Assembly (NCBI GenBank): GCA_021229015.1
Contig: CM037794.1
Coordinates: 38,784,815 to 38,848,814, forward strand
Reading direction: 5' to 3'
Length of the DNA: 64,000 bases
Origin: Solen grandis
Lineage: Eukaryota > Mollusca > Bivalvia > Adapedonta > Solenidae
The translations under genes and the position numbers were made by a program. Under the pieces are notes generated by a model. That model ran no database searches, was not told the origin of the DNA, and was given only the letters and a program-made list of their open reading frames with translations. How positions within the stretch are numbered: position 1 is the stretch's first letter; the number at the start of each line of letters is the position of its first letter. This document shows positions 1 to 64,000 of this stretch, piece after piece.

Positions 1-351
1 TCAGGTATTTATAGACAGGCAAAATGTGCACTTTCTTTCCATAAATGTGATTAAATATGACCAATATAACACAATCTCATTTTCACAAGCCACCTTTAGA
101 CTAGCGCAAATTTCCATGACCGAAATACCCTGTGTTATGTACTGGCAAATGTGATGTGATCTCTTCATAAAGCAATATATTGCTGTGCACTCTTAGCGTA
201 CCATGACCCCTCAAAATTGACATTATCCAGCAAGGGTAGTGCCACAAACAAGATTTGCATACAAGACTGTCTTGTATTTATCTTTTTTTTTGTGCTATGC
301 TGCAGGAAGAAGTGAGGTATGAGGAGCTACATTTCAAACATGCCTCACACA

Positions 352-593
352 TTAACCCTTTCCCTCATATAGATTCATTTTGAAGCACTCAATAGGTACC
401 ACATAAAGCCTGATCTGCAGAAAACCACAGTTAAACCTTACCAAATTTATTTACAAAATCCTCATTTCCAGACCACTGAGGAGCAGCGAACAGCATAAAA
501 CCTGATCAGCCTGCGAGTTACTTGCAGGCTGATCTGGTTTTATGCTGTTCACATAGGTCTTTTCATGGTTTCCTCTATGAGGGAAAGGGTTAA
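352..593 (+). mobile_element. TTAA-flanked palindromic MITE, copy 1
   Basis: A non-autonomous element bounded by TTAA on both sides. Its ends are inverted repeats CCCTTTCCCTCAT and ATGAGGGAAAGGG. The middle holds a large imperfect palindrome built on GAACAGCATAAAACC-type arms. TTAA target duplication with CCC/GGG termini is the piggyBac pattern, so I place it there by inference. No coding capacity. Confidence 0.8.
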
Positions 594-1111
594 CATGATC
601 ATTGAACATCAACAGTAATGTTATCGATTTTCAGTTTTTGTATGGGTATTTCTTAATTGCTCACTAAATGGCTTTATTTGTCGTATCTGTTTGCAGGTAT
701 AAAAATAACTGTCAATGAGCTAGATAAATGCATGGACCATCTGTTAAATATTGCAAAATGATATTAATTGCAATAGAAAATTGATGTTATGTTTTGAGTC
801 CATCTTGAGAATACCATGTTGAAATTTTTTGTCTAGGAAATGCACCCAAAGTAAGAATTTCCGATTTTATATTCATTTTTCCTAATATAGAGAAATCAGA
901 TTTGACCAAATAACCCTTGGCTTAGTTCAGTCCATAGAATCTTAATCCAGACACATGTGTCAATTACTGATAATTTACCGATTTTGAACTTTAGCCGTCC
1001 TGGAATAATTTTCCACATTCCCCCAGTCTTTCATGGGCCTGCTTTAGAACTATGATAATTACATAAATACTGAGGCAGTTACAGCAGATTTGCACCTAGT
1101 CCTCAGTTTGA

Positions 1112-1346
1112 TTAACCCTTTCCCTCATAGAGGACACCATGAAAAGACCTATGCGAACAGCATAAAACCAGATCAAGTAACTCGCAGGCTGATCAGGTTT
1201 TATGCTGTTCGCAGCTCCTCAGTGGTCTGGAAATGAGAATTTAGTAATTAAATTTGGTAAGGTTTAACTGTGGTTTTCTGCAGATCAGGCTTTATGTGGT
1301 ACCTATTGAGTGTGTCAAAATGAGTCTATATGATGGAAAGGGTTAA
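1112..1346 (-). mobile_element. TTAA-flanked palindromic MITE, copy 2 (reverse)
   Basis: Same family as 352-593, in the opposite orientation and also flanked by TTAA. The right terminal repeat has drifted (TGATGGAAAGGG), and the internal GCATAAAACC palindrome is kept. Confidence 0.8.
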
Positions 1347-1674
1347 GGTATTTTTGACCAAATTTACTCCAGAATAAGAGCAGGGTTTTCACTAGGATAA
1401 GGAAAACTAGAGTCCTAGACAAGGGATATGACACATGTTGGGAGTCCCCCTATGTCTAAATGAAGGCTGGTCTGCGGAAAATAAGGAGTCTTGAGACTCC
1501 CAATTAGAGGAGTAATGGAGAACCCTGGAGAGATGGGAAAAACAACAACAACAACAACAAAAAAAACCCCCAAAAAACCCCCATAAATATGGGCATTTTC
1601 AGTGTGTAATAGTACAGACTTTTTTGTTAAGAAATCCTAAGATCTCAATCTTACAGGATATTTGTACAACTTAC

Positions 1675-1910
1675 GTAGGGGTTGTTCATCCCTGGCCGCA
1701 TGCCCATGGTTTTCCCGGCGACATTCGGCGAGCCACCCAGCACGTACTCGACCATGTTGACACCCAGGGCACCACTACCACCTTGCTCTGAACGAGACAC
1801 GAGGAAGTTAGTAGAGTCGAACCTTACTGGCGATGTTCCAGGAAAGCTGCCGGGCCGACGGTGGACCGACAGTGGGTAGTGTGCCGTGGTAGCTTGTGTA
1901 ACATTTGTGT
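1675..1910 (-). CDS. Pumilio homolog, fourth visible coding exon
   Basis: This is an internal exon of a Pumilio-family translational repressor, which binds 3' UTRs of mRNAs in the cytoplasm. Read on the minus strand it gives a 78-codon reading with a HRRPGSF segment and then SRSEQGGSGALGVNMVEYVL. These match the conserved N-terminal region of animal PUM1/PUM2 proteins as I recall it. The acceptor is TTTTAG before 1910 and the donor is GTAAGT after 1675. It begins in phase 1, taking two bases to finish a codon, which fits the exon at 7424-7553 ending with one spare base. It ends in phase 0. The Puf RNA-binding repeats are not in this window and must lie to the left. Confidence 0.85.
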
Positions 1911-3249
1911 CTAAAATTGGGCAAATTAAGGTACGTCAAGTCTTTGCTAAAGTAATCATCCAGAATATTATTCATATTACTCTCCATAAAAATTCAATCT
2001 TATTATTTTCCAAAACTATGACTTTATTTTCAAGTTTTGTATATTACTGGATTTTTTTTTTAAATTAAGTTCATCTGTCAATTCTTTTTCATTATTTTCT
2101 TTTTCTTTTTTAGACTAAAGAGCATCAAATTTCATGATGATTCACTGAACATCTTCTACAAAAAGTAACAATCAAAACATTTCCATAGAAACCTGCTTTC
2201 TGTTTAAAATCCACTGAAATGATTACAGAATTTACTAAAAAAAAAAACAAAAAAAAATAATTTCAAAACCTTTTCCTAAACACTGTTCACTCCTCCAATG
2301 ACTATAGGATGGAGATTTTTGGGTGTTTTGACATCATATGTTCTTAACCAAAAAAGTAAAGTTATACAGTACAAGGGGAAAAAAAGAAGTCAAATCATAT
2401 GATCGAAATAGGCAAAAAAAGCTGTCGATAAAAAGCAGAAAATAAAGAGTGTAGGTGCTTACAGGCAAGGAAAATGGTGCTCAGGGGAGGTAACGATATT
2501 AAGAATACAGTAGGGTCTTTTTTTCTTTCTTTTTTATATATTGAAATATTTCCAAATTAAGTAATCTAATAACTTTTATTACTTGAACCGCATTTTTTTA
2601 TTAAATTTCAATCTTTAATTCAAATGTAACACAATGTTGCCCAGTGTTTATTACTTCATCCAGGGTCTCCCATCCACCCTGGAACCCAGCGTCAACTGAT
2701 AGCAGAGCCAACAGCGTTACACAAGCTACACACAACACAAGGGTCAAGATCAATGCAAAGGTCAACAGTTACCAGGGATTACAATACACAAAATATTTAA
2801 CATGTGAAAAAAAGAAAGAAAATGAAATGATAGCTGATATAATTCAAATGAATGTGATTTTCAGGAATTGTCCACTTTCATTTCTTTTTTTAGTTTAAAT
2901 TTTAATCACATGAGCTTTTTCATTATCAATTAAAACAAGAGGGCCATGATGGCCCTATAATGCTCACCTGAGTACCACTGCTCTAAAGGCAACCTTAAGC
3001 ATTAATTATGGACCATAACTCCCATACAAGGCATAATAATCCTTGGTTTATTAACATTATGTATACATCTGATCAAGATTGCTTTATAAATGTGGATGCT
3101 AGAATGTAAACAAAGTTAAGTATGACATTTTTTATACTTCAAGGACCATATTTGGAGATAATGGTCTAATACCAAGGCAGCCTTGGCAATATAATAGTCA
3201 TTAACATTACCATCAGGTTTGTGTAAGTTCACTTTCTAAATAATCCAGT

Positions 3250-4717
3250 GCAGGGTTCAACATTAACTTTTTTGAGAGCTGGACCAGTGGTCCAGTAACT
3301 TTGAAAACCTACTAGACCTGACCTTAACTGAACAAGACCGAAGTGTAAAACACATATATGTCATACTTAGATCAATATACTTACTTTGGAATACCTAACA
3401 AAGTTTTTTTTTTCATGTTTACCTTTAGAAATGAATAAAGGTCTACAAAGATAATACTAGAATTACTCTTGTGTTATATGCTTTTCATTAACATTGCATG
3501 AACACCTTAATTGAACTTACATGGTAATCCCCATATATGTTCCGGATAATGTCTATTGTTTAATGATTTTCAAGCAATTCCATTTAAAGCAAAACGATCT
3601 GTTTCTTGCCATCTATTCATACAGTTTCTTTGATTCCTCTTTACCTTTTACGTTCATAACTGACATTGTCTTTTTTTGTCGGATGAAAAGACTATTTGAC
3701 ATTTTTCTTATCGGCTGCACATTGCGGTAAAAACAAATCGTAAAAAGGTCTATTGTCGTTATACATGGGATCCCAGAATAATAAAAAGATTGGCGTTCAT
3801 GCATTAACTTGCATCTCTAGCATATTTAAATTAAATTTTATTCATTATGATACGAAGATTTCGTAAACATTATAAAATGATAAGTTTGATAAAGAAATAA
3901 GCATCCTTAGCTTAGTATTACGACATTGAACTTGGCAATGCGTTGGGGAAATAGCCTCGTTCTGAAAACACTAACCAATGAGTGAACGCATGTCAAGGTT
4001 GTTACTGAAAATGCCTCTAAATATAGCACACACGGGTTTTCCAAGAAACTGTTACAACAAGGGTCAATAGTTTAGCCATTACAGTTATTTATGTGCTTTT
4101 GATGTGTCAATAGATAAAATTTTTGCAAACTTTGACCAATTTAGAACACGACCAGTCGGTCGTGTTAGCCTAGGACCTAGCTGGTCCGGACCATCAATCT
4201 GCTAGTGAATGTCTCGGTCGGGCCTTAATGTCGAACCCTGCCAAAAATGTTGTTATTTTACGATAAAAATTCAATTTGAATTTAAAAAAGAAAAAGAAAA
4301 AGAGAAACAACATTAAAATCCAAAAATCTAATGTATATTTTAATGATTTTAACAGTTTACTATATGTTAGACATGCTGCAATATATGATAGTGCAGGTGC
4401 CCGCTTGCGACGCATCAACAGCCAATCAAAATGCCTTTCATAATTTAAGTTGCGAGATGCTAAAAATGGGTTTTCCAAACTTGAATGAAAAAAACATCGG
4501 TAATCAATATAAGAAGTAAATGTTAAGAGTTAAGAGATCGATTTTTTTAATCATTTTTATTCTTACGCGAATGAAAAAATTATAAATTAAGATAATAAGC
4601 TATTACTGGATCTTTTTTTAACTACATCAGTCAGGCCAGTTACTCGTGGGTTTAGCAAGACCGACCCACTGTGTACTAGACAATGTCGTTTGGTCGTAGG
4701 TTAATGTCGAACCCTGC
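3250..4717 (+). mobile_element. Non-autonomous element with GCAGGGTTCAACATTAAC ends
   Basis: It starts GCAGGGTTCAACATTAAC and ends with the near complement TTAATGTCGAACCCTGC (4701-4717). A second copy of the right end occurs at 4225-4241, so either a composite of two copies or an internal duplication is present. No transposase frame is visible. Confidence 0.55.
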
Positions 4718-5085
4718 AGTGTTTTTTTTTTTTCACTTTGGGGGGAAAGGGGTCCGGGCCCTTAGGAGGGGGAAAAAATTGTGCGAACTAGCTAATAGGG
4801 GAATTTTTCTAATATATGAATAATGTAGGCATTTTGTTGTAGTTTACTCTTATTTAATGAAGGTTTATTGCATAAAATAATAATAAAACAATGATTTAAC
4901 ATGTTTGAAAAGTTTAACTAAGAATATAACCTTTAACTACGCCAGTGAGTCCACGCACACAATATAGTATGTAAACTCATAATTATGGAGGGGGGAAATT
5001 AAAAATATTGGGGGGAAAAATATATACTCCAGGCAAGGGGGAACGCCGCTTATATTCTCCGTATGTTTTGACGAAGAAAACACTG
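4717..5085 (+). mobile_element. Small MITE with CAGTGTTTT / AAAACACTG ends
   Basis: Bounded by CAGTGTTTT and AAAACACTG, AT-rich with G runs inside. It abuts the right end of the previous element, consistent with insertion beside it. Family not recognised. Confidence 0.5.
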
Positions 5086-5869
5086 TAATCCAAAGGAAGC
5101 TGAATTTTCAAGGTATCAGCTTTGTTCTTTGAGTAGTTTCATTGGTAGAGGGTAATGATGTGACCATTTTTGTTAAATGAAATTAACTTCTTACCACCCA
5201 AGGATCTTCCCAGCCATTTTTAATCAAATTCTGTCCAGGGGTTTCAGAGATGTTGTTCAAAGATTTTACTATATACATACAAGGTAAATTAGCCCCGTCC
5301 CTGGCGGCAATGGTTTTTTTACGGATTGGAATAATTTTAGCAATCTTGGTAGAGGATTACCTAAGGAACATCTGTACTAAAACATTTTGAAATCTGGCCA
5401 GTTGTTTTGAAGGAGTTGATTTTTTAAGTTTTCATTTTTTTTCTTTCAGTTGCCATGGTAACTAGAGTTCTACATGGATCAAGTTTATTTTAGTAACTTT
5501 TCTAAAGGTTCACCCAAGGGTCATCCCTGCCAGGTTTAATCAAATTCTGTCCAGCGGTTTCAGAGGAGATGTTTTAAAGATATTGTTGACGATGGATGAT
5601 GATGGGAGATCACAAATCTCACCTTTAGCACATAGTGCTCAGGTAAGCTAAAAAAGCAAGCCTAAGCTACAGAGGAATTGGGAAGATTTTGTAAAGACAG
5701 CAAATTTGTGGAGAGGTGGCAGATCAGCATACCTATTATCTTCTTGCAGAGTTTTTTGTTGGTTTTTTTTGGTTGTTTTTTTTTGGTAACCAAAAAATTT
5801 GCTTTGTATCCAAAAAAACTATGACAGCCTCTTCTATGACTGGTCAGTATTAGGAAAAGCAGCAAAATG

Positions 5870-7044
5870 TAGGGGTGTAACGATACGGCCAGACCATATT
5901 GCGATATATTGCGATATGCCAACGCTGTATTGCAATACGTATTGCAATATATTGCGGTTTTGTTAATACAAGACTAAAGGCTAGACTCAGCTGGTAGAAG
6001 ATTATAATAAAATATTTAATACTTCATACTGCAGTGCTACATGTATAACAGATACCTCTGTTATTAAACATAGTCAAAATTAATTTCAAAAACAAGTAAA
6101 AATATAACTAAGGCAACAAGGCTTCTTGAAAATCTGTCTTTGTCACTACTTATTAGGACTTAACATCCTCTAACTGCATATTTTTTTCAAGAAAATAAGT
6201 TTATCCACATTTTCAGGATCAATTGCACAATCAAACAACGTTAGTTGCTTTTGAGGTTCAGACATTTTGACTTTGTTGATGAAGCGGTGGTGCAATGTCG
6301 GACACTCGATGTCATCGCGTTTTTGTGATGCCGTTCCAAGTGCGTGGCTAGATTCGTCGTACCGCCGCTGTATTTAACTTCAGTTCTACATTTTTTGCAA
6401 AAAGCTATGTTTGTTTCAATGTCGCCGTTTTTTCGATGCCTTTTGAGACTGAAATTCTCGCATACCTTGCTTTTGGCTTTCGGATTCGCCACATATTCGT
6501 AGGCATCATCTTCTGACATTTTTGCGGGAAAATCGTCGGTAGACGCTTTAGACGCTTAGATACAGCTTGGTTTATTTACCGGAGCCTATGAATTTTCGAT
6601 AGGTGTTTGTTTGTTTGTTTTTTAATCAAGGCGAAAAAATAAAATAATCTTACTGTATGTTTTATGCTTGTCTGTTTAAATCAAATTCGTTTGATTATAA
6701 GAATAGTATAATATAAACTTAAAGGCAGGATTTTATGCATAAAAGTTCTATCCTGAACTTTGCAAATAGGAACCGGAAATTAAACGTCAACACAGAGTGC
6801 TCTCTAACTATCTATCGAAGCCAAGCCACTGCGAAGGAGTTTTGGTAAACAACAAGGAGCCGTGCCGACTTAGTGGTGTTTATTTTCATTATAACATTCA
6901 AATTTTTATCTAAAATGAAGTATGGTTCTGCAGATTTCTGGCGATACAATAAAAAAACCGGTACGCTCTTTCCGTATCGCGATACGATACGCTTTCAAGG
7001 TATATTGCAATATACCGGTATACCGGTATATCGTTACACCCCTA
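5870..7044 (-). mobile_element. hAT element with 8-bp target duplication
   Basis: The ends TAGGGGTGTAACGATA and TATCGTTACACCCCTA are inverted repeats of hAT type. They are flanked by a perfect 8-bp duplication GCAAAATG (5862-5869 and 7045-7052), the hAT length. The only coding part left is a BED zinc-finger frame at 6241-6519. At about 1.2 kb it is far shorter than an autonomous hAT, so it is an internally deleted copy. Confidence 0.85.
6241..6519 (-). CDS. BED-type zinc finger fragment of a hAT transposase
   Basis: A 92-residue frame with an ATG at 6519. Around residues 41-66 it has C-x2-C (FCKKC), then the THLERHH histidine pair with the usual spacing, which is a BED finger, the DNA-binding N-terminal domain of hAT transposases. 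The RNase-H-like catalytic domain and dimerisation region are absent. It lies inside the inverted repeats of the element at 5870-7044. It may be a remnant, or an N-terminal exon whose partner has been deleted. Confidence 0.7.
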   Translation of the reverse strand: MSEDDAYEYVANPKAKSKVCENFSLKRHRKNGDIETNIAFCKKCRTEVKYSGGTTNLATHLERHHKNAMTSSVRHCTTASSTKSKCLNLKSN

Positions 7045-7423
7045 GCAAAATGTACTCAATTTTCAAGAACTCAAATGGCATAATGAGTAAAAAACGTATT
7101 AGCTAGATCTGCAAGATAAAAATGGTTTTGTCGAGATGTTTAACCTGAATAAAAAGGAATACATGGTCATAAAAAGAGGCAAGGAATTTATCCAGACTCT
7201 GAAATAGGAAAAGAATTAAATGGAGAGGGAAAGAGAGGGATTTAATTTACATCTGCAGTACAGTAGAGGATTCAAATCTTGAGTCTCTTGTCTGCAAAAA
7301 GCTGGAGGAGATTTTCTAGAGACAGATTTTATGAAGTGTAGGGTTAAAGCCATTTTGTCTGATCTGCAGTTGAGGTTTTGTATGGAAAAGAGGTGAATCA
7401 TGTCCCTGGCTGAAGCAACTCAC

Positions 7424-7553
7424 CTCCTTGAGGGCCAGGGTTCCAACCTGTGTCATCTCGGCGTTGATGCCAGGGGCTGTTTTGGAATATGGCCTGGTTA
7501 GGGTCCTGTTTGGGCCCATCTCCAGCTCCCAAATCCCACATCTTCTTGGGAGG
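7424..7553 (-). CDS. Pumilio homolog, third visible coding exon
   Basis: A 130-bp exon with acceptor GCATTAG before 7553 and donor GTGAG after 7424. The minus-strand reading starts PPKKMWDLGAGDGPKQD and continues through QNSPWHQRRDDTGWNPG. This resembles the vertebrate Pumilio segment with KKFW followed by a tryptophan-rich stretch. It has 43 codons plus one base, so it joins in phase to the exon at 1675-1910. The overlapping longer open frames in other phases are not needed to explain it. Confidence 0.8.
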
Positions 7554-8137
7554 CTAATGCACAAAATGGAAAGCATTATAACTACCTGTAACTACCAGTT
7601 ATTTTATTACTGGGTTTTCCAATGATTTATTCAAATTGGGGTCAGGTTATCCAACATAAATAACCAAAGAAAATGTAATAGGAGTCATTTTGACCATTTG
7701 AGGGTTCAGATAACAATTTTGTTATGTCATGGAAAAACCCTGCGTTGTAATTGAGAGTTTTTATTCTAAACCTTACATCATCTGAAACAGAAATTCAGAG
7801 AGATAACCTTCTACAAAGAATTAAAATCTTGCTCATTTCTGATTTTCAAGATCAACCTTTTCATTATTAAAGTTTTCTGCATCAGCGGTGACATTTGTAC
7901 TGTTCTTGATGTTCAAGGAAACCAGAGAAAACCCATGTGTCTTAACAATTGATCAAATACCCTTTCATAATATGTTCTATATTATAGAACATTGAACAAG
8001 CCTGGGATCAAATCTAGGCTCCACTGGTGAATAACCAGTGTTCACAACACACTAACCAGACACTCAGAACATAAGTACATCTGTGCTAATTAACTAATTT
8101 ACCCTCTATCTTATATAGAGGCGTTTTGATACATTGG

Positions 8138-8690
8138 CAGGGCTCGAATTTGGCGAGTTCATTTTGTAGCTGCTTGCATTTTTTTGCGAGTGCAAAGTTT
8201 TGAATCCAATGAAGATCGGCATCGTGTTTTCTTTATTGGGACAAGTAAAAAGTAAAATCTATTGCAGGGATGCATAATTTAAACCTATGAGCACCTGCTA
8301 GACTGGCACCCAATGTTTTCGTAATCGTCATCACCCAATAACTACATATACTGCACAGTCTGCCTGTTTACTTTCTTCATATTATGCAGCCAATTTGTAT
8401 TAAGCTAATATCAGTGTTATTCACAACATTCTTTAGAAAAAAAAAAGAACATCAGTAATAATCAAATTACCAGACATTATTGATATAATTTATTTTCAAT
8501 TTTTGTACTTTTTTTTTAAAATGAAGTATTTGTTAATAATTTAACTCGGGCGTCTCACACTGAGAAGAGTTTGCCTTTGTAAAATATATACCATTCATGA
8601 AATTGCAAGTGAACAATAAATTTTGCGGGTTGAAATTTCAGTTCCTCGCAAAAGTTTGTGAGTGGCAAGAAAAGTTGAATTCAAGCCCTG
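8138..8690 (+). mobile_element. Non-autonomous element, CAGGGCTCGAATT ends
   Basis: Inverted ends CAGGGCTCGAATT and AATTCAAGCCCTG, flanked by ATTGG on both sides (8133-8137 and 8691-8695). No coding capacity. A further right-end fragment, TTCAAGCCCTG, occurs near 9475. Confidence 0.6.
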
Positions 8691-8862
8691 ATTGGCAAAC
8701 AGAACAAACTAAGATCAAGCAGCTCCTTCCAGCAGCTGTTTGATCAGGGTCTCCTCTGTTTACACAAGACTTTGTAGCTCATATGCTACACAATCATGTT
8801 TTCCATTCCCAGTACATGAATATTCAGCAGGTTAATGTGGAGAGTAAGATGATGGTACTTAC

Positions 8863-8931
8863 CTCTCGCGAGTCCAAGGCCATCCCATGGAAGTTCCTCT
8901 CCAACTCCTGTACAGTCATACCTCTAGATTG
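8863..8931 (-). CDS. Pumilio homolog, second visible coding exon
   Basis: A 69-bp (23-codon) exon, phase 0 at both ends, with acceptor TTCTTCAG before 8931 and donor GTAAGTAC after 8863. It encodes QSRGMTVQELERNFHGMALD and ends SRE. This aligns with the short conserved vertebrate Pumilio motif in which an MDEL-type start is followed by F, ALAL and an acidic/basic end. A nearer AG (at CTAG) was set aside because it would break frame with both neighbours. Confidence 0.82.
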
Positions 8932-9136
8932 CTGAAGAACACAATAACCACTTGTTTAATATTTCTGTGTTTTAAATATTATATTTACTTCAATTATTTG
9001 GAAATTATTTTCTATTCATTCCTACCCAACTACCCAAATAATGTACAGGAATTCAACAGATTGTAATTTCTTTTAATGTATTTGCAAAATAAATGGTGTT
9101 CAGTGAGGCCTTGTGTACGGTAATCCTGAAGTGTAC

Positions 9137-9351
9137 TTAACCCTTTCCCTCATATAGACTCATTTTGACGCCCTCAATAGGTATCACATAAAGCCTGATC
9201 TGCAGAAAACCACAGTTAAACCTTACCAAATTTAATTACAAAATCCTCATTTCCAGACCACTGAGGAGCAGCGAACAGCATAAAACCTGATCTGGTTTTA
9301 TGCTGTTCGCATAGGTCTTTTCATGGTGTCCTCTATGAGAGAAAGGGTTAA
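9137..9351 (+). mobile_element. TTAA-flanked palindromic MITE, copy 3, shortened hairpin
   Basis: Same termini and TTAA flanks as the copy at 352-593. The tip of the central palindrome (the CAGCCTGCGAG part and its partner) is missing, leaving a shorter hairpin. Confidence 0.8.
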
Positions 9352-9609
9352 ACCATCCTTTATAAATATTACAATAGAAAGGAGTTTCACTGTGATGACA
9401 ATCAATGAATGGCAAATTGCAATTTCAGCTATTTTGCGAGTGTGGAAAAAAGAGAGAGAAAAAGGATAAATTCAAGCCCTGTATGGATGTAAAAGATCCA
9501 TAATTTTATACAATGTAACCCTAAGAAACAGTAACAATGTATTAATTGTGTGCAATACCTAAATACTCAATTTCAAATCAATAGGTAGGTCAATCTAAGT
9601 ACAGAATCG

Positions 9610-10252
9610 GGGGTGTAAAATTTTCTTTTAAGTCAGTCGTCCTGTAGGACGAGTAGGTGAAATTTTTTTTACTCGTCCTTAAACAAAGTTAGCACGTCCT
9701 ATTTGCTTCCCGTTAAGTTGTATAAAGCTTTTGATATTTTGCACAGCAAAACTTCTTTTTTTCATCAACCACTAAAAACCAGAAAACCAATGATCCAGTC
9801 CTTTTCTTGTGTGTTTCGTTTTATCGTAGGTGCTTTGTTGCTTCCTATGTCTTAACTCTCGTTTATTTTGTATTTTCATCGTCTCCTCCGCCGAGAAGTG
9901 TATTCAATGACAATTGTTTAGACATTTTGATTGCCGCAAACTAACAAAAATCGTATTGAAAAAACACCGTAGAATATTGTGAACCAGTCTGCGCTAGCAC
10001 CCTACGGATATTTCTAAAAATGAGCGTTGCTATGGTGATATTTTGTCAAAATTAGCACCCCTGATCAAGTAAAGAGTTTTATGATCTCGATTAACCATCG
10101 TAACAATATGGAATTCTTTTTTTACTGAAACATTTCTTTCTTGGCCGCGAAATGTTACACGTCCAGTCGGACAAGTGTTCAGGGAAATTATGCTCGTCCG
10201 ACCGTGAAATTCACTCGTAAATACGAGCGGACGAGTGGATCTTTACAGCCCT
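9610..10252 (+). mobile_element. Hairpin-type non-autonomous element
   Basis: Weak terminal inverted repeats (GGGTGTAAA and TTTACAGCCC) enclose subterminal arms of CTCGTCC / GGACGAG type at both ends. No coding frame. It sits in the first coding intron of the Pumilio-like gene. Confidence 0.4.
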
Positions 10253-10255
10253 GAG

Positions 10256-13200
10256 AATACTCAATTTTTTAACATTTCCGTAGCAATTATTTCTTCTAAA
10301 CCTGGGGCAATTACTTGAAAAATATTGAGATTAAATTACAATAACAACATTGCAAAATTAAGTAACAATTACTTGGACAAAATAATTGGATTACATGTAC
10401 TGATTACATTCTTTTAGTTAATTATATGTTAAATCTTCATGGCAAATAGAAACACACAGTGTAAAGATTCAGGCATGATCATTAATTTGTTTAGTCCTAA
10501 ACCATGAAGAAAAAAATTCATGCTATAATAAAATGAATTATTTTCCCCCATTTTTGATAGCCAATTCAATAATGCTGACTTACTTACTTTGGGGTAACAT
10601 TTACTCATTGAAAATTCCACTGTATACACGAAGCTTAAGTTTTTCTATGCATTTATAATGCATATATATATAAATAGCAAGTTTTAAACCTTTACTTACA
10701 TAGGTCAAGTACACACTAACTTCTGGTCATCTTACCTCTGTGTACTGGGAGCAGTCACCTATGACATTCTATTATCTCATTTATGGATGGTTCCTTAACT
10801 GTCAACAAAGTCTGTTTACATTAATCAGTCTCATCCAACCAGTGAAAGTGTAAAGCACGTGGTAAATAAACGGTTGACCTACTTTACTCAAAAGAACATG
10901 TGCTTTTTGTTGATAATGTTTGTGAACACATGACTTGGGTATGAATAGAAACTGTCAAAATATCAATAGGGGGAGGAGTTACATACAAATTGTGGATCCG
11001 TCTATTGGGGACCTGACCCAAAATGACAACTTCCTGTTGATTGAGCCAGAATAGGTCCCTGATCCTTACTGTCTATAAATTGCCCCCAGACTGAGGATTT
11101 GTGTTGCATTAGCCAACCTACCATTAATGTCTATCACTACTAAATGTAATCTGGATGTTATTACAGGACATTTTTCTGAAAGAATGACTGAATTAAATTA
11201 CTTGTAAGCTTATTTTGATTCAATTACAATTACATGGAAAAAACTGTTATCATTACAGTATTCTAAAATCACATTACAGTCGTCTGACATCTATTGAATA
11301 ATACGAGTTTCGAAAATGTGTGGAAATGATGACATTGTTTTAATTGAGTATTTAACAATACATTAAGATTTTTCATCACTATCTATGCCTGTTATTCAAT
11401 TTATCATACCGAGATAACAGGGTAAGTGATTATGTTCAAATGAAACCCCTTTTACCCATGTTTCTAAATGATGAAAAAACACCACACAATCAAAATCTTG
11501 ATGTAATGGAATGAAAAAATTAACAATGTTGAATTGAAATTTATCAACATTACCATTTACCCCATGCAGATGTCCCCCCCCCCCAATTGGCCATATACCC
11601 CTGCAAAATTGTAGGACAACCTATATGAAAGGATACAAAGTTAAGGAACAATACCAAATAAACCCCAAGTTTCAACTCAGTGGGCACCCTAAATCATGCA
11701 TCTCCCTCACAACCCCGAATCACATGATCAAATTGATAAATTTAGTCATACGATGTACACAAAGCAACACATGAATTGGTCAGGTGTGAGGGTCGTTTCC
11801 AGGATTCCATTTATGAGGTTCATACCTCCATAACCTTTAAAGGTCATAACCTAACTTCTATTCCAGTGATGGAAAGGCCCTATGGCATATATATTTTTTT
11901 TATTATTTAAAGAGGTCACTTTAAAATCATAAAGTTAACACAGATTTTTGTGAAAAAGCCATGCCAAAGGTCACATTGAAAAAAAAAAAAAAAAAAAATC
12001 GTCACTAGTTATTCATGAGCTGCAATACTTAATTAGGATGCTGTCAAGTGGATTCTAATTCAACAAGGTTGTGACAATGATGATTTAAAATCTAAGTTTA
12101 CTTTGTGCATGTAATAAGTATTCATTCTATCTTACAGGGCTCTCGATCTCCATTTTTAAGTGCCATTATTGGGCACCATTCCCCCAGCCAAAAAGTTTCA
12201 TTCTCCCATTTTCAAGCAAAATCCACCCCCCCCCCCCAATCGAAAATGCAAGAGCTCATATAAATACCAAGAATGGTCAGGTCAAGTGGTAGATTGTTGT
12301 GCAATACAGCCATACTGTATACATTTCATTTTTTACCAATATAGCTACTAGACGGGAACTTATTTTTACATTGTAATTAATTAGAATAATTATTGTATGT
12401 ATGAGCACAAAAAATGCCTGAAATTTCTGCCTACAGGGGAAAACGACACGAAAATTCCCCATCCTGAAGGTAGAGGTACTCATACAGTTCCCCCAAAACA
12501 GAGAGAGAGAGAGACAGAGCCCTGTAATTAAGTTCAGAAATGCCCTTACAGGAACATTTGGACAGGCTAAACGGGCTGTGCTTTGCACAAAGCATTTTCT
12601 TGCAATCGAAAAAAAAAAAACGTTTAAGTTATGATCTAGACTGGAATTTTTAACTATCTTTGGGACCTTACATATGACAATAAGACCTGATGGTATTAAG
12701 AACAATTTGTTTTCCAAGATTTTTATTATTAAAAGAAGGCCAAAGGTCAAGGTCAACTGCATAATGAAAACGTCCATCCACTTAAGCAACTGTCCACATA
12801 TTTAAGCAATCCAATGAAGGACACAGAAGCTATAGCTGATTTAGAAAAGGTCAACCTGAGCGGACACCTGACCAGACATCATCAATTTAAAGAAGCGATA
12901 TTTTTTTGTTGAAAAACCTGTCTAATAAACCTTTATGAAATTTAATGAAATAATGAATGGGTCTTAATTTTCAATGAAAATGTGCTAAATACACAACACC
13001 AGCAGTGACTTGGAAATAATTTTTTTCAATGGGACTATGGCCCATCATTTGCTAAAATCAATGGGACATTTTCAAATCTAATGGGACATTTTTAACTTGT
13101 GATGTGAAAAGTTTTAGTGGGTTAAAAAGGAAAACTGCTTAACATCAAGTTTTATTTGGTTTTAGAAAACATATACTTGTGGTAAGTAAATAAGAACTTT

Positions 13201-13849
13201 TCACATAGTCTTGTTAATAAAGAACAGTATCTTCAACAACCTGAAGCAACTATAAAAACGCTGTTAAAGTAAGACATAGGCTAAATACGATCTAGAAAGA
13301 TCCCAGCTCATTATTTGGAAGAAGGCCTGATTAAAAGTTCTAAGCTAAAAATTCACCTCCTAAATCTTAGTTCCACTTTACTGGATTTTTCTAGGTTTAT
13401 ATTTGGTGTTACTGGAAGGTATCGAGACATCTTGAGGGTTAGGGGATGGTTGTGTCAATGAATCGGACGAAACTTCCCAAGGGGGAGATGAAGCAGAGTT
13501 TATAACTTTCTGAGAGGGAGACTGCGATAAATCAGCACTTGGCGCGGTTTCATTATCATTTACAGTTTTCATATAATATCTGGATTGTGGGCCTAAAAAC
13601 GATAAGATGGATGTCTAACTTTTGTTGGTCAGATCTTTCAAATTTTTTTTTTTTAGGCATTCTTGTTCTTTTCAGACGATATTCAATGCGTCTACCATAC
13701 GAAATTGAATGTAACATCTCGGACAAGCTTTTTTGTTATATTAACCGAGTGTTCCGACTGCGTAATTCTATATGGTTTAATAAGCGTCCAGGGAGGTGAT
13801 TCCAGTGAATCAGAGTGTCCACAAAGCATGAATTTTGATTTTGTTTAGA
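10256..13849. other. Pumilio intron, no gene recognised
   Basis: AT-rich intronic DNA with several homopolymer runs (C run near 11573, A run near 11981, C run near 12229). A serine/proline-rich open frame at 13378-13572 on the minus strand has no recognisable domain, and I do not call it a gene. Confidence 0.5.
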
Positions 13850-13975
13850 TTTTTATGGTATTTCTTAACTTTGATTTTGTTTAGATTTTTATGATTTCCA
13901 AACTTTTGATTTTGTTTAGATTTTTATGGTATTTCCAAACTTTGATTTTGTTTAGATTTTTCCAAACTTTTAGAA
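13850..13975 (+). repeat. Short tandem repeat, TTTGATTTTGTTTAGA units
   Basis: Four imperfect units containing TTTGATTTTGTTTAGATTTT, with variable 10-25 bp spacers. The following 13976-15280 is intronic, AT-rich, with no feature seen. Confidence 0.7.
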
Positions 13976-15280
13976 TTTTTGCAATTCTTTTAGGTCTGGT
14001 GAATTTCACAAAATCTGATGTTAGCAGTGTTGGAACTAACAGTTTCACTAGTATCATGACCCATTAATAGCAGATGTCAATAGATATAAAACTGCCTCAC
14101 TCTAATATTCCGCATAACAGCTGCAATAAATGCTTGGATCACAGAGCTACATTAAAAGACCCTCTAGGTCATTTAAATCTCTGCTTGGATGCATCCGTTC
14201 TTAATCGGAGCATGCTAATTTGCATATGTAAACAATAATTGAGGTTACCATAACAACACAGGTAAAGAACATCTAGCATGTTGGTAAGTGTATTTGCTGG
14301 TAATAGTTGTTTTAATTGTGTACAATGCATGTCACATGACTTAGTTATAAGTTACAGAAACTTCTGACTAGTCAAAAATTGTGATCACATATTAAAGGGT
14401 AAAAATAATGTGCAAGAAAATGGATATCAGCTTGAATAAGAATGCACGGTTAGTCATGTTAATTAAACATTTGGTTCGACTTTTAAAAGTGATTTTGTCA
14501 ACTCAAGACTAAAAATTTGAAAATAAACATATTTTTTCTCATACGATACCATCAAAACAATCTATCAAGAAAAGATATCAAAACGGTCTAAAACGACAGA
14601 CTTATTCCCTTATAAGACATCTGAAATTGTACAAGAACCTCATGGTAAGCATTGCAGTAAATGGATAGCATTTTTTTTTTCTTTTGGTGCTGATGGGCTT
14701 GGAGGCAGGAAATATAACTTATAATATTAACAACCTAATACAATGCGATTATCTGTATCATCAGGAGCATGTCTGGTTGATGTCTGACAGCACATTGTCT
14801 TGTTTGTTCAAAACAAAATTGTGACCTTAACTTTAACCAATTGCAAAATGGCATAATCCCCAGAAAAATAGTTCAATTCAGTTAATTACTTCATGCAAGG
14901 TAGCAAAAGTCAAGCAAGTTCTAACAAAATTCGTTGGAAATACATATGCTGCAATATTATTTTTTTCTATCCAGGTTGACTCATTCAAGTTTTGTTTTGT
15001 CATTTTGACTTGAGCTGTCAACATGTTTCAACTCTGAGACAGGCTGGCCCATTGCACTATATAGCATACTTTCTTAGTAAAATATGAAGTGCATTGCAAA
15101 AAATGCCAAAGAACTGTGAATCACTGTTAAAAATATAAAATGCATGAACAAAGGAAATCCAGCCAAAGGTCATGGTCACAAGACAGTGTGCAAAATGGAA
15201 GCTAATGGACAATGTGTCATCTAGACATAGCTAATTCACAACTGCAAATCATTCCAACACGTGCAAAACATGTGACTGAC

Positions 15281-15513
15281 CTGCTCTAAAACACTGTCAT
15301 CTCCAACTGCCCATTTCTTGTTAGAATAAGTGGCTGGGTCGTTTGCTTCTTGAGGTCGCTGGAAAAAGTAGCTTACACCTGCATCGTCTTTGGAAATGTT
15401 ACTTTGTCTCATATTCGCCATATTCCCATTTGACAACATTGGCCGACTGTCGTCCCACGAAGTTTCATTCATACTTGGTACAGGCATTTATCAAACATTC
15501 TTGAGTACGCGAC
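15281..15513 (-). CDS. Pumilio homolog, first coding exon
   Basis: The start ATG is at 15487-15485. The exon encodes 69 codons and ends VLEQ in phase 0 before the donor GTCAGT. The segment DDAGVSYFFQRPQE and the later KKWAVGDD match the conserved N-terminal box of animal Pumilio proteins (DDA-x2-YFFQR, then a basic-W-x2-GD motif). Upstream of the ATG there is a strong polypyrimidine tract and a TTTAG acceptor next to 15513. The exon therefore seems to begin about 26 nt before the ATG, with a separate 5' UTR exon further right. Confidence 0.85.
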
Positions 15514-15749
15514 CTAAACGGGAGAAAAAGGGGAAAATATCAAGGTAATTGGCTGTTTATCGAGAATAATGGCGGGAGTGGAATAAACATTCGAGACGAA
15601 CACATTTGAAAAAGGATTTACTCAGACCTTGCCGAAGAAAAAGGAAATATTAAAGCATGAGAATTAAGATAAAACACGTAACATTAAAAAGCATTAGAAA
15701 AATATAGCGGACAGGTAATGCAATTACCGTGATGGTTGCGGATATTTCT

Positions 15750-15850
15750 AACCCATTCATTCCCAGTATCCGATCACAGTAGACATTTTGTCTTCGAAAT
15801 GAATTGTGGGTAGCATGTGCCAGACAGTGACGTCATTCTGCGCGAAACTT
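15750..15850 (-). promoter_or_regulatory. Probable Pumilio promoter/first-exon region
   Basis: This stretch lies 240-340 bp upstream of the first coding exon and is richer in CpG than its surroundings. It contains a full CRE site TGACGTCA at 15828-15835 and the sequence GAATTGTGGGTAG. I infer a promoter or 5' UTR exon from position and motifs; no transcription start is visible. Confidence 0.4.
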
Positions 15851-16949
15851 GAAGTTTGGGAATTTCCCATACGAAAAGTAGGTCAAATTTATTGACATAA
15901 TTGTCCTTTATTAAATGTGGACAGTCTTTTTATAATTATTAATTTAAATTTCATAATAGAACATTAAATTCCACTGTTTTCATGAACGAAAACGTTGAGC
16001 ACACACAGTAGTTAGAAAACCAGTAGCCTATACAAAATTTTAAGGAGTGGCTATTTCAATATTTTATAAGGCCAAACTTTCCCATATAGGAGTTTCTAGA
16101 TCATTTTGACATTATCACGTTTTCTCTTACAGATTGATTACTGCAACCACCTATTATAACAATTTTTGTTTCTTTGCACGAGTTGTTAACCACTGGAACA
16201 ACCTAGCTAGGTCTGTCAACAGATCCAGTACAACGGTAGTTGTTCCATCTGTGACCTATCATTACCGCCCATTATTACCTCCTTTTATGCATGCATTTAC
16301 ATGTGAGTGGCTATGGCATGCACTTGCTACGGCAACCATTTCAGCACGCAGGGTGTATGATTATTTCCAATCCAACAGTGTGTGAATTTTACACCAGCAT
16401 GTAGATTAGGTCTTTGTTGAGAGCTCGTTGATTTGTTACACAACAAAAATAATCGAAGATAGATCAATCTAAAGTGAAATCATATTCTAATCCATTTGAG
16501 TAACATACACATATTCATGTGAGAGTGTAATATGTAATAATAATTTCATCATGTCTTAAATATTTATGAGTCATTTAGACTGACTTATACGATAGGTCTG
16601 ATATCTAACCTGATCCAGATTCAAACTCAGATTTTAATCCTTTTTTTTTTTGAGCTCCCTACATGGGCTAGATTATTAACCCCAATTATTGTTCCCATAA
16701 TACAAAATTTTCATGTGATGTCATTGGCACTGATCATGCAGACACCCTTTGGCAGCCATTTTGTATTGTAATACAGGGTCTCTGTATATACATAGTATGA
16801 AGAGATCCTGGGTAATACAAATAAGTTAGAGTAGACAAAAATCTGAGAATACTTGTTGATTTCAAATCACCACTGTACTTTTTCAGTTAACTTACTAGAA
16901 TCTATTTCTTATTGAACAGCTGTAATGAATCATTTTAATTATGAAACAA
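15851..16949. other. Intergenic stretch, nothing firmly recognised
   Basis: Upstream of the Pumilio-like gene. A plus-strand frame at 16134-16385 contains FFARVVNHWNNL, which loosely resembles the C-terminal tail of some LINE reverse transcriptases, but it is too short to call. Confidence 0.4.
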
Positions 16950-18080
16950 AACAAGAGCTGTCAGAGGACAGCACGCTCGACTATTCAAAATGCTTGTTGG
17001 TAAATCAAATGAAATCATTTTAAATTCTTGCCCTTCATAGTAATAGTAAAAAATGATATACCTTGATAGCCTGATACCCTTTAATATATTTATGATCCCA
17101 TGCCTAGTTACTGAGACATAAGCACAATAACACTGTGCATGCAAAACTTAAACCAAAAATCCAAGTTAGAAAAGGGCCATAATTTGCATCAGTCCAAAAG
17201 TTATCCTCCTGTTTTCTGATGCCCTTGAAGACACACCTTAACTTTCTAGTCAATTCCACAAGCAATTTCTGAGATATAAGGTAGATAGTACCTTGCATGC
17301 AAAACTTTAACCAAAATTTCTAAGTTAAAAAAGGGGCCATAACTTGTAATATATTCCATCAAAAGTTATCTACCATGAAAGTATGATACCCCTAAATGTA
17401 TTAAAGATGTTTCAAATCAAAAGAATGCCTCGATACTGAGATATTAGCATGAAAGTACCTTGCATGCAAAACTTTAACCAAAATTTCTAAGTTAAAAAGG
17501 GGCAATACTTTGTAACAAATCCTATCAAGAGTTATCTACCATGAAAGTATGATACCCCTAAACATATTAAAGATGTTTCAAATCAATCGCATGCTTGATA
17601 CTGAGATATAAGCATGAGAGTATCTTGCATGCAAAACTTTAACCAAAATTTCTAAGTTAAAAAGGGGCCATAATTTGTGATATATTCCATCAAGAGTTAT
17701 CTACCTTGGTTGTATGATGCCCCTAAACATATTCATAAACTTTCAAGTCAATACCATGAATGGTTATTGAGATACAAACTAGATAGTAGCTTGCACGCAA
17801 AACTTTAACCAAATTTTCTATTGCATGCAAAACTTTAACTAAAATTTCTAAGTTAAAAAGGGGCCATAATTTGTGATATATTCCATCAAGAGTTATCTAC
17901 CTTGGTTGTCTGATGCCCCTGAACATATTTATAAACTTTCAAGTCAATACCATAAATGGTTATTGAGATATAAGGTTGATAGTAACTTGCACGCAAAACT
18001 TTAACCAAAAGCTGCAACACCGACGCCGACGCCAGGGTGACTACAATAGCTCTCATATTCTACGAATAGTCGAGCTAAAA
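16950..18080 (+). repeat. Dispersed repeat with internal tandem units
   Basis: It starts ACAAGAGCTGTCAGAGGACA with GCTCGACTATT and ends with the complement AATAGTCGAGC, so it has short terminal inverted repeats. Between them, blocks of about 160-190 bp recur with AAAACTTTAACCAAAATTTC and AAAAGGGGCCATAA motifs. No coding capacity. Confidence 0.65.
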
Positions 18081-18307
18081 AATGCAAAAGCTTTATAACC
18101 AAAAGTTTAACTGTTTATTTTGTTTAAGGGTGAACCCATACTTTTTTTCTTTAATGTGCATTTATTTTTGTGCATGTATCCATATAAGTAAAACTTTGTG
18201 ATGATGCATACATTTTAATATTTGGAGAAGAAGTGATGGAATTAAAAGAAAAGAAAATTTCTGTTTCTATGTTATTCTTACAAAACCCCTTGAATTTACT
18301 ATTCAAA

Positions 18308-18405
18308 ATGTGGCTGCCAAGTGTAGGTATATTCACTAATGTGGCTGCCAAGTGTAGGGATATTCACTAATGTGGCTGCCAAGTGTAGGGATATTCACTA
18401 ATGTG
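18308..18405 (+). repeat. 31-bp tandem repeat, three copies
   Basis: Units starting ATGTGGCTGCCAAGTGTAGG begin at 18308, 18339 and 18370, with a broken fourth at 18401. Confidence 0.8.
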
Positions 18406-18825
18406 GGAACTATGTATGAGTTGTGGAAGTCTCACTGCCCCCAAGTTCAGAGTATACTTCATATTTAAGATGAATTGTTGTTGTTGTGTTGAGTTTCTCA
18501 GTGTTTCTTCCAGAGCATGTTTTTGCATTTTTGAAGCTCTTTTTTTCGACTTTGAAACAATGAAATTTGGTCTGTGCATTTTCCGTGACACAGGTTTTTA
18601 TTCATTGCCAATTAATACAAAGCCAAAGACCCTTTCATTAATGCTACTTGAAAAAAACAGCTGTAAAGAAAATTTAGGGTATGACCCTCTTAATTTTCAA
18701 ATGACCCCCAATTTCTGATACAGGGGGTCAAACATGACCCCTTAAAAATCAGAGCAGCAAGAAACACTGTACAACAACAGTATCTCTATCATTTTGCAGA
18801 ATCTTGCTTATTACAAATAGAGGAA

Positions 18826-18880
18826 GCTTGCAGTGCCTACTGCAAGCCAGCTGGAAGGCTTCCTCACATGAAAATTGCAA
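18826..18880 (-). repeat. SINE core fragment
   Basis: On the minus strand this contains CATGTGAGGAAGCCTTCCAG followed by TGGCTTGC. This is the same conserved core seen in the full SINE at 30408-30625. The rest of 18081-19507 shows nothing else. Confidence 0.5.
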
Positions 18881-19507
18881 GTGACAAACCTACAATGTTT
18901 AGAAGCTAAATGATGTCTGAGACTGCTCATGATCTGCTGATGTTATATGTCAGCAAAACTGAAGCTGGTATTTTTTTTGATGATTCAAGGACCATACATC
19001 TAAACCTACCATTCTATATGCTGGTAGGAAGGAAATTCAAAGGGCTGTAACTCCAGTATATGTGGTAACAGCAAAATTCCAAAGCCACAAGCACATCTTC
19101 ACATGTAGGTTGTTTCGTGTAAATCCCAGCAAAATTGTAGAAGGACTTACCCACACAAGATTTATTCCCCTTTATATTCAATTCAGGAAGGAATTTTAAA
19201 GGGGCATAACTTCTGTAATAGTTGGTTATTCACAATATCCCTTGGTTGGCTGGATTCCAGGAAAGTTTCAGCAAAGTTGGTGAAAAACTGTCTACGGACA
19301 GAGAGCTGGATGGATGGACAACCTGGTTTCAGTATACCTCCTGCCATAACTTTGTTGCATATTTGGAGGGTATAATTATAAAACATTATATTCACCAAAC
19401 AGCTCTGGAATTTATATTTAAACTTATATTGCTTTTAAGCACTAGTATCCCTACATCCAACTTTGTCTTCATGTAATGTGAGTGAAGGACAGCACATGTA
19501 CAAGACA

Positions 19508-19748
19508 TTAACCCTTTCCCTCATATAGACTCATTTTGACGCCCTCAATAGGTATCACATAAAGCCTGATCTGCAGAAAACCACAGTTAAACGGTACCAA
19601 ATTTAATTATAAAGTCCTCATTTCCAGACTACTGAGGAGCAGCGAACAGCATAAAACCTGATCAGCCTGCGAGTGACTCGCAGGCTGATCTGGTTTTATG
19701 CTGTTCGCATAGGTCTTTTCATGGTGTCCTCTATGAGGGAAAGGGTTA
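19508..19748 (+). mobile_element. TTAA-flanked palindromic MITE, copy 4
   Basis: A full copy with TTAA on both sides and an almost perfect central palindrome (CCTGCGAGTGACTCGCAGG). It lies between the Pumilio-like and TSP1 genes. Confidence 0.8.
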
Positions 19749-20413
19749 AGAAAAAAAGTAATGGAACAGGATGTGTAAGGTTCCTATAGAAGCTTACCCA
19801 ACAAAGATAGACTGGGTTAGGGAGAATTTATTTATTTGTTCTCTAAAGACCATTATATACCAACAGTGCTGTATCAATTTTCCAAAACAATTTTATCCAC
19901 CTTTTTCCTGCGGACATCATCGTTGCTAAGGGGTGGAACTGGTTTTGAATGTAAATTAAAATTGGTAATATGATAACAGAACTGGTATCAGAAATTTCAT
20001 AAAATAACAAAACTCAGATTTTCAACATATTTGTTTTTATTCAAATCTGTTTGATAATATGCAATGCATTTGATTAAAACTCAACAAATGGGCATGAATA
20101 GGCAATTTTAACTTATTTCTTTTAATGTTGATTGGGAAACAAGTTCTTACAACTGATACTAGACCCTACATATGGTTCCTGGGTTGGACCAGTACTTTGC
20201 ACCTGAGGAGGTCATGGAAATTCTTGAATCAAATTAAATTAGATTTAACTGAATATGTATAAACCTGCAACCTTCAGTTCTGCATTAATAAACACTATCT
20301 ATGAACATGAGTAGTAAATATTGCCACTTTGATATGGGGCATATGTGAAGCAACTAGCATAAATTGGTTTTAAGGTAATCCATCCATCATTGAATTATAA
20401 TTACAGTCCTTCA

Positions 20414-20616
20414 AATGATTAAAAAGACTTCAGTGCAGATGCAAGCATGCATTGACTTGGAGTTATAGGCTCTTTTGCACAATGATTAAAAAGACTTCAG
20501 TGCAGATGCAAGCATCCATTGACTTGGAGTTATAGGCTCTTTTGCACAATGATTAAAAAGACTTCAGTGCAGATGCAAGCATCCATTGACTTGGGAGTTA
20601 TAGGCTCTTTTGCACA
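20414..20616 (+). repeat. 67-bp tandem repeat, three copies
   Basis: Units starting AATGATTAAAAAGACTTCAG begin at 20414, 20481 and 20548 and are nearly identical, which suggests recent duplication. The surrounding 19749-21138 is otherwise featureless intergenic DNA. Confidence 0.85.
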
Positions 20617-21138
20617 AAGTCTATAAAAGGCTTGCACTTACTATAAAATTCTCATGATCACTTAATGGACCATGATCACAATTCAATGATAGATGGATTA
20701 CCTTAATTGACTGATCACTGAATCACATCCTATATTAAAGAATAACTGCTAAAAGCCATTAAAGACAAGTCTTGACAACTCAGACACCCACAGATTTAAA
20801 AAAACAAAACATCTCAGATATATTTTAGCAAGGTGGCCTGAGTTAATTCAGCAATTTCTAGCAGTTTTACACTTCCTCTTTCCTTTCAAATGAACACTTG
20901 TAGACATGATTTTGTCACACACATACATTGTAGTTGACTGATAGAAGTAAATCAACAGAACCAATGTTAACACATATATTGCACATTAAATTTACCATAA
21001 AAAAGTAAAACAATAAAGTGGGACAACTAGATAAATATCTGCAGTGTAGATCCATTATTACACTCCATTATAACACGAAAGGCAATACAACATAGTCCAA
21101 AAGTGGACCCCAAATTTTTATTTTGTGGTTTGATTACT

Positions 21139-21238
21139 NNNNNNNNNNNNNNNNNNNNNNNNNNNNNNNNNNNNNNNNNNNNNNNNNNNNNNNNNNNNNN
21201 NNNNNNNNNNNNNNNNNNNNNNNNNNNNNNNNNNNNNN
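21139..21238. other. Assembly gap (100 N)
   Basis: Exactly 100 undetermined bases, the usual placeholder for a gap of unknown size. Any frames crossing it are meaningless. Confidence 0.95.
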
Positions 21239-21292
21239 TAAGTTTTCTTAATTTCCACGCAGATGTCGCTACAGTCGAAGTAGCACAGGTTT

Positions 21293-22572
21293 AAACAAGA
21301 GCACCGCATGCGGACGCCAACGCTCGTCTGTTTTTGCCAACGTTACATATTTTTGTTAAACATTTAAACAAGTTGACCTTGAAAAATCACAACTAAAACC
21401 GTAAGCCTTTAAATGCAAAGTTGGAGTATCATACCCTTTAAATTTGACCTTTGACCTTGAAAGATGACCTTGACCTATGCATGGAATAGAATGTATACAA
21501 CACAAAGACGTAAAATATTAAATAAAAAATCACAATTGCTAATCCATTGAGTTTTTGGTAATCAACAAAAAACTTTATGACATTTAAAAAATGCTCTCCT
21601 TTAATCTGCCTAAAGATCATGACCAAAATCACACCTGCACAGGTTCCTATGATGACAAACCAGTATACAAAGTTTTTATAAAGAAAATATTGAAAAATGA
21701 CAAAGAAATATCTATTTTAAAACTTGTCCAGAGTTATGTCGATAGAAAAAATATTGAGGTATGTTTGAATTACCCTTGTCAAGATGAAATGCATACCAAA
21801 TATAAAAAATGTATGTCAAATGGGCCAACGTTAAAGTTTTTTTATTAACATTTCAAAATAGGTCAAAGTTCAAGGTCAAAAGTCCAAAAGTATAACTCTG
21901 GAGGAAAGGTCTACATCAGAATAGGTCAAAGGTCAAGGTCAAGGTCGATAGATAAAATGTTGAGGTATATCTGAATAGCCCTTGCAAAGATGAATATGCA
22001 TACCAATAATAAAAGTTGTATGTTAAATAGTAAAGAAATAACGACCAACGTTAAAGTTTTTTGTTAAACATTTCAAAAATATGTCAAATTTCAAAGGTCA
22101 AGGTCAAACGTGTAACATTAATGGAAAGGTCTTGCCACAAGGAATTCACATGTGAAATATCAGTGCCCTGTTGACAACGGTTCTGAAATGACAGGCATTT
22201 TAAAGTTTTCAAAAGTTACAGCAAAAAAAGGTCAAAGGTCAAGGTCGATTGATGAAATTCACATGTGAAATATTAGTGCATTGTTGATAACAGTTTTGAA
22301 ATGAAAGGCATTTCAAAATTTTCAAACCTTTCAGAAAAATAAGGTCAAAGATCAAGGTCAAGGTCAATAGGTGAAATATTTGCATATGTCTGGATAGGTC
22401 TTGTCAAGATGAATATGCATACCAGAAATGAAACTTGTATATTGAATAATAGAGAAGTAATGTCCAACGTTAGGATTCAAGAAGACGACGACGTCTGACG
22501 ACGACAACGCGGACGCCGGAGTTTCGACAATAGCTCGTTTTTTTTTCTTTCTTTGAAAAACAGACGAGCTAA
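21293..22572 (+). repeat. Dispersed repeat with GCTCGTCTGTTTTT ends
   Basis: The left end ACAAGAGCACCGCATGCGGA with GCTCGTCTGTTTTT and the right end AAAAACAGACGAGC are complementary. The interior has many AAGGTCAAGGTCAAGGTC motifs and repeated blocks. It is the same style as 16950-18080 but a different family. Confidence 0.6.
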
Positions 22573-23870
22573 ATATGATAAAAACTGCATATATATATTA
22601 GTCCAAAGAGTAAAGTTTACCTACGGTAAAGTTTAGATGTGTTTTCATGAGATTTGAAGCAGAATCATTTAATGCATCTTTCTACCGTGAGCTTTCCTCG
22701 AAAATCAAATTCAGTTTTTCATATTCACAGAAATTGTATATTTCCCATAGACTTCAATGTTAACTTAAATAAAGATTATCTCTCCTACGTCTAATAAAAC
22801 CTTGAAAAACTCTCGGTAAAACATTTTTATTTTTGGATTTCTTCAAAGTGACAACGTTTCATAGAAATATTTCCATCCAGTTGCAAGATATGGAATATGG
22901 GTATAAGGGGTGTTATACCTTAAAGATTAGGATTTCGTCGTACTATTGAACCATTTAACACATAGGTCAACTTTAAATTATATGACTTTTCTGCGAGTTA
23001 AAAATACATGATTTAGTTATAAAAAGTTTTTTTAGTTCTTAATTCACTGTATTTTACACTGTCCATTACAGGAATCTTAAAAGCTGACCAGTAAATTTGT
23101 TGGTTCGAAACAATTTTTGGCGAAAAGATTTGATTTGAACATTGGTCCCACCATTGCGCCTTTTCCACTTCTGTGGCAATTCGGGAAGCGATGATTCTCC
23201 ACTGCAAAATTTTTAAACCACATGTTGCACACTGTTTCGTGTGTGCATTCCGGCTTAAAATTCGTAGTTGGCAAACTCCACGCTGTGATCTCCCTTACAC
23301 GTTCTCTCCAACTGTAAGGGGAGTTAATACTACGTGGAGTTTGCGTTGTTGGTACCAGCGAGCTTTTAAGGGACATAATTATAGAGGATATGTATACACC
23401 CTTTCTCATTAAAATCAGATTCAGTATATTTATTCATATTCGCTAACTCAATCTGTCCACATCGTGCAGAAGGTCGTCTCAGATTGACCTTTGTGTAAGC
23501 CAATCATATCGGCGCCTACAAAATCGTTAGGTATAACCAGGAGAAGTAACCGCATTAATATATATGAAAAAAATAAAAGGTGGTATCATATTGGGAGAAC
23601 TACCACATAGTCCCGAGACCTTTGGTTTGATATCCGTAATAAAGTTGTTTAGTAATTTTAGCAGCTGTTGAGACATCCATTGGAATTCTTTACCGAAGTC
23701 ATTTTGAAACGCGCTATTTAACTGGTTTAAAATCAAGCACTTGTTTATGCATATAAATTACTTCAAAGATCATTCTGTCGTGACCTTTAATGCGATATCG
23801 TGGATAGTAGAGAAGCGCAAATAAGGATATGATTTTAATGAGATTGGTATGTATACACCGTCATGTTTAC
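22573..23870. other. Intergenic/3' flank of TSP1 gene
   Basis: It contains a small inverted repeat, CAAACTCCACG at 23272 and CGTGGAGTTTG at 23333. A minus-strand frame at 23527-23736 could be a terminal exon of the TSP1 gene, but no domain supports it. Confidence 0.35.
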
Positions 23871-24044
23871 CCGGGCAGATTGTGGGGACACTGCATGTGC
23901 CTTGATCTTTGTCTAGACCCCCACAGTCCTTCCCTCCCCCGTGCGGAGTGGGGTTGCTGCACGTGCGGGTTCGGAAGTTGGTTCCGTTCCCACATGTCAC
24001 CGAACATTCGCCGTATGATCCCCAAGTGCTCCAGCCTCCATCCA
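23871..24044 (-). CDS. TSP1-repeat exon (most 3' seen)
   Basis: A 174-bp phase-1 exon (acceptor TATACAG, donor GTAAAC). It encodes one thrombospondin type-1 repeat with the W-x2-W tract (DGGWSTWGSYGECSVTCGNG) and the later RTRTCSNP and ICPG cysteines. TSP1 repeats are extracellular adhesion modules with three disulfides and often C-mannosylated tryptophans. Phase-1 borders allow tandem repeats to be added without shifting frame. It belongs to the same minus-strand gene as the TSP1 exons up to 59637. The full protein type (hemicentin-like, coadhesin-like or other) cannot be told from these repeats alone. Confidence 0.88.
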
Positions 24045-24879
24045 CTGTATATAAAGAGCACACATATTTCATATAATGATGCAACTTTAAAACTATATAT
24101 GCTGTATATCTACAGTTGTAAATGTGCATGTTCGTCTGTATGCTGTTACATCTGTCAAGGAAAAGGGTGTTTTGACCTTGAGTGTATGCACGCTATATTT
24201 CATAATCCTAAAAATGATGACAGAGGAAATTTGATGATTTTTCGTGATATCCTATAGTGTAGTATTTTCTTACAGGTGTGGAAAACACGCATAAAACTAA
24301 TATTCTTACGAGTTGCAAAGCCATAACAGAAAAATAGAAAATATTTATTACTAAAAGTTTAAGAAATTACGATTTAACTAGGATCAACATAGGATATTGT
24401 TGCGATCAAAGCGTAATTAAAAAGAAAACTGTCAGTTGCAAGTTCAAAAACACATTCATAGCATTATTTTTTTCTTAAAATAAGTTTACAAAAATGATGT
24501 TTAAATACGAATCTAAGTAAATGATAAAGTAAATACAAAATGCCAAGATGCAAATTCCGGAAAAGCTAATGATATATGCGCAATTACTTAAGTGTCTTCC
24601 CCTGATCCTGGTACAATTTACAAAATAACATAATTATAATTATCATGGTGTTCTCTAAATATCCCACAGATGATTAAAGTCAAAATTTTGGTAACACGAA
24701 TTCAATTTTCTAATCCTCTATCATATCCTCTCCCCATTTAAAGTCAAAACAAAGTCCTAGACTAGTAAACAATATTCTGGTATAATAAGCAATCATAACA
24801 GTGATCCAATACTCCCTGGAAATTTCTAGATCTATCTCCAAGACATTTGAAAATGGGGTGCTAATATCAGATATAAAGC

Positions 24880-25010
24880 GTTGTCACATCGTATATAGCT
24901 CGAGCCGTATACAGCTTATGCGTGAGCTGTACTCGTCGTCTATAAAACCGTATACAGCTTACACCGAATACAGCTCACCGTAAGCTGTAGACGTCAAGAT
25001 GCTGCATGAC
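24880..25010. repeat. Cluster of AGCTGTATACGG-type inverted motifs
   Basis: GTATATAGCTC, CCGTATACAGCTTA and GAGCTGTACTCGTC-type motifs recur in both orientations. A matching cluster lies at 25795-25900. These may be the two ends of one element of about 1 kb, but no target duplication is clear. Confidence 0.4.
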
Positions 25011-25019
25011 GACGTATAT

Positions 25020-25600
25020 AGCTCATTTCTGAAAGATGATGGTGATCATCATCATTATCGTCGTCAGCAGCAGAAGCATAATCGCCATCAACACAGTGTT
25101 GCGAATTAATGTATTTGTTGTTGTTGCTATCAATGTTGCTGCTACTGTAGTTGTAGAGGTAGGTCTGAAGTGTGTCTGTTTGTATGTCCGTCCGCCCGTC
25201 CATCTGTTCGATCGTCCTTTAATCACAGTAACGTTTCATTAGAAAAATTACGTCTCATAATTTTACCGTTGATTTATAGCATTTTAAGGGGTTGGGTGGG
25301 AGGGGGGTGGGGCTCAGTTTACTTCACATGGGGGAAGGATCATAATACTATGACAGGATTGGGTCGGGGTGGGGGGGGGGGGGGGGGGGGGGGTAGGGGA
25401 CAGAACCCACAATCACCCTTTCCTGAGGCGGACGCTCTAGCCACTGGACCACCGTGGACAGTAATAAAGCTACCTTCATAAAAAATATTTTATTATTATT
25501 GTCATTATCATTATTATCATTGCTACTAACACTACGACTACAGTTCTACTACTACTGCCACTGCTACAGTTACTGTGTTACAGTACTAGATCTACTTCTG
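25020..25600. repeat. Low-complexity trinucleotide tracts and G run
   Basis: It holds GAT/CATCAT and GTTGTT tracts near 25030-25160, a run of about 24 G near 25370-25393, and ATTATT/ACTACT tracts near 25480-25560. The longer frames here are composition artefacts. The remaining intron 25901-27032 shows nothing firm. Confidence 0.6.
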
Positions 25601-27032
25601 TTACTTTTATGTCACTTATCTACGACGTGATACCGCAGTACGACAACAGTATATTAGTCTCATGTGGACAAAAGTCCCCAATGATTGAAATAATGTTGGT
25701 GGGACGTTTAATCCAAGCAAATAAACAAACTACTGATACGTCGAAGATATTGATGGCGCTTACGTCGATATTATATTTAATACTGGTCACCCACCATGTG
25801 AGCTATATACATTAAGATGAAGGACCTATTTCAAAAGTGTATGCCCATATCCAACGTATACAGCTCACATGTAAGCTATATACGGCATAAACTATATAGA
25901 TATAACAAAGCGTAAACCAGTCATCATGTATTGAAAAAAAAAACAAAAAACAAAAAAAAACATCATACTGACTTCGCATCGCATTATGGTTCTAATGCTT
26001 GAACATAAGAATCGCAATAAAAACTTCATATATGCTTAACGAATGCTATATAAGACACAGTTTTAATGAGTTTTAACAGCTGTTATATTTTATTTTACAT
26101 CACTATGTCCGCCATGACACAGAAAAAAAGGATTGAAAGCGCCTTTTTTATCATGAAAATGTGTAAATTATTTATCAACACTTGGCTTAATTCTGCATAC
26201 TATGATGAAAACAGAATTGAGATGTTTTATATCCTTTATTTTCAACCTCATTATTTACTTGCTTTTAGTTAAAAATGAGTTAAGTTTTACAATACTAATA
26301 AACATACTGACTTTAATGCGTCTGTAACATATTTTAGGTACAATCATGGTACTTGCTTCACAATTTGTAGTATTTTATTATTGAATAATTATGTTAAAAA
26401 TACCACGGTGTTGAGAATTTAATTATAAGTAAAGGAAGCAAATACCTAAATTTTACTTGATACATACACCTAAAATACTTTAATAGCTAAACAAAACATC
26501 AAAATGAAAATAATTGTGATTTCCTATCTAAATATGATATGAATGACACAGAAATAATGTTAAAAGAGAAAAATTGGAAGAAAAACAATTGACCCTACTT
26601 GGATTCAAACCCACAACCCTCAGTTCGAGCAAATTTAGCCTTTTAAAGGATGATTGGCTGATTCACGTGTTAAGGAAATTATCTTCATAAGTTATAATGG
26701 CATATGTACTGAAAAAAACAGCAGGAAAAACGTATGTATCATTTTGGAGGAAGGAAGTAGACGGTATTTGAAACATCTTGATAAAGATATATCAGGTAAC
26801 AAAACAGGATTCTTTTAAAACGAAGACCGACTTAACAGCATAGTCAGATTGTAAACTTTTAAATCTGAATACAGAAGCAAGTACTACATTTCTTTTACTC
26901 AGTGGTTCTTTTTTCCCGTTTGTGTATATACTTTGTTTATAAACCGGACATGTGTGTTTTTGTATTACATTGTATCATTAGCTGAGAAACCTTACTTTTT
27001 ATTTGATTGATTGTTTATAATTATGTAATGAC

Positions 27033-27215
27033 CTGTGCAGTTTATAAGGTCTTGGTTAATGCTGCAGTTTTTAACTTCCTCAAATTCCCCGTCACAATAC
27101 AGCCCACCGTACTGCGGTCTCGGGTTCGAGCATGTCCTAAGGCGGGAGGTCGTCCCCGTGCCACAGGAAGTAGAGCACTGGCTCCAGGTGAACCAGTTAC
27201 CCCAGGCACCATCCA
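27033..27215 (-). CDS. TSP1-repeat exon
   Basis: A 183-bp phase-1 exon with acceptor TTCTTCAG before 27215 and donor GTCATT after 27033. It encodes one TSP1 repeat: GAWGNWFTWSQCSTSCGTGT, then RLRTCSNPRP and a CYS-x-Asn end (NCSINQDLINC). It is slightly longer than its neighbours through extra residues before the last cysteine. Confidence 0.86.
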
Positions 27216-28484
27216 CTGAAGAAATAAATGGTGAAACATGTAAATAAATAAAGTTATAAAGTTATTACGTAATAAATAAAGTAAAAAAATAAAGTAATTT
27301 ATTGTTGTGACATGTACATGCATGCATATTCATTTTCAATGACAAAACTACCTATAAATTATCGGCACCCGGCCCATATAAACAGAGAGTGTTAAAAGTA
27401 CGTAGTATTATTCATTAATGTTAATATGCATGTACCATTTATACTACCATCTTAAACTATTTATACACATGTGAATGATGGTTCAACTTCTAGATATAAT
27501 TCCCTTGTGGTATTTCTAGAGAGTATAGGATAAACGTTAACCACGGAGCTACATTAAATCAGGTATTCACATCTCTGTTGTTTTACAATACTGATATTAT
27601 TAATTCAATATTTATTATACATGTACTTATTTTTCTATTATGAAAATAAAATACTGAATAAGTAAACAAATTATGTATTTAAGGTAAATATGATGATAAA
27701 TGGATATACAGTTAAAATCATAGGTGGCCGGCACGTGTATTTGATGGTGTAGACATATACATGTATACACTTAAAAGGTGTCCGAGGTTCCAAGGTCTCA
27801 AAATAGATGTAGACGATTTCGGTCAAAGTTTAGTGTCATTTGTGGACAGATGCTTTAACGGATTCTTCCAAGGTAAATGTTTCTTGGTTGAGAAATTTAT
27901 TAGTTCTGTGATATCTATTAGTTTTATTGAGTTATCAGATATTGTTGTCTGTAAAAAAGCTTTCATTTTAAGTCATATGCAGATTTCCATATTTGAACCC
28001 GGAAAACTTGTTAGTGTATATATGTCCATACCATCAAATATGCTGTGCTGGTCACATATGGTGAAAATGATTTTTCTCGTTATGATCGTCATCACAATGT
28101 AATAGAAGTATTTGTTGTAATTATGCTGATTTTAGACTTGTTCAAGTAATTTTTATTTAATGTATTTTATACATTTGTGTATTTTAGAATATTTCTTTTT
28201 AAAAAAATGGGTTGATGACACATTGACTTGTGCACAAACCCCTCCACACCCACACACAACGAAAATTAATTGAAAATTGGTAAAATCTAATTCTGCACAT
28301 GTATTATATAGTCTAGATGATTTGAAGTGATTGTGTTTGACAGAAAATCATTAGGAGGATAGAGGACACCTTGGTCCGAGGCTCGCTGTGTCCCTCAGTG
28401 ATCTCGGTGTCTGGACCAAGAAGCAAACCTATGCCCCCCTTGTCTTTTTTTATAAGAAAAGTAAGCGATTTTCAATCATATTAC
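27216..28484. other. TSP1-gene intron
   Basis: An AT-rich intron. A 113-residue plus-strand frame at 27761-28102 has no recognisable domain and is not called. Confidence 0.5.
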
Positions 28485-28655
28485 CTCTACAGGGGTCTAG
28501 TGAACAGTTTGTAGTTTCTATATCCAGTCCCTCACACATCTTGCCATTGTACTTCGGGGCAGGATTTGAACATTGTCGGATCCGGAACTTGTAGGCGGTC
28601 CCGCAAGTGGCGTCACACTTCGACCAAGCCGTCCAATCGGCCCAATTTCCGTCAA
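28485..28655 (-). CDS. TSP1-repeat exon
   Basis: A 171-bp phase-1 exon (donor GTAATA after 28485). It encodes DGNWADWTAWSKCDATCGTA and then FRIRQCSNPAPKYNG and NCSLDPC, with all six cysteines of a TSP1 repeat. Confidence 0.88.
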
Positions 28656-28925
28656 CTGAAACGATAGGGTTATCATTCTTATTTTGTTGTTCTTGTAATG
28701 AACACGAGTTCATTTGTTCATGCAAATGGCATAAATTGCTACACGTTCCATAACATAACAGATGTTTGAGTCATCATCTATGATGGATCCTGATGTTAGT
28801 ATTGAAAATATACCATACTATCAAAATTTGAACCTGTTATCTTAGAAAAATTTAATCAAAAATACTTGGGCCTCGACAGCAGAAGGTCGTGGGTATACCA
28901 CGGACACTTGGTTACTGGTACATAC

Positions 28926-29099
28926 GTGGGCAGTTGATATGAGTATCGCAGCTCCCAGTCTCTGATGAATCGCCCGCACAGTCCGATCCGTTGTAGGCAG
29001 GGGCAGGGTTTGTGCATGTTCGCAAACGTGTCTTGTTTCCACTAGCACAAGTCGCTGAACAGGCTGACCAACTCATCCATTTGGCCCAAGAGCCATGAA
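28926..29099 (-). CDS. TSP1-repeat exon
   Basis: A 174-bp phase-1 exon (acceptor TATTCCAG, donor GTATGT). It encodes HGSWAKWMSWSACSATCASG, TRLRTCTNPAPAYNG and SCDTHINCP. It is separated from the next exon by only 270 bp, unlike the multi-kilobase introns elsewhere. Confidence 0.88.
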
Positions 29100-29879
29100 C
29101 TGGAATAAATATTGTTTTTGTATACTTTATCAAAACAGGACAAGCTTGACCATTTAAAGTGATATCAAGTCTTACCCTCAAAGGTGCTGGAATATATATA
29201 TATTTTTTCTTCTGTAAATGAAAATTGTATTATCCCCGTTCTTAGATAGCAGTGGGTCGGGGAACCATCCTACTGACTACCTTACAAAGAGTTCATGTAT
29301 ATATTAAATCTCACAGCATCATACATGTAAGATTATTTACAAACTAAAACGAAAAAGCATATATTATCATGTAAATAATAAAGCTTTTTTTTAATCAAAG
29401 GATAACAAAAGATGTCCTTCAATTTCATCAATTGCAATATGATAACGTGAATAAAAGAAGAAACTAAACATAAAAAAGTGCATTTGGTCTCTCCCTCAGA
29501 TGATTTTTCATTACAATTCTATGATATGAATTTAACAGATGCTTTTTTAAACACTCAATCTTATATAACCTACTCACCAGATTCAAGTATTAAGTGTACT
29601 ACTTTATTCTTGATCTATAATTCTTGTGTCAAAATTGAATTATGTTTCTCCCATGTTTTTTTTTAATTTATCAATACAGTCATTTTAAGGCTATACTATA
29701 TAGTGACTCAAACAACCTTTTTAATCTGTATATTAAAATTTCTAAGCTTAAAGTTTGCTGTAAGCGCTTGGCTGAATAAATGTAATATTTCATTTCAAGT
29801 AAAACATATTTCATCAGCAAAAGATATATCATTACCAATATTACAAATAAAACTCTTTCGTAAAAATTAAGATGTATGT

Positions 29880-30218
29880 TATTGGATGATTACCAGGGTT
29901 TTATTGAATAAGCATGTGCATCAGGACAGGACCAAACTCTGTGTATCCGTGTGTCTTCTTTATGATAGTAAAAACAAAATTGACTGTCTTTAACATGTTT
30001 AAGATATAAATATTTGTTAGTAGGACGTATTTTGTGATTAATTCTTACTTGAAACCATTCTAAAATTGGTGATATAGAAGATTGAAAAGGGGTCAAATAT
30101 ATATCTTGCCTTGTAATTTCATCAATGTTATGGAGCCATGATAGTCCATTTTCGATTGATGTTGGTTTAATAGGGTTGTGATTTAATATATCGTAAATAA
30201 ATAAATAAATATATATAT

Positions 30219-30263
<45 letters not shown>

Positions 30264-33200
30264 GTGGTATGACAGGTTGTTTTTTTTTAGCTTTTTTGCT
30301 TAATTCTTTAAGTCCTTTAGAATAATAAACTTTTAATACTGCTTTGATGCTGATATATTCAAAAAGTTCATTTTTTCATCCAACATATTTTTGAACATAT
30401 CATAGGGACCCCCGTGGCCGAGAGGGTAAAATCGCTGACTTTAACACTCACTCAGCCCCTCACCGCCTGGGTTCGAATCCCGGCAGGATCATTCGGATTT
30501 TCATGTGAGGAAGCCTTCCAGGTGGCTTGCGGTAGGTCGGTGGTTCTACCCGGATGCCTCCGTGCATTCGGGGTCTTCCTTCACCTGTAATCAGCTGGAC
30601 GTCGCTATATGACTGAAATACTGTCACAATCATGATATACATAACCCATTTTTCATATAGTTTATTGTGAAATATTATGTGTCCCCCTATCTTAATATTA
30701 AGGTTATAGTGAATAGGGGCTAAAAGAATATCATCCTCTCCAGCATTTCGTGTGGACGCTGTTTTTGAATCAAAATTTGAGCTTTGAGAACGTCTTTCCA
30801 AAAACTGTCAGTTATTAGATTAATTATCATTGTTGGGTATAAATGTTTCATGTCAATCAACATGTTCACATTAATTGTTTGTTTAATGATACTTTGCCAC
30901 TGTCCACGGTCCATCTGTTAGAAAAGGTCTTTTTATCCATGATGTTTCTAGACTATGTATAAATGCTTCAATAGTGATCATTTTAACCCTCCTTCTCGAT
31001 ACTGTTTGACAAGTATTGTTTGTTTAAATCTAGTTGGCCCCTCCCATACAAAGTCGTTATACATTCCATTTTATGTTTTAATAATATTAGTATCAGGGTT
31101 AGATAATGATATAAAAAGGTGGTTTAAAAGTGGTAAGAGTAGGGTTTTTATCACTGTAATTTTCCTAAAGGGGTTGGGTACCTACGTTTCTACATTTTTA
31201 TTAATGGATTTATTTTACTTATTTTATCATTGTAATTTAGTAACATCATTCTTCTAAATTGACATGGAAAATAATTCCTAATAATTTAAAATTTTATTAC
31301 CCCAAAAGAGCTTCCATTTTGTTTTAATTGAGTCGGTACTAAATTGTTTGACACCAATCCATATATTTTTTTTTTCTTATATTAATATTTAATCCTGAAA
31401 CTTTTGCAAAATATATACTCATTTAATGTCTCTTTCAACGATGCTTCTGACCAATCAAGTAATACTGATTGATCATCTGCGAATTGTGATACCTTAATTT
31501 CATTTCCATTCATCATATATCCCTCAATCGATTTATTGTTTCTTATATTTATTGAAAGTATTTCTGCACACAGGATGAAGATATATGGGGATAATGAGTC
31601 CCCTAGACGACATCCTCGGCTTAGGTTAAAAAATTCAGACGGGTGACCTCCTTGATTTACTGTTAATTTTGCATTATTACACGTCAAAGAGTTTTAACCT
31701 ATAATATGATAGAAGACCCAAACCCAAAGTATTTTAGAACATTGTACAAAAATGACCAAGACAGAGAGTCAAACGATTTTTCAAAATCAGCTAAGAGTAT
31801 AAGACCTGGAATACATTTGTTTCTGTGTATTCCATAATGTCATATGTCATATGCGTATTCTCCCCCATATATCTGCCTGCTATAAATCCTGTTTGGTTTT
31901 TATTGATAAGTATATCTAGCACAGATTTAAATATATTTGCTATGGCTCCAGATGCTATTTTGTATGTACATTTTAACAATGAGATAGGTCTTTATTTTTT
32001 TAGTTTATTCTGTGGTTTATTTTCCTTAGGTATTAGTGTAATGATTCCTTCTTTATGTGTAATTGATAGTTCTCCTGTCATATAGCCATAGTTGATTGAT
32101 CTAACAACAAATTTCCATTTTTTCTCCAAAAACTTTTAAAAAATCTGCTCCAAATCCATCAGAACCTGGAGAACGGTTATTCTTCATCTGGGATAAGGTA
32201 ATTGAGGCTTCTTCATAGCTGATTATACCCTCAAGCTTATTACTTTCAAATCTGACAATTTAGGTACATCTGTAAAAATTCCATATTTAATCTTTGTAAT
32301 AGGTATATCATCTTTTCTTGTATATAATTTTTCATACAATTCTTTAGCTTCCTTAAGACTTTGTTTTTGGTCTGTCAGAATAGTTCCATCTTCTCTTTTT
32401 CTACCCTAGGAATTATTTTACTAGAAAAGTGATGGTTTTCCAAGTTGCAAAATAACTTAGAAGGGTTTTCTCCATTTTCAATTATTTGAGCTCTGGATCT
32501 TATCAAAGTGCCTTTCATTTTAATCTTACGTATGGCTAGTAATTCTTCATTAAGTTGCTGAAGTTGTTGCATTTTGTCTGGATCAAGGTTTTCCTCTATC
32601 TTTTTAATTCCCTTTATAATATATTCTTCTCTTCCTTGTAATGAATGCCCTCTAATTTCCACCAATAGTGTTTCAAGGAATAGTTGATCATTAATTATAA
32701 ATTGGATTTCTTTGTCTGAAATATTTTCCAAGTTTTCAAAATCATAAACTTGTTAGGCATACTGAAATTTAATACCAAAAATAGTTATCGAAAAGGGTCT
32801 GAGAGGTTATATAGTGATTTAATTTCCAAAAGTTTTTCCCTTGCTTTTTTATTGTTTATATGTTTATAGTTACAATAATCTAATGTTGGGTCTTGAACAA
32901 GATTAAAATCCCCACAAACAATTATGTCATTATTTTTGTATGTATTCGCAGTATTCATAACTCTATCAAAAAAAGTTGGGGGAGTCAGTGTTTGGACCAT
33001 ATAAAGAAATAAGGGTCAATCTCTTTTGGTCAACAGTTAAATCAACTGTTACATAGTTCCCCTCTGGGTCAATTATATAATCATGTTCTTAATATTCAAA
33101 ATCTTTGCTGAAAAGAATAGCAACACCTCGGGTATTGGATTTTCCTAAGCTAAATAAACATTCATTACCCCACTGAGAACGAACATTTTTTCATTATAAA

Positions 33201-33330
33201 GTGCTGAATGAATATTTTGAAGACAGTAAATATGACACTGTTTGGATTTAATGTAGTTAAAAACATCTTAACGTTTTTTCTAAAGAACTTAGACCCTGAC
33301 AATTTACAGACATTATTTTAATGTCTGTCA
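29880..33330 (-). mobile_element. LINE (non-LTR retrotransposon), degraded
   Basis: From its 5' end (right) to 3' end (left) the pieces are as follows. An endonuclease start lies near 33310, and a DFNLVQDPTLDYCN endonuclease motif sits in the frame at 32785-33000. Linker and coiled regions run at 32375-32731. Reverse-transcriptase blocks follow at 31791-31979 (NQTGFIAGR) and 31382-31687 (SRGCRLGDSLSP and FADDQ). A C-terminal cysteine/histidine motif lies at 29890-30096. The frame is broken in several places, so the copy is dead. The order and motifs fit an L1/Tx1-like clade. A SINE is inserted at 30408-30625 and an AT microsatellite at about 30196-30260. Confidence 0.75.
30408..30625 (+). mobile_element. 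tRNA-derived SINE
   Basis: The head resembles a tRNA gene: an A-box-like GTGGCCGAGAGGG and a B box GGTTCGAATCC, about 50 bp apart. A conserved core follows (GTGAGGAAGCCTTCCAGG, GGTCGGTGGTTCTACCC) and a tail ending TATATGACTGAAATACTGTC. This head-plus-core layout is known from bivalve SINEs. It is inserted in the LINE. Confidence 0.8.
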
Positions 33331-33639
33331 TTATAGATGAATCCTAAAATATATTCAATAATCTTGAGGGAGAGACCTATAAGAATAGAGAAAACTGTGA
33401 ACATATGCAGAGAGGAACAACTCTGCGTCAGTTTAATGAAAGAATCACAATTTTGGCTTAATGTAAACTTTAAACTATTAAGCAGTTTTTTTTAAAAGCT
33501 TATGCATACTTTTTAGAGATTATTGTCTATACAGAAGATATGATATAGCAAAAAATATTTATATTGCATAAAAAAAACTTGCATAATCCTAAGAAAAGTG
33601 ATATTAAAATAATTAATTTTCATGAGGAACCAACCCTAA
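33331..33639. other. Intron, no feature
   Basis: AT-rich DNA between the LINE 5' end and the minisatellite. Nothing recognised. Confidence 0.5.
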
Positions 33640-35190
33640 CACGCAACAAATGTTCACGTGGAAATAATTTTCATATGGACTAATCTTACACATGGGCTAA
33701 CTTTCATGTGGGACTAACTTACACGTGGAACTAACCTTAACACGTGGGATTACCTTAACACGGAACGAATCTTCACGTTGCACTAACCTAAACACGGGAC
33801 TAATTTTTACGAGGGACTAACCTTAACACGGGACTTATCTTCACGTGGGACTTACCTTAACACGGGACTTATCTTCACGTGGGACTAACCTTAACACGGG
33901 ACTAATCTTCACAGGGACGCTTAACACGGGACTAATCTTCACGTGGGACTAACCTTAACACGGGACTATCTTCACATGGGACTACGTGGCACTAACCTTT
34001 ACCCCGGGACTAATCTTCACGTGGCACTAACCTTAACATGGGACTAATCTTCACGTGGCACTAACCTAAACATGGGACTAATCTTCACGTGGGACTAACC
34101 TTAACACGGGATTCACCTTAACACGTGGGACTTACCTTAACACGGGACTTATCTGCAGGTGGGACTAACCTTAACACGGGACTAATCATCACAAGGGACT
34201 TACCTTAACACGGGACTTATCTTCACGTGGGACTAACCTTTACACGGGACTAATCTTCACTAGGGACTTACCTTAACACGGGACTAATCTTCACGTGGCA
34301 CTAACCTTAACACGGGACTAATCTTCACATGGGACTTACCTTAACACGGGACTAATCTTCACGTGGGACTAACCTTAACACGGGGCTTATCTTCACATGG
34401 GACTTACCTTAACACGGGACTAATCTTCACGTGGGACTAACCTTAACACGGGACTAATCTTCACGTGGGACTTACCTTAACACGGGACTAATCTTCACGT
34501 GGGACTAACCTTACCACGGTTCTTATCTTCACGTGGAACTAACCTTATCACGGGACTGATCTTCACATGGGACTTACCTTAACACGGGACTAATCTTCAC
34601 GTGGGACTAACCTTAACACGGGACTAATCTTCACTTGGGACTAACCTTAACACGGGACTAATCTTCACGTGGGACTTACCTTAACACGGGACTAATCTTC
34701 ACGTGGGATAACTTTCACGTGGGACTAACCTTAACACGTGGCACTAACGTTAACACTGGATTAATCTTTACGTGGGACTAAACTTCACCTTGGACTAATC
34801 TTTAGGTGGAAATAAATTACACGAGGGACTAGCCTTAACGTGGGACTTATTTTTACTTGGGATTATTTTTCACGTGGGACTAACCTTAACATTGGACTTT
34901 TCTTAACGTAGGACTAATCCTCACGTGGGACGAACCTTAACGTGTGGCTTATCCTCATCGGGGACAAACTTACACGTGGAACTTACCTTAAAATGGGACT
35001 AATCTTCACGTGGGACTACTCTAACGTGGGACTAACCTGAACATGGGACTTATCTTCACGTGGAACTAACTTACACTTGGGAATAACCTTAACGTGGGAC
35101 TGATCTTCACGTGGGACTTATCTTTATGCGGAACTTACCTTAACGTGGGACTTAACCTAACGTGGGACTAATCTTAATGTACGACCAATC
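33640..35190 (+). repeat. Minisatellite of CTTAACACGGGACTAATCTT units
   Basis: About 1.5 kb of tandem units near 33-34 bp built from ACACGGGACTAATCTTCACG and TGGGACTAACCTTA half-units. The centre (about 33850-34700) is nearly uniform and both edges are degenerate. No open frame crosses it. It lies in an intron of the TSP1 gene. Confidence 0.9.
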
Positions 35191-35853
35191 ATTTCTAGGT
35201 TTTTATTGTTTTAGACACGAATATTCATACCATAAAACCATTAATCAGCAGAATTGAAGTTTTCTACAGCGTAACACCACTTATACATATATCAACCAAA
35301 GTGCTCATAGAAGAAATCAAGTTGAACGTAACTTAATATCAGCGAAAAAAAAAAAAAGAAAAAAAGAGAACCAAAATCAAGTTACATGCAGGATGATCCT
35401 GTTCTACACTGAAAGATTAAGGAATTCAAAACCTTTTATGACTGTCACCGTTTTAAAGGTGACAAAACGAATGTAACAATAATTTTGAACTATATATTTG
35501 CTACAAGAAAAACTGTAGGAAAGAAACATCAATTTCATTTTTTTTTTCAGTATGTTTAAAAAGCAATGACCTTACAGTGGCATCGACCTTAAACTTATCT
35601 AAAGGAACGGAAACCTGACTTGTGGAAAAGCGAAACTTATTTAAGGGAACGAATCACTTTCTCTAAGAAAACTACAGCACTATAGCATATTGTTAAATGG
35701 AATTTGTGAATGACCGTAAAAATATTATTCGAAACAAGTTTAAAGAGTGCATACAAGGAATTAGCACATGACTTGTGTTTGTGATAGTGATGTAGAATAA
35801 ATTGTATAATCGAAAAATAAACCAGTTCAAATAATAAATGTATAGGAACAAAC
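35191..35853. other. TSP1-gene intron
   Basis: AT-rich intron between the minisatellite and the next exon, no feature seen. Confidence 0.5.
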
Positions 35854-36009
35854 CTGGACAATGTGAAGAACAAAGGCCGCTCTCGTATTCATTTCCATTA
35901 CACGAGCCGTTGTTAGATGAGAATGTGCAATTCCGGAACCGGAAATGGACTGACGTTCCGCAGCTTGCGCTACAGGCGCCCCACTCCGCCCAGTCGTTCC
36001 ATACACCAT
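35854..36009 (-). CDS. TSP1-repeat exon, short variant
   Basis: A 156-bp phase-1 exon (acceptor ATCAAAAG, donor GTTTGT). It encodes DGVWNDWAEWGACSASCGTS, then FRFRNCTFSSNNGSC and LCSSHCPG. It is the shortest repeat here. The N-P-x-P-x-Y/x-G stretch of its neighbours is replaced by a serine/asparagine-rich segment. Confidence 0.85.
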
Positions 36010-36029
36010 CTTTTGATGTAAAGAAATTC

Positions 36030-36560
36030 GTGGACATGTAATTTTATAAAGATACCACAATAAAGATACCACAATATAGATACCACAACATAGATATCAT
36101 AAAACATGTATAGTTGTAACAATACATATACTACAATAAAGATAACAAAATATATTACAATAAAAATACCACGATATAGATCCCACAATATAGATTCCAC
36201 AATATTGATATCATTAAACATGTATAGTTGTCACAATACATATACTACAATATAGACACCACAATATAGACACCACAATTTAGATACCACAATATAGATA
36301 CCGTAATGTAGATACCACGATACAGATACCACAATATAGAAACTACATTACAGATATCACAATATAGATAACAAAATATAGATACCGTAATGTAGATACC
36401 ACGATACAGATACCACAATATAGAAACTACAATACAGATATCACAATATAGATTACACAATATAGATACCGTAATGTATATACCACGATACAGATACCAC
36501 AATATAGAAACTACAATACAGATATCACAATATAGATAACATAATACAGATATAATAATT
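36030..36560 (-). repeat. GATACCACAATATA minisatellite
   Basis: Repeats of about 14 bp (GATACCACAATATA and variants) fill this stretch just upstream of the TSP1 exon. A second smaller block lies at 37260-37410. The long tyrosine-rich frames on the minus strand are products of this repeat. Confidence 0.85.
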
Positions 36561-36593
36561 TATATTATGATTATCAATGAGATACTGAAATAT

Positions 36594-37165
36594 ACCAGTG
36601 AGATATAATTCATATCTAACTGTTGAAACTGTGAGTGACATTGAATTTTGGTTCCCGAGCTGTACATTGAAATACACGTATATAGCAAAACAAAAACAAA
36701 AAAACGCGAAACGGATGAAGATTTCCATGACGTCACGCTTATCAGGACCCTATGTTATAAACTGATAAGAGCGTAAATTGTGCTGAGTTTTACACAAGAA
36801 ATGACGTCATAAATAACGTAATGCACTCGAGGTAATCCCTCCAATTTTGACGTCTTTTGTGAGAAACATAGCTAATTTCTGGTCTTTAAAGCATTAAATA
36901 AAAAGAAAAGTTTGTTTTAGTGAAAGATCGATATAATTTCAATCGTGAACATAAAAAGATGAATCTTCACTCTGGCTTCCATCAGATTTTATGTTCACTC
37001 AGTGAAATTAAACATATTCTCTATATATCAGTGAGATATAATTCATATCTTACTGTTGAAACTGTGAAACTATGAGTGATAAAGAATTTTGGTTCCCGAT
37101 CTGTACATAAAAATATATAGCAAAGTAGAATGTGAAACGGATAAAGATTTCCATGACGTCACGGT
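36594..37165 (+). repeat. Direct duplication of about 135 bp
   Basis: Two diverged copies (about 36594-36735 and 37029-37165) share GTGAGATATAATTCATATC, TTTTGGTTCCCGA and GATTTCCATGACGTCACG. Each copy carries a TGACGTCA site. Confidence 0.65.
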
Positions 37166-37532
37166 TACGTCAAATAATTCGACGTAATTTGGTGACATTT
37201 TTTGGTAATGTCTGACTAGTTTGATGCAAAAAATATATACAAATTAATAATAAAATTCCAACAATTTAGATTTAAAGATATACAACAATATAGATTCCAC
37301 AATATAGGTTCCACAATTTAGATACCACAATATAAGATATCACAATATAGATACCACAGTATATAAAGCACAATACAGATACCACAATGCAAGTAACACA
37401 ATGCAGATATCACACTTAAGAACGATCCATTGTTCAAATATAGTGCGTTACCTAAAAAAATATTGAGAACTTTCACATCCAATCATTCAATCAATTATAT
37501 ATAAATATTGTATAAAATCTTCTTTGAAATAC

Positions 37533-37630
37533 CTTTGCAGTCCACAAATGGGCACAGTTGTTCGTCAGTTGAGTTCCCGGCGCAGTCGCTGCCGTTATAT
37601 TTGGGAGCCGGATTGTCACATTCTCTCAAC
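37533..37630 (-). CDS. TSP1 repeat, second half (split exon)
   Basis: A 98-bp exon (acceptor GCGCACAG, donor GTATTTC) giving the C-terminal half of a TSP1 repeat (RECDNPAPKYNGSDCAG to CPFVDCK). Together with the exon at 39120-39195 it totals 174 bp, the normal size of one repeat. The neighbouring repeats have no intron at this point. Confidence 0.82.
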
Positions 37631-38316
37631 CTGTGCGCAGTAAGCAACATCGGGATACCATAAACTAGTCATTTCCCAACCATAAGAAACTGATAAGACA
37701 ACATTCCCACGTCAGGCCAGTCTGTGTTAGCTATTGACTCTGAAAACTAATACACTATTCTTGTCCTTAATTCATTTAATTATATGAGAAGTTTTTTTTA
37801 TATAAGCTAAGTTTTCCTTATAAAAAATATTAAAAAGCTTAATATCACGGATGTTTAATTATAAAAAAAATATATATATATAAGTTGTTATTATATTCAG
37901 AAAACATTTTTGCAAAATCATGATTTTTCTTGGCAATACATTTTGTTTGATTTTGTATTAAAGGTGTCTTTTTCGTTTTATCTTTGTCTCGATAAATCAA
38001 TTTTTGTGGATAGAAACATCCAAGATCCGTAGATAAGTATTACCCAGTATTATATAAAACTATTGTTGCCTGATCGATATATAGGATTGTTTTTACTCTA
38101 AAATCACACAAGCATTGTTATATTCGTTACATGAGCCTAAATCAAGTTATCATGTTATGACCTGATCATCATTTGCGCACGGAGATAATAGACTCAGATA
38201 AACATCAAGTTAACGTAAATAAAATAAGAAATATCAAATAAACATAAAGTAAACATTAACATCAAATAAACATTAACATCAACATAAAGTAAACACCAAC
38301 ATCAAATATTCATCGC

Positions 38317-38445
38317 CTTCCAGCCGGCTTGCGGTAAGTCGGTGGATCTACCCGGATGCCTTCGGGCATTCGGGGTCTTCCTCCACCTGTAATTAGCTGG
38401 ACGTCGCTATATGACTGAAATACTGTCGAAGCGATGCTAAACTCA
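38317..38445 (+). repeat. SINE 3' fragment
   Basis: It matches the core and tail of the SINE at 30408-30625 (CTTCCAGCCGGCTTGCGGTA to TATATGACTGAAATACTGTC) and lacks the tRNA-like head. The rest of intron 37631-39119 holds short AACATCAA-rich repeats (38240-38590). Confidence 0.75.
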
Positions 38446-39119
38446 AATAGTCAAGTCAAATAATTATCAAGTCAATATTAACATCAAGTATACAATAACA
38501 TAAGGTAAACATCATTAACATCAAGTAAACATTTATAACAAGTAAAAATCAACATCAAGTGATTAACATTAACATCAAACAAACATCAACAGACGAACAG
38601 ACAGACAGTTTTGCAACCTTGGCAAATTGGTCAAATGGACATAAAGAGTTATTGCCCTTTATGGGAAGGTAGCCAGTTTTGAGAGTTTGGAAGTTATGGC
38701 CAAGTTTGAACAGTTTCACTGTAGGTTATAAGAGGAAATGAATTTGATAAAAATCAAATCAAGACAAACTGACCTAAGGATTGTGGTCCTTGCTGAAAAT
38801 GTAGCCCTAGTATGCTAAGTTTTATGACAGTAGTTTTAATAGTTTAGAAGTTATGGCCAAGGTTACGCCGCAAACGACGATGACAATGACTACACAAGGG
38901 TGATGACATTATCTCGACTTTTTTCTGTGAAAAAAAAAAAAAAAAAATCAGATTTTTTTATATTTTAAATAATATATTATAACGCCTTAATAAGAAATAT
39001 TGTGTTTGTTCATAACGTTCGTTTTGCATACAAAATATAATCAACTTAATCTGAGCTTTTAACTGAAGAAAGGACGCGAAAAACGTATTATATTGAATGT
39101 AAGCTGGTGTGTGGTTTAC

Positions 39120-39195
39120 CTCTGTTTAAAGGCCGTGTAACCACAGGACTGGCTGCAGGCTCCGAATGATCCCCAGTTTGTCCACTTGCCGTCAA
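39120..39195 (-). CDS. TSP1 repeat, first half (split exon)
   Basis: A 76-bp exon with acceptor GAACAG before 39195 and donor GTAAACC after 39120. It encodes DGKWTNWGSFGACSQSCGYT and ends FKQR. It is joined across a 1.49-kb intron to 37533-37630; the phases agree. Confidence 0.8.
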
Positions 39196-39463
39196 CTGTT
39201 CATTACTATCGTCATTAGTATCATCATTTTCATCCTTCATTTTCTTCATTATCATTAGGGATTAATGATTATCAGTAGTGATACTAGTAGTAATGTTGGT
39301 GGATAGAGAAGTAATTTGACATAGCATTGTATCATTAGCATTATTGTTATATAAAGTACTTTATTTGGTATGCTATTTAACACTTAAAGAAATACTTTAT
39401 CTGTTTAATGTAAAAAAAAAGACCGAGATAGTGTTTGCGTGACATTAATGTGTTTATACTCAC

Positions 39464-39634
39464 TAGGACAATGCTTCTCTGTGCATTTGGAGAACTCTTC
39501 CGACTTTCCAGTACAGTTATTTCCGTTGTACATAGGAGCGGGGTTATCACACGAGCGTGACCTGTACGTCACTCCCAGACCGCACGTGACTGTGCACTGA
39601 TTCCAGTTGTTCCAACTCCCCCACTCACCATCCA
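39464..39634 (-). CDS. TSP1-repeat exon
   Basis: A 171-bp phase-1 exon (donor GTGAGT). It encodes DGEWGSWNNWNQCTVTCGLG, YRSRSCDNPAPMYNG and KCTEKHCPS. It is the first repeat 3' of the Polinton-bearing intron. Confidence 0.88.
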
Positions 39635-39789
39635 CTGAAAAAAGACACACATTACCTTAAATATTTCATCGATACTTTTATCTGATGACAATTTCGACAT
39701 GTATCTATCAAGCAAACACCGAGGAGGACCTCACGTCGGTGCTGTATACTTATTTACGATTACAGTTCTATATTAAATTTGACAAAACC

Positions 39790-40640
39790 AAGACTATAGT
39801 ACTTGGTGAACGTTTCGTAGGAACAGATATATCATTGTTAATGGCCACGAGATAGAGAACGTTGAAACATTTAGATACATTTTTTTTTCTAAAACTAAAA
39901 CTAAATCTGCGTCTGCTTAAAACATGTAGTTGTACAAGCAATAAAGGGTTTATTTAATCTTTGTTGAAAACTAAGAAATTAAGATTTATCTTAAGATTGT
40001 CAAATTAAATTGTTTGATTCTACAATTTTACCAATTTTAATCTATGGATAAGAAATCTTAGGTTTCTCAGACGTAAACATATTAGAAAAAGTACATACAG
40101 ATTTTATCAAACTCTGTTACATGTTAAGCGTAGTACACCTCATATAATGTTACATGTTAAGCGTAGTACACCTCATATAATGTTACATGGCGATTTAGAA
40201 AGATACTCTTTTCATATTATTATCAAGAAACGAGTAATTGGATTCTGGTTTATTCTATCGAATACTAACAAATTTTCCTCATTGTTAAGAAAGTCTATTC
40301 AAGACTAATGAGGCTTAAACTATGTACCTTTGGTGCGTCTAGAGATATTTTGTTGAAGGAAATTGAAACATGTCTTCACGACCAGTATTTACAAATATGG
40401 CATAACAATGTCTTTGATCCCAATAAATGTATTAACTATCGTATGTATAAATAGGAACCTACATATGAGCATAATATTGATGTGTTTTAGAATGCGTCTT
40501 CCAATCGAGGCACTAAGATGGGATAATAGAATCTGTGATGTTTGTAATTCTGGTGAGGTCGTAGATGAATTCCATTTTCTATTTACATGTATTTTTTAAC
40601 AAAATGCGCAAGGCATTCATCCCAGAACAATATCTCAGAA
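39790..40640 (+). mobile_element. LINE C-terminal remnant
   Basis: Broken plus-strand frames include ILPILIYG-like residues near 40025 and a terminal motif RICDVCNSGEVVDEFHFLF near 40535-40590. This is the C-terminal Cys/His end of a non-LTR reverse transcriptase. It is full of stops and frame changes. The flanks 39635-39789 and 40641-41139 show nothing else. Confidence 0.6.
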
Positions 40641-41139
40641 CCATAAATTGTCTCAGTTTCCAGTCTCTTATGAATGAAAACAATCAAACAAACTTTGTGT
40701 AAATTAAGCAAATTTGAAGCTGTAGATATGAAACATTTTCGATACCCGGCAGGCAAACACGCAAAATTGATTGTTATGATTATTAGAACAGTTATTTACG
40801 TAAATATATTTCCTCTTTTCTATTTATTCTACTTTAACGTACAACCCACAGCCTGGTTGTTTATTTATAAGCACGCTTTATTATACCTTATGTCACATGT
40901 ATATGTGGTAAGTGTAATAATAAGCTTGTAAACTTAGAAAGTATTCAGTATATAATAACTTCTTAGACAGAAAATGAATCATATTAGGAAGAGAATGGTT
41001 TACGCCGGACACTCAATACACGTGCACTGATTGGTGAAACATGCATAATCAAAGCATATTTATATAACCACATCTAATCAAGGCATGTTTTTACATTTTA
41101 ATGCGGAAATCCGTTAGGGCCATCGCCTATAAAGGACAT

Positions 41140-41314
41140 TATCTGAAACGCGAAATCACGAAAGTACGATGACGAAACGCGAAAACACGACGACGAAAGC
41201 ACGAAAGCATGATAACGAATGCGCGATAATGCGAAAACACGATGTCCAAAGTGCGATATAATATAGCGCTTTCGTCATCATGGTTTCGCGTTTTCATCAC
41301 CGTGATTTCGCGTT
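41140..41314. repeat. CGAAAACACGATGA palindromic repeat, left copy (target of insertion)
   Basis: Tandem CGAAAACGCGAAAACACGA-like words on one side are followed by their complements (TTTCGTCATCATGG, TTTCGCGTTTTCATCAC), forming a large hairpin-type repeat. The Polinton inserted at its right end, where CGCGTT became the target duplication. A related copy lies at 58940-59192. Confidence 0.7.
41309..41314 (+). repeat. Target site duplication CGCGTT (left)
   Basis: CGCGTT directly precedes the element and is repeated exactly at 58399-58404. Six bases is the Polinton target-duplication length. Confidence 0.92.
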
Positions 41315-41577
41315 AGTAGTATAGGGTGGCACTATGGTACCAAGGTACCATAAATTTTTTTTTTTATGGTACCGTGGTACCATAAATTTTTTTTTTTTTT
41401 GGTATTTATGGTACCAAATCTATAGTACCGAATGGTACTCTATATGAAAACAGAATCTATAGTACCGAATGGTACTCTATATGAAAACAGATTTATGTAA
41501 AATTGTAAAAATGACAATTGTAAAAATGTCCTTTCGAGACATTTGGGTTGGCCCTGAAAAGGGCCGTTTTGTTTCTT
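41315..41577 (+). repeat. Left terminal inverted repeat
   Basis: It starts AGTAGTATAGGGTGGCAC, then a cluster of GGTACC palindromes separated by T runs, then two 36-bp units beginning ATCTATAGTACCGAATGGTA. Next come a CAATTGT motif and the histone-type hairpin. It is nearly identical to the complement of 58099-58398. Confidence 0.93.
41550..41565 (-). terminator. Histone-type 3' stem-loop, gene at 41580
   Basis: On the minus strand GGCCCTTTTCAGGGCC has a 6-bp stem and a TTTC loop, preceded by AAAAC and followed by AACCC. It begins 14 nt after the stop codon. The purine-rich TCGAAAGGAC follows 12-13 nt downstream. Confidence 0.85.
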
Positions 41578-41579
41578 CT

Positions 41580-41939
41580 TTAGATTTCGGTGACATTGTC
41601 CACATCGTGCTTGGTTTCAGTGACATCGTGTTCATCGTCACTGATTACGATGACATCGTTTTCATCTTGTAAGATCTGCTGTTGTTCTATGAGCATATGA
41701 TCTTCATCTTCATCTTGTTGCTGTTGTCTCAACATCTCCTGATGTTCCATGAGCATATAGTCATCATGTTCATCGCGTTGCATCATCTGTTGTCTCAATA
41801 TCATCTGATGTACCATGTTTGACAAAATCAGATGGTATTCTGCAATATGGTCTTGCTGTTGTCTCCACTCATTGCGTTGTCGTTCGATCAACCCCATCAA
41901 TTCGTGGACAAATTCATTCAGTTGCTGAATTGGTTCCAT
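41580..41939 (-). CDS. Accessory protein, Gln/Met-rich coiled coil with SUMO-interaction-like motif
   Basis: A 119-residue protein with ATG at 41939, about 42 nt from a TATA box. Residues 1-90 are a glutamine-, methionine- and glutamate-rich helix with heptad-like spacing (LNEFVHELMGLIERQ and repeated MLMEHQEML / MLIEQQQIL units). Near the C-terminus, VIVISDDE is a textbook SUMO-interaction motif: a hydrophobic core followed by Ser and acidic residues. No enzyme domain. The gene is single-exon and ends in a histone-type hairpin within the terminal repeat. Function unknown; I infer a nuclear adaptor that could bind SUMO-modified host proteins. Confidence 0.75.
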   Translation of the reverse strand: MEPIQQLNEFVHELMGLIERQRNEWRQQQDHIAEYHLILSNMVHQMILRQQMMQRDEHDDYMLMEHQEMLRQQQQDEDEDHMLIEQQQILQDENDVIVISDDEHDVTETKHDVDNVTEI

Positions 41940-41979
41940 GGTTGTGCAGCGAGAATATGACCGAATGCTTGATGCGGTG

Positions 41980-42131
41980 CGCTTTTATAGCCTTGAGGTG
42001 GATTGACCTACTTTCTACTATTAGCGTACACCAATCAGAGAACGTTAGTTCTATTCAAGTTTAACCTTGACCTGAGTTGGATAGCATTGTCTTCGGCCTT
42101 GACATTTTGGGTTGGATTGACCTACTTTTGT
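41980..42131. promoter_or_regulatory. Divergent promoter cassette A
   Basis: The TATA box CTATAAAAG (minus, 41981-41990) serves the gene ending at 41580. CCAATCAGAG lies at 42031-42040, with GGATTGACCTAC at both edges and TTGACCTGAGTTGGATAGCA between. It matches cassettes B (43300-43481) and C (57507-57682). No plus-strand gene follows it, so its rightward half appears orphaned. The stretch 42132-42338 holds only AT-rich DNA with a TTTTTGTAACA triplication. Confidence 0.7.
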
Positions 42132-42338
42132 ATTGACATATCAGAATTGCTGTAAAATTAAAAAAATTTCAAGCCGAATTTGTAGTAGTGATGACTTTTT
42201 TTTTTGTAACATTTTTGTAACATTTTTGTAACATTTTTATAAAACATTGGATCATATTTTTAATGAAAGAAAATTTTGAATGGAACTTGAAAATAATGGT
42301 GACAATTGAGGTATATTCTCTTTCGAGACATTTGGGTT

Positions 42339-42354
42339 GGCCCTGATAAGGGCC
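42339..42354 (-). terminator. Histone-type 3' stem-loop, gene at 42378
   Basis: On the minus strand GGCCCTTATCAGGGCC has a 6-bp stem and a TATC loop, 23 nt after the stop. It is preceded by AACAAC and followed by AACCC, and downstream TCTCGAAAGAGAATA is strongly purine-rich. Confidence 0.82.
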
Positions 42355-42377
42355 GTTGTTTTTTCACAGAGTAGTGG

Positions 42378-42674
42378 TTACTCTATTTGTCTATGAGTTT
42401 TCTTCAGCAGGTATTCAACATGTTCTATGGTGATGAAATGTGCTTCAATGATATTTAAGATATCATCGTAGTATAGTTCATGAAAGTAACATGCACTCAA
42501 TTTGTCTATGATACTCCTGAGTGTTGTTGTTATTTTAAGCGTACGTTGGTATCGGGCTTGTAGTTTAAGCGAACGTTGGTGTCGGGCTTCTATTTTGTCC
42601 ATGTCAGATATGCAGTCGATAGTTATATGTGACTTATCCATAGCACAGTCTGAAAACGAATGGCATGAATTCAT
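42378..42674 (-). CDS. Accessory protein, small, unknown
   Basis: A 98-residue frame with ATG at 42674 (another at residue 12). The middle contains an 11-residue tandem duplication, KIEARHQRSLK then KLQARYQRTLK, also visible at DNA level near 42535-42600. The C-terminal half looks helical and is rich in I, L and H. No known domain. There are only about 70 nt between its ATG and the hairpin of the next gene, with a weak TATA-like GTAAATAAAAG at about 42690, so its promoter is unclear. It could also be a coding exon, since a TTTTCAG acceptor-like site lies just after the first ATG. Confidence 0.6.
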   Translation of the reverse strand: MNSCHSFSDCAMDKSHITIDCISDMDKIEARHQRSLKLQARYQRTLKITTTLRSIIDKLSACYFHELYYDDILNIIEAHFITIEHVEYLLKKTHRQIE

Positions 42675-42743
42675 TTCGTTTGATACTTTTATTTACTTGG
42701 TTTGACAATTGTAAAAATATGTCCTTTCGAGACATCTGGGTTT

Positions 42744-42759
42744 GGCCCTGAAAAGGGCC
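42744..42759 (-). terminator. Histone-type 3' stem-loop, gene at 42777
   Basis: GGCCCTTTTCAGGGCC on the minus strand, 17 nt after the stop, preceded by AACAAC and followed by AAACCC, with TCTCGAAAGGACAT downstream. Confidence 0.85.
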
Positions 42760-42776
42760 GTTGTTTTTTTCTCTCT

Positions 42777-43265
42777 CTACTTCTTACTCTTTTTGCTATT
42801 TTGTATGTCTTTACAATGGGCTCCAAGTCCATTCTTAGAATGGGATCCGGCATCAAGTGGACGTTTGTTGGATGCTTCCACATTTTCTGGAATGAAAGTG
42901 ATAGGCACCACCAGCTTGTCTGTTTTCATTTTGATACGGCATTCCACTTCTACCATTCTCTTTTGCAATTTGATGAGGTTGTTGTTCACCTCTTTGAGTT
43001 CCCTCAGAATAGATTGTCCAACATTATTTACTGGCTGCACTGCCGGTTGGTGTTGCATTGGTTGTTGCACTGGTTGTTGTTGTTGCTGTACTGGTTGCTG
43101 CTGGTGTGGTGGAGGCTGAGGTTGATACGTTGGTTGGTAGCTGGGTTGGTATATCGGAGTCGGAGTGTACGACACTGATGCCTGGTTAGCAGCTGTCGTC
43201 AGCTCATACAAATCAGCAGCCTGTATGGCGTTGTTAACGATATCAGAAGTTACGTAGCTTTCCAT
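42777..43265 (-). CDS. Accessory protein, Pro/Gln-rich with coiled coil
   Basis: A 162-residue protein with ATG at 43265, 36 nt from the TATA box of cassette B. After a short helical start comes a low-complexity tract with YQPSYQPTYQP repeats and runs of Q and P (residues about 38-78). A heptad-like coiled coil follows (SILRELKEVNNNLIKLQKRM), and a lysine-rich tail ends KKSKK, a possible nuclear signal. No enzyme domain. The layout suggests an oligomerising, possibly phase-separating protein; that is an inference. Confidence 0.7.
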   Translation of the reverse strand: MESYVTSDIVNNAIQAADLYELTTAANQASVSYTPTPIYQPSYQPTYQPQPPPHQQQPVQQQQQPVQQPMQHQPAVQPVNNVGQSILRELKEVNNNLIKLQKRMVEVECRIKMKTDKLVVPITFIPENVEASNKRPLDAGSHSKNGLGAHCKDIQNSKKSKK

Positions 43266-43299
43266 GGTTGGATAGTAGGATTATGATACGATGCAGTGT

Positions 43300-43481
43300 G
43301 CTTTTATAGTCTTGAGGCGGATTGACCTACTTTCTACTGTTAGCGTACACCAATCAGAGAATGTAATTTCCATCCAATGAATCAAGTTCGACCTTGACCT
43401 AAGTTGGATAGCATTGTCTTCGGCCTTGACATTTGGGGATGGATTGACCTACTGACCTACTTTTTTTCATAACTATATAAG
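43300..43481. promoter_or_regulatory. Divergent promoter cassette B
   Basis: It lies between the minus gene starting at 43265 and the plus RING gene starting at 43514. The minus TATA (CTATAAAAG) is at 43301-43309 and the plus TATA (CTATATAAG) at 43473-43481. CCAATCAGAG is at 43350-43359, with a second CCAAT at 43374. The shared block GACCTAAGTTGGATAGCATT and GGATTGACCTAC repeats link it to cassettes A and C. Confidence 0.8.
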
Positions 43482-43513
43482 TGTTTTTTTTAAAAAAGAA
43501 GGATGAAATCACA

Positions 43514-43777
43514 ATGTCCGAACAAAAACTCTGGTTCGAAAAGTGTGGTGTGTGTTTAGAGGAGAGGGAGGAGGATATATATCACATAAACCAGTGTCAA
43601 TGTCAGGACATTGTATGCGTCAGATGCTTCGCACGGCTTCAGAAGTGCCCGTTTTGTAGGGCACCCTATCAAGTGTATGCCTGGCCTGCCTGTGTTTTCG
43701 CTAAACATGGGCCTACAGTGCGTTCAGCCTATTATGGCATATGGTTTGACCCTGATTATTCAGAGTTAGTAGGGTGA
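43514..43777 (+). CDS. RING-finger protein (putative ubiquitin ligase)
   Basis: An 87-residue protein from the first ATG after the plus TATA box. Nearly the whole protein is one RING-like domain: C11-x2-C14, C28-x-C30, C35-x2-C38, C45-x2-C48 (ending KCPFCRAP). The usual histidine position is taken by cysteine, giving a C4C4-like variant. RING proteins recruit E2 enzymes to ubiquitinate targets. The partner here is unknown; host restriction factors or cell-cycle proteins are possible. It ends in a histone-type hairpin. Confidence 0.82.
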   Translation: MSEQKLWFEKCGVCLEEREEDIYHINQCQCQDIVCVRCFARLQKCPFCRAPYQVYAWPACVFAKHGPTVRSAYYGIWFDPDYSELVG

Positions 43778-43811
43778 CTCCGAGTAATTCAGGATCACAA
43801 AAACCAAAAAC

Positions 43812-43827
43812 GGCCCTTTTCAGGGCC
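43812..43827 (+). terminator. Histone-type 3' stem-loop, RING gene
   Basis: GGCCCTTTTCAGGGCC on the plus strand, 34 nt after the stop, preceded by AAAAAC. Downstream TATATTCGAGAGGGAATATA folds with a purine-rich GAGAGG loop. Confidence 0.85.
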
Positions 43828-43908
43828 ATCAAACTATATTCGAGAGGGAATATATCACAATTGTTAATGTGTAAGATAAACAACAAGAAATCAAATCAGT
43901 TTTAGCCT

Positions 43909-43914
43909 TTTATT
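43909..43914 (-). terminator. Poly(A) signal AATAAA for the protease end of the core block
   Basis: AATAAA on the minus strand about 80 nt past the protease stop at 43996. The 3' UTR between holds four TATGAACA-like repeats. No histone-type hairpin is present for this gene. Confidence 0.7.
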
Positions 43915-43995
43915 GAACTCTATGAACATTGCAAACAAAATATGAACAAACAATATGAACAATGCAAACACTATGAACAACAAGTACATAACACT

Positions 43996-44595
43996 TTAAT
44001 GAAAGTAGAATGGGTCCAAACTATTCGTCAGTAATTCAAAACACGCACGACCATCTCCAAACTTTGGTGGATGTTTAGCTGTGCATGTTTGTTGGTGGTG
44101 ATTACACACTTGTCTTCTTGCACGTTTGTACAGTTCTGAATAGTTCTGGTAAAACCAACATCCCACATTGGAATCGTTCAAATTGAAGTGAGGTTGATCC
44201 TCTGTCCGGAATTTAGCTCTAAACACCCGTGTTAAATCACATCCTCGAACAAGAAAATGCAAAGCAAACAAACAATATGCTCCACATACAAACGTGTTGT
44301 ATCCTTGAAGTCTCATGAGATTCCATGTATAGGGTCCATGTCTTTCCAAGAAACGTTGAATGTCACAATGGAGTGGTTTTTGTCCATACGAATCAAAGTA
44401 GTAAGTCGATTTATCGTTGAAAAACACAACCACCCAATGTTCACCAGGTTGAGTCGAATTGTGGGTATTCACTATGTAAGCTTTTACAGTCTCTGGTCTA
44501 CGTTGTGGTAGTTGATCTTTAGCACATACTACGGCATTCAAGGGAGCTAGAATTGGTGAATGATCCAAAATATACTGCAACTCAATCGTTTCCAT
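43996..44595 (-). CDS. Adenain-type cysteine protease
   Basis: About 199 residues from the ATG at 44595; a longer frame to 44637 starts at a non-ATG codon. It is a capsid-maturation protease related to adenovirus adenain. Catalytic residues by position are His53 (GEHWVVVF), Asp68 (YYFDSYG), Gln97 (RLQGYN) and Cys104 (CGAYCLF), in family order. The C-terminal part is richer in Cys and His, possibly binding DNA or metal. It is the last gene of the minus-strand core block. Confidence 0.9.
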   Translation of the reverse strand: METIELQYILDHSPILAPLNAVVCAKDQLPQRRPETVKAYIVNTHNSTQPGEHWVVVFFNDKSTYYFDSYGQKPLHCDIQRFLERHGPYTWNLMRLQGYNTFVCGAYCLFALHFLVRGCDLTRVFRAKFRTEDQPHFNLNDSNVGCWFYQNYSELYKRARRQVCNHHQQTCTAKHPPKFGDGRACFELLTNSLDPFYFH

Positions 44596-45034
44596 TTTCC
44601 CAATCTTGTTTAATGCGTCCTGCCCATTCGCACTCAAAAGTTTCCAATGGTGTGATCTTGTTCGTATCTACACTAGCCTTTATATTTGCCCACATCTGAT
44701 AAGCATCAGCTTTCTCAGCGCGTGTGAGATCCATGTTTTGTAGTTCAGCGTACCATCTTTCCATCACTTGATACATGTCCAGTTTTTTTAATGCACTGTT
44801 CAGAAACATCTCGACCCACTCACTTTTGCTGCTAAACAAACATATGGGATGTTGGGTCTGACTGGGATGATCAACAATGCAACCATAACAGTTTTCTTTC
44901 GCGATATCAAAGAGGTGTGTCTGCAGTTCATGCACCACATGCTGGTTCAAACTCTTTACCATATCGTTTCGCCTATTCAAGTTGTAGATTTCTTCGTACA
45001 GTTGTTTGGCCAGCTGTTGTCCTGATTTGCTCAT
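44582..45034 (-). CDS. Conserved Polinton protein with Cys/His motif
   Basis: A 150-residue protein, ATG at 45034. It is mostly helical, with a compact motif C-x2-C then HPSQ-x2-H-x2-C (CYGCIVDHPSQTQHPIC) that could bind zinc. I recall similar proteins near the capsid genes of Polintons but know of no established function. It overlaps the protease start by a few codons and follows the major capsid gene, so a role in assembly or packaging is likely. Confidence 0.7.
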   Translation of the reverse strand: MSKSGQQLAKQLYEEIYNLNRRNDMVKSLNQHVVHELQTHLFDIAKENCYGCIVDHPSQTQHPICLFSSKSEWVEMFLNSALKKLDMYQVMERWYAELQNMDLTRAEKADAYQMWANIKASVDTNKITPLETFECEWAGRIKQDWENGND

Positions 45035-45036
45035 GG

Positions 45037-46333
45037 TTAATAGTCTGTGATGACTTCTCTGAACCCGTTAATCTCTATCTGACTGTCGTATTCGGCATAC
45101 ACAATCACATTGATGGGGTCACCAAGACCTGCACGAAACTGAACCTCGATTCGCAAGTTGCCCGTTTTTATAGGATGCAGCTGTCCCTCTTCTGATCCTT
45201 GATCTGGCGTTAAGTCAATGCCCCACAGTGTGTACCCCTGCATGTAATCGTTCATTGTCAGACCCATGGAGCGGTTTTAAACCGAGTGATCCCGTGGCTT
45301 GATGCAGGGACATGTATGATCTCAAAATTTCTCCTGTGGGAAAGTTAGGCTGGAACGGCAAGTTGTGTGTCGTCTTTCCGTCTACACTGACTTCTAACTT
45401 AGACAAGTTGAAATGTTGAAAATCAAATGGGTTGGTTGCCAGATCACCGTTCATGTCTGTATTCTTTACCAGGCCTAGAATGATACGTTTGGGTAACTGT
45501 CCTTGAAATAAATGATCTTCGATCTTTGATCGTTGGCCTGCAGGAATGGTGAAAGTTTTTACCTCAGCTCGGCGAATTGGGATCTTCATGCCATGTTGGG
45601 CGATGGTCTGGTTTAAGTTGTTGGCCACTACGGGTAACAGGTCAACAGTCCGAACATTGAATCCAGCTTGAATTAACTGGATTTTTGCCTCTGCTCCAAA
45701 CAGGCAAAAACTGACTGGGGTTCTGTTGAGTCGCAGCCGTATCTCTACACCATTGGGAAGGTACTTGTCTTGCAAACACAGGTCTAAATGCAGACGTCCG
45801 CACATTTCCAGAACGCGACTCTGGTGGATACGGGTTCTTCTTTTTCTAAATCCTTCATTACCTCCCGCAACTGTATGCGCTTGCATATGACCCGCCGTGT
45901 CAGGACTCCACATTTCTGTAGCGTAGAGCTGTGTTGATTTAGTGTCCGTAGAATAAGACAGCAAATTCTCAATGTAGGCCCGGTACGCATACGTGTCAGC
46001 ATTATTGGTGATCAGTTTGTTGTTCAGGTACACATCAATACTGCTAAACAAGCTGTGGAAGAAATTATTTACTGTGGATGTTTCTCCATCAGCAGCCAGA
46101 TTAGTGTCATCAGGTTGGACTACTTTGACTTTCAGGTACAAGTAGCTCTGGTTGATATCAGTCCACTTTTCTGATTGAGCAGGAATTACAAATTCAATGG
46201 GAGATGAATTGCTCAGTGCTGACACAGGATAATGTTCTGTCCACTGTGCATCTTGCATTGCTGTCATGGTAGGTGGAACATGTGACACATCAAGTTCAGT
46301 TTTGCTACACTCACAAGAACCGTGTTGCATCAT
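45037..46333 (-). CDS. Major capsid protein (double jelly roll), frame broken
   Basis: The hexon-like capsid protein of Polintons. The first frame runs from ATG 46333 to a stop at 45215 and contains a typical N-terminal segment (PIEFVIPAQSEKWTDINQSY) and strand-rich jelly-roll sequence. The conserved C-terminal part (GYTLWGIDLTPDQ and VIVYAEYDSQIEING) lies in another frame, 45037-45267. The switch falls near 45265-45290, beside a run of four A (minus). A single base too many there is the simplest explanation, either real decay or an assembly error. As it stands the protein would lack its last 70-odd residues and be unlikely to assemble. Confidence 0.87.
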
Positions 46334-46338
46334 GTTGT

Positions 46339-46701
46339 TCAATCAAAAATATCTGACGGTCGCGATGAGATTTTTCTTTTTTTGTTGCGTCTCCTTGCCG
46401 CGCTGAAAGCAGAATGATGTCGACGTTTGAAATCTCGAAGCTTTATACCTCTCAGAGTTTTCAGACCCACATCTTTCAACAATGTTTTACCCCGTTTCTT
46501 GATCACTGTCTTTACATTTTGGCCAGACAGAATATCTTTTACGGCTCCTATACCTTGTTTAAAGCCCTCTCTTTTCAGAGTCTTTAGTCCTGAGGTCACG
46601 ATGGGTTTCATCATGGGTAAGATGTTGCTGGCCATTTTCTTGAACATGGAACCCAAACCATATCCGACTTGTCGAGCTTGACCACGGTAAACTGGAATCA
46701 T
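46339..46701 (-). CDS. Basic Polinton protein, adenovirus core/pVI-like in style
   Basis: A 120-residue basic protein. The N-terminus has GYGLGSMFKKMASNILPMMK, a glycine-hinged amphipathic/hydrophobic helix, and the C-terminus is very rich in K and R (RRHHSAFSAARRRNKKRK). The GLG-x2-F start followed by basic repeats is a recurring Polinton type that sits beside the capsid genes. Possible roles are membrane disruption at entry or DNA condensation in the virion; neither can be proved from sequence. ATG at 46701, overlapping the minor capsid stop. Confidence 0.65.
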   Translation of the reverse strand: MIPVYRGQARQVGYGLGSMFKKMASNILPMMKPIVTSGLKTLKREGFKQGIGAVKDILSGQNVKTVIKKRGKTLLKDVGLKTLRGIKLRDFKRRHHSAFSAARRRNKKRKISSRPSDIFD

Positions 46702-47540
46702 CGTGTCTTTCTTTTAAAATGAAGCTTCACCATCGACTTCCCGTGAGTGAAATGAACTGATTCCCCTGTGTCACCGGTTATATTGATACTGATCTCGCTG
46801 AAATATGATCTGCTGACAGGTATGTAGTGTAGATTTAGAAATTCAAAGTGCATGTGTGGATTAGCCCCTGCTTTTGTTTTTGTGGCAAATGGCACAACGC
46901 GTAAAATGGGTGCTTCGACATCCCCTATCAAAGTGTGTTCTGCCAAATCGGTATATACAAACAAATGGTTCATCTTCGTGAAGAGGTCCACACCGTACTT
47001 GAATCTGTTGTTTTCTCTGTCCGGAAACACCTCAGTACTTCCCTCTCCTCCAAGTTTCGTAAGGAGGATTGGATGAAGTTCCAAGCCGATCTTTGATCCA
47101 GTATTACCGGTAAACTTGACACGTTTTGACAAGCCGGAAAAATCAAGTCCAAATGTGAGGTTTCTTTGAGTTAAAATTGTTTTAGTGGCTTGTTTAATAG
47201 CTTTGTCCAATTCGTCAGTGAGATGTTGTGGTGACGCATAGATGCCTGCAGGAATACAAAGGGATATTGCCCATTTTTTGCCTTCTAATTCACACCCGTT
47301 TTTCACTTGTGAAAAGGCTGCCGCCAGTTCTGGATCTTTAGTCACGATGTAGAATTTTCCTTCCTCCTCTTCAATGTTTCTGACTTGTGTGGGAACGATC
47401 ATTTCCACGAGAGCCACTTCCCAATTTTGTTTGTCGACATCAATGGTTTTTGTCAGCTTGGTTCTAAAACAGCATTGTGTGTTGTTTGGGTACAATGCCA
47501 TCGAACTATCACTGATTAGAGTGATGTAGAAAGAGTTCAT
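46698..47540 (-). CDS. Minor capsid (penton-like) protein
   Basis: A 280-residue protein, ATG at 47540. The start MNSFYITLISDSSMALYPNN, with WEVALVEMIVP some 30 residues later, is the recognisable opening of the Polinton minor capsid protein, a single jelly roll forming the vertex pentons. The frame is intact. It overlaps both neighbours by four bases, as expected for a compact capsid block. Confidence 0.85.
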   Translation of the reverse strand: MNSFYITLISDSSMALYPNNTQCCFRTKLTKTIDVDKQNWEVALVEMIVPTQVRNIEEEEGKFYIVTKDPELAAAFSQVKNGCELEGKKWAISLCIPAGIYASPQHLTDELDKAIKQATKTILTQRNLTFGLDFSGLSKRVKFTGNTGSKIGLELHPILLTKLGGEGSTEVFPDRENNRFKYGVDLFTKMNHLFVYTDLAEHTLIGDVEAPILRVVPFATKTKAGANPHMHFEFLNLHYIPVSRSYFSEISINITGDTGESVHFTHGKSMVKLHFKRKTR

Positions 47541-47776
47541 GGTTTCTTAAATTTTAAACTTGGGTTTGGAAGAATGTATCCGATAGAAGTACTCATCAGC
47601 AGCAACCAAAGTTCACGATCTGGACTGTTGAGACACAGGTTCACTAATGACACGATGACAATGATAAAGATGATCACAATCTGTGTCAAGAAAGTGATTC
47701 TGTTGTTTGGTACCTCACTTTTTCCTGTCTGTATACTGTTGTCTACCTGAACACTGCTGGTATCGGACTGAGACAT
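47537..47776 (-). CDS. Small membrane protein
   Basis: About 79 residues from the ATG at 47776. A hydrophobic segment ITFLTQIVIIFIIVIVSLVN is followed by a second weaker one containing ELWLLLMSTSIGYILPNP and a basic tail. Small proteins with an LW...GY-LPNP ending recur in Polintons as I recall. Probably one or two transmembrane helices; role in virion or host membrane unknown. Confidence 0.7.
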   Translation of the reverse strand: MSQSDTSSVQVDNSIQTGKSEVPNNRITFLTQIVIIFIIVIVSLVNLCLNSPDRELWLLLMSTSIGYILPNPSLKFKKP

Positions 47777-47797
47777 GGTGTTCACGACGTTTATACT

Positions 47798-48892
47798 TTA
47801 TACTAAATGCGATTTTGGAATCCAACTGTTAAACTTTTTAGGATATCCAAGCCACTTGACTTTCACTTCTTGAAAAGTTTTACCGCCTACACGCCTTGTA
47901 CGCCGATCAAGAACTGATTCCACTTCGTATAGCTCATCATCTTTTATATGTTGAATTTCATCCCTGTAGAAGGATCCGGCGATAGTTTCTCCAGCCAAGT
48001 CTTCCAGTTTTACGGTCAATGGATGTGTTCTGTTGATGCGAACCACTTTGAACAATTCCACTGTCCAGTTGGGTAGATAGCCTTTGGCAAATGTTTGCTT
48101 GGTTTTATTGATGCGCACTATATCACCCACTTTCAAATCAGTTGATTTCTTTTTTTTCTTTTGATGGTTGCCATACAATGTCTTGGTGACTTCATGCTCA
48201 TTTTCTCTAGACACAGATGCAGGGGTACGTCCGATGCTTCGATGAAAACGATGATTGTAGCCATGTACCAATAGTTGCAGTACATCCACATAATGACGGG
48301 TCTTGTGATGAGTAAAATATTTCCACATTCTTGATTTAAGCGTACGTTGAAAACGTTCAACAATACTCGCTTTAGTTTCTGGGTTTTCAGACGTGAAGAA
48401 ATGAATGTCATGCTTGTCTAGAAACTTCTGAAAGTCTTTGTTCAAAAATTCTCGGCCTTTGTCTGTTTGCAAAGAGAGTGGTTTTCGGCCTTCTTTTAGA
48501 ATAGACTGAAAGGCTTGGATGAGCGTCTTTCCAGTTTTGTCAATGATGGGTATTACCCAAGCATATTTTGAAAACACATCAATGACACATAGTAAGTAGC
48601 GATATGGTGAATTCTCTTTGTACATACGTTGCATATCTGCGAGATCAGCTTGCCATTGATGATCGATACCTCCTACCACAGTCTGTCGACGTCGAAATTT
48701 TCGTCGTATTGTTTTATGCAACGTGTAGGTTCTTTGACTTCTCAACCAGTCTCGTACATCCTCTAAAGTGATAGATTTCAACTGTTTTTTCGCTGCCTTG
48801 TAGAGTCCCTGAATTCCTCCAAAACTCGTAGGATTATCAGTATCATAGTACAGGTGACGAAGTAACGTGTCCTTCTTTAGTAGGCGTCCCAT
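47798..48892 (-). CDS. Retroviral-type integrase with chromodomain
   Basis: 364 residues, intact. The catalytic triad is visible: Asp83 (WQADLADM), Asp144 (QTDKGREF) and Glu179 (ASIVERF), with the last two about 34-35 apart as in rve integrases. The C-terminal 45 residues (YEVESVLDRRTR, then VKVKWLGYPKKFNSWIP) form a chromodomain-like module that may guide insertion to chromatin. It acts on the terminal repeats and makes the 6-bp target duplication. Confidence 0.93.
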   Translation of the reverse strand: MGRLLKKDTLLRHLYYDTDNPTSFGGIQGLYKAAKKQLKSITLEDVRDWLRSQRTYTLHKTIRRKFRRRQTVVGGIDHQWQADLADMQRMYKENSPYRYLLCVIDVFSKYAWVIPIIDKTGKTLIQAFQSILKEGRKPLSLQTDKGREFLNKDFQKFLDKHDIHFFTSENPETKASIVERFQRTLKSRMWKYFTHHKTRHYVDVLQLLVHGYNHRFHRSIGRTPASVSRENEHEVTKTLYGNHQKKKKKSTDLKVGDIVRINKTKQTFAKGYLPNWTVELFKVVRINRTHPLTVKLEDLAGETIAGSFYRDEIQHIKDDELYEVESVLDRRTRRVGGKTFQEVKVKWLGYPKKFNSWIPKSHLV

Positions 48893-49608
48893 GACGAATG
48901 GGCTAATATCTCCTCGGGTTCTTCCTTTTTAATAGGTCTTCGTTTCTTTGATGTAGGTGCGTGGGCAAAACTATCATAAAATTCATCCTCCTCCTCTTCT
49001 TCTTCATCATCATCTGGTGTTTGTATGAAATTCCATCGACGTTTATTGCCCACAACTTCTTGTGGGATGTTGACCTCTTTCAGTCCTCTAGAAAATTGTT
49101 CCCATCCTCGTGGATTTGACCCTTTCCGCTGCCGAAGTACATCATTGACCAGATCAATAATATTTGAACCTTCAACGGGTTTTCCATCATATTCTAACAG
49201 ACCATGTTCATCCCAACTTAAGTGAGGATGGTCTTTCAACATGTTTAACAAAAGAGTAGCCTTTCGTCGCATGGTCGTAGGAACACTGTCTAGAATTTGA
49301 TCTTTCAAGGTCATCGGTTTTTCCTCTTTCTTTTCAGTCACTGTACTTGTTGTTTTCTCAGCCATGTGTGGTCTGAAGGGTTTGAGTGCTTTTTTATGTG
49401 ACACTTGAAAGCGATGTAATACTTCTCCAAATTGTTGTGCTTTTTCTGACTCAGACAATTGATTGTCGTCAAGAACTTGATTCATTTCTTTCTGTAATGA
49501 TGAAGTCTGACTCACTTGAGGGGATGGGGGTAACCGAGGTCGTTGTTCCTTCTTCCAACGATTCATCTCTTCCAACAACCGAACTGGAACATAGGCCATC
49601 TTCTTCAT
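48877..49608 (-). CDS. Conserved Polinton protein next to integrase
   Basis: 243 residues, ATG at 49608. The N-terminus MKKMAYVPVRLLEEMNRWKK is followed by a central folded region with GSNIIDLVNDVLRQRKG and PRGWEQFSRGL, an acidic stretch (DDDEEEEEEDEF) and a nuclear-signal-like KKRRPIKKEE. Similar proteins occur in many Polintons; function unknown. It overlaps the integrase start by 16 bases, suggesting co-expression. Confidence 0.7.
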   Translation of the reverse strand: MKKMAYVPVRLLEEMNRWKKEQRPRLPPSPQVSQTSSLQKEMNQVLDDNQLSESEKAQQFGEVLHRFQVSHKKALKPFRPHMAEKTTSTVTEKKEEKPMTLKDQILDSVPTTMRRKATLLLNMLKDHPHLSWDEHGLLEYDGKPVEGSNIIDLVNDVLRQRKGSNPRGWEQFSRGLKEVNIPQEVVGNKRRWNFIQTPDDDEEEEEEDEFYDSFAHAPTSKKRRPIKKEEPEEILAHSSWDAY

Positions 49609-49961
49609 ATTTTCCGAATGAGTTCACCAGCAAGAGGTATAATTGTTTTGGCTAAGAGTGGTGCAAGTGCCAGCAGGGGTAGAAAACCACCTTTCTGATT
49701 GAGAATGATTTTCTTTTTTCGAACTGATACTTTCTTGGTCGCTAACTGTCGGAGCTGTTGTCTCTTAGAATGCAATCGACGCTTCTGAGCCTCCGACAGT
49801 GGTACATTGCCTTTTAAAATGTTTTGACAACATTCAGCAATACAATCTACCAATTCTTTTGGTGCTTCTTGAATAATCTTCTTTCGAAATTTGGGCGAGG
49901 CTTCTGTCAAAGCAAGCAACATTTTGCCATGTTTACGAACGAGTGGTTGTTTGCGCTTCAT
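49605..49961 (-). CDS. Conserved small basic Polinton protein (GGFL end)
   Basis: 118 residues, ATG at 49961. A helical N-terminal half has an ILKGNVPLSEAQKRRLHSK centre, then a basic linker and a hydrophobic C-terminus (QKGGFLPLLALAPLLAKTII). The last part resembles a membrane-active or capsid-associated helix. Its stop overlaps the next start by four bases (ATGA). Confidence 0.7.
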   Translation of the reverse strand: MKRKQPLVRKHGKMLLALTEASPKFRKKIIQEAPKELVDCIAECCQNILKGNVPLSEAQKRRLHSKRQQLRQLATKKVSVRKKKIILNQKGGFLPLLALAPLLAKTIIPLAGELIRKI

Positions 49962-49994
49962 GATGACAAATGATGATGAAATGTTTGGTCTCTT

Positions 49995-50890
49995 TTATTT
50001 ATACCACTGTTGAAGGGCTTGTAAAGCGATATTGCCAGCACTACTCAGTGGTCCTGAATTTCTCATCGCAGTAATGGCAGTAGGTAATGGGGAATGGAGA
50101 CTTGGGATTGGTGAAAATCTTGATGATGATGATGATGATGAGGAACGCCCACTTGAAGAATTGGAAAGGTCAAACAATTGTCGTCGAACTGTAGGGTTTG
50201 GTGAAACCGTCATTGATCCTTGTGGTGTAGCCAACCCAGACCTCATCGAACTTCTATTAGAACGGGGAGTAGATGAGGTCAGTGGAGAGAATGGGGCCAC
50301 AAGTGGTGATGCTTTGGATGATGTCCCTGATGTAACATCACGTCGAATCAGTATGGGGGACACTTTTGGTGTTCCAGTTGTTACAGAGCGTTTTCTTCTT
50401 ACAGTGACAAATCGATCATGAGGCAATGTCTGCTTCTTCCTTGTTTGTTTCCTTACTGGTGACTTGCGTTTGGTTGGCTGTTTTCGTGGTTGTTGTCGTG
50501 ACCGTTTCCTGGCTGGTGACTTTCGTTTGGGTGGTTGTTTTCTTGCTACTGGACCAAATTTTCTCACAGCTTTGGTCCCGTTCCATCGAAGCAGTGTACG
50601 AATGATGGTGCCCCAAGGAAACCTCCACCACCAGGTTTTAAAATAAGTTGTCGTTTTGTGGCCAGATCCACATGTTGATCAGCTAACTGTCTTAAAATGT
50701 CTTTGTTGCGTTCCATAAAATTCATCGTCTGTTTTGCCACGGTTACTTTTAAGATGAGTCGTGCAGCTAAGGTGAACCATTTTACCATCTCTGTTAATCC
50801 TGATTCTACCAGCTCTTGTCGTTTCGTTGGGTTCTTTTCCCGACTCAACGATTCTAGAGCTTTGATCACTGTATGTGGTGTGTTTTCCAT
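49995..50890 (-). CDS. Basic core-like protein, apparently one gene broken by a frameshift
   Basis: The upstream frame starts at ATG 50890 and runs to a stop at 50564. It is helical, ending in a GGGGFLG stretch like its neighbour at 49605. The downstream frame, 49995-50567, has no ATG near its start (GTG only). It encodes a strongly basic K/R/S/T/P-rich region with repeated PPKRKSPARK-like units, reminiscent of a DNA-condensing core protein. The two frames meet near a C4 run at 50611-50614. A one-base loss there would explain the split, as real decay or assembly error. Confidence 0.65.
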
Positions 50891-50936
50891 GGTAGGTGTA
50901 TCCTTAATGATGATCGGGTGTCATGTTCCTATCATT

Positions 50937-51587
50937 TTATACTGTAGTGTAGACGGTCGGTCCTCGATCTTCACCTGTTACCCACCGATGGAACACATCT
51001 GTTCTTAAACGATTCTGGTCGGGTGTTCTTGGGTGAAAGTCAATGATAAGATATCCATGAGGTGTAGAGGTTGCATCTTGATACGCCATCACCAAATGGG
51101 GTAGTTGTATTTGGTTCGCAAGTGTTTTGATCTGGCCTTTATCTCTTGTGTTTTGAAATAATACCATGTAGTGTGCATTTAAGCTGATGGTACGACTAGC
51201 CTTGGATTGTTGGAACATGTTTTGTGTGATGTAAATGACAGTGGCATTTCTATGGTGTCCCTTTCGCGTGAACCATAATTTAATTTTCTCCTCATCTTTT
51301 TCTCCTAACATATCATCAAATATGACGAGGTGTGGTAAGGTTGTATCGTCTACTATCTCTTCATCATCCTCAGGGATACCCTGAATGAATTTGATAGCTT
51401 CACGTTCTTGTAACTGTGCGTAGGCACTTTGCCATTCTTTGTAACACCAGACGATGCGTTGTGGTACCGCATGAAATAATTCGGTTTTGTACTCAATAAG
51501 TTTTTTTACAAATTGAGTTTTTCCTGAACCACTTGGCCCTGAGATGAAAATGTTACTAGGATGTTGAAAAAGTAAACTACTTTCCAT
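50937..51587 (-). CDS. FtsK/HerA-type DNA-packaging ATPase
   Basis: About 216 residues from the ATG at 51587. The frame is open further upstream, but the N-terminal extension has no conserved features. Walker A is GPSGSGKT (residues 17-24) and Walker B LVIFDD (87-92), followed by a sensor-like TVIYITQN. This is the A32-like ATPase that pumps DNA into the capsid. Intact. Confidence 0.93.
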   Translation of the reverse strand: MESSLLFQHPSNIFISGPSGSGKTQFVKKLIEYKTELFHAVPQRIVWCYKEWQSAYAQLQEREAIKFIQGIPEDDEEIVDDTTLPHLVIFDDMLGEKDEEKIKLWFTRKGHHRNATVIYITQNMFQQSKASRTISLNAHYMVLFQNTRDKGQIKTLANQIQLPHLVMAYQDATSTPHGYLIIDFHPRTPDQNRLRTDVFHRWVTGEDRGPTVYTTV

Positions 51588-51673
51588 GATGGTCCAAGAA
51601 ATAATAACAGCATTGACATGACAACATTTTATTTTATACATCATAGCAAATAAAACACTTGAACAAACATCAG

Positions 51674-51931
51674 TCAAAAATGTAAACTATGACACACATC
51701 ATGAATCAGTCTTTCTTTATACATCATCCATTCCGGCAATATCATGGTATATCCCATAGCATTTAAAGCCATGCACACTTCGTCAAACAGTTCCTCCGAT
51801 TGTCTTAACGCCTGTTCTGATTGAATTCCAAGTACACGCACAGCCAACAACACAGCTCTACGCCATGGATTCCGAATTGGAGTTATGTTTTTTTCCTGTA
51901 GTGAAGTATTTCCCATGTTTTGACTTCTCAT
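51674..51931 (-). CDS. Small Polinton protein, unknown
   Basis: 85 residues, mostly helical, ATG at 51931. Features are a PWRRAVLLAVRVLG helix and an aromatic C-terminus (YTMILPEWMMYKERL). No known domain. It is tightly packed, with four-base ATGA overlap with the gene upstream. Confidence 0.55.
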   Translation of the reverse strand: MRSQNMGNTSLQEKNITPIRNPWRRAVLLAVRVLGIQSEQALRQSEELFDEVCMALNAMGYTMILPEWMMYKERLIHDVCHSLHF

Positions 51932-52548
51932 TCGTCTTGCAAGTACTCTGCGTAGTATCTTATTTTGTAGGTGTCCCAGAGGGATTCGTCTCCCAACTCA
52001 AACCTTTCTAAGTTGTTGAAATCGGGATCTTGAAAGAACTGTTCACTAGGATTTGGCCTCGTTTGTTTGAATATTGCGCTGCACTGTTTACCAAAAATGT
52101 TAAACACTTGCTCACAAGTGATAGGTTCTGGAGTCAGTAAAATGGCACGTATATCCTCTGGTGTGTCGTTCCGGTGGTTAATCGCAAATCTGAGATACAT
52201 ACGCTCATCAAAACGGTTCAGTTTCTCCACTGTATCAATGTTTAGGGTCTCAATGTATATGTACCACACGTCAGAGATCAGGTTGCGTAGCAGGTTGTAA
52301 ATGGTAAAAATCCGTTGAAAGACCACACTTTTATAGCTGATTGGAAGATTACGCCCTCGTACATCATGAAACATATCATAAACTTGGTTTAAACAAGAGG
52401 AATCCTTCATCGTCTGGTGAATTATTCTGTTTCCAACGCGCTGTGCCCAAGTAAAAAATAACTCGTTGCAAAATGCAGCAGGTTTCTTATTAGCTTCAAC
52501 GAGATGTCTGTAGATCATCTGTTGTATTTCTACTGGTAGAGTGTTCAT
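51928..52548 (-). CDS. Polinton protein with F-box-like N-terminus
   Basis: About 206 residues from the ATG at 52548. The first 15 residues, MNTLPVEIQQMIYRHL, match the LP-x-E-x(4)-I-x3-L core of F-box motifs that bind Skp1 in SCF ubiquitin ligases. The rest is helical with many aromatic residues and no clear domain. It lies just downstream of the polymerase. The F-box match is short, so a replication-linked protein of other type is possible. Confidence 0.55.
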   Translation of the reverse strand: MNTLPVEIQQMIYRHLVEANKKPAAFCNELFFTWAQRVGNRIIHQTMKDSSCLNQVYDMFHDVRGRNLPISYKSVVFQRIFTIYNLLRNLISDVWYIYIETLNIDTVEKLNRFDERMYLRFAINHRNDTPEDIRAILLTPEPITCEQVFNIFGKQCSAIFKQTRPNPSEQFFQDPDFNNLERFELGDESLWDTYKIRYYAEYLQDE

Positions 52549-52610
52549 CGTGAATCTCCGTATGTTTCCACCACCGTTCAGGCTATGCAACACGACTACA
52601 AGCCAACTGG

Positions 52611-55600
52611 TTATGACGGTCGGTAACCGTACGGCACTGTCTTATATTTGTCCACGACCACGCGCTTTGTATACACTGAGCGGAACGTCTTGGTCTGTGT
52701 CTCACTGATCACTTTGCGATTTCTATGTCTCTTGATTCGGGATTCATATTCGATGACTGTCTTGTAATGTTTGCGATCTTGTACACAGTTGACCATAGTC
52801 TTAAAATTGACTTTTTGACTAGCATTGTAATCCAAAGTGATGCCTTTTACTTTGCATTTCTGATGTCGGTTTCCTTTTTCATCGATATATTCATACCCAT
52901 AGTTTTTTGGCCCTAATGCCACGAATTTGACAATGCGTCCATGTGGTACTTCATCTGTCCACTTTCCCAACTGACTCTCTTCAATTGGAATGTTGTACTG
53001 GTCAGGGTCATAGATGTACATACAACTGTCTGTGTCAAAATACAGTACCCGATCTCCAAGTTTTTCCAACTGGGTGTAAAGTTCAAGTCGAGCATAGGAC
53101 GTAACGAAGGCAGCTACCACTGGATTTGAAGATGAATAGGGCTGTGTTGCGTCTGTTTCATCCGAGTAATTCACCAACATGAAGTTGTCATGATCGAAAA
53201 TCTCGGCAAACTGCACAGTGACATGACGGTCGGAGAGTAGGTCATACAACCGGTTCACCTCAGTCACATACTCGGTTTTGGTTTGAACATTGTTTTGTGC
53301 ATTCTTACCCCACAAACAGTTCAACATGGTTTTGGCAAACGCTCTTTTTCCTTTGTTCTTTTTCACGTTGTCGAGCCAGATACCCTCTATCTGAAAGTAA
53401 TTCTGTTTAAAGTGGGCTTCATCATCTTCTGTTTTTACCCAATTAGGGTAACCACTTGCTTCTTGTTTCAATTTCAAGTATTTGTTAATATACTGTTTAT
53501 ACACATCTTTACTCCATGCGTCCCAGTGCCAGATGTGGAAGACGTCTACCAATTGGTATCCTACCTCAAGAGCTTTGGCTATTTCCACATGGGTCCAGGT
53601 ACCTGTCAACATGCGTTTGTACAGAGTGTGATTGCATTTTTCACACTCTTCCTCAGCACAGGTACGGCACAGTGTAAAGATCATTTTCTTGTTACAGTGA
53701 ATAGGTAGGACTGGTAGCCACAGGTCTTGGGGTGGCAATACACGACATTTGATGAGTCCCTTGTACATTCCAATGTTGTTACTATCAATCATCTCTTGAC
53801 TTAAGATGTTGGGATGTCCCACGGGGTATGTTTTGTACTTGTTCACGAATGGATACAGTGAGCAAATGTCAGCATACTTAATTTCTTCCTTGGTGGTTGT
53901 ATCCACTTCATGGTATAATTGAATGGCATTGGTTCGTCCACCAAACAAAGCATCCCGAGGTAAAATAGGTTCTTGGAAGGGAAAGAAACGGTTCACAGCA
54001 TCTCTGTATTCTGGTTCAATCTTGCATTTCTGATCAAAGTCACCTTGTTGAGACAAGTCTTTCAACCGAAAAGTTGTGGCATTGTATAACTGCTCCATAG
54101 TTTGAAGTGTGTAACCGTTCACACTGTCTCTCCTTGGGTAACATTTTGGACATCCGTGTGTCCAGCACCCCATGAATTCGTATACGGTGTTCGTCTCTTT
54201 GTGGAATCCGTCAACGTAATAGGGTCCAATTTGTACTTCACCTCCATTTAATGCATGGCGAATGTGCTTATTCTCAATGGAAGCAGTTGTTTCTATCCAA
54301 CGAATCCCTTTGATTGAGTATCGAGTTTTGTTTGGATACCCGGCATCAGAGATTACAGCCAAGGTCTTTGGAGGCATTGAATTTTTACGCCAAGCTTTGT
54401 TGCACACTTGAGCTAGAGTGGTCGCTTCCAGGAACGGATCAATTTGGTCACTGACCAACAGTTCTTTCCTAAACTCTCCACAACCTCGTCTCAAGATGTC
54501 CACATCTGATTTGCAGTACTTTTGCATTTCTAACTGAAAGTGAAACACAGCCTTTTGTGCCACTTTTGCATTGTACCATTTCAGAAACGCTTCTCTCTTG
54601 TCAGGTTTCATGCTGTCGGGTCTGTAAAAATGTACGGGGAGATAGTCTCCAATGTAGTCTTGGTATTCATCCGTGTTGGCATAAAATGGAAACCATCCTT
54701 TTGCCATCTCAGTCAATCCAAACGTGTCGGGGAAATCGGACAAAGGCATGTTGAGAAAACTCAGTGAGTCGATGAATCTCACTTGATGGGCTTTCATCAT
54801 TAGAATTTTGCTTCCATTCATGATCAATTTTGGTTTGGCTGTATCATGTGTCAGTAAGTGCCTCAAAATAAACTGTGCATCATATCCTTGTGAGTTGTGA
54901 GCAATCACTGTGGTACCTTTGTGACTGGGTTGAAACAGCCATGTACAAAATTCTGACAAAGTGTTGTTACCACGAAATATTTTTTCTCTAGGCTCATCCA
55001 CAGCTTCGCATTTCTGACACGGGTTTTTCATGGATTGACACATACAGTCTCCACAAGCACGTTGAGCAACACAAAAGTTTGGTATATGTTCACCCGAATC
55101 AAATCGACACTCAAAGTCAAAGAAGATGAAAGGTACAGTCGGTGACTTCATGTTCTCTGGTTCTTTGTACGTGGGGATATAACACTGATGTTCTGCATCC
55201 ACAACTTTCTTGCAATACTTGCATTTTTTAGTGCCAGGACAGAGATGGTTCTTCTTTGTACCCACAACCATTTGACCACAGGTCTTGCATTGCCATACAC
55301 TTTCACAGATGTTTTTTGTAGATTTTCCTGGTTTCGCTTTGTGCTGATCAAAACATTTCTGACTATGAAATGTTCTACCACAGTGACCACATGGAAAGAA
55401 TCCTTCTTTTGGGCATAGTGTCAAGGCGTAACACCGACAAATATTCTTACACCAGTGAGCTTCTCTGTTGTTATAACCGTAGTTACAGTGTTCACAGAAG
55501 TAGCTGCATCCCAGGAAACCAGTGATTGATGTAATGCAATCATAATGTTTATCATGATGATAAATGTGAATCACTTTGCTTTTGTCTGTCAGAGGTGGGT

Positions 55601-56396
55601 GATTGAACAACACGTCCATTTTCTCAAATTGGGGCCACACTTTGATCACATAGTCTGGATAAAGGTGGGCTTGAATCTTCTTGTATTCTTCTATACCACA
55701 AGGCTGATTTGGACTAATGCCCACACTATCTAACAATGTCTTGGCTTCTTGGCTTTGAAGAAATTTTGCAGATTGTCTCATCAAATTCCATCGCTTCTTC
55801 CATGCTGTATCGTCCGTTTTATTGAGTTTACATATCCCTACCACAATTGATCGTGCCAAACACATACTGTCGTGAACATTGTCTATCTTTATCATACTTC
55901 GTTTGACTTTGGACATGTTCTCAATGCTTAGGTGCGATCCAAACGTTCTTTTTGTTCTTCCACCTCCCTCGGGCATAATGACATGTGTCATTTCTAACTG
56001 GAGATCCCCGTCATGAATCTCAAACTTGTGGTTGCTTTGTGATACTTTCTCTATTTCGTTCAACAGCGTATCTCCTGAAATGTGTGTTGCATTCCCGAAT
56101 GGAATGTGGATACCAAATGCTAGGTCAGGATGATTTATGGAGATACGAATTTGATCATTGTCATTGACCCGTGCTTCTCTGTATAACTGTTTCACCATGT
56201 CATTGAAAAGTTGATGTGTAAATTCAAACGGTTTTTTATATCTTTCAAATGTAACATCGTACACGTGGCCCTTCGTTTTAAACTTTCTTGAAGTTCTCTG
56301 TGACCGTGGCTGTATGGAATAATATTCCCGTATATCACTCTTGGTCTTTTTTGCAGGTGGCTCATCATCATCGCTGCTTTCTTCACTACTCGACAT
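52611..56396 (-). CDS. Protein-primed DNA polymerase B
   Basis: 1261 residues, intact. The N-terminal 410 residues include a region that could supply the terminal-protein function and several CxxC/CxxH zinc-binding clusters (about 297-405). The exonuclease motifs are DFE (427-429), HNSQGYD (500-506) and YCKSDVDIL (about 627-635). Between exonuclease and palm there is an insert with VDGF and TVYEFMGCWTHGCPKCY, nuclease-like in pattern. Polymerase motif A is DICSLYP (843-849), B is KTMLNCLWGKN (1022-1032) and C is YFDTDS (1119-1124). It replicates the linear element from its terminal repeats. Confidence 0.95.
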   Translation of the reverse strand: MSSSEESSDDDEPPAKKTKSDIREYYSIQPRSQRTSRKFKTKGHVYDVTFERYKKPFEFTHQLFNDMVKQLYREARVNDNDQIRISINHPDLAFGIHIPFGNATHISGDTLLNEIEKVSQSNHKFEIHDGDLQLEMTHVIMPEGGGRTKRTFGSHLSIENMSKVKRSMIKIDNVHDSMCLARSIVVGICKLNKTDDTAWKKRWNLMRQSAKFLQSQEAKTLLDSVGISPNQPCGIEEYKKIQAHLYPDYVIKVWPQFEKMDVLFNHPPLTDKSKVIHIYHHDKHYDCITSITGFLGCSYFCEHCNYGYNNREAHWCKNICRCYALTLCPKEGFFPCGHCGRTFHSQKCFDQHKAKPGKSTKNICESVWQCKTCGQMVVGTKKNHLCPGTKKCKYCKKVVDAEHQCYIPTYKEPENMKSPTVPFIFFDFECRFDSGEHIPNFCVAQRACGDCMCQSMKNPCQKCEAVDEPREKIFRGNNTLSEFCTWLFQPSHKGTTVIAHNSQGYDAQFILRHLLTHDTAKPKLIMNGSKILMMKAHQVRFIDSLSFLNMPLSDFPDTFGLTEMAKGWFPFYANTDEYQDYIGDYLPVHFYRPDSMKPDKREAFLKWYNAKVAQKAVFHFQLEMQKYCKSDVDILRRGCGEFRKELLVSDQIDPFLEATTLAQVCNKAWRKNSMPPKTLAVISDAGYPNKTRYSIKGIRWIETTASIENKHIRHALNGGEVQIGPYYVDGFHKETNTVYEFMGCWTHGCPKCYPRRDSVNGYTLQTMEQLYNATTFRLKDLSQQGDFDQKCKIEPEYRDAVNRFFPFQEPILPRDALFGGRTNAIQLYHEVDTTTKEEIKYADICSLYPFVNKYKTYPVGHPNILSQEMIDSNNIGMYKGLIKCRVLPPQDLWLPVLPIHCNKKMIFTLCRTCAEEECEKCNHTLYKRMLTGTWTHVEIAKALEVGYQLVDVFHIWHWDAWSKDVYKQYINKYLKLKQEASGYPNWVKTEDDEAHFKQNYFQIEGIWLDNVKKNKGKRAFAKTMLNCLWGKNAQNNVQTKTEYVTEVNRLYDLLSDRHVTVQFAEIFDHDNFMLVNYSDETDATQPYSSSNPVVAAFVTSYARLELYTQLEKLGDRVLYFDTDSCMYIYDPDQYNIPIEESQLGKWTDEVPHGRIVKFVALGPKNYGYEYIDEKGNRHQKCKVKGITLDYNASQKVNFKTMVNCVQDRKHYKTVIEYESRIKRHRNRKVISETQTKTFRSVYTKRVVVDKYKTVPYGYRPS

Positions 56397-56531
56397 CGTT
56401 GTGATTATAAGTAAGTGAGCAAAGCTTTTTTATACCTCTAAGCTCCGCCCACCTGATCTCAGGCCTATAAAGTGCGGTGTGACCCGTCCACTTCATCACT
56501 CTCAAACCTGATTCAGACTGCTCTGTTCAGA
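56397..56531. promoter_or_regulatory. Divergent promoter of polymerase and zinc-knuckle genes
   Basis: A 135-bp spacer with TATA boxes facing both ways: minus GGTATAAAAAAGC near 56425-56436 and plus CCTATAAAGTG at about 56463-56473. A GC-box-like CTCCGCCCACC lies between. It shares no sequence with cassettes A-C. Confidence 0.75.
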
Positions 56532-57074
56532 ATGACCTGCAATACATTTGAGTTCTGGGTGAAAGGACAACTACAAGCTATCAGTGACAAGCTGATCAGA
56601 CTAGAAACAGAAAGACAAGTGACATGCTACCGCTGTCAGGAAAAGGGGCATTATGCATCGGCATGTACGAAGAAAGCTTCAACACCTCAAACAGCACGGG
56701 TGTGCTACCGTTGTCATGAACCGGGACATTTTGTTTCTAATTGCCCAAAACCTACAGTGTGCTACAGTTGTCACGAACTAGGCCACTTTGCATCCGCTTG
56801 TCCTAAGAAAGGGATGAATAGTACTGTACCTACAGTAAACGCACAGGTGGACAGTGAAATGCAGAAAATGGACGTGGTTGAGACAGTGCCACAGACGGAC
56901 AGTGATGTTGAGCTACTAGAGACTGTCTCTGAGTTGGAGAAACCTACCGTAAAACCCAAGAAACGCAAGAGAAGCGTCAACACATGCATCGTGTGTCCTG
57001 AGCCTCACCCATCAACAAGCAATACAGAGTGTAACCGATCAGCTAAGAAGCGAAAAATGACATTTGAACACTAG
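56532..57074 (+). CDS. Zinc-knuckle nucleic-acid-binding protein
   Basis: 180 residues from the ATG at 56532, the first after the plus TATA; an earlier in-frame ATG lies too close to the TATA. It has three CCHC knuckles in a row: CYRCQEKGHYASAC, CYRCHEPGHFVSNC and CYSCHELGHFASAC. An acidic middle and a KPKKRKRS nuclear-signal-like stretch follow, then a further C-x2-C...H...C near the end. CCHC knuckles bind single-stranded RNA or DNA, as in CNBP and retroviral nucleocapsids. A role in replication or packaging is likely. Confidence 0.85.
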   Translation: MTCNTFEFWVKGQLQAISDKLIRLETERQVTCYRCQEKGHYASACTKKASTPQTARVCYRCHEPGHFVSNCPKPTVCYSCHELGHFASACPKKGMNSTVPTVNAQVDSEMQKMDVVETVPQTDSDVELLETVSELEKPTVKPKKRKRSVNTCIVCPEPHPSTSNTECNRSAKKRKMTFEH

Positions 57075-57168
57075 ACTTGAAAAAAAAACAAAGTTGTGTT
57101 ATGTTCATTATTTGCTGTATGACGCACGTTTAATTCATTGTTACTGACACATGTTTGTTGTTAAACAC

Positions 57169-57174
57169 AATAAA
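57169..57174 (+). terminator. Poly(A) signal AATAAA of the zinc-knuckle gene
   Basis: AATAAA about 95 nt past the stop codon. No hairpin of the histone type is present on this strand. Confidence 0.7.
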
Positions 57175-57222
57175 AAAATCATATGACAATTGTATTAGTT
57201 ATCCTTTCTACATCATTGTAAT

Positions 57223-57238
57223 GGTCCTGAAAAGGACC
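57223..57238 (-). terminator. Histone-type 3' stem-loop with compensatory base pair
   Basis: On the minus strand GGTCCTTTTCAGGACC keeps the 6-bp stem and TTTC loop but has T-A in place of the C-G pair at stem position 3. It starts 19 nt after the stop at 57258 and is preceded by AATAAC. Downstream TGTAGAAAGGATAA is purine-rich. Confidence 0.85.
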
Positions 57239-57257
57239 GTTATTTATTGAGAAGTGT

Positions 57258-57473
57258 CTAGCACTCACTCAAATACAAATACCGCCAGTAATGCCTGCTG
57301 GCTTCTGGATATGCCAGGTAAAACCCTGACAAATCCGGGTACAATGGCAAAGGGGGTAAACTCGGGTATAAGTTGACACCCTCTTCCTTTATACCCTCTT
57401 CCTTGACTTCTACTTTCTTCTCCTTTCGTAACGCCTTCCTTGCACGTCGGAATAACTTACGAAGGAAATTCAT
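57258..57473 (-). CDS. Small basic protein with two YPxL motifs
   Basis: About 71 residues from the ATG at 57473; the frame continues upstream, but the first part overlaps the TATA region. The N-terminus MNFLRKLFRRARKALRKEKK is a strongly basic amphipathic helix suited to membranes or nucleic acid. A VEVKEEGIKEEG linker follows, then LYPSLPPLPLYPDLSGFYL with two YPxL motifs. YPxL is the known ALIX-binding late-domain motif that recruits ESCRT. The protein may be a membrane-associated adaptor for egress. No other domain. Confidence 0.7.
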   Translation of the reverse strand: MNFLRKLFRRARKALRKEKKVEVKEEGIKEEGVNLYPSLPPLPLYPDLSGFYLAYPEASRHYWRYLYLSEC

Positions 57474-57506
57474 GGTGAAGAATGAATACATACACAGCAT
57501 TACACA

Positions 57507-57682
57507 ATTTATAGTCAAGAAAAAAGTAGGTTAGTAGGTCAATCCACCCCCAAAATGTCAAGGCCGAAGACAATGCTATCTAACTCAGGTCAAGGTCGAA
57601 CTTGATTTATTGGATGAAAAAATAACGTTCTCTGATTGGTGTGCGCCAACACAAGAAAGTAGGTCAATCCGGTACTATAAAA
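57507..57682. promoter_or_regulatory. Divergent promoter cassette C
   Basis: The same family as cassettes A and B, in inverted orientation. The minus TATA (CTATAAAT) is at 57507-57514 and the plus TATA (TATAAAA) at 57676-57682. The CCAAT box (CTCTGATTGG) is at 57630-57639, with AGTAGGTCAATCC at both edges and ACTCAGGTCAAGGTCGAAC in the middle. Confidence 0.8.
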
Positions 57683-57722
57683 CAGTGCACATACTCTATA
57701 CTTTATTATTCATGATTGAAAC

Positions 57723-58061
57723 ATGAGACCGTGCACACGTAGGTCCACCCCAGACTTGCTAAAATTGTTCCTCGACAGTCCCAGCTATGAGGAACGAGAG
57801 AGCGACCCAGACAGCTATCACGACCAAGTTGATGTGTATGATCTATATGTCACTCTTACAAAAAGGGGAGATCTCCCTAATTACCTGTCAGTTACCTTTG
57901 AAGATGTACCATCTACCCTACTACAGGGATCGGGAGACAGCCTGAACTTCATAGGTGACAAGGATCTAACCCGTTGTCATTTGCATCTCCTTGCAGGATG
58001 GATGAAGAGATATGTCATGGGATGGGACTGTCAAACGTGTGGTATAGACCACAATATGTGA
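57723..58061 (+). CDS. Accessory protein, unknown, near right end
   Basis: 112 residues, ATG at 57723, about 40 nt after a TATA box. It is acidic in the first half (SYEERESDPDSYHDQVDVYD) and ends with a cysteine motif (WDCQTCGIDHN). The stop TGA at 58059-58061 lies between two 39-bp tandem copies; the second copy would encode a second cysteine motif in the same frame. No known domain. It ends in the histone-type hairpin in the right terminal repeat. Confidence 0.65.
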   Translation: MRPCTRRSTPDLLKLFLDSPSYEERESDPDSYHDQVDVYDLYVTLTKRGDLPNYLSVTFEDVPSTLLQGSGDSLNFIGDKDLTRCHLHLLAGWMKRYVMGWDCQTCGIDHNM

Positions 58062-58098
58062 TGGGACTGTACAACATGTGGTATGGACCACAATTAAT
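58021..58098 (+). repeat. 39-bp tandem duplication at 3' end of the last gene
   Basis: Units beginning GATGGGACTGT start at 58021 and 58060. The length is a multiple of three. The first codon of the second unit is TGA, where the first unit has GGA. Confidence 0.85.
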
Positions 58099-58398
58099 AA
58101 GAAACAAAACGGCCCTTTTCAGGGCCAACCCCAATGTCTCGAAAGGACATTTTTACAATTGTCATTTTTACAATTTTACATAAATCTGTTTTCATATAGA
58201 GTACCATTCGGTACTATAGATTCTGTTTTCATATAGAGTACCATTCGGTACTATAGATTCTGTTTTCATATAGAGTACCATTCGGTACTATAGATTTGGT
58301 ACCATAAATACCAAAAAAAAAAAAAATTTATGGTACCACGGTACCATAAAAAAAAAAATTTATGGTACCTTGGTACCATAGTGCCACCCTATACTACT
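58099..58398 (-). repeat. Right terminal inverted repeat
   Basis: The complement of 41315-41577 with one more 36-bp unit (three instead of two) and small length changes in T runs. It ends CCCTATACTACT. Confidence 0.93.
58111..58126 (+). terminator. Histone-type 3' stem-loop, right end gene
   Basis: GGCCCTTTTCAGGGCC on the plus strand, 49 nt after the stop, preceded by CAAAAC and followed by AACCCC, with TCTCGAAAGGACAT 10 nt further. Confidence 0.85.
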
Positions 58399-58404
58399 CG
58401 CGTT
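58399..58404 (+). repeat. Target site duplication CGCGTT (right)
   Basis: An exact copy of 41309-41314, immediately outside the right terminal repeat. Confidence 0.92.
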
Positions 58405-58672
58405 TTAGATTTTTTTTATTTTTGGGGCTTTACCGAACAAAGAGTCTATCTTTACCAGTGTGGCTATTCTATCCATTTTAAATTTCAGCGAAAAGTGTAA
58501 GCAAATGTAACAAACATATAGATATACCTATAAACAGAGCATAATATAAATAAGCATCAAAAATTAATATTAAAATATATACATGTATTTCATATTAATC
58601 ATTCATGTATATTCAGCTGAAAATAGTAATTATTGAATGTATGACAGAGCAGTCCCTTAATTGACAGTCCAT

Positions 58673-58711
<39 letters not shown>

Positions 58712-58939
58712 TTTACTGAAGTATGAAACTGATGATGCTGTTGTTTTTAAATAAAATAATAACAATCATCAATTGATATGTAGTAATTAAGATTTTATGT
58801 GACGGAAAACATAATTACCTACTTATTCACTAAGTCTTTAGGTCTAAAATATTTAAGACTAAATAGATAAGACGGATATTCTGTTTTAGGCATAGTCTCT
58901 CTCAGAATTACTAAGTTTTTGGCACTGCGCATGCAAACG
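58405..58939. other. Intron right of the Polinton
   Basis: AT-rich DNA with a (GA)n microsatellite at about 58676-58707. No gene seen. Confidence 0.6.
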
Positions 58940-59192
58940 GACGGCGAAAGTACGATGACGAAAACGCGAAAACACGATGACGAAAACGCAAAAGTTAATG
59001 ACGAAAACACGAAGACGCGATGACGAAAACGCGAAAACACGAAAAAATTACGATGATGAAAACGCAAAATCATATTGCATTTTCGTCATCGTGTTTTCGC
59101 GTTTTCGTCATCGTACTTTCGCGTTTTAATCATCGTAGTTGCGCGTTTTCGCAATCGTACCGTCGCGATTTCGTGTTTTCGCGTTCAAGATT
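58940..59192. repeat. CGAAAACACGATGA palindromic repeat, right copy
   Basis: Tandem GATGACGAAAACGCGAAAAC-type words on the left arm and their complements (CGTCATCGTGTTTTCGCGTT) on the right arm form a large hairpin. It is related to the interrupted copy at 41140-41314. Confidence 0.75.
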
Positions 59193-59466
59193 CCTCCATT
59201 CATAGGCGAATATGTAGATGGCCCTATGGAATTCCTTACTTTAAGGCACATTAGATTGTATTCTCTATATAAAAACCCTTCTGTTGTAAGATCACATAAA
59301 ATAGCATACTTTATTGCAAACATTTAAAGCAACACTAACCTCATGTCTTTTCACTTATCTGTTTTGTAGCTGCTGTAGATATCGTTTATATTTTAGTGAT
59401 AATTTAGTGTATTGACAAAATATTGTGTAAACCATTAGGCTAGGTATAAGAGGGAACCTAACCTAC

Positions 59467-59637
59467 CAGGACAATTAATCTCAGTGCAAGGCTTGGCGTC
59501 GAAGTCTTGTCCCGTGCAGGCCTGGCCCGCTCCATCTGGTTTAGGGTTGTCACAGAGGCGTGACCGCACGTGGTAACCATTACCACACGTGACAGAGCAA
59601 GTGGTCCATGGCATCCACGTGCTCCAGCTTCCATCAA
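59467..59637 (-). CDS. TSP1-repeat exon (most 5' seen)
   Basis: A 171-bp phase-1 exon with acceptor TTACAAAG before 59637 and donor GTAGGT after 59467. It encodes one repeat: DGSWSTWMPWTTCSVTCGNG, VRSRLCDNPKPDGAG and PCTEINCP. The intron that follows it carries the Polinton and is about 19.8 kb; without the element it would be near 2.7 kb. Confidence 0.87.
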
Positions 59638-59878
59638 CTTTGTAATGTAATAATGATAGTTTTCATACATTTATGCAGAATTGTGTCATCTTCCTCGTCT
59701 TATGTATACTTATTGAACCACAAACACGAAATAGTACAACAAATACATTTTATTTATTAGGATTCAAATAAAGATAGACTCCAGTTATTGCCTGATTGTA
59801 AATCACCAGGTTAGAAACTTTTTGTTGTTATCGATATTTGAAATGGAAACGCTTATGCATATACAAAGGACATATGTA

Positions 59879-61143
59879 CGAGGGCGAGTCAATAAATAAC
59901 CAGCCTATGACATCTCCGATCAACCGAGACATCCAAGATTTGCACGCATTGTTTCAATATATGTACTAAACCTGTGTACAAAACTACTCATGTATACGGT
60001 CATTTGTTTGTCAGATATTGAATGTCAAACATGGCTAGTGATGTAAAAGCGAACTTTTCATCAAAAGTGGGTACCGTGCTGTAATTCGGTACTTGCATTT
60101 AAAAGGTAAAACTGGTAAGGACATACATGCTGTGTTAGTTGATGTGTTTGGGTATTCTGCACCATCTTATTCTCAAGTTAAATTCTGGGTTGGGGAGTTT
60201 AAACGCGGTAGAACGTCTTTAGAAGATGAAGCCAGGTCTGGACACCCAGTTGATGCCACCGACGAAGAAATGTGTAATAAAGTCAGAGATCTGGTATACT
60301 CAGATAGGCGAAGTCAGGTTGAAGAAATAGCACAGGCATTAGGTATTTCACATGGTACCGTTTCAACAATCTTGCATGATCGTTTAGGGATGCGCAAGCT
60401 TACAGCCCGTTGGGTCCCAAAATTCCTTTAGCAATGAGCAAATGGCAACGAGAGCATCAGTATGCAGTGCGTTGTTGAAGCGTTTTAGGTCAAAAGATGA
60501 ATTCCTTTTGCGTCTAGTTACTGTGGATGAGACTTGGGTGCATTATTATGAACCAGAAAATAAAGCCCAGAGTCGTCAGTGGGTAGGGCCGGGATCCCCA
60601 AGGCCAAAGAAGTTCAAGACTCAACCATCTGCTGGCAAAGTGATGGCAACAGTATTTTGGGACACAAAGGGCGTTATTTTGATGGACATTTTAACCAAGA
60701 GAAGTACAATAACCGGAGCATACTATGCAAACTTGCTAGACCAGTTGAGGAACGCCATCCGCGAGAAACGCCGTGGTAAACTCTCCAAAGGTGTTTTGCT
60801 GCAACAGGACAATGCAAGAGTCGTTGCAATGGATGCTGTGGATCGAAATGGGTATGAATTAATACCGCACCCTGCCTACTCACCAGCCCTGGCTCCTAGC
60901 GACTTCTTCCTTTTTCCAAATTTGAAAAAGGATATACGTGGACGTCATTTCCGGTCTGACGAAGAAGTCCTGGCGGCAGTTGAGGAGTGGTTCCATGGAA
61001 AGGACCCTGACTTCTTCACTTCTGGGCTGATGGCACTTGAACACCGTTGGTCCAAGTGCATAGCCCTGGAGGGAAATTATATTGAAAAAAGAAGAGGTAG
61101 ATCTCAACCCGAAATAGGCTGGTTATTTATTGACTCGCCCTCG
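59879..61143 (+). mobile_element. Mariner element, 1265 bp
   Basis: Perfect 30-bp inverted repeats starting CGAGGGCGAGTCAATAAATA are flanked by TA on both sides (59877-59878 and 61144-61145). It contains one mariner transposase gene in two frames. Identical ends point to a fairly recent insertion. Confidence 0.93.
60093..61110 (+). pseudogene. Mariner transposase, broken
   Basis: The first frame (to 60431) has the helix-turn-helix DNA-binding region (IAQALGISHGTVSTILHDRL). The second, from about 60436, holds the catalytic region. A one-base shift at the CCTTT run near 60426 separates them. The first Asp is in VTVDETW and the second in QQDNAR. The third is in APSDFFLFPNLKK, but only about 30 residues lie between the last two instead of 34, so four residues seem lost after DNAR. 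The copy is very likely inactive. Confidence 0.88.
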
Positions 61144-61145
61144 TA

Positions 61146-61879
61146 TATTAACACAACTGTGCATAATATCATTCTCCCATTACTGAGAACGACGGCATAT
61201 AAACTCGTTTGTCGTGGATGCCTGACGACGCCGACGTTCAAGAAATGCAACATTTTATTACCGTCAGCAGAATCTAGTCCACCGATTGCCAACAGAACTG
61301 AGAGGACCGCTAGCCACATGTTCATCAGACTGAAATGGACGTAAACAGTATTTCAACTGTATATATTACACATGGAAGAAGACCTCGAGTGCACTAGGAC
61401 TAGGAGCATCTGGTATCTAGAACTGTCGACCTTTCCATCGCAATATGGCAGGAAACTAAACAAAAGCCAAAGGGTAGCTGCCATACTGTTTGCACAACAA
61501 CACATAAAAGGTCGATTCGCAAGAAAGATGTTTGTTTGTATTTATTCCATTTCTTTTTCAAATAGTTTTTTTTTTAAATTTGATTTGAATTAAATATGTA
61601 TAACTGCCTTTGTTTTCTTTTTCGCATAGGGCAGGCACCATAGAAACAGCCCAATAACGCCTAAGACTTATACATTTATTTCGTTGTTCTAATAATGCAT
61701 TAAGGGGAGAAAATAAGACAAAAAATGAAGAAAAGAAACTATTTAAAACGTCCTTAAATATATACTCTGACAACAGAGTACCCATTATGGAGCCCAGAGC
61801 TACAAAGCATAAACTATTGTTGAAAAAGATGCTTGAGATAGAAATTAATTATATAATTATCTGTTGTAAGAGGAGTAAA
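61146..61879. other. Flanking DNA right of mariner
   Basis: No recognised gene. The frame at 61372-61593 contains ATG-EEDLE and a VAAILFAQQHIKGRF stretch without a known domain. Confidence 0.4.
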
Positions 61880-62545
61880 TTGTGCACAAACAATAAACTA
61901 AATAAACAAACAATAAATTAAACAAACAATAAACTAAATAAACAAACAATAAATTAAATAAACAAACAATAAATTAAATAAACAATAAACTAAATAAACA
62001 CCCAATAAATTAAATAAACAAACAATAAACTAAATAAACAAACAATAAACTAAATAAACAAACAATAAATTAAATACACAAACAATAAACTAAATAAACA
62101 AACAATAAATTAAATAAACAAACAATAAATTAAATAAACAAACAATAAATTAAATAAACAAACAATAAACTAAATAAACAAACAATAAATTAAATAAACA
62201 AACAATAAACTAAATAAACAAACAATAAACTAAATAAACAAACAATAAATTAATTACACAAACAATAAACTAAATAAACAAACAATAAATTAAACAAACA
62301 ATAAACTAAATAAACAAACAATAAATTAAATACACAAACAATAAACTAAATAAACAAACAATAAATTAAACAAACAATAAACTAAATAAACAAACAATAA
62401 ATTAAATAAACAAACAATAAAACAATAAACTAAATAAACAAACAATAAATTAAACAAACAATAAACTAAATAAACAAACAATAAATTAAATAAACAATAA
62501 ACTAAATAAACAAACAATAAATTAAATAAACAATAAACTAAATAA
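61880..62545 (+). repeat. AAATAAACAAACAATAAATT minisatellite
   Basis: About 660 bp of units near 18-20 bp (AAATAAACAAACAATAAACT or -ATT), with occasional shorter units. The hydrophobic frames on the minus strand are repeat artefacts. Confidence 0.9.
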
Positions 62546-62842
62546 AAGAGACACTCTTTTGCCTTGTTAAGCCACTCATCGAGTTCAGCGGTGTGTTTAT
62601 AAACTCAACTCAACTCAACTCATTTTATTAGGCAAATCGGCAATACAATATGTCATTGGCCGAATACATATAAACGGTACATGCAAACATGGCTAATATG
62701 TAATACATTATGATACACACAAAACGACTTTACAATTCGAAAAAAAAGTTCACTAAATCATGAATATATATTAATTATAATTTCATTTTTATAAATATAA
62801 GTAAAAAAAATATAATAATAAAACAAAAAAATAAAAAATAAA

Positions 62843-63850
62843 CTACAAAACATGCTGATTCCTTTCCATAAACGCATATTTTAAATATTTTACAATGTTT
62901 AACTGAACTTTAACAGATTTTTTTGACATAATATATATGAATTTATTAACAGTTGGAAAACTTGAAAATTTAGATAGATACTTATTTCGAATATTCCTGT
63001 ATCTCGGACAAATTAATAACATATGAAACTCTGATTCTATTTGATTTTGAGTACAATGAACACATATTCTACTTTCCAAAATAATATTATCATGTCTTCC
63101 TGTTTGTATTGCTAAGTTATGTGAACTTAATCTAAATCTAGTTAATTGTTTTCTTAGAATATCATTTTGTATATTTGTGAGATAAGATTCCATGCCAAAT
63201 TCTTCCTTATATTTGCTGTAATATTTTAGCCTACTTGAATTAGTTATGTCACCTTTCCATTTCTGTTTATACAGATCAATTAATCGTTCCTGAATAGTTG
63301 GATAGAATGTCATATCAATATGTTCGTTGTACCATAAATGTGAAAGTCCTAAATTATCTAACTGTTGTTTAATTCTAAATGCCCATGATTTATTTGATTT
63401 AAGTTGGTTATTACGACATTGTGAATAAAACGCTTCTCTCGATGTGAGAATATTACTTGATCTTACTTTAAGCCAGTATCGAAGGGACCTTTGGACAGAA
63501 ATCACTGATAACGGTATTCTTCCTCACTCGCCTAATACTGCTTGATTTATTGTGCTTTTATTTACAACTAGGATTATCTTACAGAACTTTATATGCAAGC
63601 TATTAACCTCATCAAAGTTAAATATTCCCCACAACTCTGAACAATAAAGTATAATTGGTGTGATAAATTTATCAAATAATGATAATTTAGTTTTAATATC
63701 AAGAGATACCTTTTTGAATAATGATAAGAGATTATTCATTGCTCTAGAAGCTTGATCATTTAATGCTTTTACGGCTGCTCTTAAATTTCCTGTTTTAACA
63801 AATTTTACACCAAAATAATAGAAACAATCTACTTCCTCAACTTTCACACT
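62843..63850 (-). mobile_element. LINE 3' fragment
   Basis: Two frames (63847-63524 and 63505-62843) separated by a frame break of about 20 bp make up the C-terminal part of a non-LTR reverse transcriptase. A thumb-like region includes DKFITPIILYCSELWG and FCKIILVVNKS, and the end motif is RICVHCTQNQIESEFHMLL. The polymerase core is not in the window. The fragment is relatively well kept. Confidence 0.75.
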
Positions 63851-63934
63851 TTTTATAAAGGACCATGATCTGCTATCGTTTACGGAAGCGTATTAGTGCC
63901 ACATTGACACTTATTATTTTTTTAATTTTGACAC

Positions 63935-64000
63935 TTTAATCTGTAAAATTTACAGATTAATCTGTAAAATTTACAGTTTAAACTGTAAAATTCACACTTT
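63935..64000. repeat. Palindromic TGTAAATTTTACA repeats at the window edge
   Basis: Words such as CTGTAAAATTTACAG repeat with AT spacers and are cut by the end of the window. Type not recognised. Confidence 0.5.

What the first reader, a model, noticed from the sequence alone, without database searches (positions are those of the whole stretch)
41550..58126. Histone-type mRNA 3' stem-loops on six accessory genes of a Polinton
Six hairpins (41550-41565, 42339-42354, 42744-42759, 43812-43827, 57223-57238, 58111-58126) lie 14-49 nt after the stop codons of the six small end genes, always in the sense orientation. Five are GGCCCTTTTCAGGGCC or a loop variant, and one is GGTCCTTTTCAGGACC. This matches the metazoan replication-dependent histone 3' stem-loop: a 6-bp GGYYCT/AGRRCC stem, a four-base TTTC loop, AAAC before and ACC after. 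It suggests that a virus-like element uses the host SLBP/U7 pathway to make non-polyadenylated, S-phase-linked mRNAs. I do not know of a report of this in Polintons. No histone gene is in the window.
Basis: partly seen in the sequence, partly recalled or inferred. Interest (0 to 1): 0.95.

Follow-up and report, generated by a model that had tools for sequence, protein, structure and literature searches.

The report
Virus-like genes dressed as histone genes
A virus-like mobile element in what is probably a bivalve carries the host's own histone-gene 3' processing signal after six small genes, which suggests that it makes histone-style, tail-less mRNAs tied to cell division, something thought to be reserved for histones.

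Summary
Confirmed and strengthened at the sequence level. All six hairpins exist as stated and are the only RF00032 matches in 64 kb (28.8-34.8 bits; one of six passes Rfam's cut-off). The host genome is held, so I compared them with the host's H1, H2A, H2B, H3 and H4 genes. These end in the same kind of three-part module: stem-loop, purine core, CAATTG or a close variant. A covariance model built only from eight host histone 3' ends ranks exactly the six Polinton sites first (49.8-66.2 bits; next 16.1).

New: a 12-bp promoter box, GTAGGTCAATCC, occurs in the window only beside these genes (exact matches) and also lies 9-21 bp before the TATA box of host H2A and H2B. Several of the genes thus resemble histone genes at both ends.

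The genome holds 1,253 exact copies of stem-loop plus CAATTGTC (backward-pattern control 0); of 100 listed, 93 look Polinton-type. One Polinton contig from another source has a canonical module (L019); eight others show none.

Processing by SLBP/U7 is inferred: no RNA data, and the host U7 search did not complete. My paper searches found no report.

The parts
41315..58398 (.). Polinton (17.1 kb) with terminal inverted repeats (arms 41315-41580 and 58096-58398) and a 6-bp flanking repeat CGCGTT at 41309-41314 and 58399-58404
   Evidence: Inverted arms 177 nt 100% and 164 nt 99% complementary; flanks read; PolB, integrase with chromodomain, A32-type ATPase and a weak adenovirus-protease match by Pfam
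41580..41939 (-). accessory gene acc1 (119 aa)
   Evidence: ORF; no Pfam match over cut-off
41550..41565 (-). histone-type stem-loop of acc1, inside the left terminal repeat
   Evidence: RF00032 31.0 bits; host-histone model R1 66.2 bits
42378..42674 (-). accessory gene acc2 (98 aa)
   Evidence: ORF; no Pfam match over cut-off
42339..42354 (-). histone-type stem-loop of acc2 (loop TATC), followed by GAAAGAG
   Evidence: RF00032 28.8 bits; R1 57.7 bits
42777..43265 (-). accessory gene acc3 (162 aa)
   Evidence: ORF; no Pfam match over cut-off
42744..42759 (-). histone-type stem-loop of acc3
   Evidence: RF00032 29.4 bits; R1 59.5 bits
43514..43777 (+). accessory gene, RING-like (87 aa)
   Evidence: RING families at 21-22 bits, E about 2e-4, below the curated cut-offs
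43812..43827 (+). histone-type stem-loop of the RING-like gene
   Evidence: RF00032 34.8 bits, over the gathering score; R1 49.8 bits
57258..57500 (-). accessory gene acc5 (80 aa)
   Evidence: ORF; no Pfam match
57223..57238 (-). histone-type stem-loop of acc5, stem GGTCCT/AGGACC as in host H1
   Evidence: RF00032 30.7 bits; R1 53.4 bits; two-sided pair change
57723..58061 (+). accessory gene acc6 (112 aa)
   Evidence: ORF; no Pfam match over cut-off
58111..58126 (+). histone-type stem-loop of acc6, inside the right terminal repeat
   Evidence: RF00032 29.9 bits; R1 64.2 bits
42000..42011 (-). promoter box GTAGGTCAATCC, 10 nt before the TATA box of acc1
   Evidence: Exact match; a further copy at 42114
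43319..43330 (-). promoter box, 10 nt before the TATA box of acc3 (divergent region shared with the RING-like gene)
   Evidence: Exact match; a further copy at 43441
57659..57670 (+). promoter box, 5 nt before the TATA box of acc6 (divergent region shared with acc5)
   Evidence: Exact match; a further copy at 57534
56532..57074 (+). zinc-knuckle (CCHC) gene without the module, AATAAA 95 nt after its stop (contrast)
   Evidence: Pfam zf-CCHC 3.2e-16

Best explanation
The six small end genes of this Polinton end like replication-dependent histone genes of their host, and part of the set also starts like them. Shown by sequence: each gene is followed by a stem-loop, a purine core 14-15 nt later (12-13 nt in the host histones) and CAATTG 29-32 nt later (28-32 nt for CAATTG or a variant in the host). 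Shown by sequence: acc1, acc3 and acc6 have, just before TATA, the 12-bp box that stands before the TATA box of host H2A and H2B; the RING-like gene and acc5 start from the other side of the same regions; acc2 has none. Inferred: host SLBP binds the stem-loop, U7 snRNP pairs with the purine core and CPSF73 cuts a few nucleotides after the stem. The mRNAs would lack poly(A) tails and be made, stored and destroyed like histone mRNAs (S phase, germ line, early embryo), while core genes such as the protease and the CCHC gene, which have AATAAA after them, would be polyadenylated. The likely gain is to time the accessory proteins to host DNA replication.
For: RF00032 finds these six and nothing else in 64 kb. 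A model from eight host histone 3' ends alone gives the six sites 49.8-66.2 bits (E 4.2e-12 to 1.9e-8) and the next place 16.1 bits. Spacings in element and host agree within 1-3 nt. Host H1 and Polinton acc5 share the same two-sided stem change. The 12-mer promoter box is found, among the 349,602 bases scanned (overlapping loci included), at Polinton and histone promoters, with one one-mismatch site elsewhere. Three copies ascertained by PolB, not by hairpin, have both right-end modules, six of six at 52.5-66.2 bits. In eight copies ascertained by RF00032, 24 of 27 R1 hits follow a same-strand homologue of an accessory gene (one hit per copy is there by selection). 1,253 exact composite modules in the genome against 0 for the backward pattern. 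A Polinton contig from another source has a canonical module after a small gene.
Against: No RNA evidence. Five of six RF00032 scores lie below the gathering score. Three of six genes have AATAAA or ATTAAA within 124 nt of the stop (acc2, acc3, acc5; in acc5 one lies before the stem). The host U7 search did not complete, so pairing with this host's U7 is untested. One young copy has a mismatched stem (GGCCATTTTCAGGGCC). Coding constraint on the accessory genes is weak: dN/dS about 0.4-0.7 for RING, near 1 or above for acc2 in the closest copies. acc2 has no promoter box, and host H1, H3 and H4 lack it too. Eight of nine Polinton contigs from other sources have no module, though several do not reach an element end.
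Confidence: 0.85

Rival explanations
1. Captured but idle: the module came from a histone gene and the mRNAs are in fact polyadenylated at downstream signals, as reported for many C. elegans histone genes, so the stem-loop is a relic or a minor regulator.
For: Poly(A)-like hexamers lie within 124 nt of the stop of three of six genes. In C. elegans, hairpin and AATAAA stand side by side in most histone genes (PMC1924863, passages).
Against: acc1, the RING-like gene and acc6 have no such hexamer within 250 nt. The purine core and CAATTG, which would be idle too, are kept in all six and in decayed, diverged copies.
Confidence: 0.1
2. The hairpin is a DNA-level feature of the element (replication, recombination or end recognition) and its place after genes follows from duplication of terminal-repeat sequence.
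For: Two of six lie in the terminal repeats, and the acc1, acc2 and acc3 modules share flanks with them.
Against: Host histone genes have the same module. Orientation is always sense to a gene; the RING-like and acc5 modules have different flanks but the same three parts.
Confidence: 0.03
3. Host histone genes took the module, or the CAATTG and promoter box, from the element rather than the reverse.
For: The element is abundant, and I know of no description of CAATTG or GTAGGTCAATCC in histone genes (recalled; not searched in papers).
Against: Stem-loop and purine core are general in metazoan histone genes (PMC7026596 and PMC5011920, passages), so at least these are ancestral in the host.
Confidence: 0.02

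Closest known systems
Metazoan replication-dependent histone genes (RF00032 stem-loop, histone downstream element, SLBP/U7 snRNP pathway)
   Same: Stem, loop, purine core, spacing, absence of a clear poly(A) signal after three of six genes, short intron-less genes; also a promoter box shared with this host's H2A and H2B
   Different: The proteins are not histones; genes belong to a mobile element; purine core 14-15 nt after the stem against 12-13 in host histones
Histone genes with two kinds of 3' end (C. elegans histones, H2A.X)
   Same: Stem-loop and poly(A) signal may stand together, as possibly in acc2, acc3 and acc5
   Different: These are histone genes of the host; mode of the element's genes is unknown (C. 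elegans from passages of PMC1924863; H2A.X from a listing of PMC7807067)
Polintons / Mavericks / adintoviruses
   Same: PolB, integrase, ATPase, protease, terminal repeats, 6-bp flanking repeat
   Different: No report of histone-type gene ends found in my searches (listings only)
Virus-borne histone genes, such as bracovirus H4 (recalled, no call)
   Same: A virus uses histone-related material
   Different: There the protein is a histone; here only the gene ends are histone-like

Membership tests
Histone 3' stem-loop processing signal (RF00032 and downstream element) | 6-bp stem with GG..CC base, 4-nt loop of the U-N-U-N kind | tested here: met
   Six of six in the window; 16 of 16 aligned modules fully paired
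Histone 3' stem-loop processing signal (RF00032 and downstream element) | Score over Rfam's gathering cut-off | tested here: inconclusive
   One of six over 34 bits, five at 28.8-31.0
Histone 3' stem-loop processing signal (RF00032 and downstream element) | Purine-rich downstream element at a fixed distance | tested here: met
   GAAAG or GAGAG core 14-15 nt after the stem in six of six; host 12-13 nt
Histone 3' stem-loop processing signal (RF00032 and downstream element) | Match to this host's own histone 3' ends | tested here: met
   R1, built from eight host modules: six sites 49.8-66.2 bits, next 16.1
Histone 3' stem-loop processing signal (RF00032 and downstream element) | Base pairing of the purine core with host U7 snRNA | not tested
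   Host U7 search (RF00066) was asked for repeatedly and never answered (first, last)
Histone 3' stem-loop processing signal (RF00032 and downstream element) | mRNA ends just after the stem, without poly(A) | not testable with these tools
   No RNA data
Replication-dependent histone gene | Encodes a histone | tested here: not met
   No histone match by Pfam in the six proteins, none in the window by tblastn: they work like histone genes but are not histone genes
Polinton / Maverick | Protein-primed type B DNA polymerase and retroviral-type integrase | tested here: met
   DNA_pol_B_2 2.2e-39; rve 2.8e-13 and Chromo 2.4e-9
Polinton / Maverick | Packaging ATPase and adenovirus-type protease | tested here: inconclusive
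   Pox_A32 26.9 bits, over its cut-off; Peptidase_C5 17.1 bits, under its cut-off of 21.3
Polinton / Maverick | Major and minor jelly-roll capsid proteins | tested here: inconclusive
   45215-46333 and 46698-47540 have no Pfam match; they have counterparts in other Polinton contigs; the names are mine from gene order
Polinton / Maverick | Long terminal inverted repeats and 6-bp target repeat | tested here: met
   CGCGTT on both sides read

The most novel reading that the evidence does not exclude
A lineage of animal virus-like elements has taken over the cis-regulatory dress of replication-dependent histone genes, promoter box and 3' processing module, for a set of non-histone accessory genes. 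These form an S-phase or germ-line regulon of tail-less mRNAs, apart from polyadenylated core genes. With over a thousand copies of the module in one genome the element may also compete with histones for SLBP and U7. A herpesvirus-like stretch in the same genome carries the module too, so the trick may have been adopted more than once.
Probability: 0.6. Interest if true: 0.96.

Novelty: new variant of a known kind. Interest (0 to 1): 0.92.

Why it matters
[quoted passage not shown] Non-histone, virus-like genes with the host's own histone signal would break that rule, show how a DNA element can time its genes to host replication, and give a natural experiment on what SLBP and U7 require. It makes testable whether Polintons have separate expression classes and why they spread in bivalve germ lines. 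The two further signals kept by both sides, CAATTG and GTAGGTCAATCC, become candidates for functional parts of mollusc histone genes.

Tried and rejected
Relatives in viral contigs: PolB alone and a 19-row PolB alignment found none. Two stem-loop pattern scans of viral contigs gave 13 contigs; the first six had no RF00032 match up to E 0.1, the other seven none over the gathering score; I take them as chance. The 114-aa gene of L054 has no homologue in the protein database. L063 (R1 56.6 bits) is not a histone by tblastn and stays unassigned. Whether the module-bearing gene of L019 lies within that Polinton's end is unresolved: no terminal repeat pair was found in L019 3300-8883. A DNA-only role and chance were considered and rejected (see rivals). 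Genome-wide count of the promoter box before TATA was asked for three times and not answered.
Full report
The observation. The window holds a 17.1-kb Polinton (41315-58398) with terminal inverted repeats, a 6-bp flanking repeat CGCGTT (read), PolB, an integrase with chromodomain, an A32-type ATPase and a weakly matched adenovirus-type protease. Six small genes lie at its two ends. RF00032 matches these six and nothing else in 64 kb, at 28.8 to 34.8 bits; one passes the gathering score. The paired motif occurred once in 100 dinucleotide shuffles. Two of the six lie in the terminal repeats and are copies of each other, and the acc1, acc2 and acc3 modules share flanks, so there are fewer than six independent cases in this element alone.

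Comparison with the host. The window lies in a held genome of 1.32 Gb. Named PolB relatives come from Mercenaria and Crassostrea, so the host is probably a bivalve. An RF00032 search of that genome scored 75 of 260,318 candidates and returned 52 matches, 47 over the cut-off. Of the 30 loci cut out, 18 lie in histone clusters on C3 and C1 and 12 do not; H4, H2B, H2A, H1 and H3 are named from their translations. Their 3' ends have a stem-loop (GGCCCTTTTTAGGGCC; H1 GGTCCTTTTCAGGACC), a purine core such as GAAAGAG, GAAAGG or GAAAAGA, and CAATTG in four of eight, CAGTTG in two and CAAAATTG in two. The Polinton six have stem-loop, purine core and CAATTG. Spacings are near but not identical: purine core 14-15 nt after the stem in the element and 12-13 in the host; CAATTG 29-32 against 28-32.

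A fair test. I built a covariance model, R1, from eight host histone 3' ends only and searched the window without filters. The six sites scored 66.2, 64.2, 59.5, 57.7, 53.4 and 49.8 bits (E 4.2e-12 to 1.9e-8); the seventh place scored 16.1 bits (E 0.63). E-values of this model are rough. In 16 aligned modules every stem cell pairs; only one of six pairs varies, by a two-sided change in acc5 and H1, so covariation support is thin.

Promoters. GTAGGTCAATCC occurs exactly six times in the window, all beside these genes: two before acc1, two between acc3 and the RING-like gene, two between acc5 and acc6. Three of them stand 5-10 nt before a TATA box (acc1, acc3, acc6). acc2 has none. The same 12-mer stands 9 nt before the TATA box of host H2A and 21 nt before that of H2B (one C1 copy has one mismatch); no match with up to one mismatch was seen at H1, H3 or H4 of L069. 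Over the window and fetched own-genome loci, 349,602 bases with overlaps, the box was seen only at Polinton copies and histone clusters, apart from a one-mismatch site at window 9585.

Copies in the genome. PolB has 37 scored copies (of 1977 candidates), the window's included, at 97-100% identity, 31 of them without a stop: a recent burst. Three of the 36 others, taken through PolB and not through the hairpin, have both right-end modules (six of six, 52.5-66.2 bits) and two promoter boxes each; 40 kb of other host loci searched with them gave at best 18.9 bits. One of those stems, in L074, has a mismatched pair. Eight copies found through RF00032 (L059-L062, L064-L067) hold 27 R1 hits; 24 follow a same-strand piece similar to an accessory gene (two of these only weakly, E 0.001 and 0.009), and none follows a convincing opposite-strand one. 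Eight of the 27, one per copy, are there by selection. Many of these copies are decayed and diverged (dS up to about 1). In the closest copies dN/dS is about 0.1-0.8 for core genes, 0.4-0.7 for RING and near or above 1 for acc2, so coding constraint on the accessory genes is weak. The exact pattern stem-loop, 22-40 nt, CAATTGTC occurs 1,253 times in the genome (596 forward, 657 reverse) and the pattern read backwards never. Of the 100 places listed, all on C1, I read four as histone cluster, two as a GDSL-like family, one as unassigned and 93 as Polinton-type by their purine-core sequence.

Other sources. A scan of genome contigs with the PolB alignment gave nine Polinton loci, in records named as bacterial genomes or MAGs, so presumably eukaryotic contamination. 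L019 has a canonical module (RF00032 35.8 bits; AACCAAAC-GGCCCTTATCAGGGCC-ACCCCAACCTCCAAAAAAGAG) 28 nt after the stop of an 89-aa C2H2 gene, beyond its integrase and a TBP-like gene; R1 scores it 36.2 bits. It is the only RF00032 match reported in that record's genome. The other eight have none; several do not reach an element end. Whether the L019 gene lies within the element's end is not settled. So the trait may be old or may have arisen twice, and it is not universal.

How it most likely works. Established: SLBP binds the stem-loop, U7 snRNA pairs with the downstream element, whose AAAGAG core pairs with CUCUUU in mouse, and CPSF73 cuts between (PMC7026596, passages). In the clam Lucina all histone mRNAs have the stem-loop and some a purine-rich element (PMC6210712, passages). 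In Hydractinia the stem-loop histones are expressed in S phase (PMC5011920, passages). From the match of signals I infer that the six Polinton mRNAs enter the same path. The CCHC gene and the protease gene have AATAAA 95 and 82 nt after their stops, so the element seems to hold two expression classes. acc2, acc3 and acc5 also have a poly(A)-like hexamer near, so a dual mode is possible for these.

Literature. In an open-licence library, searches that combined Polinton or adintovirus with histone stem-loop, and virus with SLBP or U7, listed no paper whose title or abstract start reports this (listings only, not read). Most subscription journals are not in that library.

Verdict. That the element's six modules are of the host's histone type is as good as settled for this genome; that they act so at RNA level is a strong inference. 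I rate it a new variant of a known kind, since module and element are both known and their union is not, with high interest.

Noticed in passing
L054 4237-4677 (G000 C687) and L055 4725-5163 (G000 C5), with L070: A 114-aa Cys-rich gene with the histone-type module (R1 52.6 and 41.1 bits). Gene and module, 486 nt, are 95% alike in two different contexts. In C687 it lies near a Herpes_ori_bp-type helicase (E 3.6e-15), CARD-RING and ankyrin genes, which suggests a herpesvirus-like element with the same trick.
   Followed up: partly
L056, L057, L058, L068 (G000 C16, C19, C1): A repeat family with a GDSL-lipase-like ORF (just under Pfam's cut-off) followed by the module (R1 33.9-43.2 bits).
   Followed up: partly
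L063 4945-5023 (G000 C6:37358771): Strong module (R1 56.6 bits) with no histone or Polinton gene recognised beside it.
   Followed up: no
L069 and L052, host histone clusters: Host histone genes have a third 3' signal, CAATTG or a variant, 28-32 nt after the stem, and H2A and H2B share GTAGGTCAATCC before TATA. I do not recall either from the literature.
   Followed up: partly
L019 7189-7695: A TATA-binding-protein-like gene (PF00352, 1.2e-27) inside a Polinton contig.
   Followed up: no
G000, 37 places: PolB copies at 97-100% identity, 31 of 37 without a stop: a recent burst of this Polinton.
   Followed up: partly
window 36008-36616: Tandem array of a 14-bp unit.
   Followed up: no
window 477-563 and 19636-19716: Two near-identical long hairpins that weakly match mir-1253, probably a small palindromic transposon.
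   Followed up: no
window 59874-61344: Two neighbouring ORFs (60093-60431, 60442-61344) and inverted repeats 59874-59908 / 61114-61148 that look like a mariner-type transposon (recalled, not tested).
   Followed up: no
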